Origin: Symbiodinium sp. CCMP2592
Lineage: Eukaryota; Sar; Dinophyceae; Suessiales; Symbiodiniaceae
Direction of reading: 5' to 3'
NCBI GenBank assembly: GCA_905221615.1
Contig: CAJNDT010004001.1
Span: 1,334,474 to 1,398,473 of the forward strand
Length of the DNA: 64,000 bases
Part shown: positions 1 through 64,000 of the stretch, one piece after another
Numbering within the stretch: the first letter of the stretch is position 1
Layout of the letters: the number at the start of each line of letters is the position of its first letter
Made by a program: the position numbers and the translations under genes
The notes under the pieces: model-generated
Told to the model about the DNA's origin: nothing
Databases searched by the model: none
What the model saw: the letters and a program-made list of their open reading frames with translations, nothing else

Positions 1-710
1 TTGGAGGGGCGAAGCTGAATGAGTGGATTATGTGCAGCGTCTGAGACGAAGGAGGGTTTGGAGCTCCCGAGAACACAGGAGTTCCAAAACAACTCAAGTA
101 TGAGGATTTAGAGTTGACCTGTATCCCCAAACCCTACAAAATAGTAGGTTATGGCCCCTTAATTAGAGGGTCTAGCCCTTAAAACGGGTAGGTTTTTGGA
201 TCCACAGGTAGGGTTTAGGGTTCAGTTTAGGGTTCATGTAGACGATCCCCAGAAGGGACCTTCAGAACTCTCGGAACCCTTCGTCTGCGTCGACGGAGGG
301 GCCCCCTCGTCTGGGACATCTTATACTCGTACTCTCTGAACTTAAACCCTAAAACCTAGATCGTATTCAATCTTTCTACTTAAGGTCTAGTCAGGTCTAA
401 GGCTAGGGCAGATTCTGGGCTCTTAGTTCTTCCATTTTATGGGGTGAGCTTTTGGGGTTGGGGAGCATTACCACCGTAAGCCCTAAGCCCTACACATCCC
501 TAAATCCTAAACCCCACACAACCCCTAAACCCTCAACCCTACAGAACCCTGAGCGATCAAAGAAACGTCACATCAAAACCTTGAACCCCTCATAGAAGCC
601 TTACAGAACTCTTTTCAAACCCTCAAAGGAGCCAAGACTAAAGCAAGAAAATTCCAGCGCAGAGGCCCTCTCGGCACTGGAGGCGAACAGCGGTTTCGGG
701 CTTTGGGGCT

Positions 711-860
711 TTAGGGGTTCAGGGGTTCAGGGGTTTGGGGGTTTGAGGGTTTAGGGTTTGAGGTTTTGGGTTTAGGGGTTCGGGTGTTTGGGGTTTAGGG
801 TTTAGGGGTGTGGGGGTTGGGGGTTTAGGGTTTAGGGGTTTAGGGTTTTTGGGCTTGTGG
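711..860. repeat. degenerate TTTAGGG array
   Basis: Near-tandem TTTAGGG and TTTAGGGG units, with runs of GGGTTTAGGG seen directly. TTTAGGG is the plant and dinoflagellate telomere heptamer. This copy is internal and mutated, so it is interstitial rather than a chromosome end. Confidence 0.9.
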
Positions 861-1348
861 GGTTTCGGGAGCTTGATGAGCAAAGGCTCCGACGGGTGCG
901 GGAGTTTTGGCATTCTATACAGTGGTTTCGGGTTTAGGGTGTTGTAGAAAGGATTTTCCAGGGTCTTGATAGGTGTAGAGTTTTGCAGTGGTTGTGGCTC
1001 AGCCAGTTGAGTAATTAGGTCCGCCACAGCATTGATTCCACAACACATTGGTTACACACTCCTTGTGTTTATGTCATGTGGCCTTTTTGGCCAATATTCA
1101 TTTGTATCCAGGATGCAAGACTTTATATACACCCTATTATAAACGCAAAAGAACTAAACCGACGGCTCATTGCTGTAGAGATTTGCATCGGCGACCTTAC
1201 GTGATGGGTGTTTTAGGTCCATGGTCTTGTGAGACCGAGTAGTAGGGGAATGCAAGGGTACCCTTAGATCACGATGGGCTTCTGGGGGGTTGTCGGCATG
1301 TCAACTGCTGATCGTCATGCCATGGGGGGGCAAGTTGCAGAGAATCTC

Positions 1349-1495
1349 TACTTAGAGGATCATGGGACTTAGGAACTAGCGTTGCCTGGTAGTAGAGTAG
1401 GTAACCTTTAACCTTTTTGGGGTAGTATAGCCCCTTTACAATCCGTATATAACCAAAAAGGTTAACCTTTAGTTCCCCATGATACCCCACAAGTA
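1349..1495. mobile_element. F5 MITE interrupted by an F13-type element
   Basis: Outer arms resemble F5 (GGATCATGGGACTTAG on the left, CCCATGATACC on the right). Inside is a second inverted repeat, F13 (AGGTAACCTTTAACCTT ... AAGGTTAACCTTTAG). This reads as a nested insertion. Confidence 0.6.
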
Positions 1496-1627
1496 GGGTT
1501 ATAGGTAAGGAACCATACTTATAGTGCCAATTAAGGTACTTATAAGCTCACTTACTAAGTCCCACTTCCTATCTCTGATGCTTGGGGCCTTCGGGCCGGG
1601 AACCTCGAGCCCCAAGTTAAGGCTCAA

Positions 1628-1705
1628 CGGTTTAGGGCTTGGGGTTTAGGGTTTAGGGTTTAGGGCTTAGGGTTTAGGGTTTAGGGTTTAGGGTTTAGGG
1701 TCAAG
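1628..1705. repeat. TTTAGGG array
   Basis: About ten near-perfect TTTAGGG units in tandem. Confidence 0.9.
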
Positions 1706-2123
1706 GTTAAGAGAAGTTTGACGTCCCAACAGCCCACTCAAGACATTCTTAAACTCCAATCGTTGTCCCTGCCGGCTTTTCCTTTGAGGATTTAGAGGAG
1801 GGGGTCGCCCCCAACAACCCATAGGCTTCGGGTTGAAGGATCTCCTTGCTGTTTAGTGAACCCCAGAAACTTGGACCATGGGTTTAGGATGATTAGTGTT
1901 AGGGTTCCCTCTACTTTACCTTAAGGGCATGAGGATAATGATTCCAACTTTCTGGCTTCTGCTACAGGTGAGGGGAGTGTGTTTTTGGCTAGGCCTGGCT
2001 GCTCTGTTTCAAAGAAAGGGTTGATAAGGTCGCAACACTGTTCTTGGACTTTCATACCTCTCACTGCACTATCATTCACACCCGAAAACCGTGAAGGTCT
2101 ATGAGCTCCGAAGCTCAAAAAAA

Positions 2124-2226
2124 TGGAAATTTCCGAAAATTAGGGGCACCTTATTTTGGGTTCCTTATAATAAGGATCCTACTATTTAGGGTATTACATT
2201 AGGGTCCCCTATTCTGGGAAACTCCC
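2124..2226. mobile_element. F2 MITE
   Basis: F2 is defined by terminal inverted repeats GGGAGTTTCCGAAAA ... TTTTCGGAAACTCCC and a length of about 100 bp. This copy has diverged arms. Confidence 0.6.
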
Positions 2227-2530
2227 AATTGGAGAGGCCCGAGGCCTTAAATGCACACTAAACCCTAAGCACCATCGCTCTAAAGACCTTGAAGTTGGCG
2301 TCACGTTTCGCGAAACTCTCTCTTCCGTCTCTTATAGTATCCTTAAGGGAGGGGGCTCCAAGGGGGGTATATAGCCTAGTGATCCCTAACTCTCCCTAGT
2401 ACTCCCTAAGGTTCCCCTAAGGATTCCTTGTACCCTCGCCCCTTGAACCACCCCCCTTAAGGATCCTATAAGTCTCTTCCGTGGAAGTATGGAGCCTGAT
2501 GCTGATTCGTGAGCCAAAGATCCCCAACCT

Positions 2531-2660
2531 TTAGGGACCCAAAAAGCACATAAGCATAAGCATTTTGCAGGGATATCCCTACCTTATTGGGCTTCATTAT
2601 AAGGGGGTTTATATGGGATATCCCTATCCGATTCTTTGCTTATGTGGTTTTTTGGGTCCC
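2531..2660. mobile_element. F7 MITE
   Basis: F7 is defined by GGGACCCAAAAAGCACAT at the left and the complementary GTGGTTTTTTGGGTCCC at the right, with internal inverted GATATCCCTA motifs. Confidence 0.7.
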
Positions 2661-2697
2661 CAAACCTGTAGTTTTTCTAAGCTTGATCGCTGGAAAT

Positions 2698-2799
2698 GGG
2701 AGTTTCCGAAAATAGGGGACCCTAGTACAGTACCCTAAATAGTAGGATCCTTAATATGAGGACCCCAAAGTAAGGTACCCCTAATTTTCGGAAACTCCC
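2698..2799. mobile_element. F2 MITE
   Basis: Both F2 arms are clear (GGGAGTTTCCGAAAAT and TTTTCGGAAACTCCC). Confidence 0.8.
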
Positions 2800-2902
2800 A
2801 AAAGGCTTTTTGAATTCTGCAGACAGCGAGCACGGCACCATAACCTCGCCAGACCTTTGAGCCCAACACCCCCCTTCATTCCGAAGAATCCTTCAAACAT
2901 TC

Positions 2903-3004
2903 GGGTGGTTGTCAAAATTAGGGTTCCTCTTTGGGGTACCCTAAATAGTAGGTGCCGTACTATAATGGGGACCCAAAAAGGGACCATAATCTTGACAACC
3001 ACTC
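2903..3004. mobile_element. F1 MITE
   Basis: F1 is defined by GGTGGTTGTCAAAATTA at the left and TAATTTTGACAACCACC at the right, about 100 bp, with an internal AGGTGCCGTACTATA motif. It is the commonest family here, with ten copies. Confidence 0.85.
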
Positions 3005-3126
3005 ATTTGTGAGTGAAGGCAAGCTCCTGAATCAACAGGCATTGAAGGATTGGAGTTGAGGTTTTAGGGCTTAGGTGTACGGTTTAGGGTTCGGTTTCAC
3101 AAGGGTTTGGGTTTAATAAGGGGGAT

Positions 3127-3209
3127 CTTAGATTTTTGGGTTCTTGTAGTTTAGTAGGAATCGCAAAGTTTACCGTCGGTTTTTCTATGGCTTATTGTGG
3201 TAGTAAGGG
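3127..3209. mobile_element. F4 MITE, diverged copy
   Basis: Contains the F4 core GGGTTCTTGTAGTTTAGTAG and a right end near GGTAGTAAG. The left end is eroded. Confidence 0.55.
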
Positions 3210-3292
3210 ATTGAAGGGTATCGGGCCGTCTGGGCCTGTCGCCAGGGGCTGGATGCTACGCTGCTTGCTGAGTTGAAGAGCTGAGTGGAAGG

Positions 3293-3391
3293 TAGCCTCT
3301 CGGTTGGGTATGGGAATACAATAGGAATATAATAGGGCCCGAATATAATCCTTATAGTCACTATTACAGGGTGGGGGCCGCTTCTAAGGTA
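3293..3391. mobile_element. F15 MITE
   Basis: The right half matches F15 (CACTATTACAGGGTGGGGGCC). The left arm is diverged. A better-preserved copy lies at 55223-55336. Confidence 0.5.
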
Positions 3392-3606
3392 TGGTTTACA
3401 GGGAGGTTTCAGAGTTTGAGGTTTGGTCAAAGCAGGGTTTAGGGACCTTCCACTCAGCCCTAAACCCTAAACCCTAAACCCTAAGGCTTTCAGGAGGTAT
3501 CGGTGCTGCACGTCGGCCTCGGTCAAGATGATTGTGGGTCGTAGACTGGCTAGACTTGAGTCCAGTGGCAAAAAGGAGTCCTTGGGGCTTGCGGTTAAGT
3601 AATTTG

Positions 3607-3735
3607 GGCTTAGGGTTTTGGGTTTTGGGTTTAGGGTTTAGGGTTTAGGGTTTAGGGTTTGGGGTTTAGGGTTTAGGGTTTAGGGTTTAGGGTTTAGGGT
3701 TTGGGGTTTAGGGTTTGGGGTTTAGGGTTTAGGGG
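3607..3735. repeat. TTTAGGG array
   Basis: About seventeen heptamer units, some TTTGGGG variants. Confidence 0.9.
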
Positions 3736-4299
3736 GTAGAAGTCTTGTTTGGGATTTGGGTGACTGTGGACCTGAAGATGCCACTCCACAAGCTAGCTTG
3801 CGAGTTCTTGTGCTGATCGTGTGGTTTGTCCTATACTCTAACCCTCCATCACTAAACCCCAAGGCATAAATCCTTACCCCCCGATTCGATAAGCCTTCAA
3901 CACCCCATCACTAAACCCGAAACCAGACACCCTAAAGTGCGTCGCCGTACCTGGAACCCCACCAGGCTTGTCCCAGTTGACAGTGCTGAATCTATAAACC
4001 CTGAACCCCTAATCCCTCAACCGCTCAACCCTATAGACACTAAACCCTCGGCTCAAGCCATTTTGGCTCCAGGCCTGGGTGCGTGTTTGTGCCTGCCTCG
4101 TGGATAGTCCCCTGTGTCTCTGTGGGGGTTTTTGAGCGGCGGTTGGCCACGAGTGCTTTACGGCCGTGCACTTCCACCGGGGGCCCCACGGCTTGATCAG
4201 TCCTGCAGGCCCTGGTCGTCTCCCATTACCCGATCCTCCGCGAGAGCTACGTAAAGTCTGGGTGGACCTGTGTCTGGGCGCGGAGCTCGCTGGTACAAC

Positions 4300-5270
4300 A
4301 TGGCGAACAAGTTCGTGGCGGGGCTGCCGGGGATGCGGTTAGAGGATGACCCGGAACTTGATACCCCCAAGCAGGGGGGCGGGAGCAAGAATCGGGGTGC
4401 CTCCCGAGCCGAGAGCCCTGCCAAGCGAAGCAAGGCTGAGGTCCCAGGGGCCATGGCGGTGACTTGCTGCTTGCCCAGCAAAGTGCTGGACTCTTGGAGG
4501 CTCAGACCGCGAACATCAAGGAGGCCCTTAAGGAGCACGAGGCCCACCAGGATGAGAAGCTCAACAGGTTGGACGCCAAAGTTGAGGCCTCTCTCGCCAA
4601 ATCCAATGCAATGGAAGACCAGCTCCGATCAGCCCTTGACCGCATCAAGGCACTGGAAGAGAGAGGGAGTACCGGGGGAGGAACCTCCGGCGGTGACCAC
4701 AAGCGTACCAGCCTGGTGTTTGGAGGATGGGCCGAAAACACTCGGTGACATGTTATTCTTCACCAGCTCTCCGAGTCGCTCTCGCACTTGAAGCTCACCC
4801 ATCTTCTGGACAGTGATCCCTTCACCACTGGCCCCCGCCGCGCGGTGGCGCTATGCAACTTCACGGCCCGAGCGACGGAATCCCCTCCAGATCTTCGCCG
4901 GCGTATGCTTGAGCTGGTCCAGGAAGTCAACAAGGCTGAGTTGGCCCTGCAAGGCGGTCGGAGGAGTCTTTGGTGTTCCTTCAGTCGCTCCCCGGCGGAA
5001 CGCGGCCGCGCTAGTGTTGCGGGTTGTATCAAGAAGGTGGTTGCTCACCACCGCTCCTCCCACCTTTCGGAGCTCGACGTGGACTACGCGGCAGGAGCGG
5101 CCTGGATGGGTGACATGCAACTTGCTGGAATGGGTTCGCCTCCGCTTCCTAACTCAACACCGGTCGAGACGAGGGCGGGACCTGCTTGGATTGATGAGGT
5201 TGGCCTGTCCAAGATCCTCAAGGTCTCCAGGCAGACGATTGAAGATGAGGTGAAGCAGCACAGGTTCTGA
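4300..5270 (+). pseudogene. LINE ORF1-like coiled-coil protein, frameshifted with in-frame stops
   Basis: Begins at ATG 4300 (MANKFVAGLPGM...), with a basic, Ser/Arg-rich N-terminus that suggests nucleic-acid binding. The frame changes near 4455-4470. The new frame carries a coiled-coil segment rich in Glu/Lys/Ala (about 4500-4665), then a conserved-looking LVFGGW motif. TGA at 4746-4748 and TGA at 5268-5270 interrupt what is otherwise one continuous frame running into the RT ORF. Both could arise from CGA. In LINEs the ORF1 product is an RNA chaperone of the RNP; that role is inferred here from position and composition only. Other readings are that ORF1 and ORF2 were once one polyprotein, or that TGA is read through. 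Confidence 0.6.
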
Positions 5271-8087
5271 CACGACACAGACCCTGCCAAGTGCATCATC
5301 CGTGCGCGGGGGTGGAACGTTGGGGGGGCTGCCTTGGATGACTTCCCACGAAAGGCGGCTGAGGCAGTAGACGGTTACCTTCAAGAGGACGACATTCTAC
5401 TTTTGCAGGAGCTCCCTCGTTCGGCCCCTGGCTGGCAACAAGTCGATCTCGCTCCATGGAAAATAATAGGTCACAGATGCCCCGACCAATGGAGAGGCAC
5501 CGGTATCATGTTTCAGACCTCCGCGTGGACAGTCATGCGCCGCTTGCAGGCGCCCAAGGGGACGTGGTTCAGGCTCCGGCACCTTCGCTTTGGTGCAGAA
5601 GTGTGGGTCGGCACCGTGTACTTGCGTCCTGACCTGAGTCAGGATGAGCATGCAGTATCCCTACAAGAGTTTCTGCAGAAGCTTCCGCCGACTCAGCTAC
5701 CTGTCCTTGTTTCTGGAGATTCCAATTCGGAAATTTCGTGGGCGGTTGGGGATCAGGGTGAGTACACCCCGATTGGGAGGAATGGTAAGACTGTGAGCCT
5801 GCTGCATTGGCTGGCCTCCAGGGGCCTTCGTGCTGTACCGCCAGGCCCAGACCAGCTGAACTGTCCGACCACCCAGCCTCGTCAGCAGGACCGGTGTGGA
5901 CGCCAGATTGATTTCCTCGCAGTGGCTAGGATGGGGACCGATCGTGTTCTCATCGTTCCGGATAGCAACCAGGTAATCGGTACTGATCATGACATACTTT
6001 CGCTTGCGGCCTGCCTCAAACGGGTTGCCCGAAGGCCTCGCACTGACACACGACCGAGGCAGGTGCTGAAACCGATTCCTCCAATTGAGGACCTCTCCCA
6101 GGCAAAGTTGGTGGACCTGGCCCGGTCCCACACGGGGCCCAAGCAGGGGCGCGGCTACAAGGACCCGGAGGATGTGAAGGCTCTGTTTCGCATGGCGAGG
6201 TTCAGCCGGGAGAGTTGTGACTGGAAAATCGCGTTCCAAGCCAGGCGCAAGGCAAGAGGTCGATGGGAGAAAAGCCAGCTGGAAGCCGCGGTTCAGGGAG
6301 ACTGGGGGGCCTTCAAGAAGATCCGTAAGCAGACTAAGAACGACTGGGAGCTTGGCTTTGCGGACGCTCAGAGTGACCCACACAAAGCCATACACGAGCA
6401 CCTTCAGAACATTTACAAATCCGAGGAGAGAGTGAACATTTGCTCCCCAAGTGGTGCCTTCACACCCATCACATTGGATGAATTGAAGTCTGCAGTGCAC
6501 AAAGGCAAGAGAGGCGTGAGTGTGAGTCAGGATGGGACCTCCCAGGAGCTCCTCCTAGGAATTATGAGCGCTGAGGGCGGAGCGGTTGCGCTGCGGGATT
6601 GGTTTAACCACCTGCTCTACACAGGGGAGCTCCCCGATGACTGGTACAAGGGCCTGATGGTGGTGTTGCCCAAGAGAGCCTCCCCCACTCTCCCCCGGGA
6701 ACTCCGGCCGATTTGCATGAGCTCTGCTATCAGCAAAACCTTCTGCCGGATACTGCTTGAACGTGCCAAGCAAAAGGTGACCTCGATCGGCCCGTGTCAG
6801 CTCGCGGGTCCTCACAAGCAAACATGTGACTATGTGTTCTGCGCTCACCGACTTATGACCCTTGATCATGAGTGGGGCGCAGGCCTCGCCTACTTGAAGG
6901 TCGACATCGAAAAGGCGTTTGATTGTGTCAATCGGGTGGCCCTTTGCGACTATCTCGAGTCTAAGATCGGTAGGTCGTTTGAGCTTCGGATTTGGCAGCT
7001 TCTCTTGTCACGCACCTTGCTGTCGCTTGAAACTACTTGGGGCGCCAGCGAGATTGAGGCCCAGCGTGGAATACGCCAGGGCTCGGTTGAGTCGCCACTG
7101 TTTTTCTCGTGCCTTGCAGAGCTTACTCTTGAGTCGGCCGCTTCCGAGCACCGGTGGCCGAGGGAGGACCTGGCTCTCCACGGCTTACGGCTGAGTGAGA
7201 TGATGTTCGTCGACGACGCGGTGTTGTGGAATAGTCAGGTTGCGACCCTTGGTCAGCGGGTTGCGCAGTGGGCTGAGCACCTGGCTAGGTGCGGATTGCG
7301 GATCAGCTTGCGCAAGTGTGAGCTCTACATCAGCCCTCACAACCATGGGCCGCGCGAGATTACCGTCAATGGAGAAAAGCTGGTTGCGAAGGACACCCTT
7401 ACCATCATGGGCCTTCCCATGAAAGTTAAGGCGACCACATGCGAACTTCTTGCCGGCTTGCTAGCCAAAGCCCGTGACGTCTTCTGGTCTATGAAAAAGC
7501 TGCTGTGCTCTCCTACCCCACTGCATGCCAGGATTAGGCTGATGGACAAAGTGGTTGCGGGTTGCGGACTCTGGTGTATTTCCTCGTTCTTTCCAGAAGA
7601 CTCGGCGATGCACATGGTGAACACGTTCCAGCTTCAGCTGATCATAAGTATGATGAACTTGAAACGGGGAGCAGACTGTGGTTGGTTGGAATTCCGCAAA
7701 CATGCCTACAGGTCGGCAAGGGCGGCTCTTTGGAAGGGCCACCACAAGAGGTGGTCCACGGTCTGGGCGGAGAGACATTGGTCCTACCTGGGCCATCTTG
7801 CTCGTAGCCTGTTACATCCCGTGCCTTCTGCTGTGGCGCTCTTGTGCTCATACCGTACTCTCGAGTGGTGGACCAAAGAAAAAACCAAGAAAGACAATGA
7901 GAGAGTCAAACACCCCAAGGCTTTCTTTGCAAGACTTATGCTGTCCGAGTCGAAGCTTGACTCTGCAGCTGGAGGACCCTGGCGAATTCTGGCACAAGAC
8001 CGAGTTCAATGGGCAGGCCGTCTGCCTGCATGGGTCGAGCTTATCGATGTTCAGTGGGCGTCTGGTCGTCAGCTTGCACTCAACTAG
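5271..8087 (+). CDS. LINE ORF2: AP-like endonuclease and reverse transcriptase
   Basis: Open for about 939 codons. The first 21 codons lack an ATG, and a TTG lies at 5334. Numbering from 5334: endonuclease motifs are LLLQELP (catalytic Glu about 26), GDSN (about 128-131, family GDxN), QIDFLA (about 191) and a TDHD C-terminal motif (about 217, family SDH). RT motifs are RPICMSS, motif A LKVDIEKAFD (about 521-530), motif B RQGSVESP (about 580) and motif C FVDD (about 625-628, where most LINEs have YADD or FADD). No RNase H was recognised. The protein would nick target DNA and prime reverse transcription from it. The motifs look intact even though the upstream ORF1 is broken. Confidence 0.92.
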   Translation, partial: HDTDPAKCIIRARGWNVGGAALDDFPRKAAEAVDGYLQEDDILLLQELPRSAPGWQQVDLAPWKIIGHRCPDQWRGTGIMFQTSAWTVMRRLQAPKGTWFRLRHLRFGAEVWVGTVYLRPDLSQDEHAVSLQEFLQKLPPTQLPVLVSGDSNSEISWAVGDQGEYTPIGRNGKTVSLLHWLASRGLRAVPPGPDQLNCPTTQPRQQDRCGRQIDFLAVARMGTDRVLIVPDSNQVIGTDHDILSLAACLKRVARRPRTDTRPRQVLKPIPPIEDLSQAKLVDLARSHTGPKQGRGYKDPEDVKALFRMARFSRESCDWKIAFQARRKARGRWEKSQLEAAVQGDWGAFKKIRKQTKNDWELGFADAQSDPHKAIHEHLQNIYKSEERVNICSPSGAFTPITLDELKSAVHKGKRGVSVSQDGTSQELLLGIMSAEGGAVALRDWFNHLLYTGELPDDWYKGLMVVLPKRASPTLPRELRPICMSSAISKTFCRILLERAKQKVTSIGPCQLAGPHKQTCDYVFCAHRLMTLDHEWGAGLAYLKVDIEKAFDCVNRVALCDYLESKIGRSFELRIWQLLLSRTLLSLETTWGASEIEAQRGIRQGSVESPLFFSCLAELTLESAASEHRWPREDLALHGLRLSEMMFVDDAVLWNSQVATLGQRVAQWAEHLARCGLRISLRKCELYISPHNHGPREITVNGEKLVAKDTLTIMGLPMKVKATTCELLAGLLAKARDVFWSMKKLLCSPTPLHARIRLMDKVVAGCGLWCISSFFPEDSAMHMVNTFQLQLIISMMNLKRGADCGWLEFRKHAYRSARAALWKGHHKRWSTVWAERHWSYLGHLARSLLHPVPSAVALLCSYRTLEWWTKEKTKKDNERVKHPKAFFARLMLSESKLDSAAGGPWRILAQDRVQWAGRLPAWVELIDVQWASGRQLALN

Positions 8088-8344
8088 GGACTGACATGCG
8101 CGGCTTGTGACGGTCGGACAACCTGATTGCCGTGCTTTTCCTCTCTAGCTTTGTTGCGGGCCCCCTGCTGCCCCTTTTTCGCACTGAACACCATGACCTA
8201 CGTTCACGTTCTTCGCCTTCTACATGTGCCGGCCCTTCTCACCGTGACGGTGGTCTGGCTGCTACACCCCCTGGTGGCACACCCTGATGGGACGGCCACT
8301 GGGAACTTCATGAACTCCGATGAGCCTAGCAGGCCTTTTTCTCT

Positions 8345-11300
8345 TTGGCTTCGGCCCCTGAACCACACGTGCACCACGAACCTCCTGACCGATGTGATGA
8401 TCCAGCGCCTCCACCGAGCACTACGGCGTCCAGCTCTACGAGCCCTACGGCATCTTCCACGGCGCTCTCTTCTACCTCCCTTGGCCCACCAAGCAGCTAC
8501 CAGGCCCCAGCACCGGGGAACATCTCCTTCACCGAGGACCCCGTCACAGGCTTTCGTGTTTGGCATGATGCAAGGGCCGACAATTGGCCTAAGATGAGGG
8601 ACCAAGCCACAGACATCATTGAATGCAACCTCCGCCACATGGTCCGCGATGGGGACTGCACCACAGCTGGCGAGATTGCTCATCAACTATGGGAGATGTT
8701 TGAGGCCCCCCGCGGCAACTCTATGGTGGATGGGTGCTATGCCCAAGCGGCGAGGCCGGCCAGGGATGTTTGTGCCCGGTATGCCCTGCGACACAGACCT
8801 CGAAACGGGGTTGACCTGGATGAGAGTGAAGCGGACCTCCTTCATCGACTCGGGAGAGGAGTCTACGAAGCCGCCGTCTCCAATGCTAGGGCTATCAGGA
8901 GGATGCAGGAGTACTTCCGTGCTCGCCGTGCCCTCTCTGCGGACTCGGACAACCCAGGACCCTCCCGAAACACTCGGCCTCGCCTCAGTCGGCCTGAACT
9001 CGAAGAGCCCGCTGATGGCGAAGGGGATGCCCACTCCTTGGTTGGCACTTCTCACCGCACCTCGAGAAACACGAGACCTCCGAGACCGACGAGATCCAAT
9101 CGACCTACCCGGCCGCGATCCCGAACACCAACAGTGACTGAAGTCACGGAATGGACGGTCTGGCTCACTTCTAGGGGAGCCCTTCATGAGGACCCTGCGG
9201 CTCCGTCCGGTAGCTCCGGGCCTACCGACACAACTGAGGCGGTGGCTGAGTGGCTACAGCTGCTGGGCTTTGCAGACCTTGCTCCTCCACTACCGTCCTC
9301 GACCAGACCCAGGCCTTCGGCTCGACCCAGCTCTGCACCGACTCGCTCTTCTACCCCTGCGGCATCCTCCTCATCGAGACCTCCGCCACCGACAATACCT
9401 GATGACGACATGGTTGAAGTGGTGGCCGAGATGGGGGACTCTGAGGACGAGCTCCTCATGCAGATGAGTATGGCTCTGGTGCCCGACCCCGCCAACTCTC
9501 CCAGAAGCGGAACAGATGCATATCGCATGGCCTCGGAGGATGGAGAGACTGAGGTGGCCTCCATGATGCAGCAGCCGCCCGCCGAAACAGAGGACGATGA
9601 GGCGACCAACCGTCGCCTACCCCACCAAGGCGAATCGGCGAGTCGCTCACCTTCTAGGGTACCACCTTCAGCCACGGTCCCGCTCGCGATCCCGCTCTGC
9701 TACGTCTTCCAACGGCGAGGGGGCAGAGCTACCAACAGAGTCACTGAGATGGATTGAGGGTGCCCGACTCCGTCTGGATCTTCTCCGGGAATGCGGAGGA
9801 GGGAACGGAGGACTTGTACGCGCCTTTCGAGGCCTGGTTGATCACCGTGATCTGCCATCCTACACCGCTTATGCTCGACCCTTCGTACGGTGGCTCAGTC
9901 GGAGTATGAACAACCCATACGGGGAAGACCATGAGGGCGATGTGGTGTGGGCCTCCTGGGTTGAGAACCTTCTGTGGCTTGACTGGGTTGCCCTACGCAC
10001 CCCGCCTCCTGGGACACCGAGGGGCCGCTTTGGTATTTTCGAGGCGGTGGAAGGCGTCCGCGCCGGGGAGGACACCTATCGTGTACTTCGGGAGACTCGC
10101 CTGACTGAGGCCATCGTAGTACCAGAACCGGCCGACTCCGACGAGGCTCCTAGCTCTGGTGAAAACGATGCCTTTGGCCGGCCGTTACCAAGGAACACGA
10201 GGAGTCGCCCGGCCCGATCCTCAGCTTCCTCTTCGGCCTCCTCCTCCTGCCCGACGACGCCCCGCACCGATGTGCCTACCACGACTACGGCCACAGAGAT
10301 TCCGGGCTTTGACGGTGATGAAACTGGACTTATGGAAACCACTGGTGCCTCTTGGCGGCCTCTCTGCCGTTCTCCAAGCCTTGGACTTCCGCCGAGCCCA
10401 GACTGAACCACAAGCTCGTGTACGACGATCCCTGACTCTGCTGCACAGGCTGCGGCGCTACTACGATGGGACTGGCGGACGATGTGGACTGCCATCCGAT
10501 GCGGAGGGCACCGAGGCCCTCTTGGCTACACACGCCCTCACAGAGGACGACGGGGACACGGTCACGGAGCCCTTGAACTCCGACACGCAGTTTGTTGACC
10601 TCTGGTGGCAGCAGCTACGTCCTCTCCTTCCGGCGCCTGCCTTTCCGGCTGCTGCGGCGGCCATCGCGGCCCTTGAGACGGCGGAGCAACCGGAGTACGT
10701 TGACTCGCTGGAAGCTGGTGACCACCCGGGGCCCTCCGAGAGTCAGCTTGCCTACGAGGCAAGTGAGATGCTGGCTTGGCAAGCGGACGCCAAAAGCATG
10801 ATGGACTTTTGGGACGATGAAGACCGGCGGCGAGAGGCAGAACAAGTCCATGCCCAAGAAGCCCAGGCCAACACAGACCGTCGACGGAAGGAGGACCAAG
10901 AACAAGCCCGAGCCCGACAGGCGAGAGAATGGGATGACTGGGCGATGTACCATGAGCTGATGGCTACGGTGCCGGTCAAGCGCCGCCGCATGCTGGTGCG
11001 GCTACTGAACTCGACTGGGCAGGCTATGAGCTCACATGAGTTTCCGCTCCCCTCGGTTGGCGCCTTGCACCTGGAGCTCAAGCTGGATGAAATCATTGGG
11101 GAGGACCTCGCGGGCCCGGCGACCGACAGTGAGGCCCCCACAGTGCAGGTGGCGTCTGATCTGGGGGCTGGAATGGGATCGACCTCCTCGTTGGCGCCTG
11201 TGACCTCCCCTGCAGAAACACCGACACACAACACTTCGTGGGCCGCTGGGTTACTTCGAGGACGTGGGGCGGATACAGTTCTTGACCTACCCGATTCTGT

Positions 11301-11448
11301 AGAAAGTCATGGGCATGAATGTGTGGCGCCGGTAGAACCACCAAGTACGGAAAGGGGTGAGGTTGAGCCGGTGAACGCAGCGGAGTGTGCGAACACGGAG
11401 GGAGGTGCATCTGATGGTGAACCGGAAAGTCAGGAAGACTTGCAGTAG
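8345..11448 (+). pseudogene. LINE third ORF, unknown function, split over three frames
   Basis: Three overlapping open stretches (8345-9757, 9597-10406, 10159-11448) share one coding style and appear to be one ORF with frame changes near 9650 and 10340-10380. Visible features are Pro/Ser/Thr-rich low complexity, an early segment reading GFRVWHDARADNWP, repeated acidic Asp/Glu patches, Arg-Ser dipeptides around the first shift (about 9685-9700), and a charged coiled-coil-like region (about 10790-10940). No family was recognised. It lies between the RT ORF and the poly-A tail, so it is carried by the element. It could be a structural or accessory protein, or a captured host gene. Confidence 0.55.
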
Positions 11449-11460
11449 TGGTGTCAGGGA

Positions 11461-11560
11461 CGGATGCAGGGCCTGTAAGTGCCTGTAAGTCACGCCCAGC
11501 GGAAAAACCGCTTCTCGGATCTCTGCGAGACGAAAAAGGGCCGTTAAAAAAAAAAAAAAA
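11461..11560 (+). other. LINE 3' end: stem-loops and poly-A
   Basis: A direct repeat GCCTGTAAGT is followed by hairpins CAGCGGAAAAACCGCT and TCTCGGATCTCTGCGAGA, then a 15-A tail. Short 3' hairpins ahead of poly-A are typical recognition sites for LINE reverse transcriptases. The function is inferred. Confidence 0.7.
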
Positions 11561-12719
11561 CCTAAACCCGTAAACGGGGGAGGGACGGCCCAGTATTGTA
11601 GGTGTACTCCTTAGGGTGCCTGTTTAGATGCCCTCTGATCCTCTCAGTAGCATGTCACACATCATCAGCAGGCCTCGAACCATATGCCTCGCCTGGATTG
11701 CCAGGGTGTGACGGCCGAAACCCCCTGAACCGCTAAACCCTAAACTCAAGGCTTAGGCCGCCCACCTCCATGGGTGGGCGGTGCTTAAGCCCCACGACCT
11801 CGATGGCGCAGAGCGAGTCAATGCGCTTGCCCGCCTTTCCGCAGCCATAAGAACCGCAGCACCCACGAAACTCTGAGACTTCACCCTTAGGCCACCATGG
11901 GAATCACGGCACAAGGGGGGATTGTTTGTCCATCAACAGCATGCAGCAGACGCGTGAAGATCGCTGCCGTCATACCAACAGAGCCACAGCGTTTCGGGTT
12001 TAGGGTTTCATGGAGGCCTAAACCCTAAGCCTTAAAAGGGCTTCATTGCATCATCCAGCAAGATCTCCTTCAGTGCTCCTGAGGCGGTAATGTTGCAACG
12101 TGATCAAGAAATCTTGGGCCTGTTTTCGGGTTCCTTGTATGAATCCTACTATTTTGGGGTTTCCTACATTGTCACAAGCGGTTTTGCAATTGGTTTCGGA
12201 TTCAGGGGTGAGGGGTTCGTTTAGAGTCTAGGGGTCAACCGTACCCAACAGTAGAAGTTGGTGTTGTCCAAGTCAAGTTTCTGGGGAAGATCTGAGTGCT
12301 CTCCTGGGGTTTCTGAGCTTCGCTAGATCGGCGAGGACCCCTGGAACAGCAGAAGCGCCAAGCGGCAGACAGCAACAGACACGGCGGTTGCATGGGGAAT
12401 AAACGCAATATCCGAAGTATCTGTAACATGTGGGTGGTTGTCAAAATTATGGTCTCTTTTTGGGTACCCTAAATATGAGGTGCCGTACTATATTAGGGAT
12501 CCAAAAAGGAACCATAATTTTGACAACCACCCATGTGTGGCTGCATGCTTGCAATCCAATGGTAACCACCGTACAGACACGCACCCTGAACGAAATAAAC
12601 CCATTGAATAACCCCAACAGCGGAATGGCTGTCGTCGGGCTCACATGAACGGATGCCAGAAAAGCTCAAAGAGCTGTAGATGCAGGCATTGAACAAAAGA
12701 TTCTGATTCGCTTAAGATA
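11561..12719. other. non-coding flank with one F1 element
   Basis: CCCTAAA-type sequence follows the LINE tail directly. The block at 11690-11725 (ATGCCTCGCCTGGATTG...) recurs at about 46977-47015 with changes, so it is a dispersed repeat. No convincing exon was found. Confidence 0.5.
12432..12532. mobile_element. F1 MITE
   Basis: Complete inverted-repeat arms, flanked on both sides by ATGTG, a probable 5-bp target duplication. Confidence 0.85.
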
Positions 12720-15700
12720 AGCGCATGCAGTAGGATATTCGGGTTTGGGGAGCGCATGAAAGTCCAGATCTGCTGCAACGCAGGCCAAATGCGTTTGGCA
12801 GGCCTCGGGAAATGCATTTGGGCTCGCTCTGAAGCTTGGGGAGCTGAATTCCAGCCCGGGAGTGGGACAAAGAGGGGCATTACCAAGGCTGAGAAAGCTG
12901 TAAAATGCGTTTTTGAAGGCTTGAAAAATGTGTTTGGGGCTGTTGCAGACCTAAGCAAAGCGCGTACAGCAGGATTTTCGGGTCTAGGGACGGCATTCAG
13001 GTCCAGATCTGCTGCAACGCAGGCCAAATGCGTTTACTAAGCCTCGGAAAATGCATTTTGGCTCGGTCTGAAGCTTCGGAGCTGAATTACAGCCCGGAAC
13101 TAGGACCAGGAGGGGCATCAGCAAGGCTAAGAAAGCTGTAAAACGCTCTTTTGAAGGCTTGAAAATGCGTAGCGTGTGCAGCAGGATTTTCGGGATTAGC
13201 ACTGCTGCAACGCAGGCTGACGCAGGCCAATTGCGTTTACCAGGCCTCGAGAAATGCATTTGGGCTCGGTTTGAAGCTTTCGGAGGTGAATTACAGCCGG
13301 GACTGGGACCAGGAGGGGCATTAGCAAGGCTAAGAAAGCTGTAAAATCCGGTTTTCAAGGCTTGGACAATGCATTTGGGACCGTTGGATACCAAAGTAAA
13401 GCGTGTGCAGCAGGATCTTCAGGATTAGCGACGGCATGGAGGTTGAGCACTGCTGCAACGCAGGCCAAATGCGTTTAGCAAGCCTCGGGAAATGCATTTG
13501 GGCTCGGTCTGAAGCTTCGGAGCTGAATTACAGCCCGGGACTGGGAGCAGGAGGGGCATCAGCCAGGCTGAGAAAGCTGCAAAATGCGCTTGTCAAGGCT
13601 TGGACAATGCTTTTGGGGCCGTTGGAGACCGAAGCAAAGCGTGTGCAGCAGGATTTTCGGGTTTAGCGACGGCATCGAGGTTAAGCACTGCATGCTGCAA
13701 CGCAGGCCAAATGCGTTACCAGGCTTCGGGAAATGCACTTGGGCTCGGTGTGAAGCTTCCGGAGCTGAATTACAGCCCGGGACTGGGACCAGGGGGGCAT
13801 TAGCAAGGCTAAGAAAGCTGCAAAATGCGCTTGTCAAGGCCTGGACAATGCATTTTGGGGCCGTTGGAGGCCGAAGCAAAGCGTGTGCAGCAGGGGCACT
13901 GAGGTTGAGCACTGCTGCAACGCAGGCCAAATGCGTTTACCAGGCCTCGGGAAATGCATTTGGGCTCGGTTTGAAGCTTTCAGAGGTGAATTACAGCCCG
14001 GGACTGGGACCAGGAGAGGCATTAGCAAGGCTAAGAAGTTTTCAAGTCTTGGACAATGCATTTGGGGCCGTTGGATACCAAAGTAAAGCGTGTGCAGCAG
14101 GATTTTCGGGATTAGCGACGGCATGGAGGTTTAGCACTGCTGCAACGCAGGCCAAATGCGTTTAGCAAGCCTCGGGAAATGCATTTGGGCTCGGTCTGAA
14201 GCTTCGGAGCTGAATTACAGCCCGGGACTGGGAGCAGGAGGGGCATCAGCCAGGCTGAGAAAGCTGTAAAATGCGGTTTTCAAGGCTTGGACAATGCATT
14301 TGGGGCTGTTGGAGACCAAAGTAAAGCGTGTGCAGCAGGAATTTCGGGATTAGCGACGGCATGGAGGTTGAGCACTGCTGCAACGCAGGCCAAATGCGTT
14401 TAGCAAGCCTCGGGAAATGCATTTGAGCTCGGTCTGAAGCTTCGGAGCTGAAGTACAGCCCGGGACGGGACCAGGAGGGGCATTAGCAAGGCTGAGAAAG
14501 CTGTAAAATGCGGTTTTCAAGGTTTGGTCAATGCATTTGTTGCTGTTGGAGACCAAAGTAAAGCGTGTGCAGCAGCAGGATTTTCGGGTTTAGCGACGGC
14601 ATTCAGGTCCAGATCTGCTGCAACGCAGGCCAAATGCGTTTACTAAGCCTCGGAAAATGCATTTGGGCTCGGTCTGAAGCTTCAGAGCTGAATTACAGCC
14701 CGGAACTATAGGACCAGGAGGGGCATTAGCAAGGCTAAGAAAGCGGACAATGCATTTGGGGCCGTTGGATACCAAAGTAAAGCGTGTGCAGCATTATTGT
14801 CGGGTTTAGCGACGGCACGGAGGCTGAGAACTGCTGCAACGCAGGCCAAATGCGTTTAGTAAGCTTCGGGAAATGCATTTGAGCTCGGTCTGAAGCTTCG
14901 GAGCTGAACTACAGCCCGGACTGGGAGCAGGAGGGGCATTAGCAAGGCTGAGAAAGCTGCAAAATGCGCTTGTCAAGGCTTGGACAATGCTTTTGGGGCC
15001 GTTGGAGACCGAAGCAAAGCGTGTGCAGCAGGATTTTCGGGTTTAGCGACGGCATCGAGGTTAAGCACTGCATGCTGCAACGCAGGCCAAATGCGTTACC
15101 AGGCTTCGGGAAATGCATTTGGGCTCGATTTGAAGCTTCCGGAGGTGAATTACAGGCCGGGCCAGGAGGGGCATTAGCAAGGCTGAGAAAGTTGTAAAAT
15201 GTGGTGTCCAAGGCTTGGACAATGCGTTTGGGGCTGTTGGAAACCAAAGTAAAGCGTGCTCAATAGGATTTTCAGATCTGCTGCAACGCAGGTCAAATGC
15301 GTTTACCGGGCATCGGGAAATGAATTTGGGCTCGGTTTGAAGCTTCGGGCGCTGAGTTACAGCCCGGGACTGGGGCCAGGAAGGGCATTAGCAAGGCTAA
15401 GAAAGCTGCAAATTGTAAAATGCGGTTTTCAAGGCTTGGACAATGCATTTGGGGCTGCTGGATACCAAAGTAAAGCGTGTGCAGCATTATTTTCGGATTT
15501 AGCGACGGCATGGAGGTTGAGCACTGCTGCAACGCAGGCCAAGTGCGTTTAGCAGGCCTGGTGAAATTCATTTGGGCTCGGTCGCAGGCTTCGGAGCTGA
15601 ATTACAGCCCGGGAGTGGGAGCAGGAGGGGCATTAGCAAGGCTGAGAAAGCTGTAAAATGCGGTTTTCAAATCTCGGGCAATGTATTGGGGCTGTTGGAG

Positions 15701-15740
15701 CCGAAGCAAAGCATGTGCAGCAGGATTTTCGGTACCGCTC
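12720..15740. repeat. satellite array, about 230-bp unit, about 13 copies
   Basis: The anchor TGCTGCAACGCAGG recurs at about 12771, 13010, 13203, 13451, 13693, 13913, 14139, 14377, 14617, 14832, 15073, 15279 and 15526, a spacing of 193-248 bp. Units share GGAAATGCATTTGGGCTC, CTGAATTACAGCCCGGGA and AAGCGTGTGCAGCAGG. Units differ by point changes and small indels. ORFs running through it look like repeat translation: several frames stay open and no frame is preserved across all units. Confidence 0.95.
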
Positions 15741-16335
15741 CGGAACCTGCCGGAAGGTCTGCCGGAACTTGCCCCCCCGGAACTTGCCCCACAACATCAC
15801 CAGAACTTGCTTCGGAACCTCGCCGGAACCTCACCGGAACCTGCCGGAACCTGCCTCGCCGGAACCTGCCCCGGAACTTGCCCCGCAACATCACCGGAAC
15901 CTGCTTCGGAACCTCACCGAAACCTGCCGCAACCTGCCCCGTATGCCCTGGAACCGCTCCGGAACCTGCCGGAAGCTGTACCGGAACTTGCCCCGCAACA
16001 TCACCGGAACCTGCTTCGGAACCTCACCAAAACCTGCCGGAACCGCTCCGGCACCTGCCGGAACTTGCCCCGACCTTCCCCTGCAACATCACCGGAACTT
16101 GCTTCGGAACCTCGCCAGAACCTGCCAGGAACCTCTCCGGAACCTGCCGGAACCTGCCCCGGAACTTGCCCCGCAACATCACCGGAACCTGCTTCGGAAC
16201 CTCGCCGGAACCTGCCCGGAACCTCCCGGAACCTGCCCCGGAACTTGCCCCGCAACATCACCGGAACCTGCTTCGGAACCTCGCCGGAACCTGCCCGGAA
16301 CCTGCCGGAACTGCCCCGGAAGTTGCCCCAGCCCT
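15737..16335. repeat. GGAACCTGCC minisatellite with higher-order unit
   Basis: Degenerate 10-12 bp units (CCGGAACCTGCC, CCGGAACTTGCC) are grouped into a larger unit of about 80-110 bp marked by GCAACATCACCGGAAC (about 15785, 15884, 15993, 16083, 16170, 16251). All three forward frames are open for over 200 codons (Thr/Cys/Pro/Glu-rich), as expected of a stop-free repeat. It abuts the satellite with no gap. Confidence 0.9.
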
Positions 16336-17341
16336 CGCCCCAATCTGCCCCAAACCTTATTTCGGCTAAAGACCCCAGAACTTAAACTGTTGGGGAAAAA
16401 CTACTCTTGGCCCTGATCCTCACAGCAGGGGTGTCGCTGTATCGCGGCATCCGCAAGACAGCAAGAATGTTCTACATCTGACCTTCGCTGGGTAGGTCTC
16501 TAATTCTAATGATTGCGAATAACAACTAATGGTGATGTCTTATTAGGTTCTTGTTCGTCGTTCTCGTCGTAGTAGTCGTCGTAGTCACAGTGGTTTGCAT
16601 GTCGAGTCAGTGTGTTCCATGCAAGGTCCTGCTTAATTCGGCAATTCCCGTTGTGTGACAGCGGAGTCGACGCTGACATATGCAGGTGTCGTATGCAAAC
16701 AAGTGTACTTATACCACAGGGCGAATTGATTGTGATCTTTGTACATGTTCATACCGACATGTGCCCGAAATAGCGGAAAAGTAGATTCTTTAGGGTCTGC
16801 ATAGTTGGAAGTGTATTGCCAATGGTCCCGCTAATAATTATAGAGGAGCAGCTAATTCTCGGAGAGAAGAAGCACCCGGCATGACGGTAGCCGGAAGGCA
16901 GTTCTTGGGATCGCGTGACTGGTTTGCGTCGTTTCGAATTCACTGGCAGATTGGCTGCATGATTTGTTGGTTCAGACAGATTTCCACCACTCGCAGCGCT
17001 ACTGTCGGGGTTGGTAGTACACCTGACAGCCAAGACATGGGGCATGTTTTGTCAGCCTGGAAGAGGCAGTGCAAACTTAGATCCACAATACCCAACCATA
17101 AAACTTTCTGGGTTCTTGTAGTTGACGAGAAATCGGAAAGTTTAACGTTTCAATTCTGTGGCTTATTGGGGTAGTAAGCAAAGCAAGCCTTCGATGCAAC
17201 TCCGCGAAGCTTTCCTTACAGCACGAGTTTTAGGGTTTGGTGCAGCCCGGCTTGACGTTTCGAATGCCTGGTAGAGAGAGAGAGGACATTTGAATTCTGA
17301 AAGCAGCAAGTGCCGTCCTTGGCTGTCGCAGTGCAGCGACC
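16336..17341. other. region between satellites and gene A
   Basis: Holds one F4 element (17077-17178) and unassigned sequence. A possible exon end at about 16391-16482 reads LLLALILTAGVSLYRGIRK and then a stop, like a single membrane helix with a basic tail, but no acceptor in the right frame was found. Opposing ORFs at 16749-17174 could not be resolved. Confidence 0.35.
17077..17178. mobile_element. F4 MITE
   Basis: F4 is defined by a left end CTTAGATCCCCAATACCC and a right end TTGGGGTAGTAAG, about 100 bp. Its ends read CT...AG, the form able to supply an AG acceptor. Confidence 0.75.
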
Positions 17342-20300
17342 ATGGATCGTTATGACCCTGATCGAAGCAGCAGCAGAGCAAGCAGTGTCTCCGGAAGGTC
17401 CCAGTCTGCTAGAAGCTGGAATTCCTTGCCACCAGATGAGAGAGAGCTGGCTAAAGAACTGGAATCGCAGCACCTCCGGCTAGAGTCGCGGGGAAGCACC
17501 AGCAACAGTAGCAACGCGTCACAACCTCGAGACAGACTCCAAGCTGCGGAAGCAGCTGAGCGAGACATCGAAGTCCGGCATAGCCAAAGCAAATCGTTGC
17601 AGCAGCCACGGTCCGGCACCGTGTCTCCAGCAGTCGCGCGATCTGCTGCTGACTCCGGAAGGGAGCGACAATCGAATGCACGCAGCGGCTCTGGCAGCAG
17701 TGGCAACAGGCAAGTTCGCACCAGTGAGGCGGGAATCTCCGAAAATTAGGGGTAAGTACCTTTTTGGGGATCCTTATAGTAATTAATAAGGATCCTACTA
17801 CCTAGACCCCCAACTACCCTCTACTATATCTCAAATACCTTCCATTTAGGGCCATAAGGGCTCTATTAGAGGGTACTTTCGGGGTCCTGGTATTTAGGGT
17901 ATCCTAAACTCTAAACGCTGAACGAATAGGGTCCCCTATTTTCGGAAACTCCCAGGTGGCTTTGGGTTCAGACAGCTCAGCCTCCGGTGCGTCGAAGGAA
18001 GCCCAGCAACTAGGTTCTGAGTAGTAGCCTTAAAGGGCTCTGCAAAGGGATCTTCAAAGGGGTCCTTAAAGGGATCTATAGGGGTATCGTGTCTGTTATG
18101 TTCCTGAGTCGTAGCCTTTTGCCCTTTCTCTTTTAGGCTCTCCTTCTTCAAAAACGGGTACCCTTATTTTCAAGGGGTTACTCAGAAACCTAAACACCAT
18201 AAGCCCCCAAAACCTAATCCCTAAACACTAAACCCCTAAGCCCCCAAACCCCGAAGCCCCCAAACCCTAATCCCTAAACCCTAAACTTTAGTAACAGGGC
18301 CCACAAAAAAAGACTAGGCAAGTGATGGAGCTGCAAGCCAAGAATCAAGCGCTGGAAGCAGCCCTTCGGTCAAGAGATGCTCAGGCGACGCAGATACTAG
18401 CCCAATTGGGGCCCCTTCTAGGGTACTTATAAGTTTACTTACTACCTATTTACTAAGTCCCCCGATCCTCCAAGTAAAGACTAGGATGCTAGGATGCCCA
18501 GGCTTAGGGTTTAGGGGTTAGCGGTTAGGGGTTTAGGGGTTTAGGGGTTAGGGGTTTAGGGGTTTAGGGGTTTAGGGGTTTAGGGTTTAGGGGTTTAGTG
18601 GTTTAGGGGTTTAGGGTTTAGGGTTTAGGGTAGGATGCCCCGTAGTACCCTTATTCCCTTTTTGTAGTCCTAGGTTCCTTATAAAGTTACCCAATGATAC
18701 CAAAAATGGAGCCCATTTTATTCCTAGGTTACTGGGCATCCTAGGATAATAGCGGACTGCACGGACATCGACAACAAGAGCCAAGAGCAAATGGCGGCGA
18801 TCCAGTCGGAGCTTGCAGATGCAGTCAAGGCTCGGAAGAAGGCGGAAGACGAGCGTGATGCCGTGGAAGTGAAGGCCGCGGGCGACAAGGCCAAATCCGC
18901 ATCGTCTCTAGCTGCCGCGAACGCAGACCGACTGGAGCTACAGGACCGGGACCGGAAGACTGAGGCAAATGCCGCTGAAGCGCAAACCGAACTCGAGGCA
19001 GCTCGATGGGGCCTAAGCCAGTCAAAGCAGCGGGAACTCGTACAGAGCCAGCATCAGGAAGAAGCCAAGGAGCTAAGCGACTGCCGGATTGAGGAGCTGG
19101 AGGGCTTGTTGAACCTGGGCTTTGGAGTACCATACTTTAATACTTTTTTGGCACCTGTTAACTTAATTAAAGGGAACCAATTATGACAAAAAAATCTATA
19201 CTTTTTTCTCCCTGCTTACTTCAAAGCCCAGGAACAGTGCAAACCGGGAGCTTGCACAGCTCAGACGAGAGTCTCCCAGTCTCGGGAGCACCGCAAGCGC
19301 GCGTGAGACGAGCCTTCAGGATCAGATTGATCTTCTCATCGAGGAGTCGTCGGGGTCATGAAGTTTAGGGTTTAGGCTTAGGGTTTAGTCACCTTTGTGG
19401 GACGCCAGCATCTCATGTATGTTTAATTACTTTTTTATAGGGGCCTTAATAGTTACCTGCAAAATTCTAGGGGGTGCTCCTTATGAAAATTAGAGTATAA
19501 TGGGCCCGAAAACCTTATTCTAATTATTAAGGCCCTGATATTTAGCGGATCCCAGAAGGCACCTTACTTCACCCCACACGACTTGACAAGTCAGGAGAGG
19601 ACGCGAAATCGGAAGGACATGAGCGAAGCTCGCTTGGAACTGCTCGGACTAAAGAAAAAGCAAGCGATGCAAGCCATCGACCAAGCAAAGTCTCCTGCGG
19701 AGTCGCGTCAAGCAAATCAAGCAGCAGGGGGGGGAGGAGGAAGGTCGCGAGGCCGGGGACGAGGGCGTGGAGCAGGAAGGGGCCTCCTAGAGATAATAGA
19801 GGAGGAGGATGAAGAAGGTTCTATTGGACTGCCGGCACGCGCAGCAGAGTCCGTGGCAAGTGAGTGTGACAGCAGTGACTGTGGAGATCTGGACGACCTT
19901 ACGAACCTGGGCCGCGATATCGTATGTGTTCACTCTATAGGGGCCGAAATGATTAACAATACTGTATAGTATAGTATACCCCAAACCCGTATTCTAATAA
20001 TTGCAGAAGTTTCCTCCTCGCTTACTGATGCGAAACGTCTTTTGCCTGAACCCTAAACTCTTAACCCCAAGTTCTAAGCGCTACGCAATAAAATGCCTAT
20101 AGTCTCCATTGTAGGTCCGTTTACTTGGTTTCACCACTGTGGCATTTCGAGCCATAAAGTAGCGCCAAAAAAGGAACTACAATGGAGACTATAGGCTAGG
20201 ACCCAGAGTAGGCCCTTATTCCCTTTTTTAGGGTTTAGGTTCCCTTATAACCCCCTTTAACCCAAAAAGGGCATCCTTTTTATCCCTAGGTTACTCTTGG

Positions 20301-23300
20301 GTCTAGTAGGTAAACTCAGGATTCCCGATCAATCTGCTCAGAACGACCTATTGAAGAAGCTGTTGGCAGAGCTGACCGTTGAGCGGAAGGCAAAGCAAGA
20401 CATGATTCTCGCTGCTTATAGCTTTTTCCTGAAACCCTATAAACTCTAAACCCTAAACTCTAAACCCTAAACTCTAAACCCTAAATCGAAAACTCCCAAC
20501 CCTAATCCCTAGTTCATGGTCGCAAACAGAAGTATGTGTCCCTTGGGCTCCTTAAGCAGCCGAAACTAGGTACTTATGTTTTAGAATTATACGGTTTATT
20601 TCATTGGATCATATTTCATTTGTTACTATGTCAAATGTATAGACTTCAGACCCCAAAGCGTGCGGTACTGTTTGTATGCTTGGAGCCCTAGGGCATCCTA
20701 GAAAAGCTTCATGAAGATCAGAACCCAGGCGTGATAACCACGCTGGTCAGTATGCCGAGCATGCGGAAGAGATCGCTCAATTGCAGAGGCAGCTCGCAGC
20801 GGCAGGAGTCTGGGTTCTTGTTAGGAAAGCTAATTTTAATCAACTAATTTTAATCAACCCTAACCTCTAAACCCTAAACCCTAAACCTACCATATACTAA
20901 GGAAACGCATATTAGGGTCTATGGGCCCTTACTACGATGGCTTAAAGCAAGAGCCTTACACGATAGATCCCTACTATGGCAACTTAGAATGAGATCCTTA
21001 ATGCCATAGATCCCCATTATTGTAATGTAGGAACCTGATTAAGAAATCCTGGGCCTGTAACCCCCAAATAGTAGGATCCATATGAAAAACTCAATAAAGG
21101 TCCAAGCTTTCTCAATCAGGTTCCACATTAACTTCAATAAAGGTCCAAGCTTTCTTAATCAGGTTCCACATTAACTTAAAGTAGGCTCCTTAACAAGAAC
21201 TCAGGAGTCCTTCAGGAAACAACTTCAGCAGAGAATGTCCGCTTGCAGAGCGTTGGGAAACAGGACAAGATCAAGCAGCTGCAGCAAGTGGATGACCTGC
21301 AAGTCAAAGTGAGAGAGCTAGAGGAGACAGTATTCGTGGAAATGAGGATGCAGACGGACAAAGAGCAGCAGCAAGAAATCACGAATGCTGCATTGCAGGA
21401 GAAAGTTCAGCTGCAAGCCGAGTCGCTTCGAATCTCAAACTTGCGCTTGCAAGATGCAGCGTGGCTTCTGAGTAGGTTTTTTGATTAATCAGGTTGGGTT
21501 TAGGGATTTAGGGTTGCAGTGGTTGGCCTGCAGATCCTGACTGAAGGAATAGAGTAATTACACATCATGGTCTTCATGCTCCCAGTAGAGTCAGCAAGGC
21601 ATTGCAGCAGCAGCAGACAGAAGCAGTTCGCCAGCTTCGGGAAATGAACTCATTGCGACTACAGCTCGCAGTGGAACGCAGGCGAAATGCTGGAGATGAG
21701 ACGCACGGCGCCAAAGACGACTCACCAGAGGAATCCCTCCACATGCAGATAAAGGAGTTGGAAGAAGAGCGACTCGCCAGGCCTTTGGGAGATTTTCAGA
21801 TTTCGGATTCTGGGGCTGAAGAGGATCTTAATTACAATTGCGAGCTTCTTTCAGAAGCTCTAGAAGCACCAACCTAGGAGAAACCTTCTGCTCAGCAAGA
21901 TAGAGGTTCAGGAGGTGCAGCACCAGGTTCAGCTGGAAGACGCGTGCCGTGATCATGCTTCCGGATTGCAAGAGCAGCCTCAAACCCCAGAGCCCTGTTT
22001 ACTGTTTAGGGTTTAGGGTTTAGGGGTTTAGGGTTTAGGGTTTAGGGTTTTATGAGATAATCTTATCCCGTATGAACTCAGCAACGAAGGCTTCCAGATT
22101 GCAGGAGCAGCGAGTGAAGTTTGAAGAACAGATCGCAGAGGTCCGCTCCCGATATGAGCAGTTACTCAGGCAGAGGCCTGTTCAGGGCCATTCAGAGGAT
22201 TCTTAGTAGCTGAGTGAGTACACTTTACACTTTTCGGGGCAGTATCATCCCCTTAGAACTGAACGTTTGCGGTTTTTGGGCTATGCAACGCGCAAGCAAG
22301 GATCTGCTTCTGGGCCTTGGCTTGGGGAGCAACTTATCCAGCTTGAGCGCGGAGGCATCATACCAGGCAAAAGATGCTTTTCGTCAAGCAGCTGGCTTTT
22401 GTTAAGGACCTTGCTTGAGTTCAGGGTTTAGGGTTTACCATGACCTGTAGCATTAACGATCTCATTGTAAGTTACCATAGTAATAGTAGGGATCTATAGT
22501 AAGAAGGACCTTAAGTTATCATAGCAGGGATCTGTCATGGATCAGTAGCAATTAGCTTGGCAGGCTTCCTCACATTCTTGGCAAGCTAAATTAAGTTTAA
22601 GAAGAGCCCAGGCAGACGGCGCAAACAGTGCGGTTGGTGTTTCAAGCGAGGCTAGCACCCCAGCGTCGCAGAGCACAGGTGGGTGGTTGTCAAAATTAGG
22701 GTCCCTCTTTGAGTCCACATTATATTACGGCGCCTAATATTTAGGGTACCCAACAAGGGATCCTAATTTTGACAACCACCTAGGTGGCACCGCAGGCACT
22801 TCATTCTCAGATCAGATTCGCAGCATGATTTGGGCAGTGCTGGGCCTCGTTCCGAACGCAGTTGCCGTGCAGTGCGCTTTTGATGACCTGGTCATCCAGA
22901 AGGCCACCGCTAGAGCAGGTGCTATTTTCAGTGGGATGGATTTGATTGGCATGTCTTTCTTTTCCTTGCTCCGAGACAAGAGCAATTCAAGCGTGATCAG
23001 AAGAATGATGCTGGTCAACCAATCCATGGCCGATAGCAGTCGCTGGGTCAGCGTTAAGGTGTTTAGGGTTAAGGCGGCTTGGGATCCTTTTTACTTGTTG
23101 TGGTTTTGTCCTTAACACCCTAAAACGCTTCCTAACCCGCAAACGATTCTCCAAATTTTAAACCTGAACAGGATCCCTAACTAGGTTCCTGAGTAGTGCC
23201 CTTTTCTTCTTTTGCTCTGTTGGGTTCCCTGATGAAAACTAAGTAATAGGAAGAAGGGTACCCTTGTTATTAAGGGGCCGCTCAGGAGCCTACTACAGGG

Positions 23301-25052
23301 GCTTAAACAATTACCTAGACCATTCTGGGGGTTGCTTATTATAGTAGTGGGATAATCAGCCCCAAACCTCCAGGCATTCCCGATTCCCGAACTCGAAAAT
23401 AGATCCTCAAGCTTAATTCCGAGACGGTTTAGGGTGTAGGGTTTAGGGTTTAGGGGCCCTAAACCCGAAGAGGAACGCCAACCCTCCACCCGAAGAAGGA
23501 TCCAAAGACTGTAACCCCTTAAACCAGGAAGCCCTAATCCTTAAATCGTAGCAAGGATCCCCAGGACCTAAATTTCCAAAAGATACAGAGAACCCGAACG
23601 GCATCTCGTAACCATAGCCACTGCAAAAGGGGTCGGACAAGTGTTGAACCCTTGCCGCCCCTTCTCACGATCCTCGAAGCGAACCTCTGCTAGATAGAAC
23701 CCCTTAAGGGTTCCCAGTCGAAGCATCAAGGCCCCTACATGGGTAGTTCTCTAAACTAAGCTGCCTTTGTCACAAAAGTTATACGGCACTGTTTTTAATG
23801 CCGACCCTAGAAGGGACCCAGAACTACCCACATGATACCGAGCCTAAACCCTGGACCCTACATGATACCGACTAGTTTGAGGCCCAGGAGACTTTGTAAG
23901 TAGGATTATGTAGAGTTATATGGACAATAAATGGAGTTACCCCGACTATATCCCTACTTATAATCGACTTCCTAAGTCCCCTAGGCCTCCAAGCAGATAC
24001 CCTAAACCCCAAACCGTATGCCCTTAACCGTAAACCCTAAGACTTGCAGAGGTCAGTCTGAAATCCCATCCTTCGTTGCTGCCACCTTGGGCAGATTCGG
24101 TCTTCAGGGAATAGCTGGGCAAGTGATTGATGGAGCCACTCGGTCTGTAATGTATAGGTCTTAATTATTAGAATCTGGTTTAGGGGGTATATTAATCATG
24201 AAGGCATATTGGAGTCTTTGATTCACGAGTTCCTCAAAGGGTTCGAAAGGAGTCCACTGTGCTTCCAACAAGGGTTTAGAAAGTTTAGGATTTAGGGTTT
24301 CAGGGTTTAGGGTTTGGCGCAAATCCTAAACCCAAAAACCCTAAACCCCGTAAGCCCTAAGCCCTAAAGGGTTTGGGGTTGGGCTAGAAGGGCTTCTTCC
24401 AACAGGAGCGCTATCGGGTTTTTTACATGTTTGGCTTCCCAGTAGTATCCTTTCACCTTCGCTAATGGTTCTATAGGTTTCTGTAGTCTGGTTTTCCGGT
24501 TTCAGGGTACCCCTTGTAGTACCTTCCTTGCCCTTGTTTACTTTACTTGTGCATTTCGGGGCCTCCTGATTCCTGACAAAAGTCGACTATAGTCGGAAAA
24601 GGCATCCGTATGGTTACTAAGCGGGTACTGGAGAACCCAGGTTCTTTCTATGGCTCACCTACCTGCTGACTCTCCAAGTGCTTCCGGGCCTGACGGTCGC
24701 CACATCGTCCTGGTGATCTCTGAGCAGCAGCAGCAGCAGCAGAAGCGCGTGGGGGAAGTCTCTGTGGCTAGCAGCGATATCTGCCCTAGTGATAGTGTCA
24801 GTGTCTGGGCTTTGGAGTACCATACTTTTATGCTTTCTTTGGGACGTGTTACTTAAAGGGAGCCATTATGAAATAAAGGTCTATGCTTTTTTCCAAGGCT
24901 ACTTCAAAAGCCCAGGTGTGGGCAAGCGTCGGCCTCAATTCATGACTTCCGAGATGCAAAGGTCAAAACTCAGGGCATCCTTCTTCGAGGCAGATTCGAG
25001 GATGTCCGCCGTCTCCGGCGGACACTCCTCCCCGCGCAACTCACTGGCTTGA
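17342..25052 (+). CDS. gene A: coiled-coil protein, 18 exons, 962 residues
   Basis: Exons: 17342-17725, 17956-18005, 18318-18392, 18745-19110, 19232-19343, 19595-19902, 20320-20403, 20729-20805, 21205-21455, 21599-21780, 21878-21956, 22090-22197, 22301-22387, 22612-22678, 22784-23050, 24052-24146, 24641-24800, 24916-25052. They sum to 2889 nt, keep phase at all 17 joins and end in TGA. Up to about exon 10 the joins are checked by alignment to gene B. The protein has a Ser/Arg-rich N-terminus (1-128), coiled coil (about 145-345), an Arg-Gly run (about 374-395) followed by an acidic patch, more coiled coil (about 430-690), and a mostly apolar C-terminal region (about 745-865, IWAVLGLVPNAVAV). 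Function unknown; a scaffold or RNA-associated role is a guess. Donors read by eye are GA 8, GC 6, GT 3. Exon 16 onward rests on frame alone and could belong to another gene. Confidence 0.8.
17726..17955 (+). mobile_element. gene A intron 1: F2 introner
   Basis: F2 arms lie at both intron ends (GGGAATCTCCG ... CGGAAACTCCCAG). Flanks are GAGG and GTGG, one mismatch. Frame allows a GA donor at 17726 or a GC donor at 17729. Gene B has no intron here. Confidence 0.75.
18006..18317 (+). mobile_element. gene A intron 2: introner, GC donor
   Basis: Perfect 4-bp duplication GCAA (18006-18009 and 18318-18321). The element starts CTAGGTTCTGAGTAG, with its inverted arm TTACTCAGAAACCTA internal, and the intron ends GACTAG. 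Splicing restores ...GCCCA|GCAAGTG. Telomere-like CCCTAAA sequence fills the right half. Absent from gene B. Confidence 0.85.
18393..18744 (+). mobile_element. gene A intron 3: compound introner (F5 part + TTTAGGG array + F11)
   Basis: Perfect duplication GATA (18393-18396, 18745-18748). Starts CTAGCCCAATTGG and ends GGGCATCCTAG. Contains a truncated F5 (to about 18475), a TTTAGGG array (18501-18632) and an F11 element (18631-18744; F11 starts CTAGGATGCCCAGTAGTA). Gene B reads straight through as ACGCAGACGATAGCG. Confidence 0.9.
19111..19231 (+). mobile_element. gene A intron 4: F12 introner, GA donor
   Basis: The clearest case. Duplication GAAC (19111-19114, 19232-19235) flanks an element with arms CTGGGCTTTGGAGTA ... 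TACTTCAAAGCCCAG. Splicing GA...AG leaves one GAAC, exactly as in uninterrupted gene B (GCTGAACAGTGC). The same family forms intron 17 with a GT donor. Confidence 0.95.
19344..19594 (+). mobile_element. gene A intron 5: introner, GA donor
   Basis: Flanks GAGT and GAGA. Imperfect arms (GTCGTCGGGGTCATGAAG against the reverse of CTTCACCCCACACGAC). Frame is restored as ATC|GAG AGG, matching gene B, which lacks the intron. Confidence 0.75.
19903..20319 (+). mobile_element. gene A intron 6: compound, GA donor, with F6 and F11 copies
   Basis: Begins GAACCTGGGCC, ends AACTCAG, and the next exon starts GATTCCC. The flanking duplication is eroded (GAAC/GATT). Internal F6 (20096-20195) and F11 (20196-20305) sit back to back. 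Gene B has no intron here. Confidence 0.75.
20404..20728 (+). other. gene A intron 7, GA donor
   Basis: GATTCTCGC ... GAACCCAG, with CCCTAAA sequence inside. Frame is kept (GAC AT|G CGT), and gene B is continuous here (CTG CGG GAT). The duplication is not clear. Confidence 0.7.
20806..21204 (+). mobile_element. gene A intron 8: introner, GA donor
   Basis: Perfect duplication GAGT (20806-20809, 21205-21208). Arms CTGGGTTCTTGTTAGG ... CTTAACAAGAACTCAG. The interior holds further repeats: two direct copies of CTTTCTYAATCAGGTTCCAC near 21110 and 21155. Confidence 0.9.
21456..21598 (+). other. gene A intron 9, the one position shared with gene B
   Basis: GC donor after CAAGAT, acceptor CAGCAAG before GCATTGCAG. 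Gene B has an intron at the same codon (61719-62033). The internal sequences do not obviously align, so this is probably an old intron inherited by both paralogues. Confidence 0.75.
21781..21877 (+). other. gene A intron 10, GC donor
   Basis: 97 bp, GCCTTTGGG ... ACCTAG. No clear inverted arms. Frame is kept (GCC AG|G AGA). Confidence 0.65.
21957..22089 (+). other. gene A intron 11 inside a 22-bp duplication
   Basis: Both ends carry GCTTCCRGATTGCARGAGC (21957 onward and 22090 onward), much longer than the usual 4 bp. GC donor, AACGAAG acceptor. The middle holds a TTTAGGG array (21999-22052). A segmental duplication containing splice-like sites is an alternative origin. The repeated peptide ASxLQEQ could instead be two coding heptads. 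Confidence 0.55.
22198..22300 (+). mobile_element. gene A intron 12: F9 introner, GA donor
   Basis: F9 starts CTTAGTAGCTGAGTG; other copies are at 40860-40970 and 60798-60962. Flanks GATT/GATC. The spliced frame continues EDLLLGLGLGSNL. Without splicing the frame meets TAG at once. Confidence 0.8.
22388..22611 (+). mobile_element. gene A intron 13: introner, GC donor
   Basis: Perfect duplication GCAG (22388-22391, 22612-22615). Arms CTGGCTTTTGTTAAGG ... TTAAGAAGAGCCCAG. Confidence 0.88.
22679..22783 (+). mobile_element. gene A intron 14: F1 introner, GT donor
   Basis: The most abundant MITE of the window acting as a complete 105-bp intron. Flanks GTGG (22679-22682, 22784-22787), ends CCACCTAG. 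Spliced frame ...ACA G|GT GGC ACC is open. Confidence 0.88.
23051..24051 (+). other. gene A intron 15 (1 kb), GC donor, mixed repeats
   Basis: Chosen by frame (GTC A|GT CAG TCT). Interior holds CCCTAAA stretches, a CTAGGTTCCTGAGTAG-type element (23171-23300) and an F5-like element (23881-23993). Confidence 0.55.
24147..24640 (+). other. gene A intron 16, GT donor
   Basis: GTAATGTATAGG ... GAGAACCCAG, chosen by frame. Telomere-like sequence around 24290-24380. Confidence 0.5.
24801..24915 (+). mobile_element. gene A intron 17: F12 introner, GT donor
   Basis: Perfect duplication GTGT (24801-24804, 24916-24919) around CTGGGCTTTGGAGTACCATA ... CTTCAAAAGCCCAG. Same family as intron 4, but a GT donor because the target began GT. 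Confidence 0.93.
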
Positions 25053-25173
25053 GAGGATCAGTAATTATTCTTCTTGGGTTTTGCTTGCGGATTTAGGAAT
25101 CCGAGGTTTCACAGATGTTGTCAGTTTCCCGCCGTTCCACGTCGTACAAGTTGTGATCCAAAGAGCTGTCAAG

Positions 25174-25281
25174 CCCAGAGAGCCCAATACCCGTTAATTA
25201 AGGAATATAGCTTAAATCATAATATGAAGCCCTATATAATTTAAGCCATATTCCTTAATTAAGGGGTATTGGGCTCTCTGG
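25174..25281. mobile_element. 108-bp near-perfect hairpin element
   Basis: Arms of about 44 bp starting CCCAGAGAGCCCAATACCC match their reverse complement with about two mismatches. A degenerate relative lies at about 38128-38222. Confidence 0.85.
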
Positions 25282-25550
25282 GAGGCTTCATGGTCTCACT
25301 CGTGCGGCTCGCAGAATACGTTTCACGTTGACTCGCCGCGAGGGGCCAATACTATGCCATCCGGACAGTCAAAGGTCAGAGCTTGGCAGCTGTCAACGGG
25401 GTCCAAGGGTTTTTAGGGCCTACGTTTGGGGGTATAGGGGCGACATCCTGGCAGAAGTACGGGTATAGGAGGGAGGGCGGTCAGGGTCAGGGTAGTGGCA
25501 GATATGAAGCTTTGGGGAAACTGACTATTGGAACCTAAATTGTAATTACT

Positions 25551-25652
25551 ACGGTTGATGATATAAATGCTGCATGGCCGATAATAAGGAATATACCATA
25601 ATTCCCATAGTTTAGGGTCATTATGGTAATGCAGGATTTGTATCATCAACCG
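25551..25652. mobile_element. F3 MITE
   Basis: F3 is defined by arms ACGGTTGATGATATAA ... TTATATCATCAACCGT with ATCCTGCAT just inside. Unlike most other families it does not end in AG. Confidence 0.85.
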
Positions 25653-25713
25653 AAGGTACTATTCCCCAGCCCAGGGTTTCGAATTGCGGCTATCATCATG
25701 GCTATCATCGAAT

Positions 25714-25856
25714 ACTTGGACGGTCGAGGGACTTAGTAACTGCTTATTTTAGGGACTAATAAGTACCATCACCCCAATTAGGGCCCCTTTTCGGGTACTT
25801 ATAAGCCTACTTACTACCTACTTACTAAGTCCCCCGACCCTCCAAGTAATGTATCC
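25714..25856. mobile_element. F5 MITE, expanded
   Basis: F5 is defined by arms like GATCATGGGACTTAGTAA ... TTACTAAGTCCC, ending CCAAG. Here the arms read CTTGGACGGTCGAGGGACTT and the right end TCCAAG. Confidence 0.65.
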
Positions 25857-26293
25857 CAAAACCCTGTTGGACATATAAAGGCCCTGTTTTCAAGCTTCTC
25901 AATTCCTGCAGCTTAACAACCGGCGATTCCAAGAACCATCTCCGCAATTTGGCTTCGGGGGAGGTAAGGAGTGAGAAAGAGGTTCAGTTGGGGATTCAGG
26001 GTCTCTTAGTTTTTAGGCTTGAACATGACTTCCCACACGAGCGAAAAATGAGCAGTGATATGCTATCATAGTCCATAGTCCCCAGAAAGTTACGCTGCAG
26101 TATCCTCCTCAAGCCGTGTTTCAGTTATCAATACCCATACCTTATGACCCTTACAAGCCCTTATGACGCCCGTCCATTCGCTATAGTTTCCTTAGGAATC
26201 ATTTCTGTTTGATGTTCTGTTTTTGTTCTTGTAAAACCCAAGAGAACATTAATCCTTGTCTGTATTCTGGTTCTAAGGGGGTGTATAGGACAG

Positions 26294-26394
26294 AGTTGCT
26301 GGTAAGGACTTTAACTTCTTGGGTTTCTATATGGACTCTAATTAATAAGGAGGCTAAAAGTTTAACTTTTAGGAGGGGTCCAGAAGCCTGCCAA
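26294..26394. mobile_element. F8 MITE, left end eroded
   Basis: F8 is defined by CTTGGCATTCTTCTGGTT at the left and AGAAGTCAGCCAAG at the right. This copy keeps the core and a right end CAGAAGCCTGCCAAG. Confidence 0.6.
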
Positions 26395-28125
26395 GTATTG
26401 AAGGGTCTATGGTGATTTTTTGGGCTTGCGGCTCGGTCTCGAGGATATTCGGCACATCCCAAACCCTGGACTGCAGTACTTACTATAGGTTTAGGGTTTA
26501 GGGTTTATTGCTCATTATAGTCCCACTGGGATGTTTTAATACACAATTTTGTTCACAAGAACCCAAGAGAATCTTAAAGATGATATTTTCATTTTGGTTA
26601 TAATTGTAAGGGGCGTATACGCACAGTCGAAGAAAGGGCTCTACATTCTCAGCTATATTGCTCTTTACAAGGCTCCCCCGTTATGTTTGGATTTCAATAC
26701 CTATAGGGTCATACCTTACTATTTTTACGGTACCTACTTTCCTATATAAGATAACCTAACCATAAAACTAGGTACCCTACAACAGGGGTAGGGTATGACG
26801 CTCTACAATTTCAATGTACCCCAAAACCCTTTTCTAATTGCCCAGGCCCCTATACTATCTTATTTGTCCGGAAAGTTACTGCAACCGCAAGCCTTTAAGC
26901 CTAAGCTCTCGCCTTCCACCGGAACTAAGGTTTAATCGGCCCTAAACCCCTAAACCGTAAACCCTGAACCATCTGCTTCCGGGCAAAAAAGAGTGTAGAC
27001 AAACACCAACCACAAAGGAGAGTATAGGTAGGTTCAGGGTTAGAGGCTGACGCATGGGCACGTTGGGCTTCAGGGGTTGTCACTTCTAAGCAGTCGTAGG
27101 GCTCAGCAGGGGGAGGCGTGATGCAGTCTTCTGATGGACAAAATATCTTTGTGGTTTAGTGTGTACGGCACCCTCACCCCACAAGTCATGCCAAGTAGCG
27201 GTGTGTGTTCTTGGCTTCGCAGTTTGAGTTGAGTTATTCGTTGCTGTTCATGTCACCGTTGCTAAACCGTGAACCCTGGACCCTAGCCCGAAGTGCCGTG
27301 GGAAGTCCAGGCAGGGTTGTCGTAAACCGGACAAACCGAAGCCGCAAACCTAAATAGGGGTCTTAAGAATTGGAATGGGGTTTTGCGGACTACCATACTA
27401 TAATTGTAAGAAGGAGCCCCACAAGACAAATCTAGGTAAGCATTAAGGCCCTTGTATCATCGTACCCTTATATTTAACCTTTATAGGTCACCGGTCCCCT
27501 TGTAAAAGAATCCTGTTCTAAGTATTAAGGCCCCTATATCCAAAACCCCCAGAATACCCCTTATAATAATCCTTGTAGACCCCCTTTAATAGGAACCCCT
27601 TGGTAATTATTAAGGCCCCTATATTTAATCCTTATCATAGCCCTGAGAGTAAACCTTATAGACCCCCTTAAAGGAACCTTATTCTAATTATTAAGGCCCC
27701 TATGTGCAGAAAGGTCGTGCATTTACAGCGCGGACGAGGACGACTTACATGTAAGGGTGTTTTTGGGGGTTCAGGGTTTAGGGTTTGGGTTTAGGGGTTT
27801 AGGGTTTAGGAGTTTAGGCTAGCCCCAAGCCCAGTAGCAAAAAGGGGTTTAGGATTTAAGGCTTTAAATTTTAGGGCTACATTGAAGGGTGTATAGGCGT
27901 TCCGGGTTTTTAGGGTTTGGGACTATTATAGTGCAGCATGGTTCCAAGTCCTGTTTCAATTATTCTCGTCTCTGTTTAGTTGTGGTACAGCAGTCTTCCA
28001 GATCCTATTCAAATTCCTCTAGTTGCAAAGGAACTTATGCTCCAGATCCTTATGGATGTCTGACAAAGCCTGTAGACGCACCTTATACCAACTTTCCAAA
28101 CCCTAAAACCCTAAATATTCTACAT

Positions 28126-28226
28126 GGGTGGTTGTCAAAATGATGGTGCCTTTTTGGATCCTTAATATCATACGGCACCAAATGTTTAAGGTACCCAAAA
28201 AGGGACTTTAATTTTGACAACCACCC
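28126..28226. mobile_element. F1 MITE
   Basis: Complete arms GGGTGGTTGTCAAAAT ... ATTTTGACAACCACCC. Confidence 0.85.
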
Positions 28227-28302
28227 ACATGATTTAGACTGTAGGAGCTCGAGCCGCTTTGGGCGTCGCAAGTCGCAAGGGCCTCGCTCCCACCCTGGAT
28301 CT

Positions 28303-28431
28303 ACTTAAAGGATCATGGGACTTAGTAAGTAGGGATATAAGTACATTTGGGGTAGTTATAAGTTATAAGTATAGTCACGCTAATTATAACATCTTATAAC
28401 CCTAGTTACGAAGCCCCATGATCCTTTAAGT
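28303..28431. mobile_element. F5 MITE
   Basis: Arms ACTTAAAGGATCATGGGA ... CCCATGATCCTTTAAGT. Confidence 0.8.
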
Positions 28432-28575
28432 AGGGCTTCAGGCTTGAAGGTTTAGGGTTAGGGCTTCGGCTTTTGAGTCTTTTCAGTGTTTCCCAACAGC
28501 CCCACACCTTCCGAGAAACTCTGCAAAGCCCTATGTTCAAAACCTCACGAACCGGCATAAACACACCCACGGAAG

Positions 28576-28846
28576 GAGCGTATCTTCGTCAGAGACCACC
28601 TAGGCCAGGAATCTGCATCGTTAGGAGTCTTAAGGACGCGTGTCGGGCTAAACACACAACTAAGAACTATATGTATACATATATATATATATGTATGCAC
28701 ACACCTGTGTTTTCTGTAGAGGGTGATATATATATATATATATACATAAGATGTAAATGTGCTGGCACTCATCAAGTCCATGTATAAGATTATGTACAGG
28801 GTCCAGCATTCTAGGCGGTTTCCGGCTCCAGGGTTTACTGCTGCTG

Positions 28847-28912
<66 letters not shown>

Positions 28913-30008
28913 GTCTAGACCGATGACGGCAGGAGAAGTACACCGCTGCCATGTCTTGTCTTTCTACTTGTACTACCACGGATGCTTCATTGACGCGTCC
29001 CACTAGCACTAGGACGACAGCTTACCACTCTTGCCGCTCCTTTTCACCCCCTATACAGACCTCAGGCGACCATGATGCGACGACTGGGTCACGGGGGAAC
29101 AGACCCAAAACTCCCTTTACCTCATATGCTAAGGCCTTTACTCCCATAAACCCTAGGCCCTAAACTCTTGAGCCATGCCACGGTTCGAGTCCGTCAGTGC
29201 ATTGGTCTCTTCCTCCCTGTGATCATAAGGTAACAGCCAGAAAGTTGGAATATGATTAACCTCACCCTTCTATGGTAAATTATAGGGTATCCTACCATGA
29301 AGCCATATTTCAACTTTCTGGAGTTCCCTTTAAGTATCAGGGGGGGCTTTGAATGTCATTGTCATGTTTTGTCCAACGAGCTTGCGGTAGTGGCCCTTGA
29401 TGGCCCGGGTTTTGTCATTTGGTGCTTGTTTGGTGGCCTGAGAGAGAGCCAACGTTAGCCAAGGACACTGGGGATCGCCAGCGGTAGGAAAAAACAACCC
29501 TCGGATTGTGTAGTGAACACCATGAGATGGGCGATGCGTGTTGGTTTAAGTTTTGGACTTTTTTAGCCTGGGACCCCTAAACCCTAAACATAAACCCTGA
29601 CCCTGAGCCGGTTTCTATGTGGCTGGAAGGCCCCGCACTGCGACAAGCGGGTTTAGCCGATGCCCGGGACTTGGCACTGAAGGTTAAACATGCATTGGGG
29701 CAGTGGCAAGAGCCGCGACCCGAGTAGCAATCTCTGCATGTGGCTTGGCTTCGGGTTTTGAGGGTTGTCGGGGTGTTTAGGGTTTCTGGCAGGTTTTTTG
29801 AATTCAGGCTTCAGATATTCGGATTCGGGTAGCTTTCTATTCTAACTGTTTCTCTCTCTCGCTCTCTCCTCTCTTGCTCTTACTCGCGACCTCAGCCCCT
29901 CCCTCCCTCCCTCCCTCCCTCCCTCCCCCCGCCCCTCCTTCCCGCACGCACGCACTGACTCACTTCACGCACTCGCTCGCTCGCTCGCTCGCGCTCGCTC
30001 TCTCTTTG

Positions 30009-30049
<41 letters not shown>

Positions 30050-33000
30050 CATACCTAGACAGGTAATTACATAGATACATAAGTACATATGTACACATTT
30101 ATCTCTACGTAAAAATTGGTATTTACATCTTTTACACAGATAGATATGCACGTACATGCATACAGACCGACAGACGGACGTACAGTCAGACATACATACT
30201 CAGACACACGTACATAGGCACATGCCTGCGTACATACATACACACAGGTGTATGCATGCCTGCATATATGGCACGTGCACAATCATCTCTGTCGGTATGC
30301 TTTCCAATGCTTGTCCACCCCAGTCTCTGCAAGCGCGGTAAGCATGCGTGCGCTTGTAGAATTCCTTCGGTGTGCAGACACCTAGGCTTAAGCCTACCTG
30401 AAGCACAACGACATTTCCTCAGGTCAAAAGCCGAACCCAGACAAGTCCGTGAACTGAGATTAGTATTAGGATTCTGAGGGCATGCCTGACAGAAGACAGC
30501 GCAGCAAGATGAAGCGGAACCTAAACTGCATGAGATCCTGTTATCTATAGCTACGCCAACCTGCAACTTGCTTCCTCAGTCCCTTGATTCCTAAGCCTTA
30601 CATCCCAAACCCATCTACGGCCCTAAGCCGTAAATCTTTCAACCCGACAAGAAAGCTCCCGGTCTTGACGCTGCAATGGACGAAGCGTGAACCCTAATCC
30701 TTTACAACCCCAAAATCAGTGGACGCTTCATGGATGCATTGCCTGCCTTTTGCGAGCACAAGAGTCGAAAGCCAAAAACCTTCATCTTCGAACCCAACAT
30801 CGGGAACCCTAAACCCTACCTATAGTTTCTATCTTAGCTCCTTCTTGGGGTTAACCTCTACAGCCCTAAATTCCTGTTAGTATCAATCTGGTTAAAGCCA
30901 AAAATGCTCTAGAGCAGTGGCCCCTAAACCCTAAACCCTACACCCTATACCCTAAACGCTACACCCTAAGCTCTGAACCCTATAGCCTATACCAGCAACC
31001 CTAAGGATGCCCTAAAACCTAAATCCCGGCAGGTGAAGATCCTAATCTGGGATCATAATCGCGACGGCATGTTGGAGCGAGCATCCGTTGCGAAGCCGCA
31101 TTCTTTCGCCGGAGTTGTCGGGCGTTTTGGTTTTTGGCTTCCAGGGTGTTGGTTTCAGCGCACACATGGCTTCTTTCCGTAAGCTAGAACTTCAATCAAG
31201 GTTGGCTCGGCATTTTCTGGCAGATTCCTTACACGCCAGTACAAGCCTCCTCGAAGACCTAAAGAGTTTCAGTGACATTCCGTACTTACCTGGTATTGGG
31301 CTAGACTGGCGATGGACGTCGACATGCAGCTAGACTGTGTCGCAGGTGCCATGAGTGCTGTAGGATACTTCGGTTGATGATAATAAGTCCTGCATTACTT
31401 TAAGTACCCTAAACTATGGGAAGTATGGTATACTCCTTATCATCGGTCATGCAGGATTTATATCATCAACCGTTACAGCTCGGATTTCTATGAGAGGGCC
31501 CAACCGAAGTCGGCGAACCCTACAATCGAAGGAAGCCGAACCTAGGCCCCAAAAGCATCAGCCGAAACTCGTCAATTAAACCCTAAACCCTAAACCGTTG
31601 CGGGATTCCTCCGATCTGAGGCAATCTACGATGACCCTGTTGCGTCAGAGTTTGTTTGGGGCATGGCCTATCACTGGTACGGTGTCTCGGACAATCAAGT
31701 GCTCACTTGTCGCTCAGGCGGTTTAGAGTTTACCTTAAACTACCAAAACCTGCCCCTATAAGCTTCATGTTTGGGTTAGACCTGGCACTTGAACAAGCAA
31801 GTGCACTGCTTGTACTTGGAGGGCTGTGGGACTTAGTAGGTAAGCTATCAGGAGTTATAAGTATAGCTTCTGCACTTATCACCCTTGTGACTGAGTCCCA
31901 TGATCCTCCGAGTAGTGATTGGCACAATAAAGTTCCAAAGCAGCCTCGAGTACGCCGGGTAACGTGGGCTTTGCTCACGTCATCCTTAAATCAAGTTATC
32001 AAAGTCTCCAGCATGCTGCTTCAAAGAATTTTGAAGGCGATGCCTCCCCATCTTGTGGAGCTTACATATGGGTGGTTGTCAAAATCAGGGTCCCTTTTTG
32101 GGTCCCTAATAGAGTACGGCACCTAATATTTAGGGTACCCAAAAAGGGACTCTAATTTTGACAACCACCCATATGTAGCGACAGTCATCGACGGCATCAT
32201 TTCCGTTTTCTCCCTTGTTCTGTGAAAAGTACTAGGGTTTAGGGTTTAGGCGTCTTCCATCTGTCCCATTGTTGCTGCTAGCAAGAGGAACGACGAAGCT
32301 AATGTTGTTGCTCCCATTCCACTTCTATGTATGCGTGTTGCTATTACTGCTGGTATTGTCATTGTTATTATGCTCTGCATGTGCATCGTGAGAAATTTGC
32401 GTCTCCTGCAACCTTTTGCCTTCAGTAGTGCAAGCCCATCAGGGCCTCAGCAGAAGGACAGCAATGCAAGTTGATCCTTCTGAAAAGGGAAGAGGGTTTA
32501 TACAGGTTTCCACAAGAGGAAGGCTTCCTTCAGAGGCAAGGTCATATTCCGACTTTCTGGATGCTGCTTGAAATCCCGAACCCTAAACCCTAAACCCCTA
32601 GACCCTAAACCCCGAAACCCTCAACCCCTAAACCCTAAACCCCTAAACCCTCAACCCCTAAACCCTAAACCAGAAACCCAGCTAAATTCCCTGCAGTCGG
32701 TGCCCGTGCCGTAGTCCAGGCGATGCCCGCTTTGAGACGTGGCCACCTCGCGTGGAGGCACCCGTCTAACTTGGGGCCTACCTAGAGGGCCCATAATAGT
32801 TCCTTTTTGGGATTCTTATATAGAACCCTATAAGGTAATCCCACAAAGGAACTACTATGGAGCCTATGGGTAACGACAGGTTTGGGTTTAAGTTTGGGTT
32901 TCGGGGTTCATGCAGTTACGAGTATGTAGAAAAGCACGTGAAAGACTTCCCTGCATGCCGCTCATTCACAGGGTTTTTCTCTAGGAGCATCTGGTGCGTA

Positions 33001-36000
33001 CATGCCCAAACCCAAAACATCCCAAAACCCTAAGCCTGGATTTCCCAAAACCGTAAACCCTGAACCCTAAACCCTAAATCAAAGGGGAAAAGGAGGGACC
33101 CTTAATAAGGACCCCTAGGTTTATACCCTTAATATAGCCATTATATACCCATTATATAGCCGATTATAGGGTAGGGGTCCCCGTTAAGGGTCCCCCCTTT
33201 TCCCCTTTGACTAAATGAACCCTACAAGCCCTGGGCCCTAAACTCTACGCCCTAACCCTCAACTCTATGAGCCCTAAGTCCTTTGAGCGCTATGCCCTAA
33301 CCCCTATAAGCCGTAAACCCTAAACTCCTAAATCTCAACCACCTCGGGTGGGACGGAGTCTCGCAATTCCGCAAAGCCGGCCCGAAAGCGCGGAGCATTT
33401 CAGTAAAACCCCTTGACCACATAACATTCACAGCCTAAGGGTGTTAGGGTAGGGTTTGGGGTTTAGGGATGCGATGGATGAGCATAGCAGTAGTGGTGAG
33501 TGTCATAAGCCTTGATACCTTGAAGGGTCAGGGACTCTAGTAGCAGGTAAGTAAGCCCAAACGTACACCAACCTGATTGGAGGACTTGTAACCCTACATA
33601 TATCAGGTCCCTTGGTCCTAAACTCCGTCCAACCCCTTGCCGAAGTGAAGCAATATGGATCCCTTCTTAAAGCCTTACAAAACCCCATAGCACCTTGCAG
33701 TCGCAGAATCCTTTGTTGTATCACCTGCTTTTGTTTTTGCAGGTGCCCTTCCAAGACCGACAGCAGGAAGGTGCTACCAATTGAAATCGTGTTTGGGGGT
33801 ATATTGTACTACGGTTGATGATATAATTCCTGCATTACCTTAATGACCCTAGACTATGGGAATTATGGTATATTCCTTGTTATGGATCATGCAGGATTTA
33901 TATCATCAACCGTATAGGGGCTGGGATGGTATATTGTGGTTTGACCGTCGAGGCCCAAGGTTTTGGGGCCTTTAGCCCGTAAAGCCCCAAACAGCTAAAC
34001 TCTCCCTAGACCCTGAACCCGCTCTAAACCCATTTGCTACTAACCCTAATGTGGCGGTTTGAATAAGCCCCCCCCGACCAAGAGTTCCGTGCTGGAATAG
34101 TCAGGGTGTGGGCGGCTTTGAGAAAGTTAGAAGGGAAATGGGGGGCCCCAGGGTTTGGGCGCTGGCTCAGGGTCGGTGATTAGGGAGAAAAGGGAGGGGG
34201 GTTTTGTTCAGGAGTTGTCGAGGGTTTAGGGTTCAGGGGGGTTGAGATTAGGTTCAGGGGGGATTTAGGGTTTACCTATAGTATCTATTGTAGTTCATTT
34301 TTGGGGTTACCTTTAGGATCCTTAATATAAAATTGGTTAAACCAAAAAAAGGAACTACAATGGAGACTCGGGCTGGAGGGCCAGGGTTTGAGGGCATGGA
34401 TTGGGGGTTTAGGGTCGTGGGTGCTTTAGGATTGGCCATTTGCAGACGGGAGCACCCCAGCAAAAGAAATCACCCAACCCAAAAAACGCATCAATTGGGC
34501 CACCTTCTCTTGGCACTGGTTCGAATAAGCACCGGAAAGATGCACTAACTAGGTACACGATATGAAACGCCACCACATTAAACCCTAAACTCTAAACCCT
34601 TGCACAGGAGCAGCAGTTAGGAAAAAGGAGTCCCAAAAAAAAAAACCCTTGCACAGGGTAGCCCAGTAGTCGAGAGGGTAACCTTTAGCCTTCTTTGGGT
34701 AGTATAGTCCCTATATAATCCTTATATATCTAAAAAGGTTAACCTTTAGTTCCCCATGATACCTGACAAGTAGGGTAGATTCCCCAGAAGGCGCTGTGGT
34801 GAAGGAGCTCAAAGCCTGCGCCGGCTTCGAGAACGTGAGGCCTCCCGGATGCAGGGGTTTACCTGTTTAAGCCTTAAAGGGAACTCCAGAAAGTTGGAAT
34901 ATGGTTTCAGGGTAGGATACCCTATAATTTACCATAAAGCGTTTAGGATAATCATATTCCAACTTTCTGGCTTTTACTGTAGGGGTTGAGGGCATCCAGG
35001 CGGGCATATACAAGTTTGTGCAAAAAGGGGTTGAGGGCCAGTTTCGGGTTCAGGGGTATAGAACGTGTTCAGGGGTTTTGGGTTTACCTGGACCCCAAAC
35101 CTAGGAAGAACGACAGGCTCTTGGAGTTGGTTGTGCCATTGTTTTACCTGTTTCTTGGGGAGGGGTCAGGTAGGGAATAAAGTTTAGGGACACCAAAAGT
35201 AGGGATATCACTACCTTAGTGGGCTTCAATATATGGGGGGTCTATATGGGATATCCCTCTCCTAATTCTTGCTCATGTGCCTGTTTGGGGGCCCCAAGAG
35301 TGTGTTTGGACTTTGCGATCCGAGGATGCTAGGGTGTAGGGTTTAGGGTTCCGTAAGGGTTCTGTAAGGGATCTATAGGGTTTAGCGTACCGTAAGGGTT
35401 CTATAAGGGATCTATAGGGTTTACTATACGGTTCCCTAAGGGTTCTATAAGGGATCTATAGGGTTTAGGGGTCCCTAAGGGTTCTGTCAGGGATCTATAG
35501 GGTTCCATAAGGGTTCTGTAAGGGATCTATGGTGCCGCGTCGCCGCGTCGCAGGCCCTCCCCCCCCCCCCCCATGGTATGCCCCCCCAAGCCAGGCAGGC
35601 TCTCGTCCCAGCAATAAGGCACACGTCATCCGCGTAACTCCCCCCCCAAGCCAGGCCTTGGCAAAAGGAGGGGGCGGGAGGGATAACCCACAACCATGGA
35701 AACCACAAGAAAGGGAGCCACAGGGGCGGGGTGGGGAAGGATAAGCCCTTCCCCTTCACCTCCCCTCGACATACAAATGAGAATGATGGGGATGATGTTG
35801 CGCACAATGATGTTGATGTGCTATGATGTTGATGTGCTATGCCCAGTGTGACTGTTGGCGGCACCTTTGCTCTTATGTTGCTCTGGGCTTCGGCAACCCA
35901 TGTTCATTTGCTTGGCTTGTGATGTTCTTGCGAAAACTGTATCGATCTTCGTCATTGCAAGCCCAGTCTCGGTTGGGTTCGCTAAAAGTAAGCTTGAGCA

Positions 36001-36996
36001 CGTTTTGGAATGATTCTCATTCGGGACTCTTGAGCAAGGGACGGATCATGACCACCATCTTCGTCATCATCATTACCATCATATTCATCACTATCATTGG
36101 CTTTGGAGCTCAAGGCAGGTCGGAGTTCAGTGGAACTGTATCACATCCTAAGGTCCAAACTCTTAGCAACCGGACACCCAACCAGCAATGGCCATGGAAG
36201 GGGGAACGCAACCACAGGGGGGAGGGGCAGCGGGGAACCCACACCGCAGGGAACCACAGGGGGGGAGGGAGGATACCATGGGGTGGGGGGGGGAGGGGGG
36301 GCCTAGCAGCGCTGCACCATCTATAGGGTTTAGGGGTCCCTAAGGGTTCTGTAAGGGATCGGTTCAAAGCCTGAACTTGACCGCTGCGTTTGGGCTTCAA
36401 ACAAAAGGGTCGATGATGTACCATGTCCTCCATGCTAACACGGTGTCTCTTGAGCACATGCACATGGGATGGAACACGTATGTGTATGCATCCTAAACTT
36501 CCTGCGAGAAGTGCGCGCAAAACATGGCACTGTGGACAAAAGAGAATAGTCTGTAGAATACCTTACAGAATACCCTTTCTAAAAACCTAAAAAGGAGTTC
36601 ATACAACATACGGTACGACCTTCTAGAATAACCCCCTACATACCTTGTATAAAGCTGTTTGAACACCCTCTAAACTAGACAACACCTGTTAGAACACGGT
36701 TTAGAACAACACCTAGATATACCTTCTAGGCTAGCGGAATCTAGGATCCGTGAACAAACCGAAGCCTAAGGGATACACATAGAGAACAGAATACCTGATA
36801 ACATCTCCCTTTACATACCCTATAGAATACCTTCTACAACACATTGTGGAATAACCTATCCAATAGCTTTTGGACTACCTTATGCAATACTTTACACAAT
36901 TCCCCCGATGTAGCCTACATATACCTTCTAGAACCCCCGTCTGGAATACCCTGTAGAATACCTTCTATGAGACCGCCTATACCCCTTGCATAATTA

Positions 36997-37030
<34 letters not shown>

Positions 37031-40000
37031 CATATAGCATGCCTGTATTCTCTGCAGAGTACACTGAAGGTAGGGACTTGAAATATGCAAAACCATTCGG
37101 AGCCCAAGATCTGAGAAGCCCCCATTTCAATTCTAGCTTATTGGGCAAAGGATTACTATGAAGAGAATCCAGAACCAAGAAGAGTAGCAAGATATTTACC
37201 TTACAGAATACCCCATCCATATATACCTTACAAGGACTTTACCACAACTTCATATAAAATGCCCATATTTTATGGCATTCCGGTTTCCTTATGAAATACC
37301 GGTTTAAAGCGGAAATCTATCTGCTGCGTTTTTGCTGTTTTACGGCTTGCAGAACATCAACACAGCGGATACTGATTAGAGTTAGTAGATAATTTGAGCG
37401 GTTTCGTTAGTGGTATTACTCAAAATAAATAGTCTTAACACTAGTATAACTATTGTTATTGTCATTAGTAGTAGTATTAGCAATTTATAGAGATGAGTGT
37501 GATAGAGGTAAGTTCTAGTCCAGTTCAGTGAGCCCGAAGGATGAAGGAGGTTCAGCGTTCTTGTGCAGTGGAAGAGAACCAAAATCACAAAAACCAAAAA
37601 AACAAAACCAAAAAAAACAAAAAAACAAAACCAAAAAATACAAAAAACACAATTTTCAGAAAGTCTTCTGTAAGTAGCATTATCCCGAACTCTTGATCAA
37701 GACAAGACTGTCTGATTTTTTTTTTGTTTTTTTGTTTTTTTGGTTTTGTTTTTTTTGGTTTTGGTTCTCTTCCACTGCGCAAGACAACCCAAACCTTTTC
37801 CCCAAACCCTAAAACCCTTCCGCCCTTGAAGACGATGCGATACGCGTCGTCGTAGTGTGTTGCTTCGGTTTTCGTGAACGAAGTTGAACAGCAAAAACGC
37901 AGCGGTCAAGTTCAGGCCTCGAGCCAAGGGATCTATAGGGTTTAGGGTTCCATAAGGGTTCTGTGAGGGATCTATAGGGTTTAGGGGTCCCTAAAGGTTC
38001 TGTAAGGGATCTATAGGGTTTGGGGTTCCATGGGTCTTGGTGTTTGGGGTCGTAGGGATTAGAGTTCGGTTGAGGGTTTATTTGGATTTTAGTGTCCCGG
38101 GTTGTTAAGGTTTGGGGTTTTCTCACTCACCAGAGAGCCCAGTATACAGACCCTCAGCCCTAAGCCTAAACTTTGCGTGAGTTGCGATATTCTCCTTAGT
38201 GGAGGGGCATTGAGCTCTCTGGGCGAGAGCCTCTGGCAGAGTTTCGGGGTTTCTAGAATTCTACAAGGTTCCATAGATTTTGGGGGGTTTTTGGCGGTTC
38301 AGGGTGGAGAGCATTCGGGGTGTATTTGGGCTCGGGGTTTAAGGTTTGCGGGGCTGGTTGAGATTTAGGGTTTTGGTTGAGGGTTTCCCTAGGGTGGGGC
38401 CTTGTTGTAGTGGTAGGGTTTGGGGGTTTAGGGTTTCGTGCTTAAGGTTTTGTGCATTAGAGATCAGAGTGCTCAGTTACACCAACAGGACCTGAAAAAG
38501 GCCATAAGCATAAGCAGTTTACCATGGAGCTTCATTATGGGGGTGGGGCGGGGGTGCTAAAACCCGAAACCCTAAACCCCTAAACCTTAAACCGTGGTAT
38601 ATATAGGATATCCCTATCCTAATATTTGCTTAGGCGGCTTTTTTCGGTCCGCAGGAGAGTTGCCGACCTGCGGCCAGACAAGCATCTCCTTTTCACCGAA
38701 GGTGGGGCTTAGGGTTTTAGCGGTCCTTTAAAGGTTACCTTAGATCCCCAAACTTTTTGGGTCCTTGTAGTTTAGTAGGAATCGGAAAGTTTAACCTTGT
38801 AGTTCTGTGGCTTATTGGGGTAGTAAGGTACGATAAGGGCTCCTTTAAGGGACCTGGAGGGTTTAGGGCTTAGGGTATAGGGGTTTAGGGTGGGAGTTTC
38901 TGGTTTGAGGCTTAGGGGTTAGGGATTCAAGGCAGGAGGGTCGGATTGGGGGTTCTGGGTAACGGCTGAAAGTTGGAAGTTGAGGGTTTAGGCTTCAGAG
39001 TTTAGGCTTCGGTTTGGCGTTGGCTGTAGGAGGTTTAGGTTTCCTATTTGGGTAGTTGTCAAAATTATGGTCCCTTTCTGGGTACCCTAAATATTAGGTG
39101 TCGTGGTAAATTAGGGACCCTAATTTTGACAACCACCCGTATCTCCCTAAACCCCTATATAAACCCTTTATAGAACCCTTATAGATCCCCTTAAGGAAAC
39201 CTTTAAAGGGACCCTACTTGGAGGATCATGGGACTTAGTAAGGAAGGTTATAAGTACCTTAATTGGGGCTATAAGTAGCTATAAGTATAGTTACTTTACT
39301 TATAACCCTAGTTACTAAGTCCCATGATCCTTTAAGTAGGGTACCCACCCATTTCTCGCTCTATCTTCGAGCCTCCGAAGGCTGCAGCACTTTGGGCTAA
39401 GATTTGTTTAGGGGCCGGAAGACTTACGAAGGCTCCTCTATAGTAGATACTTAAGCCTTAAAGGGTCCCTATGTACGTACTTCAAGGCCTAAGTATATAC
39501 TATATGGGTAAATCATGGCCTAAGTATATACTATATGGGCACATGGAGCCTTAGGGAGACTTACGAAGCTCACGCAGTGCTTTATTACAGCCATGGTCTC
39601 ACGTACCCCACAAGTCTATCCAAAGCCCTAGGCCCTAAACCCCACGCCCCTGTACTTCGATCCCCAATACCCAACCTTTAAGCTTTTTGTGTTTTTGTAG
39701 TAGAGTAGGAATCGGAAAGTCTAACTTTCTATTTCTGTGGCCTATTGGGGTAGTAAGGTACCGGAGTGCTTGGGGCTTCGGGTTCTTGGATGTGAGGCTC
39801 TGGCCTTGGTGGTTCTTATAGGGTTTATTAGGGTTTAGGGTTCGGGGTTTGACCAGTTGATCAGTTTTTGCAATCTGGGGTAGTTGGATTTTCATGCATT
39901 CGTGTAGCCAGGCTCCGCGTGCGTGCGTGTGTATGGCAACTTGCATGTGGAGGAGACCAAGAGGGCCCTTTTCGCTGGCCCTCTCCTCCCATCCTATGCT

Positions 40001-43000
40001 CAGCCCTGAGTGCATCCACTGGTGTGCATCGCTGCGGTCAAACTTCGCTTTGAAAGGATTGGATCCCCGGAACGCCGTCACCGGTGGCACCGGCACCTGT
40101 GGCGGCGATGCCAGCGATGAAAGTCGCGGCGACACAGCGACGCCGCAGCCGCATAACCAAAATCCCAAAAATCGACAGAACTTCAATTACAAAATGCCCA
40201 ACCCCACACAGCTCGCCATGATCCACTTCCCGCAGCGAGTCCACAGCACAGTCGGCGCGTCGGTTCCTGGCATATGCGTAGTCCAAGTGTGAAAGGGTTT
40301 AGGGTTTAGGGATTATGCCGTGCTCGCATCAGAGGAAGAGAAAGGGATCAGTACTGACTAAGACTAAGACATGCTGGCGATGAAGGCGGCGATGGTGATT
40401 GTGATGACCGCAAGTATGGCGAACAGGATGGCACTCACGAACACCGGCTTTCTTGAGGCCATGACCCTGACAGAACGATCTCAATTGCAGCAGTGCCCGA
40501 AAGCAACCTTACTTAGGGGTCTCAATAAAGGAGCCTCCAAGAATTAGTAGTACTATGCTTGACTTGTTGCTGTAACACTCCTTGTATGATGCAGTGAATG
40601 CGCTTCCAAAACCCGCTGCATTTCCAACTATCCGGTTTCTTGGACTCCTTGGGTGTCGACCTGTTCTGATGACTTTGGGAGCGAGAGCCATGGATATGTT
40701 GTCAGCCGTGGCAACATAGGCACCCGAAGACTTGGCATTCTTCTGGTTGGCTCTTAGGACTTTAACTTTCGGGGTTGCTATATGGATTACAATAAGGGGG
40801 CGAAAGGCTTAACTGTTAGGAGGGATTCAGTCAGCCAAGAAGACTGGATGATACTATTTCTTAGTGGCTGAGTGGATACACTTTACACTTTTGGGGGTAA
40901 TATTACCTACTATAAAACCGAAAGTGTACACTTTGGGGGGCCTATGAATTCAGCAACTAGGATTCCGACTATTCCCTATGGTTGGCTCTTAGAACTGTAG
41001 CTTTTTGGGTTTCTAAATGGACTATAATAAGGGGTACTAACAGTTTAACTTGTAGGAGGGGTTCAGAACTCAGCCGAGCTATTTTAAGTTTAATTATTAA
41101 GGCCCCTACCCGGACCCCCGGGAGGATCCAAAAAGTAGATCCCGCAATGGGAGTTCCCATAAAGTACCCTTAGTAGTATATGTAGGGCCCCAAATTGGGG
41201 GATCTACTTTCTAGATCCTTATTGTTACCCTAAACCCTAAACCCCCAAACCTCTAAACCCTGAACCCTTAGATCCCTTTAAAGGATCTTCCCGGGGTCTG
41301 GGTAGAGCAGGCTGCCAAGAGCTCGGCGAGCGGCCCTTGGCATCCGTCCTCGGAGCGGGGGGCCCAATCAGCTCCAGGAGAGACTACGGTTTAGAGTTTA
41401 GGGATTATAGGGATTAGGGTCAGGGTTTAGTTTCAGGTGTGGTGGAGTTTTTGGCGGGGAATTACAGGGGGTTCTATCCTCTACGACCTCTTGAAACGTC
41501 TCTGCGCTGGGTTCGGGATTGAGTGTTTAGGTTTAAATTCATTCAGGTGATTGCACAAGTCCTGATGCAAAAGGGGGTAACTTTAGGTGTTTGAGTTAGG
41601 GGGGATTGACAGGATTGTTCTACAGGAGTTCATTGTGATCTTATCGGGGTTTGGAGGGTTTCGGGAGCTGCAGGCAGGCTTGGGGGCACAGGGTCGTGGA
41701 GTTCAGCAGCCTTGAATTATTGGCAAAGGCTCCCTAAACATAAAGCAACATGTTGTTCAAGCCAGCAGTGCTAGAATCCTGCGTCTAGCTAGGGGCCCTA
41801 GGTATATCCTTACTTAGCGGATCATGAGACTTAGTAACAGGGTTACAAGCCAGGTAACTATACTTATAATAGCTTATAGCCCCAATTAAGGGACTTATAA
41901 CCCTACTTACTAAGTCCCAAGATCCTCCAAGAGGGGGCTTTGGGGATTAGGGTTTAGGGTTAACAGGTGTGACACATCCACGCGGGATTCACAGAAGCCG
42001 ATGCAAAAAGGGTTTGGGGATTACTATCCTAAACCCTCAACCCTAAGCCCTAAGCCCTTACTAAGACCCTCCAAGTAATACTGCGGTTGATGATATAGAT
42101 CCTGCATGACCCACAATAAGGAATACACCATAATTCCCACAGTTTGGGGTCATTAAGGTAATGCAGGATTTATATCATCAACCGTGAGACCCTCCAAGTA
42201 ATACTAGTAGACTGCCTAGGAGTCCTTTGGCCTGTCCTTGGGGGGAGGTATATTCCCCGATTATGTAATCCCAAAAGTTCAACCTTTCGTTTCCATAGGG
42301 GCCCTACTCACTAACCTATACTTTTTGGAGGGGGTTCGTAGTTGTAATTATAGTAGAATGGTTCCCAAAACCCTATTCTAATCATTAAGGCCCCCATATT
42401 GGGATGCTGTTGGGGCTGGTTCCGGTTTGAGATGGAAGTGGGCCCAGGTTTCGAAGGTTTGCGGTTTCGTATTTAAGGGCTAGTGACGAGTGCCAATACT
42501 TTACGTAAGCTTTGGGGTTTTAGGGCTAGGCTCGGTGCCGGGGTTTGAGATTTCAAACCCTGTAACCAGAAGCCCTAAGCCAAAGGGTCCTAGGTACTGA
42601 TATGGGGACTACTTCCCCAAATCATAATAGGAATTCCTAATATAGAAACCTTACCTTCTACCATATCGGTACTTTGGACCCTTTGGGTAAGCCAAGTTTG
42701 CTTGGGAAAGGATGCCGGTCACTGACCCGCCTCCAGCGACGAGCCGACCCACAGTACTCTTCGAGCTTCCCTTAAGGGTGTACTCCTATATGGGTGGTTG
42801 TTAAAATTAGGGTTCCTCTTTGGGCATCCTAAATATTAGGTGCCGTAATATAGTAGGGACCCCAAAAGAGGACCCTAATTTTGACAACCACCCATATAGT
42901 GTATACTTTGGCCCCAAACACATATGTACAGGAACTACTTCTATCGCTACAGCCAACGCAGGCTACGACAACTCCTTGGTTGTTAGCGGGGACTTGGGGA

Positions 43001-46000
43001 AATGGGTTTCAGGGACGACCATACTTGGAGGGGCAGGGGGCTTAGTAAGTATGGGCATAGGTAGAGTTATAAGTACCCTAAATGGACTAACCCCAATTAT
43101 GACCCCTACTGATACCCTACTTACTACGTCCCCTGCCCCTCCAAGAAGGGGACCTTCGAAGGGAGACATTTGTCCGCCACACTGCGGCTGTGCGAGTGAT
43201 GCGCCGGGCCATGTAATATCTCCTCCCTCTAAACCCTAAACCCCTAAAACCTCCAAACCCCCAAAACTTTAAACCCTAAACCCCTCCAACCCCCCCAAAT
43301 CCAAAAACCCTAAAGCCCTAAAGCCCTAAAACTTCCCCGCAAGCTGCCCCGACATGGCGTGGGGGCGTTCTTAGCCAAAAGCGGTTGCAGTTGGTTGCGG
43401 AGCCTGTGCAGGTGGAGACCTTGAGCCCTCACGTTGGGTGATGGTCCCTTTTGGGATCCCTAAGAAATGGGTGGGTGCCCTAGGGTTCCTTTAAAGGGTT
43501 CCTTAAGGGGATCTATAAGGGTTCTATGAAGGGTTTAGGGTTTAGGGAGATATGGGTGATGGTCAAAATTATGGTCCTTTTTTGGGGCCCTGTTATAATA
43601 AGGCACCTAATATTTATGATGCCCAAAAAAAGACCATAATTTTGACAACCACCCACCTAGCGAGCACCGCCTTAAAACGAATTCGGGAGTGATATATGGG
43701 AGTTTCCGAAAATAGGGGGTACCTTATTTTGGTGTCCTTATAAAAAAGCTCCTATTATTTAGGGCACTATCTTAGGGTCCCCTGTTTTCGGAAACTCCCT
43801 TATATACCGACGCGAATGACTAGCAACACCATGCACGATCCTGCAAGCTGCGCCAGACTGATGTACCCCAGAACCTTGCTCTAATTTCTGCAGGGCCCCA
43901 TATGGTTTGGCTCTTCCGGATATCCCCGAAGCATACAAGAACCAACCCCACTAAGCCCTGAATCCTAATACACCCCTTTAGATGATCATGAAGAGCCCTG
44001 TCCGCCCCTGCAAATCTCCATAAAGCCTCTAAACCATGGAACCCTAAACCCCCTAAACCCCGAGCCCCAAAATCCTACTCCCCTAAGCCCGAATCCCCTA
44101 AAGCCTAAACCCTGCTAAACCCTAAACCCCTAACCCTCAAGCCTAAACCCCTGAAGCTCAGACAGAGCACTTGAGCCCAGGATTGGAAAATTGCGGAGCG
44201 CTATGCGATGAACATCATTGCAGACATGAACTCTGGATGCCTTGCGCCGAGGATCAGAGACTAAAAAGCTCTTATGAAACACGAAATAAATAGGAGCGTA
44301 TATGATATGGTGTTGCAGGGGTTTTGTTTTGGGGCCGAAAATCTAAACTCTAAACCCTAAGTACCTGATAACCTTCATTCTTGGGTGTGTTGCTTGAGTC
44401 AGGGTTTCGCGAGTCTCTGGGGTTCTCCATACCTCTGGGAATCTCGAGATTAGGTACACGGGCGGGGCCCAGGGTTGAGATTGTTTACGGTCTAGACTAG
44501 GATGCCCAGTATATACTACCCTTATTCCCTTTTTGTAGTCCTAGGTTCCTTATAGAGTTACCCAATACCAAAAAAGGAGCCCTTCTTATTCCTAGGTTAC
44601 TGTGCATCCTAGCAGAGGTTTAGAGCTTACCTAAGTTCAGAATTTGGCACTTGCTTCTTCCACGCTCGAGAACATCTCAGCTAAGAGATCGCCAGATGCC
44701 TGCCCGTGCAGACCGCGAGATCAACTGTCCTGAAAGAACGCAAGTCCCCGTAGTCAAACAATCTGCTTTGCAATATGGGTTGATCATTAAGATGTTTTCA
44801 TGTCTACTGCTTACCTAAGTAATTAGGTCTGGTGTCGCTGGAAACTATATATCCCCGAGACGTACGCCTGGTGAGCAGCAGCATGTTGGAAGTATATCTG
44901 TCTGATGCATCAGCAGTAATAATCGCAACAATGATGACAACAGCAACGATATAGTTACTAAGGGGAACAATATCATAGCAATACAAAAAACGACAATAGC
45001 AATCATAATCATACTAGCAGGAAAACAAACAAAGGCGCAACAAACCGCACAGCACTGAAACATAATGTCTACTAAAAACATCAATAACAATGAGCACAAA
45101 CAATAAATGCCAATAAGGTTACCCATCGTATAACCAGGAATAACACTGACAGTTATAGTTTAGTGGAATATAATAATGACTTGACCATCAAACAGAATAT
45201 ACACACTACGAATAACACCACTCAGACTAGACATCTGAATAACTTAACAACAACAGCAGAAACACAAAGCAATGGTGATAACACTGCTGCTTAATCAGCA
45301 AAAGGGTAGTAATTATTGCTATTAGTATTAGTAGTAGTGGGAGCAGCAACAGTAATAGTAGTCGTAGTCGTAGTAGTGGTGGTAGTCGTAGTAGCAGTAG
45401 TAGTAGTCGTCGTCGTAGTGGTAGCTGTTGTTGTTAGTTCTGGCCCAAAGCCCTAAAGGCCCTAAAGGTTGGGCGTCCGCAGCCCAGGTGAGGGTTGGAT
45501 TGCCTCGTCCCCAGAGTTCCGGTGACTGCTTTGTTAGGGTTTATAGGGTTTAGGGTTTAGGGGTCTATAAGGCTTAGGGTTTAGGGATTATTCTAGGGTT
45601 TCGGGTTTAGGGTCTATAAGGTTTAGGGTTCTGTGGGCCGCTGCTTCCGTGGTTTGGAGTTTAAGGGTTTCCAGCTTTTGGGTGTTTGGGCTTCGGGCTT
45701 GTAAGATTTGTGAGTTTAAGGGTTTCTAGCTTTTGGGTGCTTGGGTTTTGGGCTTGCAAGAATTTGGGCTTCAGAGGTTCAGGGTTTCGAGTTTTTGAGG
45801 TTTCTGCGTTTCGGGTTTCGGGTTTTGGGGGGCTTTCGGATATCGAGGCCCGCGGAACTCGACTTGGCTTTTCCCACTATATAGACGCTCATCTCCGTAT
45901 ATATATATATATATATGTATGTATATTATATATATATATATATATATTGATTGTACAGACTATAGATACATATAGCTGCAATATCGCTGTATATATATAT

Positions 46001-47430
46001 ATATATATACATGTATATATATATATATATATAGAGTGTATAGACACATGTATTTGCACATATCATACATGCCTGTATACTATACATGGCTCGAAACAAG
46101 TAGAAACTGTTGTTCAGGCAGTGGTTCATGATTAGCGTCTGACCTGTGTGAAGAGGAACCTGAACATGTAGAACTCGGCTCGGGGTGGCAGTATGCTGTA
46201 ACCCCTTGTATACGTTTGCTGGGTTTCGGATATCCTACGTAGACGCTGCAATCCCCAGGGTAATCATTCTGCCATTCTGCAGCTGCATAAACTGACTTAT
46301 GGTGGACAAAATTCTAGCGCTGTTTTCTTCTTTCTAGATTTTGTGTGCGAACCTTCTTATACGATCTGCTGCTCAGGATTGGAACCTTGTGCTGGACCAG
46401 GAAGGTGGCCCCAACCACGCGCCACGGTGAAAAGAGCAAAGATCAGGGTGAACGACAAAACCTTGGCATTCTTCTGGTTGGCTCTTAGGACTTTAACTTT
46501 TTTTGGGTTTCTATATGAACTCCAATAGGGAGGCTAAAAGTTTAGCTTGTAGGAGGGGTTCAGAAGTCAGCCAAGAAACCCTATCTATGCCTCAGACTCC
46601 TAGACCAGATAACCGCGCATCCGGCCCTAAACCCTAAAGCCTCAAGTTTCAACTTGTGGGTGGTTGTCAAAATTAGCCTCCCTTTTGGGTCTTTATTATA
46701 GTACGGCACTTAGTGTTTAGGGTACCCAAAAAGGGGCCCTAACTTTGACAACCACCCTTGTGGCTCCAGTTTGTCAAGGCGGTGTGGGGTTTCGGATTCT
46801 TGTCAAGTCGGAAGGCCACGAGCAGCCTCAATCCCCTAGCCGAGCTCCGGCTAGAACTGGCATCACGACAACCTTACCTTTGGTTAGTAGGGAATGGAAG
46901 AATGGTAGTAATAGTAGTTATACTTGTACCCCGTTCTTCCATTCCCTACTAACCAAAGGTAAGTAAACCCTAAGCCATGCCTCGCCTGGATTATCCGAGT
47001 GTGAGCGCCGAAACCATGTTTTTGATTGAGAATTTACTTACGTGGTCACACTGACGGGTTCTCAAGGTACTGGCTTCGGGATGGCAGCAGCAACCAATAG
47101 ATGAGTAGCATACCACAGTAGCAGAATCTACACCTCTTATCTAGCAGTCCCATGTACTCAAGCAGGGGTCAAAGACATTACCTGGACCCCATAACGCCCG
47201 TCGCTTTAATCCCTAAACCCCAGATTGTGGTTCGGTAAGCTAAGCCTTCCGCTGGTAACTGTCTGTATATATATATATATATATATATATACAAACAACT
47301 AATTAAAAAGGTAAGTATACATGTATACGTATATATACATATACATATACAACTGTATACACTTTTTTATAGAGGGCTAGATCAACCCTTAACAGGCCAG
47401 TAGATATTGATACATGTGTGTATTATACAT

Positions 47431-47461
<31 letters not shown>

Positions 47462-47918
47462 ATATATGTCGATACATGAATATCCAGCTTTAACCGTTTA
47501 GCGGTTTATTCATGGTGCAATGCCTGAGCCCTAAACCCCGAGTACCCCAGATGTTTAAGTTTAATCAACATCTCCTTAACCCCACGAACGGAACCTCCAA
47601 ACTCTAGGCCCCAAGCAACCCTTGAGAGAGCCTCAGTTCTGCGCATCAAACTCTGAACGCTAGCCCCTTGACCCTACACCCGAAACCCCGGACCCTAACC
47701 CGTAAACCCTACATTCCAAACCCTAAACCCTAAACTCGAAACCACAAAACCCACCCAAAACCCAAACTCGGAGCGCTCTCGATCTGCCGAGGTTGGCAAC
47801 AACTGCGTGGCACCCGTCATTTGCGACACATCGAAAGATGCCGTGCCGCCGCTGACAAGTTTACCATCATTATTACTACCATTGACTACCACTCCTACTC
47901 CTATTACTACTCCTACTC

Positions 47919-47960
<42 letters not shown>

Positions 47961-48011
47961 CTACTACTACTACTACCACTACCACTACTACTACTACTAC
48001 TACTGCTACTA

Positions 48012-48056
<45 letters not shown>

Positions 48057-51000
48057 CTACTCCTACTACTACTACTACTACTACCACTACTACCACTACT
48101 ACCACTACTACTCTAGAGGCCTGAGAAAGGAGTAGTACTGCTCTGTAAGGGTTGCTTATTCTAAGCTGCTAGATACCCCAAGACCCAATTCTAAGTACTA
48201 AGACCCCTATATTGCGTTGTTCCTGCCTAGGGCTTAGCGTTCGGAGGATGTGTGTGGTTCGGGGTTGAGGGAAAATGCAGGGGATGATTTAGGGCAAGGG
48301 GCTTTACAGTAGGGAGCCTAAATGTCCCGATTATGGTAGTTCAATCTACAGTCTACGTACGTTCCGTAACAAGAGCCCAGCTAAGTGTTTGACATGGGTA
48401 GCTATCGAATTTCCATGCCGGGTTGATTTCGGTGCGGTTGATGATTTAAATCCTGCATCACCTTAATGACCGTAGACTATGGGAATTATGGTACATTCCT
48501 TATTAAAATTATGGGTCATGCAGGTTTTATATCATCAACCGTCGGACCAATTATTAGTTTAGGGTTGAGGGTTTAGTGTTTTATGCTCGAGTCGAGGCCT
48601 TGTGTACCAAGATCTGATTGAGACAAGTATGCACGCGCCATGTATCCCAGATACCATTTAGAAGCCACGAGCGAAGCCCTCGGCACATCTTGGCACCATC
48701 ATGCCATCAGCCATGAACGGATTTCTAGTCTTTAGGGTTGTGAAGTTTAGGGTTCAGGGTTTCTTCAGGGGCAGCCGCAGTCGCAGTACTCTCACGGCTC
48801 ACCCCAGTCCGCGCTGAAACGTTGACAGCGCGGCCTTAGTTAAGAGGCTCCGGGCTTCCCTCAGCCTTGAAACACCGAAACGAAACCCTAAACCCCGACC
48901 CCTAAACCCTAAACCCCTGAACCCTACACCCCTAAGCCGTAAACCCGGGTAACCCGAGGTCCGGCTTGTCCGAGTTGCGAGAGCAAAAACCCTAGACCCC
49001 TCCCCTCACAGAAGGTGCTGTATCAGCCGGCCTTTTGGTATCTGGGGCACACCTGCCGCAATGAGGAGTTTAGGGACGGTGTAGGCTTGAGTTTAGGGTT
49101 TAGACTTGAGGGTGTCATTTTAGTTGCCCTCGAACGACGGAGGCTCCAAAAGGCTTTTGAATGCGGAAGTACCTTTGCGCATAGCAGGGTTTCCATAACC
49201 CAAGATATGTTTCATTGCTGGGAAGGGGCCCTTTCGGAACTATGCTTGTTCATGTGTGACACTTGTCCATGAACCCCTACACCGTACACCCTAAACAGGT
49301 TGGTTATGTAAAAAGCCCGCCAGACGACACCCTAAACCTGCCTATTGTCCATCGTAGTTCCTTTTTTGGTTTAGCCAGTTTTATGTTTTGTGTTCTATAA
49401 AGTACTCACCAACGGCACTGCAGTGGAGACGATAGGTAAAAACCCTAAAACCTTAAAGCTCCATAGGCTGAAACCCTAAAATCCACACGATTCCGTGTGA
49501 AAACAGTTGCTAGGATTTTGGGCACTCCGTTTTCGGATGAAGTTTGTTGTTGGAGCGAGTTTTTTGGGTTTCGGTCATTAGGGATCAATGGTTGGGCTTC
49601 GCTTTTTGGGAGTGAAGATTTCAATATAGGGTCACGAGTTTCGGGTTTACGTGTTCAAGGTCTGCGATTAAGGGCCGGAGGGGTTTGGGCAACAGCATAG
49701 GTTAAACAAACAAACAAATGAAGAAATCATCAACTAAATGAAAATGTATGTATATACGCATATGTGTATGTCTGTGTATTTGTCTGCAAATCTGTTTTCA
49801 GGTATGTATGTATTGCGCACGTAGGTATGTAAGTATGGGTTTGTAGGTATGATGTAGGTGTATGTGCATGTATGTATGTATGTCTGTAGGTTCGCATAAT
49901 ATGTGTATATATATATATGTATATGTACATGTATATATATACACATATACACACACACATATATATATATATATATAAATATATATATGTACATATGTAT
50001 GTCTGTCAAAAGTTAGGTTCCAATTTAGCTGGTCTCTTTTGTGTTCGAGCGACCCAGGCATTTCTCGCGATACATCCGGCTCGGAGCTCAGCTGCTCTGG
50101 GAGAATCCCGTGGCCGACGAGCAGGGTTCTTACCCAAAGGCTCCAGGTACCCTTATAGGGATCCTTTAAAGGGTTCCTTTGAGGGGCTCTTCTAAGGGTT
50201 CTATAAGGGTTTAAGGAAATTTGAAGAATATAAGGCTCCATGTACCCTTACAGAAGATACTTAGGCCTTAAAGTGGTCCCTATGTAGGTACTTTAAGGAC
50301 TAAGTATCTACTGTAAGGATACATGGAGCCTTAGGGTTAGCAGCTGAGTAGGAAACCTTTAACCTTCTGGAGTTTATGTAGTCCTACCATAGTTGAAAAG
50401 GTTAACCCTTGTACTCAGCCCGCAAGCGTTTAGGGTTCCTTGAAGGGTGTTTAGGGTTCCTTTAAGGGGTTTAGCGTTTAGGGGTTTCTAGGCTTTACCT
50501 GAACCTCCGAAAGACCTGCTGTGTCAGAAGTGGACAACCGCTTTGAAAGCTGGGCAACCTTCCGAGACACCCTTGCTGCCGGTGCTTCGGTGGCTACCAC
50601 CGGGTAGACCGCTTCTCAGAGGTTGCAGTCAAGGAAAACGAATCTGTTCCATAGCGATACAGGAGCACCTTCTACAAACTCTTGCGAGAAGTGTGTCCTC
50701 GATTTGTGGAGCACTGGTGGGAGTACTTGTATGAGACGTTGATGTGGTTGCTCCCACGCCGTCAGGTTCTACAGCACCTATAGTTGCAGGAACTCACCTT
50801 AGATCCCCAATACCCAACCTTTAGACTTGTTAGGTTCTTGTAGTTCTGTAGGAATCGGAAAGTTTAACCTTTCAATTCTGTGGTTTATTGGGGTAGTAAG
50901 TCACTGTGGATCAGGAGTTGCCGGCTAGAGCTGGAGCGATTGCAAGAGTGTTTAGGGCTTCTTTAAGGGTGTTTAGGGTTCCTTTAAGGGGGTTTAGTAA

Positions 51001-51665
51001 TTTAGGGCTCCGTTAATAAAGGCCGCTGTAGGGTTCAGCTGCTAGCTTTTAGTGTCAACGCTTCGTTTCTGGGCGATGGCGAATTTGACAAGCCAGATCG
51101 CCCAATGGGGTCACAAAGTCACAGGCATCAAGGACGTATGTCGAAACTTATAAGGACCTCTACAAAGGAGGGTTTGACAGGCTTCACGTCCGTGGCCGTT
51201 TCTTGGTGGGGTGACGTTCTGCAAAATTTCTCGGCTGGTACTGCTTGGGGTCTAGGGCTTAGTCAGGTCGGATTAGAGGTCGGGGCTAAAATTTGTTGGT
51301 GGTTTAAGCGCTATAGGTTTTATTGAGTAGAAGCAAGATGGACTGGGAACAAGATCGATCCCGCGGGCAGCTTGCAAAGGCCTAAACCCAAGATCTTGAG
51401 CCCCATTCTGGCCTTAAACTCTAAATCCCAGGCTGATGACGATGTAAATTCGCCACGACTTTTGTTCGCAGCATGTTTGTGGTGCGTGAGGATCCCTTGG
51501 CTGAATGCGCGGCACCACCACTGCCGCAACAACAACAACTGCTGCTGCCGCTACCACTGCCACTACCACTACCACTACTACTGCAACTGCTACCACACCA
51601 GCAAACTACAACAACAACTGCCACCACTGCTGTTGCTGCTGCTACTACTACGACGGCGACGACGA

Positions 51666-51764
<99 letters not shown>

Positions 51765-52991
51765 CGCCTCATCAGCCAAGCTTCACAAAGCCTAGCGAGT
51801 AATTACTTTAAGTACAACCTCAAGGCCCGGAGCGCAGCGGCTGCTTTGCAGCACGACTCGTGATGCATTGGAGGCCGCCGGAACGGTTTAGGGTTTAGGG
51901 CCTTGGGTCTAATTTGGAAAAAGGGTCTAACTTCGGTTCGCCGGTCTGTTTGTAATAGGGTTGAGGATGACAAAACAGCTTGTTGTCTTTCCGAAGTTTC
52001 AGGATGTAGAGGGCTTAGGGTGGCAATACAGCCTGTTTTCTCTTCGAAGCTCCAGGATGTAGCCGTCAGCAGATGTGCTTTTGTGGCCCAGCGTTTTGTG
52101 TGAGCACCCGGAGGGGGCAGAGGCGGGTTCTCAAACCCGAAACCCTGCGTGTGCCCTGAACAGAAAAGGGTCTGAACAGTTCCTCATACTAATTAGTCTA
52201 TTCCTCAGGGTTCCTATGTTTACCACAGCCAAAAGCCTTGCAAGTACGAAGGCTTCAATAGTAAACCGAAGACCTTAATTTCGGGTCCAAAAAAATACCT
52301 ATGCTATTTTGGTGGTTCCTTATTATAACTATAACTATAGTATAAGAAATCCCCAAAATCCTGTTCTAATGATTAAGGCCCCTATATCCAACAACCTTTA
52401 TAGCTCCCCTACAGTAACCCTTATAGTACCCTTTTAAAGGAACCCGTTAAAGGAACCCTATTCTAACTATAAAGGCCCCCCTAGTAACACACCCCAAGCT
52501 TCCAAATGGAAGTCGGGGTCATTAGTAACAGGTTTAGGGGAAAGGGGCCCTGACAGCCCTTGCTGCACGTGCCGTATGGAAAAACCCGTAAAATATTGTT
52601 CAAATTGTGAAGACTCCACTAATCAATCAAGGCTGCGGGGGATGTTTTACAGCATAGAAATCTCCTTCTCCTGGGACTAGAAGGGGGAGTCCCGTCACTG
52701 ATTATGCGTGTAGCGGAGGAGGTCGAGGTCACGCTGTTGTCTCGGGATTTCGGACATTGAGATCATTCCGGCACGCGACGAGTTGTTTGGGTTTGAGGGT
52801 TTTATTGCTAAGCCACCTTGGACACCAGCTTGGCGACCTAGGACGGGTTAATTAGGATCGCCAATATGTGCCTAGGCTCGAGTGTGGACCAGATGATTCT
52901 TTCTTCGGGTCTGATGTTGACCGCTGCTGCGTCTGCAAAGTGCATGCAGGTTACTGCCTACAAGAATGTCAACGGCGCGATCGCGGTCGTA
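28576..52991 (+). CDS. glycosyl hydrolase family 30 (glucosylceramidase-like), 12 tiny exons recognised
   Basis: Exons in GH30 order: 28576-28626 (FVRDHLG), 31033-31080 (WDHNRDGMLER), 31621-31681 (YVWG-like FVWGMAYHWY), 34791-34839 (FENVR), 38655-38701 (KHLLFTEG, with the family's catalytic nucleophile Glu), 41311-41354 (CQELGERPL), 44181-44234 (AERYAMNIIADMN), 46377-46418 (DWNLVLDQEGGPNH), 47792-47839 (VGNNCVAPVICD), 49015-49046 (YQPAFWYLGH), 50058 to about 50142 (FSRYIRLG), 52950 to about 52991 (VTAYKNVNGAIAVV). GH30 enzymes cleave beta-glucosides such as glucosylceramide, in lysosomes or outside the cell. The N-terminal half, including the acid/base Glu motif (TVQNEP), was not found, and a few residues are missing between the 44 and 46 kb exons. 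So the gene may be truncated or the exons too diverged. Some exon ends are uncertain by a few bases. Confidence 0.82.
28676..28912. repeat. (TA)n and (TAC)n microsatellites
   Basis: TA tracts at 28676-28693 and 28724-28743. A TAC/CTACTA tract runs from about 28838 to 28912. They lie inside the GH30 intron 28627-31032. Confidence 0.95.
29237..29321. mobile_element. F10 MITE
   Basis: F10 is defined by arms CCAGAAAGTTGGAATATG ... CATATTTCAACTTTCTGG. Confidence 0.8.
29896..30044. repeat. (CTCC)n, (CTCG)n and (CT)n microsatellites
   Basis: CCCTCC units, then CGCTCGCTCG, then a pure CT tract. Neighbouring ORFs in both directions are repeat translation. Confidence 0.95.
31081..31620 (+). other. 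GH30 intron with GCA duplication, GC donor
   Basis: Flanks GCAT (31081) and GCAA (31621). Splicing joins ...GMLER|AIYDDP exactly in GH30 register. Contains an F3 element (31371-31472). Confidence 0.8.
31371..31472. mobile_element. F3 MITE inside a GH30 intron
   Basis: Arms CGGTTGATGATAATAAG ... TTATATCATCAACCG. Confidence 0.8.
31815..31912. mobile_element. F5 MITE
   Basis: CTTGGAGGGCTGTGGGACTT ... GTCCCATGATCCTCCGAG. Confidence 0.75.
32070..32170. mobile_element. F1 MITE
   Basis: The palindrome extends outward as CATATGGGTGG ... CCACCCATATG. Confidence 0.85.
32573..32675. repeat. CCCTAAA array
   Basis: Tandem CCCTAAACCC and CCCTCAACCC units, on the opposite strand to most TTTAGGG arrays. 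Confidence 0.9.
32786..32870. mobile_element. F6 MITE, diverged
   Basis: F6 is defined by arms GTCTCCATTGTAGTTCC ... GGAACTACAATGGAGAC. This copy reads CCATAATAGTTCC ... GGAACTACTATGGAG. Confidence 0.6.
33080..33210. mobile_element. hairpin element with AAAGGGGAAAAGG arms
   Basis: Arms TCAAAGGGGAAAAGGAGGGA ... CCCCCTTTTCCCCTTTGA; single copy seen. Confidence 0.7.
33811..33913. mobile_element. F3 MITE
   Basis: Complete arms TACGGTTGATGATATAA ... TTATATCATCAACCGTA. Confidence 0.88.
34275..34369. mobile_element. F6 MITE
   Basis: ATTGTAGTTCATTTTTGG ... AAAAAAAGGAACTACAATG. Confidence 0.75.
34669..34780. mobile_element. F13 MITE ending at a GH30 exon
   Basis: AGGGTAACCTTTAGCCTT ... AAGGTTAACCTTTAG, ending about 10 bp before the exon at 34791. 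Confidence 0.6.
34886..34970. mobile_element. F10 MITE, opposite orientation to 29237
   Basis: Arms CCAGAAAGTTGGAATATG ... ATCATATTCCAACTTTCTGG. The outer GGGAACT flank is shared, inverted, with the 29237 copy. Confidence 0.8.
35184..35294. mobile_element. F7 MITE
   Basis: TTTAGGGACACCAAAAGT ... CCTGTTTGGGGGCCCC with internal GGATATCCC motifs. Confidence 0.6.
35340..35530. repeat. tandem TAAGGGTTCTATAAGGGATC repeat
   Basis: Four to five units of about 45-57 bp mixing TTTAGGG-like sequence with AAGGGTTCTRTAAGGGATC. Related pieces recur at 36322-36360 and 37928-38030. Confidence 0.85.
36997..37030. repeat. (AT)n(AC)n microsatellite
   Basis: Pure AT tract followed by ACACACAC. Confidence 0.95.
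37560..37785. mobile_element. A-rich/T-rich long inverted repeat
   Basis: Arms TGCAGTGGAAGAGAACCAAA ... TTTGGTTCTCTTCCACTGCG, each followed by long AAAAACCAAAAA / TTTTTGGTTTTT runs. Total about 225 bp; no second copy seen. Confidence 0.75.
38489..38654. mobile_element. F7-type element ending in the AG of a GH30 exon
   Basis: Starts AGGACCTGAAAAAGGCCATA and ends CTTTTTTCGGTCCGCAG, immediately before the exon at 38655. A CCCTAAA stretch is inserted in it (about 38555-38595). Confidence 0.65.
38739..38826. mobile_element. F4 MITE, internal deletion
   Basis: CTTAGATCCCCAAACTTTTT ... TTGGGGTAGTAAG. Confidence 0.75.
39050..39138. mobile_element. F1 MITE, shortened
   Basis: 89 bp, arms GGGTAGTTGTCAAAATTA ... 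TAATTTTGACAACCACCC. Confidence 0.8.
39217..39336. mobile_element. F5 MITE
   Basis: CTTGGAGGATCATGGGACTT ... AAGTCCCATGATCCTTTAAG. Confidence 0.85.
39423..39555. mobile_element. F14 element with duplicated right part
   Basis: F14 is defined by GGCTCCATGTACCCTTA-like arms ending CATGGAGCCTTAG (better copy at 50233-50331). Here GGCCTAAGTATATACTATA occurs twice (39487 and 39517). Confidence 0.6.
39654..39757. mobile_element. F4 MITE
   Basis: GATCCCCAATACCCAACC ... CTATTGGGGTAGTAAG. Confidence 0.8.
40364..40462 (-). CDS. possible 32-residue single-helix membrane peptide
   Basis: Reads MASRKPVFVS followed by about 19 apolar residues (AILFAILAVITITIAAFIA) and stop. Basic N-terminus plus one helix fits a small membrane protein or the first exon of a larger one. 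It lies inside a GH30 intron on the opposite strand, and GC content here is higher than in its surroundings. No homologue recognised; chance is possible. Confidence 0.3.
   Translation of the reverse strand: MASRKPVFVSAILFAILAVITITIAAFIASMS
40731..40838. mobile_element. F8 MITE
   Basis: CTTGGCATTCTTCTGGTT ... TTCAGTCAGCCAAG. Confidence 0.8.
40860..40970. mobile_element. F9 MITE
   Basis: CTTAGTGGCTGAGTGG ... ATTCAGCAACTAG. Same family as gene A intron 12 and gene B intron 9. Confidence 0.8.
40979..41078. mobile_element. F8 MITE, 5' eroded
   Basis: TGGTTGGCTCTTAGAACT ... GAACTCAGCCGAG. Confidence 0.65.
41814..41932. mobile_element. F5 MITE
   Basis: CTTAGCGGATCATGAGACTT ... AAGTCCCAAGATCCTCCAAG. 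Confidence 0.8.
42084..42184. mobile_element. F3 MITE with repeated flank
   Basis: CGGTTGATGATATAG ... TATATCATCAACCG. The sequence GACCCTCCAAGTAATACT flanks it on both sides (about 42066 and 42187), an unusually long flanking duplication. Confidence 0.8.
42585..42696. mobile_element. hairpin element with CCAAAGGGTCC arms
   Basis: CCAAAGGGTCCTAGGTACTG ... GGTACTTTGGACCCTTTGG, single copy seen. Confidence 0.65.
42792..42893. mobile_element. F1 MITE
   Basis: Arms GGGTGGTTGTTAAAATTA ... TAATTTTGACAACCACCC; palindrome extends to TATATGGG / CCCATATA. Confidence 0.85.
42902..43020 (+). other. possible exon or retained coding fragment inside a GH30 intron
   Basis: Reads an open, GC-balanced stretch (YFGPKHICTG ... 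DLGKWVSGTT) between an F1 element and an F5 element, neither of which has obvious splice signals in register. Family not recognised. It may be an old gene remnant or chance. Confidence 0.25.
43024..43145. mobile_element. F5 MITE
   Basis: CTTGGAGGGGCAGGGGGCTT ... CGTCCCCTGCCCCTCCAAG. Confidence 0.85.
43554..43654. mobile_element. F1 MITE
   Basis: GGGTGATGGTCAAAATTATG ... CATAATTTTGACAACCACCC. Confidence 0.85.
43698..43799. mobile_element. F2 MITE
   Basis: GGGAGTTTCCGAAAATAG ... GTTTTCGGAAACTCCC, 44 bp from the neighbouring F1. Confidence 0.85.
44030..44160. repeat. degenerate CCCTAAA array
   Basis: CCCTAAACCCC units with many substitutions, directly upstream of the GH30 exon at 44181. Confidence 0.8.
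44497..44612. mobile_element. F11 MITE
   Basis: CTAGGATGCCCAGTATATAC ... GGTTACTGTGCATCCTAG. Confidence 0.85.
45316..45430. repeat. (GTA)n/(GTC)n trinucleotide tract
   Basis: Interrupted AGTAGTAGTCGTAGTCG-type repeat. Confidence 0.9.
45896..46034. repeat. three (TA)n tracts
   Basis: TA runs around 45898-45917, 45926-45948 and 45990-46033, separated by short unique sequence. Confidence 0.95.
46462..46575. mobile_element. F8 MITE
   Basis: CTTGGCATTCTTCTGGTT ... AGAAGTCAGCCAAG, just 3' of the GH30 exon 46377-46418. Confidence 0.85.
46658..46757. mobile_element. F1 MITE
   Basis: GGGTGGTTGTCAAAATTA ... TAACTTTGACAACCACCC, flanked by CTTGTG / CTTGTGG. Confidence 0.85.
46873..46972. mobile_element. 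100-bp hairpin starting CTTA and ending TAAG
   Basis: Arms CTTACCTTTGGTTAGTAGGG ... CCCTACTAACCAAAGGTAAG are perfect complements over more than 30 bp; probably a young insertion. Confidence 0.85.
47264..47466. repeat. (TA)n tracts
   Basis: Two TA tracts (about 47264-47292 and 47429-47466) with TATACATATAC between them. Confidence 0.9.
47875..48115. repeat. (TAC)n trinucleotide tract
   Basis: ACTACTACT with TCC and CAC variants over 240 bp, directly after the GH30 exon 47792-47839. The poly-Val, poly-Thr and poly-Tyr ORFs here are its translations. Confidence 0.95.
48435..48541. mobile_element. F3 MITE
   Basis: CGGTTGATGATTTAAATCC ... TTTATATCATCAACCG. Confidence 0.85.
49340..49437. mobile_element. 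F6 MITE
   Basis: CCTATTGTCCATCGTAGTTC ... GCAGTGGAGACGATAGG. Confidence 0.6.
49740..49990. repeat. TATG/TA-rich microsatellite
   Basis: TGTATGTATG-type sequence grading into TA tracts. Confidence 0.9.
50233..50331. mobile_element. F14 MITE
   Basis: GGCTCCATGTACCCTTACAG ... GTAAGGATACATGGAGCC. Confidence 0.8.
50332..50428. mobile_element. F13 MITE adjoining F14
   Basis: GCTGAGTAGGAAACCTTTAA ... GGTTAACCCTTGTACTCAGC. Confidence 0.7.
50798..50900. mobile_element. F4 MITE
   Basis: CTTAGATCCCCAATACCC ... TTGGGGTAGTAAG. Confidence 0.85.
51524..51765. repeat. (ACT)n / (CAACAA) trinucleotide tract
   Basis: Imperfect CAACAACTG and ACCACTACC, then pure ACT over 100 bp. Surrounding ORFs are repeat translation. 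Confidence 0.95.
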
Positions 52992-53512
52992 GCTGCTGGG
53001 CCTTGAACCCCCAACCCTGTTTCGAAGCAACTTGCATCTCTGACGTATGCTCCGCCCGTTGAAGAACCTTGCTGTTTAGTTTGGGTTCGTATAAGTAGGA
53101 AAAGCTTTAGCGGCTTTAGTGTCCAGGGTTCACATGTGTCGTCATCTACCGACCTGTCCATCTCCGCTATGCTTAGGTTCATTTGTTCGAGTTAATTACT
53201 CTCAGCGGTGAGAACTTCCCGTTCTATACACCTGTCTAAACATATGGTTGGGACCAATCTGTTTCTGGGCTGTTGCTTGATTCTGTGCATCTATGTAAAC
53301 AGCTGTAAGCATGTATCTGTACTATTGTACCTGAAATATACTGCTTTGACACATGTCGTATCCAACCCGCAAGGTAGGTTCCGCCGAGTTCAGGGAATGT
53401 GGCGTGCTAAGACCCTCAAACTGCCCCGTCTTGTAACCCAAACTATCAACACCCCTAAACCCTTAAACCCTATTGTAAACCCCCAAACCCCTAAACCCCT
53501 AAGCCTCAAAAA

Positions 53513-53613
53513 CTTACATCCCCATTACCCAACCTTTAAACTTTTGGGGTTCTTTTAGTTCTGTAGGAATCAAAGTTTAACCTTTCAATTCTGTGGCTTA
53601 TTGGGGTAGTAAG
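53513..53613. mobile_element. F4 MITE
   Basis: CTTACATCCCCATTACCC ... TTGGGGTAGTAAG. Confidence 0.8.
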
Positions 53614-53639
53614 ATAAACCCCCATGCCCCGAACCCATG

Positions 53640-56540
53640 GACACTCCAGGAGTAAGCAGCCGAGAGAGGCTCCTGAGCAAGGTTTGGGTCAACACCAAAA
53701 TAGCCAAGCTATTCAGGGACTCATACGGGTGGTTGTCAAAATTATGGTGACCCTTTTGGGGTGCTCGAAATATTAGGTGCCGTACTACATTAGGGATCCC
53801 AAAAAGGGACCCTAATTTTGACAACCGCCCATATAAGGAAGTCCTAAAGATGCAGGTTGTATCGGCTTAAGCTTAGCTCCCCAATACCCAACCTTTAAGC
53901 TTGTTGGGTTAACTTGTAGTATAGTAGGAATTGGAAAGTTTAACCTTTAATTTCTGGGGCTTATTATTGGGGTAGTAAGTATAAGTGCTTAAGGTAGGGT
54001 TTCGGGGTTCAGGCGACAGCTTGTCTGGATGTACTTTAGGAACCAGGCGTAACATGGCACGCTGGATTGTGTGAACTAAGGTTTTTACTGTAATACTGCT
54101 GATGGGCAAAATCCTGCATTACCCATTAGAAGGAATATACCATAGTTCCCATAGTTTAGAGTCCTTAGGGTCATGCAGGATTTTGTCCATCAGCAGTATG
54201 AGACAGAACCTTCGATTTATAATTACAGGCACTCAGTTCAAGCTTGAATATGGGGGTTTCCGAAAATTAGGGGTACCTCATTTTTGGGGGGCCTTATAGT
54301 AATAACGATCCTACTATTTAGGGTGCTAGATGAGGGTCCCCTATTTTCGGAAACTTCCATATTAGCTCATCAACCCAGGGGCTCCGATCGTACAAACCGT
54401 ACCTACTTCTAAACCCTAAACCTTGGGTACCGCCCCCACTCAGTAATAGTTGAATCATATTCATAATATAGATATGTTAGGACCTTATTAGTAGCCCTAT
54501 TATAGACTCTCACTGTAAGGGGGCAGTACCTAACCTAAACCCTATGTTTACCTACTTTGGCCTACTGGGGAGAGCCAGGGCAAGAGTCTACGGTTTAAAA
54601 GTCCTAAATGCTAAACACCTAGCCGAATTTTAGCGGATGTCGGGGTGTTGGAATGAAGATTATGAATCCCATTCTGATCTTAGGCTTATTCCTTTCTGTT
54701 ATGGAATGAAAATTATGAACCCCCGTATAATTTACGGTAAATTCCTTAGTTCAGGGGATCCTTAAAGTGAGGTGCTGAACCAAAGCGAGGAGCCTATTTC
54801 TTTCTGGCTGAAGGCATCTGGACTGCGGTTCCGGTTGTTTTCATATGGGAGTTTCCGAAAATAGGGGACCCTGATATAGTACCCTAAATGGAAGGATCCT
54901 TTTTGTAAGGACCCCCAAATAAGGTACCCCTGATTTTCGGAAACTCCCATATTGGTCCGCGTTTTTAATTGAAATCAGGGACCAGGGAGAAGACTGCGTT
55001 CCATACTCTTAGATCCCCTCTACCCAACCTTTCAACTTTTTGGGTTCTTGTAGTTTTGTAGGAATCGGAAAGTTTAACCTTTTATTTCTGTGGCTTCTTG
55101 GGGTAGTAAGTTGGTCCACGTTTTAATTGAAATCAGGGACCAGGGAGTAGACTGCTTTCCATACTGTTGGCCGACAGCCGCGAAGCCGATCAGAGCCTGG
55201 GATACGGTTGATGATATAAATTAGAAGCTGCCCCCACCCTGTAATAGTGGTATAACAGGAATATAATAGGGCCCTAATCTAATCCTATATAACCCTTATG
55301 GTCACTATTACAGGGTGGGGGCCCCTTCTAAGATATAAATCCTAGGGTTCCCTTTACAGGGATCTATAAGGATATCTTTGAGGGGTTCCTTTATAGGGGG
55401 TTTAGGGTTTAGGATATAAGTCCTGCATTACCCTAAGGACCTTGAACTATGGGAATTATGGTATATTTCTTATTCTGGGTAGTGCAGGATTTATATCATC
55501 AACCGTACTTCCTCAACAACGAAACCATTGTAGATACCGATACAAACCTTGCTTCCAAAATCTTTGACGACAGCCGTTGCGGCCGTTGCGCGGCAAGACG
55601 AAGGGACTAAACGTGGTCTTGGGGTTCAGGGTTGGTGGCTTAGCACTTCCGGTAGGAAGGTTTACAACTATAAAGCTTCTGGGTTTCATGGAAAAAGGTT
55701 CGGTTCATGGTCCAGTTGTTCCAGCTGACATCAAGAGTCTGGGTTCAAAACTGGGGTTTAGGGTGCTAGAGGCTGCTATAGAGGTCTCATTGCGGATGAA
55801 GGCTTCGCCTTGGAGGTGATCCAGGGACCGGGTGGTGGATGTGTGTCTGGGGGCCGGAAGTTGTAGATCTCTGAAAGCCTGAATAACTTGCCAACGTTAT
55901 TCCTTGGGGTTGCTCATTTTAGTTCTTCTCAGAGGGTCCTTGAGAATTTTATGACTGCTGTTTTTGTGGGGATATGTTAACGCAGGAAAAACGATGCTGG
56001 TGACCACCATCAGCCATGTGACGGCCCTGAGCACTTACTCATGCCTTAAACCCTTTAACTTAACACCAAAGTCTAATCCTTGAAGCCTTGACGGAAAAAC
56101 CCTAAACCCTACGACTTGAAACTTCTGGAAATTGCAAAACATTAAACCCCACGCACCTAACAGTACGGCTTGAAGCTTCTTCTTCAGGTTAAGGAGGGCA
56201 TTGAGCAGCGCGCAACGGCACTTCTGGCGCCGGCGTGCCCCGAACGATGTCTGTGATCTTGATCTCCTGGCCTAAACCTCGATTTTTATGGTTTAGAGTT
56301 CAGGGTACTGCCATAGACCCTAAGTTATTACCAGGCGTATAACGTTTACGGAGCCATGGTCGGCTGTTGTGCGTGCAGCCCCATGTGGAACCTACGTGCT
56401 CACTCCCGACAGAAAGATCTAACAATCCGTCTGCCGGATCAGTGCGGTGATTCCTGTTCTAGCACTTGTTGTAGTCGTCCGCGCAATCACCACCATTGTC
56501 AGAGCCACAGCCGTGTCTGCCACCATCTTCTTGATCTTAG
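53640..56540 (+). CDS. fragmentary unidentified gene in small exons
   Basis: Coding-like pieces joined by plausible splices: about 53640-53717 (LLSKVWVNTKIAKLFR), 53838-53855 (EVLKMQ), 54229-54245, 54366 to about 54410 (LINPGAPIVQTV), about 54770-54835 (RGAYFFLAEGIWTAVP), 55111-55200 (IRDQGVDCFPYCWPTAAKP), 55534 to about 55612 (LTTAVAAVARQDEGTK), 55986 to about 56041 (TTISHVTALSTY), 56188-56252 (EGIEQRATALLAPACPERC), 56447 to about 56536 (apolar: LALVVVVRAITTIVRA). They are not all proven to be one gene, and no family was recognised. The last piece could be a membrane helix. They lie between the GH30 gene and gene B and could in part be the C-terminus of the GH30 protein. Confidence 0.4.
53718..53837 (+). 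mobile_element. F1 element forming a GA-AG intron
   Basis: GACTCATACGGGTGG ... CGCCCATATAAG; F1 proper is 53727-53830. Splicing joins KLFR|EVLKMQ. The spacer between intron end and element end is longer than in gene A. Confidence 0.6.
53872..53979. mobile_element. F4 MITE
   Basis: CTTAGCTCCCCAATACCC ... TTATTGGGGTAGTAAG. Confidence 0.85.
54094..54197. mobile_element. F3 variant with changed arms
   Basis: ACTGCTGATGGGCAAAATCC ... GGATTTTGTCCATCAGCAGT. The interior matches F3 in inverted orientation (TTCCCATAGTTTAGAGTCC), but both arms have changed in step and remain complementary. Confidence 0.8.
54246..54365 (+). mobile_element. F2 element forming a GA-AG intron
   Basis: GAATATGGGGGTTTCC ... 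CTTCCATATTAG. The flanking reading joins QFKL|LINPGAP. F2 proper is 54252-54358. Confidence 0.6.
54424..54532. mobile_element. F15-related element
   Basis: GGTACCGCCCCCACTCAGTA ... CACTGTAAGGGGGCAGTACC. Confidence 0.6.
54847..54948. mobile_element. F2 MITE
   Basis: GGGAGTTTCCGAAAATAG ... TTTTCGGAAACTCCC, with ATAT on both sides. Confidence 0.85.
54953..55162. repeat. 51-bp direct duplication flanking an F4 element
   Basis: The sequence beginning TTGGTCCRCGTTTT and ending CCATACT occurs at about 54954-55007 and 55111-55163, with F4 (55008-55110) exactly between. The right copy stays open in frame; the left copy has an extra T and a stop. Confidence 0.85.
55008..55110. mobile_element. F4 MITE
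   Basis: CTTAGATCCCCTCTACCC ... CTTGGGGTAGTAAG, ending in AG directly before the open right-hand duplicate. Confidence 0.85.
55204..55506. mobile_element. F3 MITE with nested F15
   Basis: The outer F3 (ACGGTTGATGATATAAA ... TTTATATCATCAACCGT) is split by F15 (55223-55336, arms AAGCTGCCCCCACCCTG ... CAGGGTGGGGGCCCCTT) plus TTTAGGG-like sequence. GATATAAA flanks the insert. Confidence 0.8.
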
Positions 56541-56921
56541 GTTGCAGTCATCATCATCATCATCATCATCGTCATGATCATGTGATCTGCCCTGAGGGTC
56601 CATGTATCCAAATAATGAAGAATAATAATTATAATGTATACTTTGGCCGTACCTATACAGAAACTGCATTGGGGTCAAAGTATCTACTGTTTGTGTTTTT
56701 GTGGACATGGACGCTAAGGCTGTGCTTTCTCAGTGGCGACACATGTGCTTGTACTGCGGCTTCAGAAGGATGCCCTCCGCTCACTGCCCCCCCTTGCAAG
56801 CAAAGCAGGGTAAGTCCGAAGAGAAGTGGGTTTAGGGTTGATGGAAGTTTAGGTTTTAGGCTTTAGGGGTTTAGGGTTGGGGGAAGTCTCGGGTCGATAG
56901 CTGTCCCCGGCAAGCGCGACC
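56541..56921. other. short intergenic region before gene B
   Basis: (CAT)n tract at about 56549-56572, then mixed sequence and a TTTAGGG-like stretch. The last 20-30 bp before ATG 56922 resemble the same place in gene A (GCTGTCSC..GCGACCATGGATCG), so the duplication includes the 5' leader. Confidence 0.5.
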
Positions 56922-59900
56922 ATGGATCGCGCAGACCTTGATCGCAGCAGCAGCCGGGCCAGCAGCGTGTCTGGAAGGTCTGTCCATTCTGCCCGGAGCT
57001 GGAACTCCCTATCACCGGAAGAGAGGGAGTTGGCCAGTGGCCTGCAGTCAAGGAAGGTCCTCCTCGAGTCGCATGCGAACTCTTACGCAGGAAGTTCCAA
57101 CGACAGTAGCAGCGGCAAGTCGCAGCCCCGTGACAGGCTGCAAGATGCGGAGGCAGCAGAGAGACTTGGCATTCTTCTGGTTGGCTCTGAGGACTTTTTA
57201 ACTTTTTGGGGTTCTACATGGACAATAATAAGGAGGCTAAAAGTTTAAGTTTTCAGACGAGGTCCAGAAGTCAGCCAAGGAGTTAGGGACCCAAAAAGCA
57301 CATAAGCATAAGCATATTATGGGCATATCCCTACCTTATTGGGCTTCATTATAAGGGGGGGTTTATATGGGATATCCCCATCCTTATTTTTGCTTCATTG
57401 GGGTCCTAAGGAGAGATATCGCATCTCGCCAGAGCCGGGCCTCCTCACAGGATGGCCCCCATTCCGGCATCAAGTCCCCAGCAGCCGCACGATCTACAGC
57501 CGACTCCGGAAGGTCCTGGCCTGGGATGATGAGGGAGATCCCTTAAAGGGTACCCCTTCGGAACCCTACTTCTGGCTCTCTTAAAAGGGACCTTATTCAG
57601 AGGGTCTATATCCCCGAGGTTCCCCCTAATCCTAACTCCCAGGTCCGGAAGAGAGAGACGGAGTGGCTCTCCCGGTAGCAGTGGCAACAGACAAGCTCCG
57701 GAGATGCTAATCCGAAGCCTCACGGATAGCTCAAGTTCTTTCCATTCGGACGAATCTTCGTCATCGTTGGGTAACCTGTTACATTTTCTTGGGTATTTAA
57801 ACCCAATTAGGAACGAAAATGTGGATTTTTGTCCTATCCCAACCATGCACCAGGAATCACACCGGGTCAAGGAGCTGCAAGCCAAGAATCAAGCGCTTGA
57901 GGCAGCCTTGCGGTCACGGGATGCACAGGCAACGCAGACGATAGCGGACTGCACGGACATCGACAACCGGAATCAAGATCCTTAGATAGTGAACGGGGGA
58001 ACTTTAAACTTTTTGGCATTATATGTTAGCTCTATCTTAGAAAGTTTGAACGTTTTCGGGCTCGGTTGTTGAAGAAGAGAGGAGCGCATGGTGGAGATCG
58101 AGTCGCAACTTGCAGATGCAGTCAAGGCCAGGAAGAAGGCGGAAGACGAGCGTGATGCCGTGGAAGTGAAGGCTGCCGGCGACAAGGCCAAATCTGCGTC
58201 GTCTCTAGCAGCCGCGAACGCAGACCGGCTGGAGCTCAAAGACAGGGACCGGAACAGTGAGGCCAAGACTGCTGAGGCACTCGTCGAACTCGAGACAGCT
58301 CGCTTTGATCTCAAGCAGTCTGAGCAGCGGGAACTCGAACAGACCCAGCATCAGGAAAAGGCCAAGGAGCTCAGCGACTATCGGATTGAGGAGTTAGAGA
58401 GTTTGCTGAACAGTGCAAACAGCCAGCTCGCGCTGATAAGACGTGACACCTCAGGCCTTGGAAGCACAGCGACCGATCGGGAGACGAGCCTGCAGAATCA
58501 GATTGACGAGCTCGTGGAGGAGAGGACGCAGAATCGGAAAGACATGAGCGAAGCTCGCTTGGAACTTCTCGGGCTAAAGAGAAAACAAGCGATGCAAGCC
58601 ATCGACCAAGCAAAGTCTCCTTCTGAGTCGCGTCAGGCAAGTCAGGGAGCAGCAGGTGCGGGAGGAAGGTCGCGAGGCCGGGGGCGAGGGCGTGGAGCAG
58701 GCAGGGGAATGCTGGAGATTATCGAGGAGGAGGACGACGAAGAAGGCTCTGTTGGGCTGCCAGCACGTGCAGCAGAGTCCTTGGCCAGCGAGTGTAGCAG
58801 CGACTGCGGAGATCTGGACAACCTCACGAATCCGGATCGATCTGCACAGAACGAGCCTAGGTGGCACTTTGGGAAGCTTGCTAACTTCCTGTTATGGTTC
58901 CTAGAGAGGTACCTATTCAGAAGCATCTTTTCAGGGCCTCAGAACTACAACGAAGGACCTCTTGAACAAGCTCCTGTCCGAATTGTCCGTTGAGCGGAAG
59001 GCGAAGCAGGATCTGCGGGATGACCATGCTGGTCAGAATGCAGAGCAAAAGGAAGAGACTGGGTGCACTTGAACAGCTTTATACCTTGATCGCTTCCACT
59101 AGGCTATAGAGGTACCTATTTATGACGACTCTTGGGGGTCCCCAAAAAACCCTAAAGCCAAAACTCCAAAAGGCCTCAGAGGCCCTAAACTCTAATCCTT
59201 AAATCCTAAATCCTAAACCCCAAAACCTTAAACCCTAAACCCTAAACCCTCTCGAAACCCTAAACCCCTACTCCCCAAAGACATAACCCAGGAGATAGCT
59301 CAGCTGCAGAGGCAGCTCGCCGAAGCGGGAGTTCTGCAGCTTGGTTCTTGTTCATGAGCTTAGATCCGCAATACCGGGATCCTTTAAGGGCTCCGTTAAG
59401 GATCCCTGGGTTTAGGCTTTTTGGGTTTAGGGTTTGGGGTCCCTTGAACTTAGATCCCCAATACCCAAGCTTTAAACTCTTTGGGGTTCTTGTAGTTTAG
59501 TAGGAATCGGAAAGTTTAACCTTTCAATTCAGTGGCTTACTGGGGGTGTAAGTGAATTTAGGGTTTAGGTTTAAGTTACCATCCACAATAGGGATCTATA
59601 GCAACTAATATGGTTTCCTTATTAGGGTAACATAAAGTAACTCCCTGTAAACCCTAGATCCCTAAGCCCCTCAACCCCTAAACCCTACACCCTCAATTCC
59701 TTAGCCGCCTCGAGCCTTTGGTGCCTTTGGATGCAGCTTGCCTCTTAGTTCTGTTTCATTGCAATGCTTAACCCCTAAAGCCTACCTTAACCTTGAATAA
59801 CCTACCTTTGTTGGGTTCCTTGTTATGAATTCCTTATATACGCCCTTGAAAAAGTAGGTTATTCCGGGTTGAGGTAAACCCTAAATCCTTAAACCCTACA

Positions 59901-62566
59901 CTCTCAATCCCTCAACCCCTAAAGCCTAAACCCTAAACTAAACCCCTACCTGCCTTGTGCCAGTGTGTGTGAGCCGAAACCCTAAATCCCTAAACGAGAA
60001 CCCAGGCAGGCAGCGTCTTCAGCGGAGAATATCCGCTTGCGGGACCTCGGCAATCAGGACAGGACTTGCGACCAGGGGCCTTAATAATTACTTGTAGTCT
60101 CCATTGTAGTTCCTTTTTTGGGTTTAACCAAATATATAACTCGGATCCTATAAGGTAACCCCCAAAAGGAACTACAATGGAGACTACAGGTAGAGTAGGG
60201 TTCCTTTGAAGAGGTCTATAAGGGCTACTATACGATGAGGACTTAGTATAGGGGTTTTAATCAATCATCATCAATATTTTTCTTGGGGTTCCTTATCATT
60301 TATGGTCATACCACAAAGGGGCCCAAAAACCTGTTCGAATTCATGCGCCCTCTGACTTACCTGGGAGTTTCCGAAAGTTAGGGGTACCTTGGGGTTCTTG
60401 AAAAGGGTTATTATAAAATATAAGGGTTCCTTCAAAGGGCTCTATAAGGGTTTAGAGTTTCAGCAGATTAGGGATGCCTCATTTTTAGGGTTATAGGATC
60501 CTACTATTTAGGGCAGTACATTAGGGTCCTCTATTTTCGGAAACTCACACCTGGACCCTTAAGAATCTACCTTTCCAGGGCTCCCCGTTATGATGTCGCT
60601 GCAAAATGTAGGTTAGTCAAGGTCCATGTAAGGTTGAGGGTCGATTAATCGGGTTTATGGTCTGCTGTTGAGGAGTAATCGCCGGCACTCAACCCAAGCC
60701 CATGTTGAAAAGGGTTAGGGTTGGGAAGCAGGACAGGATCAAGAAGCTGCATCAGGTGGATGGCTTGCAGGTCAAAGTGAGAGAGCTGGAGGAGACACTT
60801 AGTAGATGAGTTAGTATGCTTGACCATTTTCTGTAGAACACTAAAAATTACCCGATTACACCCTACATAAACCTGAAAGTTTTGCTTTTTGATTAACATC
60901 AATACCCCCTACAGTTTTCTGACAGTTTAAGCTTGTATGGGCTCATGAACTCGGCGACTAAGGACGTTATTCGTTGAGATGAAGCAGCAGACCGACAAAG
61001 AGGAGCGCCAGGAAGTGACGAACGTCGAGTTGCAGGAGGGGGCCTGGAAAGGTGGGATGAAGTTGATATAGGGGCCAACTCTGATGCCCAGTAGTACCCT
61101 TATTACCTTTTTGTAGTCCTAGGTTCCTTATAAAGTTACCCAATACCTTAGATCCCCAATACCCAGCCTTTAAACTTTTTGGGTTCTTGTGGTTTAGTAG
61201 GAATCGGAAAGTTTAACCTTTTATTTCTGTGGCTTATTGGGGTAGTAAGTATAGGGGCCTTGAGAATGAGACTAGGGTTTCGGGACCCATTATACTGTAA
61301 TTATAATAAGGAATCTCCAAAATAGTGTTGGTAATCGTTTCGGCCCGTATAGTATCTAGGATCAAGGACCCCTTATAATATAAAAGGACTCTTATTTGGG
61401 ACTACTCCTATCCCCTAAACTCCAGACCATGCCTCTATGCCCAGTAGTACCCCTTATTCCCTTTTGTAGTCCTAGGTTCCCCAATACCAAAAAGGAGCCC
61501 TGTTTATTCCTAGGTTCCGGGCATCCTAGTCCAATATACCCCAAGTACCCACTACTAAGGGCCATAAGGAGTCCATTAGAGGGCCCTTGGGGGTTCCGGG
61601 TTAACCCTAAACGCCCAGACTCCAGACCCTACGTTCATCCCAGCTCGGGAGCCCTTTCCAGGAGAAAGTTCAGCTGCAGGCCGAGTCGCTGCGGATCTCC
61701 AACCTGCGCTTGCAAGATGCAACTTGGGGTGCTGAGTAAGGGTCTAGGGCTTAGGGTTTGGGGTTTAGGGTTTGGGGTTTAGGGCTTTGTGTTTAGGGTT
61801 TAGGGTCTGCCTGATCCCCAAGAGGGAGCTCATACTAAGGAGCCTAAAAAGGTAGGGTTTATACGGTTAAGCGAGTGTTCACTGCTTGTTTGTAGGGTCC
61901 ACGAAGATTCTTGTTTTCATATATAGGTTCGAAGAAGAACCCACAAAAAGTATGTCATGGTAGCTTCACGTAGTAAATTTAGCCTTGTCAAAGTCCAGCC
62001 CTTTGCGCCAGCCCCGTTAAGACACCCATCCAGGCATTGCAGCAGCGTCACACAGAGGCAATACGCCAGTTTCGAGGTGGCACTTGAATAAACTTGTTTG
62101 TTCCCGTTATATGGCAGAGATTAGCGGACCTTAACTTTTTTGGGCGTCCTTATAAACTTCTTAGGGTTATTATAGCAGGGTCGCGCTTTTTCCGAACGCC
62201 CGTATGTATGGTTCTACTGAAATACTCTGCATTACCCTCAACACTGAAACTGACAAGCCCTGAGTCCTAAGCCTGAAAATGCCACCCAGGTTACAGGAAG
62301 TCAATTCCTTAAAGCTTCAGCTGGCGATGGAATGCAAGCGAAGCGGTCGCAGTGTCTTAGCTGTGTCTGGTGTTTCATTCGTACCTGTCCATCTATCCTT
62401 CTGTGCGTCCATCTGCTATCGATGTATCTGTCCATGTATCTACTTACCTATCTACCTACCTGTCTGTGCATAACGAATTGTACGTATATACATATATATA
62501 TATATGCCGATAATTGCAAAAGATGTATGTATGTATATATGTATGTATATATATATATATATATAT

Positions 62567-62613
<47 letters not shown>

Positions 62614-62852
62614 CGCACACACAGACATATACACACGCATATACATACACATGTAACATGTACATATGCATGTACATAACAATATACATTTATTACATTT
62701 ACATATATGTGTGGTGGGGCCGCTTACCCCGTTGTGATTCTCAACGGGCGTAAGTTACTTGAACAAGGTTCAGATGAGGCATGGACTGCTGACGTAGAAG
62801 ATGGCGACCCAGAGGTGGCTCTGTGCCAGCGTGTGAAGGAGCTCGGTGCTCT
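56922..62852 (+). CDS. gene B: paralogue of gene A, 3' end not found
   Basis: Exons: 56922-57160, 57411-57512, 57643-57751, 57854-57976, 58082-58852, 58956-59054, 59292-59338, 60006-60062, 60737-60793, 60963-61035, 61662-61718, 62034-62075, 62297 to about 62345, and a probable exon at about 62770-62850 (DEAWTADVEDGDPE against DETHGAKDDSPE in A). Phases are consistent through the first 12 exons (1776 nt). Layout matches A: Ser/Arg N-terminus, coiled coil, Arg-Gly run plus acidic patch (encoded about 58660-58740). The apolar C-terminal part present in A was not found before the window end, so B may be truncated or continue through unseen exons. Donors: mostly GA; the join at 62076 needs a GG donor and is suspect. 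Confidence 0.78.
57161..57410 (+). mobile_element. gene B intron 1: stacked F8 + F7 introners, GA donor
   Basis: GAGA (57161-57164) and GAGAG (57411) flank the pair. F8 is 57165-57280; F7 is 57284-57410 with its own GGAG-like flanks. Splicing gives GCA GCA GA|G AGA GAT, matching gene A, which has no intron here. Confidence 0.9.
57513..57642 (+). mobile_element. gene B intron 2, GT donor
   Basis: Perfect duplication GTCC (57513-57516, 57643-57646). Weak arms (CTGGGATGATG / CCTAACTCCCAG). Absent from gene A. Confidence 0.82.
57752..57853 (+). mobile_element. gene B intron 3, GA donor, frame-neutral
   Basis: Duplication GAATC (57752, 57854). Imperfect arms CTTCGTCATCGTTGGG / CCCAACCATGCACCAG. 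102 bp with no in-frame stop, so retention would only insert 34 residues. Confidence 0.75.
57977..58081 (+). other. gene B intron 4, GA donor
   Basis: GATCCTTAG ... AGAGAG, flanks GATC/GAGC. Splicing gives CAA|GAG CGC ATG, as in uninterrupted gene A (CAA GAG CAA ATG). Confidence 0.78.
58853..58955 (+). other. gene B intron 5, GA donor
   Basis: GAGCCTAGG ... CAACGAAG, flanks GAGC/GACC. Restores AAC|GAC CTC TTG, matching gene A. Confidence 0.75.
59055..59291 (+). mobile_element. gene B intron 6, GA donor
   Basis: Perfect duplication GAGA (59055-59058, 59292-59295). Starts CTGGGTGCACTTG, ends CATAACCCAG; CCCTAAA runs inside. Confidence 0.85.
59339..60005 (+). other. gene B intron 7, GC donor, several nested elements
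   Basis: Lies about 8 codon-nucleotides downstream of gene A intron 8 and starts with similar sequence (TTGGTTCTTGTTC against TGGGTTCTTGTTA). Contains F4 (59449-59551) and a hairpin (59781-59877, ACCTTAACCTTGAATAACC ... GGTTATTCCGGGTTGAGGT). Confidence 0.75.
60063..60736 (+). other. gene B intron 8 within a CAGGACAGGA duplication
   Basis: CAGGACAGGA occurs at both junctions (60055-60064 and 60729-60738). GA donor, ACAG acceptor. Contains F6 (60091-60190) and an F2 copy with an internal insertion (60363-60547). Confidence 0.75.
60794..60962 (+). mobile_element. gene B intron 9: F9 introner, GA donor
   Basis: Flanks GACA/GACG; CTTAGTAGATGAGTTAG ... CTCGGCGACTAAG. Splicing restores GAG GA|G ACG TTA TTC GTT GAG, matching gene A. 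Confidence 0.85.
61036..61661 (+). mobile_element. gene B intron 10: compound introner, GA donor
   Basis: Flanks GAGG/GAGA; outer arms GGCCTGGAAAGG ... CCCTTTCCAG. Inside are an F11 copy cut by F4 (61083-61147 and 61147-61249) and a second F11 (61432-61529). Restores CAG|GAG AAA GTT. Confidence 0.85.
61719..62033 (+). other. gene B intron 11, position shared with gene A intron 9
   Basis: GC donor after CAAGAT, CCATCCAG acceptor before GCATTGCAG; TTTAGGG run at 61745-61805. Confidence 0.78.
62346..62769. repeat. (TA)n and (GA)n microsatellites in gene B
   Basis: ATCTACCTACC-type sequence, TA tract at about 62545-62568, pure GA tract at 62570-62609, ACACACATATAC sequence. Probably intronic, as coding homology to gene A resumes at about 62770. 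Confidence 0.85.
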
Positions 62853-63187
62853 TATTTACTGAATCCCGCAAGGTGGGTTTAGGGTTGGGGTCTAGGGAAG
62901 GGCATTCGGGGGGTGAGGAGAGGGGGGGGGGGGGGTGGCTCAAGTCTCGGCTCAAGCTCCCTCTGGAGCGCGTAGGCAGTGCAGCTGTGTAGAACAGGCC
63001 TGGGTACTAACAACGTACTAAGAGGCTCCAACAGGTCAATCCCAGCTTTCCACACTTTGCCATTGCGCCCATACCCGGAGGTGTAAGGCGCAGTCAGGGT
63101 TCGAGCTCCTCGCCCTGCAGCAGCTAGCTAAGAGCCCGGCTTCGGCTCCACTTCACGGTGAGTTTCTCCCGTGACGAACACTTCGAG
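62853..63187. other. unassigned sequence between gene B and the last ORF
   Basis: Includes a G run at about 62924-62935. No exon of the apolar C-terminal region of gene A was seen here. Confidence 0.4.
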
Positions 63188-63589
63188 ATGCAAAGTGTGT
63201 CCAGTACCGCCATGATCACTTTGACTTGCTATGTGTTTGCTTGGAGACACGAAGGCCGTCGTGAAGGCCTCTTTCTTGAGGCCACTTCCTTGCAAAGGTG
63301 TCACTTTGTTCGCAGAACGAGACGCGGTTACATCCGTTGGGGTTCCCACGGCACGTGGAGTCTTACCATGGAGCAAGGGCGGCCTGTGCTCCGTCTAGTG
63401 GGGTTTAGGTGCTGCGCAGATGCTACCATCCGGTACATTAATTTCACGGTCGATCCCCGCAACGAGAGATTCCTGAGTGACTCGCAAGGTAGGACTATCA
63501 GGTACCTTGGACAGCTGCGCATGCTAATCCATGCAGGCCCTCTAAGGGCCTTGGCATTGCCCGACTCGGAAGAGTGGGTTGTTTTGTAG
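63188..63589 (+). CDS. hypothetical protein, 133 residues
   Basis: First ATG at 63188; the frame is open 10 codons further upstream, so the ORF may be the last exon of a longer gene. Codon composition and GC content look coding and no repeat explains it. Visible features: a Cys/aromatic-rich start, the segment RWGSHGTWSL near the middle, a CCADATIRYINF stretch, and a compact C-terminus ending EEWVVL. No family was named. Intron-less, unlike the neighbouring genes, which hints at a recent retrocopy or a short gene not yet hit by introners. Confidence 0.5.
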   Translation: MQSVSSTAMITLTCYVFAWRHEGRREGLFLEATSLQRCHFVRRTRRGYIRWGSHGTWSLTMEQGRPVLRLVGFRCCADATIRYINFTVDPRNERFLSDSQGRTIRYLGQLRMLIHAGPLRALALPDSEEWVVL

Positions 63590-64000
63590 CACTATAGCTG
63601 CGGTACCTGGCCCTCATAGGCAATGAGGGAAGTCGGAATTGCCCTGCTTAGGGCGAGAGTAGGTGCAGGGTTCAAGTTTTCTTCCAGCACGCAAGCTTTC
63701 CCTGCAAGGAATCGGTGAGCTCCTCACCTTTCCTTCTACCTTTTAATTGCGTTACCAGACGGGTAAAGCTTCTTCCCGAGAGGGCGAGCTTCTCCCCTCA
63801 ATACCCTAAGTGCCCAATAGCCTCAGGTGCAGCTTTCCGTTGCCTGTGTTTGCACCTCAACCGACTGAAAGGGCTTAGGAATAGGTCGTGTTTGGACCGC
63901 TGGGACACAGATCCCATAATTAGGCCCTCGAGGTCTCCAGCAAATTTTGTGGTCCCCTAAACTGAAGTACACTGGCAAGAGTGGACCAGTTAGTAAGAGC
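63590..64000. other. unassigned end of window
   Basis: No telomere-like arrays and no MITEs, unlike the rest of the window. An open stretch at 63715-63960 has no features that set it apart from chance. Confidence 0.4.

Follow-up and report, generated by a model that had tools for sequence, protein, structure and literature searches.

How introns originate has been asked for a long time, and it is rare to find clean cases in which the mechanism of their birth can still be read. The question is raised here by two genes, A and B, in a 64,000-nucleotide stretch of the genome of Symbiodinium sp. CCMP2592 (the window), which encode related proteins but are interrupted by almost entirely different introns. 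We modeled these introns by protein-to-genome alignment using all three paralogues, the third, C, being a copy on a different contig with 2 modeled introns. A and B are full-length paralogues, identical at 708 of 947 residues, and two protein searches of the genome recovered only the loci A, B, and C plus two weak low-complexity matches. A Pfam search of the A protein gave no match at an E value of 0.01; judged by eye, this protein looks like a coiled coil. The initial annotation ended B at 62852, but this position falls within a 2.7-kb intron, and the gene runs past the end of the window to approximately 69069 (window numbering).

Over their full length, A and B share 3 of 36 intron positions (Table 1). 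With C included there are 38 positions, none of them common with C: the coding sequence of C is uninterrupted at all 36 positions of A and B. The initial annotation had counted about 10 introns in A and about 12 in B over the first part of the alignment, with one shared position; the models place 9 and 11 in the A/B/C protein alignment through column 592, where A 21456/B 61719 is indeed the only one shared, although two more appear over the full length. The alternation that it described, with an exon in one copy where the other has an intron, was recovered, together with the restored codon alignment once the intron is removed, both by a DNA alignment of A against B with long free gaps and by the protein-to-genome alignments with all three paralogues.

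Table 1. Coordinates of the paralogues and of selected introns in window numbering
Feature	Coordinates	Strand	Splice sites	Duplication	Remarks
Paralogue A	17342..25052	+			951 aa, 17 introns; protein-to-genome models
Paralogue B, 5' part	56922..64000	+			959 aa, 22 introns in whole gene
A intron	19111..19231	+	GA-AG	GAAC	family 3 element CTGGGCTTTGGAGTA...TACTTCAAAGCCCAG
A intron	20806..21204	+	GA-AG	GAGT(C)	termini CTGGGTTCTTGTTA / TAACAAGAACTCAG
Shared intron	A 21456..21598 = B 61719-62033	+	GC-AG		alignment column 592
Shared intron	A 21957..22089 = B 65631-66023	+			begins with near copy of following exon
A intron	22679..22783	+	GT-AG	AGGT	101-bp MITE (family 1)
Shared intron	A 23039..24051 = B 67779-68229	+	GT-AG		alignment column 861
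A intron	24801..24915	+	GT-AG	GTGT	family 3
B intron	57161..57410	+		GAGA (outer)	two abutting elements
B intron	60058..60731	+	GA-AG		direct repeat GACAGGA; other repeats inside
B intron	61036..61661	+	GA-AG	GAGG/GAGA	other repeats inside, including a 104-bp repeat
B intron	62839..64000, on to 65537	+		GAGC(T)	

The models rest on genomic DNA, and the interrupting segments might be imagined as DNA disrupting pseudogenes. This is hardly credible, since removing them leaves open and conserved frames encoding full-length proteins in all three copies, and dN/dS between A and B lies well below 1 (0.172/0.722; YN00, spliced coding sequences). The gene models favor G[ACT]...AG introns. With splice-site scoring off, the alignment still yields 17 introns in A and 22 in B, a test that is not fully independent because its queries were the proteins of the models themselves. 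In 22 of these 39 introns, G.-AG placements, the same as the modeled ones, are among the equivalent placements; the other 17 have none, ten of them being the modeled intron shifted by 1 to 14 nt equally at both ends and seven differing otherwise, two of these seven (22200-22239 and 22270-22562) being plainly unlike the model. The ends of A 18001-18312 are uncertain, and those of A 24135-24640, B 62346-62767, and C 6563-6703 are placed with less confidence.

The first four bases of the introns tend to be repeated at the start of the exon that follows, and the similarity breaks off sharply after them. For the 34 unshared introns, the matches at successive positions number 34, 30, 25, and 22, then 8, 7, 11, and 10, against 34, 14.2, 10.1, and 8.7, then 8.2, 7.1, 8.5, and 7.5 in a mismatched-pair control. 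The 4-bp duplication is exact in 16 of the 34 (1.46 expected; maximum of 7 in 20,000 shuffles), and all 16 exact duplications have G first, a result that is partly built in, since the gene models favor G[ACT]...AG. Across all 41 introns the duplication is exact in 18 and matches at three or more of the four bases in 33, the remaining 8 matching at fewer than three. The third and fourth bases agree in only 47 of 68 cases among the unshared introns, from which we read an average intron age probably comparable to that of the A/B duplication; with duplications partly worn in this way, the initial description of intron gain as caught in the act was too strong.

Inside the duplications, the element ends tend toward CTKGGY. 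At the left terminus of the 41 introns, position 1 is C in 33, position 2 is T in 29, and positions 4 and 5 are G in 27 and 28, with the mirrored pattern on the right. The register of the duplications is fixed by these termini. Past the terminal bases the inverted repeats are modest, averaging 8.2 of 16 versus 7.2 in mismatched pairs; this mean was reached by none of 20,000 permutations (maximum, 8.07), and only 7 of the 41 introns lie above the 95% level set by mismatched pairs. A search of 149.5 kb for paired CTNRG termini, so strict that it recovers few of the modeled introns, gave 28 pairs, with elements counted on both strands, and 3 or 4 flank bases matched in 10 of them and in none of the control flanks. 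The modeled introns start with GA (20), GC (12), or GT (9), and all end in AG; splice sites beyond these classes, which the models favor, were found in none of the 41. The duplication and the termini together indicate that the 5' splice site usually stems from the duplicated target and the AG from the element.

Considering the genomic sequence of the three copies, it is very probable that miniature elements (MITEs) inserted separately into A and B since their split, with a 4-bp duplication each, and are spliced out. These small non-autonomous DNA transposons, for which a transposase source is presumed, would have entered both genes repeatedly, every insertion duplicating 4 bp at its target. 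The left duplicate, mostly G followed by A, C, or T, would provide an intron start of GA, GC, or GT, the right terminus of the element, ending in AG, would act as the 3' splice site, and splicing away the left duplicate and the element would give back the original codon. At least one family, family 1, would supply neither splice site; it mostly duplicates ANNT, so that a target AGGT would become AG/GT...AG/GT.

Dispersed copies are demonstrated for three families, whose elements were the ones searched genome-wide. First-look candidates numbered 2,535 for family 1, 2,145 for family 2, and 1,902 for family 3, and 40 of the 40 scored in each family matched. The duplication is exact in 21 of 30 family 1 copies and matches at three or more of the four bases in 26 of 30 (the query's own copy counted); it is exact in 16 of 20 copies of family 2, in 13 of 16 further copies of the same family, and in 25 of 39 copies of family 3. 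For families 2 and 3, similar sequence forms an intron at several unrelated positions: family 2 elements lie within introns of both B and C (B 57161, B 67448, and C 8290), and family 3 elements lie in two introns of A, the one at A 24801 being 81% identical to the element at 19115-19231. Since the intron at A 19111 is GA-AG and that at A 24801 is GT-AG, the donor dinucleotide can be a matter of where the element happens to land. The family 2 element of B 57161 occupies 57165-57279, followed by a second element at 57280-57410; at A 22679, the duplication provides the two splice sites. B 59336-60005 has termini like those of A 20806..21204, from which it lies 7 coding nt away, and its own duplication, GCAG. 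Introns matched to a repeat along the length of the element are A 19111, A 22679, A 24801, B 57161, C 8290, and part of B 67448 only; in about 130 kb of local sequence, 18 of the 41 introns had no match and the rest mostly partial or internal ones. The introns without known relatives would also be of element origin.

Transposition is rather probably not the only source, some introns having been born by tandem duplication of exon sequence. The beginning of the shared intron A 21957/B 65631 nearly repeats the exon that follows (20 of 22 nt alike in A, counted by eye), and the B intron holds further copies. However, this was seen at that shared position only, and the repeats of the unshared introns, as a set, stop after 4 bases.

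Under MITE insertion, targets would not be limited to those with G, and a selective filter would let coding insertions persist where they can be spliced. Among exact copies of families 2 and 3 picked regardless of target, 7 of 38 are G-first (11 of 54 with a further family 2 set), compared with 16 of 16 exact unshared introns of A, B, and C, the sampled copies being those most similar to the query rather than a random draw. The G-first copies have flanks richer in GC (P = 0.002). The comparison of open frames is mixed: for the most query-like copies, an open frame was found in 3 of 4 G-first versus 4 of 26 other copies of family 3 (P = 0.031), in 1 of 3 versus 4 of 11 of family 2 (P = 0.77), and in 4 of 7 versus 8 of 37 when both were pooled (P = 0.075).

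The preference of the initial annotation for gain over loss holds up, being supported by the 4-bp duplications, the common termini, the dispersed copies of some of the elements within introns, and the absence of A/B introns from C. Differential loss, in which the ancestor had the union of the introns and each copy precisely lost a different subset, for example by gene conversion with cDNA, is very improbable: although dinoflagellates recycle cDNA into their genomes and C is nearly intron-free, as expected of a retrocopy, loss alone requires at least 71 losses over 38 positions on the tree ((A,B),C) and leaves unexplained both the duplications and the presence of the same elements elsewhere in the genome. 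In this genome, the only one searched, no outgroup that carries the combined introns of A and B turned up.

C itself has somewhat less than an even chance of being a retrocopy of an ancestral spliced mRNA, uninformative on ancestral introns, in which case the introns shared by A and B may predate the A-C split. Its 2 introns, against 17 in A and 22 in B, fit such an origin, as does a 12-nt match to the end of the spliced leader, with 2 mismatches, 264 nt upstream of its start, equaled in 4 of 300 shuffles and one of six tests. However, upstream of C the match to the full-length leader is only what chance would give (157 of 300), and no run of A longer than 6 occurs in about 700 nt from the stop. 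Genome-wide, exact spliced-leader matches number 429, with none in the control, which marks the genome as that of a dinoflagellate. Since C is possibly an old retrocopy, its lack of introns alone polarizes nothing; the duplication evidence is not weakened by this, and the 33 A/B introns that are not shared remain different in the two copies. We also note that the scarcity of introns in C, only 2 after an equal span of time, is not accounted for by insertion at a constant rate.

Gain by MITE insertion is a mechanism already published for dinoflagellates, where the elements are called introners, and A/B is a very clear case of it. In Symbiodinium microadriaticum, introners have a 4-bp target-site duplication and terminal inverted repeats (Gozashti et al. 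2022, PMC9860276, Fig. 2B), the element bringing the 3' splice site and the duplication giving the 5' one (PMC9860276), and the elements described here are alike in the duplication, the inverted repeats, the element 3' site, and the co-opted 5' site. Family 1 differs from them in co-opting both sites, as Florenciella introners do according to the legend of Fig. 2E (PMC9860276), and the present case is traced in a single paralogue trio with per-position counts. Recent intron creation by element families is also a likeness to the dinoflagellate introners of Roy et al. 2023 (Curr Biol), credited with, for example, 12,253 introns in Polarella glacialis in a review (PMC11453091). The introner elements of Amoebophrya likewise combine inverted repeats with direct repeats, of 3-5 nt, at the intron ends (Farhat et al. 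2021, PMC7789003); the splice sites of A25 and A120 are described as highly variable (PMC7789003), whereas all introns modeled here are G[A/C/T]...AG, as the models favor. Elements of the same kind figure in surveys covering Suessiales and Prorocentrum, which report them in approximately 3-11.5% of Suessiales genes as scored by inverted/direct repeats (PMC11114475, PMC10522408, PMC10666404), compared with our 33 of 41 introns by the looser criterion of at least 3 of 4 duplication bases.

That no special intron-making elements are needed, any MITE ending in AG becoming an intron at GA, GC, or GT targets, and that most introns of these algae are transposon-born, seems doubtful. In a conserved chaperonin gene with 3 introns (contig C4898), the signature is absent, the best placements matching at 2 of 4 duplication bases each, which argues against a transposon-born origin of most introns; these placements were judged by their fit to the human protein, and others with 3 or 4 matches fitted it less well. 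For phosphoglucose isomerase, the C5051 gene is bacterial-like and too distant to serve as a reference for the C768 gene. On the same reading, the AG/G rule of Suessiales introns, whose acceptors are AG/G in 96.1-97.1% (table in PMC10666404), would be the worn genome-wide imprint of 4-bp duplications. The same table lists Amphidinium gibbosum with 93.2% AGG acceptors despite 74.9% GT donors, which argues against such an imprint. The A/B/C trio records approximately 33 intron births since one duplication of known divergence, with a gain rate of roughly 0.013-0.016 per coding base per synonymous substitution per site, a measure that is comparable between genes and species.

Protein queries from the middle and C-terminal parts, searched against the 1.098-Gb assembly (5,383 contigs), matched paralogues A and B and a third copy, C, as the sole loci, bar two weak extra matches (E 6.7e-4) on an RG-rich stretch. 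The window spans 1334474-1398473 of contig C4001. The 21-base dinoflagellate spliced leader is present genome-wide in 217 forward and 212 reverse copies (reversed control, 0), which identifies the genome as that of a dinoflagellate. A and B were first aligned as DNA with long gaps free, and then by protein-to-genome alignment with each other and with C. The models give proteins of 951, 959 and 961 amino acids for A, B and C, with 17, 22 and 2 introns, respectively. Protein identity is 708/947 for A-B, 580/931 for A-C and 604/933 for B-C, with YN00 dN/dS values of 0.172/0.722, 0.286/1.887 and 0.265/1.451. A Pfam search with the A protein returned no match at E 0.01.

The 41 introns occupy 38 positions, three of which are common to A and B (21456/61719, 21957/65631 and 23039/67779), while none of the C introns falls at an A or B position in the three-gene alignment. 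The alternation and single common site described in the initial annotation are recovered through alignment column 592, where A has 9 introns and B 11, with 1 in common. With splice-site scoring off, the alignment still yields 17 introns in A and 22 in B; G.-AG is available among the equivalent placements in 22/39 and absent in 17/39, 10 of the latter being the modelled intron with both ends moved by an equal amount. The shared intron A 21957/B 65631 (window 21957-22089; fetched stretch L020 2105-2497) opens with sequence that nearly repeats the exon after it, and its B version contains the exon-like unit several times, which suggests that it may have arisen via tandem duplication of the exon.

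As a set, the unshared introns carry a 4-bp target-site duplication. Intron bases 1-8 were compared with bases 1-8 of the following exon in 34 of them (35 minus A 18001, which has uncertain boundaries); the matches per position number 34, 30, 25, 22, 8, 7, 11 and 10, against 34.0, 14.2, 10.1, 8.7, 8.2, 7.1, 8.5 and 7.5 in mismatched intron/exon pairs. The match is exact over four bases in 16/34 introns (1.46 expected; 0 of 20,000 shuffles exceeded 7), or 16/35 with A 18001 included (1.44 expected). The six shared introns show a weak excess (7/12 matches at positions 3-4, reached by 429/20,000 shuffles), and by our count at least three of the four bases match in 33/41 introns. Just inside the duplication the consensus tends to CTKGGY, as does the complemented right end; the AG rule of the gene model imposes the CT on the right but not the one on the left. 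Inverted repeats extending further are of modest strength (mean 8.2/16 vs 7.2, exceeding all 20,000 permutations) and pass the 95% level in 7/41 introns. Two insertions with nearly identical termini (CTGGGTTCTTGTTA, CTTGGTTCTTGTTC), at window 20806-21204 in A and 59336-60005 in B, lie 7 coding bases apart; since each has its own exact 4-bp duplication, these near-coincident insertions are independent events.

Work on Symbiodinium microadriaticum describes introners with 4-bp duplications, inverted repeats, their own 3' site and a co-opted 5' site (PMC9860276), so that this mechanism is already known from that species, and according to a review (PMC11453091) dinoflagellate introner activity is reported by Roy et al. 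2023, with an analysis of five genomes. The argument that AG|G is itself the duplication was not found in the titles and abstract openings searched, a scope outside which Roy et al. 2023 and the 2015 dinoflagellate splice-site paper fall. GA donors are commoner in A, B and C (20/41) than in a table of Suessiales and Prorocentrum (GT 24-37%, GC 44-58%, GA 17-24%, AGG acceptors 80-97%); the same source gives GT 74.9%, GA 0.1% and AGG 93.2% for Amphidinium gibbosum (PMC10666404).

Dispersed elements matched to introns, and the third gene copy
Feature	Location	Description	Genome-wide candidates or basis
Family 1	A 22679-22783	101-bp MITE	2,535 first-look candidates; 40/40 scored match
Family 2	in B 57161, B 67448, C 8290	dispersed element	2,145 candidates
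Family 3	in A 19111 (GA-AG), A 24801 (GT-AG)	dispersed element	1,902 candidates
104-bp repeat	window 17076, 38725, 39655, 50798, 53513, 55008, 59450, 61147	inverted ends (CTTAGATCCCCAATA...)	
C	contig C102, fetched stretch L016 5363-8502	third copy	protein search and protein-to-genome model

Family 1 duplications are exact at 21/30 loci, the window's own copy included, and match at three or more of four bases at 26/30, the left duplicate being A..T in 27/30 by our count. Among these 30 loci the gene A copy alone has AGGT as its target, and its duplication gives AG|GT...AG|GT, thus supplying both splice sites. Exact duplications occur in 16/20 fetched copies of family 2 and 25/39 of family 3, four being G-first in each. 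When 55 copies from families 2 and 3 were sampled regardless of target, 38 had exact duplications, 7 of them G-first (11/54 with the earlier family 2 set added), against 16/16 in the exact unshared introns (Fisher 1.2e-8 for 7/38), a contrast partly built into the gene models. Flanks in these two families have a GC of 0.544 at G-first copies vs 0.481 at others (p 0.002). Joined flanks form an open frame in 3/4 G-first vs 4/26 other copies of family 3 (p 0.031), 1/3 vs 4/11 in family 2 (p 0.77) and 4/7 vs 8/37 pooled (p 0.075). Because 18/41 introns have no match in about 130 kb of local sequence, and several others carry internal repeats (among them the 104-bp repeat, with six copies outside the A and B genes and two within B introns), we infer the element origin of most introns from duplication and termini rather than from a known family.

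At 5334-8087 the window also contains an open frame of 917 aa in which a reverse transcriptase domain was matched (PF00078, E 3.4e-13), and it has degenerate TTTAGGG/CCCTAAA runs at many sites, in introns and intergenic DNA. Elsewhere, one element has the same displayed flanks on contigs C5207 and C3784 (stretches L113, L114), and sugar-transporter matches score identically on C567, C2480 and C5242; these likenesses would reflect either recent duplications or duplicated contigs. Contig C5051 (2.96 Mb), with a single-frame PGI of bacterial look and three single-frame Cpn60/TCP1 matches, is perhaps a bacterial contaminant.

The initial annotation had read A and B as mass intron gain caught in the act. 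The duplications and the A/B difference argue for gain, but not for its freshness: duplication bases 3-4 match in 47/68 cases, about 0.4 substitutions per site between duplicates by our Jukes-Cantor style reckoning, comparable to half of the A-B synonymous distance, per lineage. Gains thus look distributed across the time since the A/B duplication. Counted over two lineages, the 33 unshared A/B introns amount to about 0.013-0.016 gains per coding base per synonymous substitution per site. At that rate we would expect tens of gains in C, which has 2 introns. Either C is a retrocopy, restarted without introns, of which a spliced-leader relic test gives a weak hint, or its locus is shielded. Given this doubt over C, it is chiefly the duplications and the contrast between A and B, rather than C, that carry the case for gain.

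Most introns of this genome may be transposon-born, but in one conserved chaperonin gene with 3 introns the duplication signature was not seen at the placements judged best.
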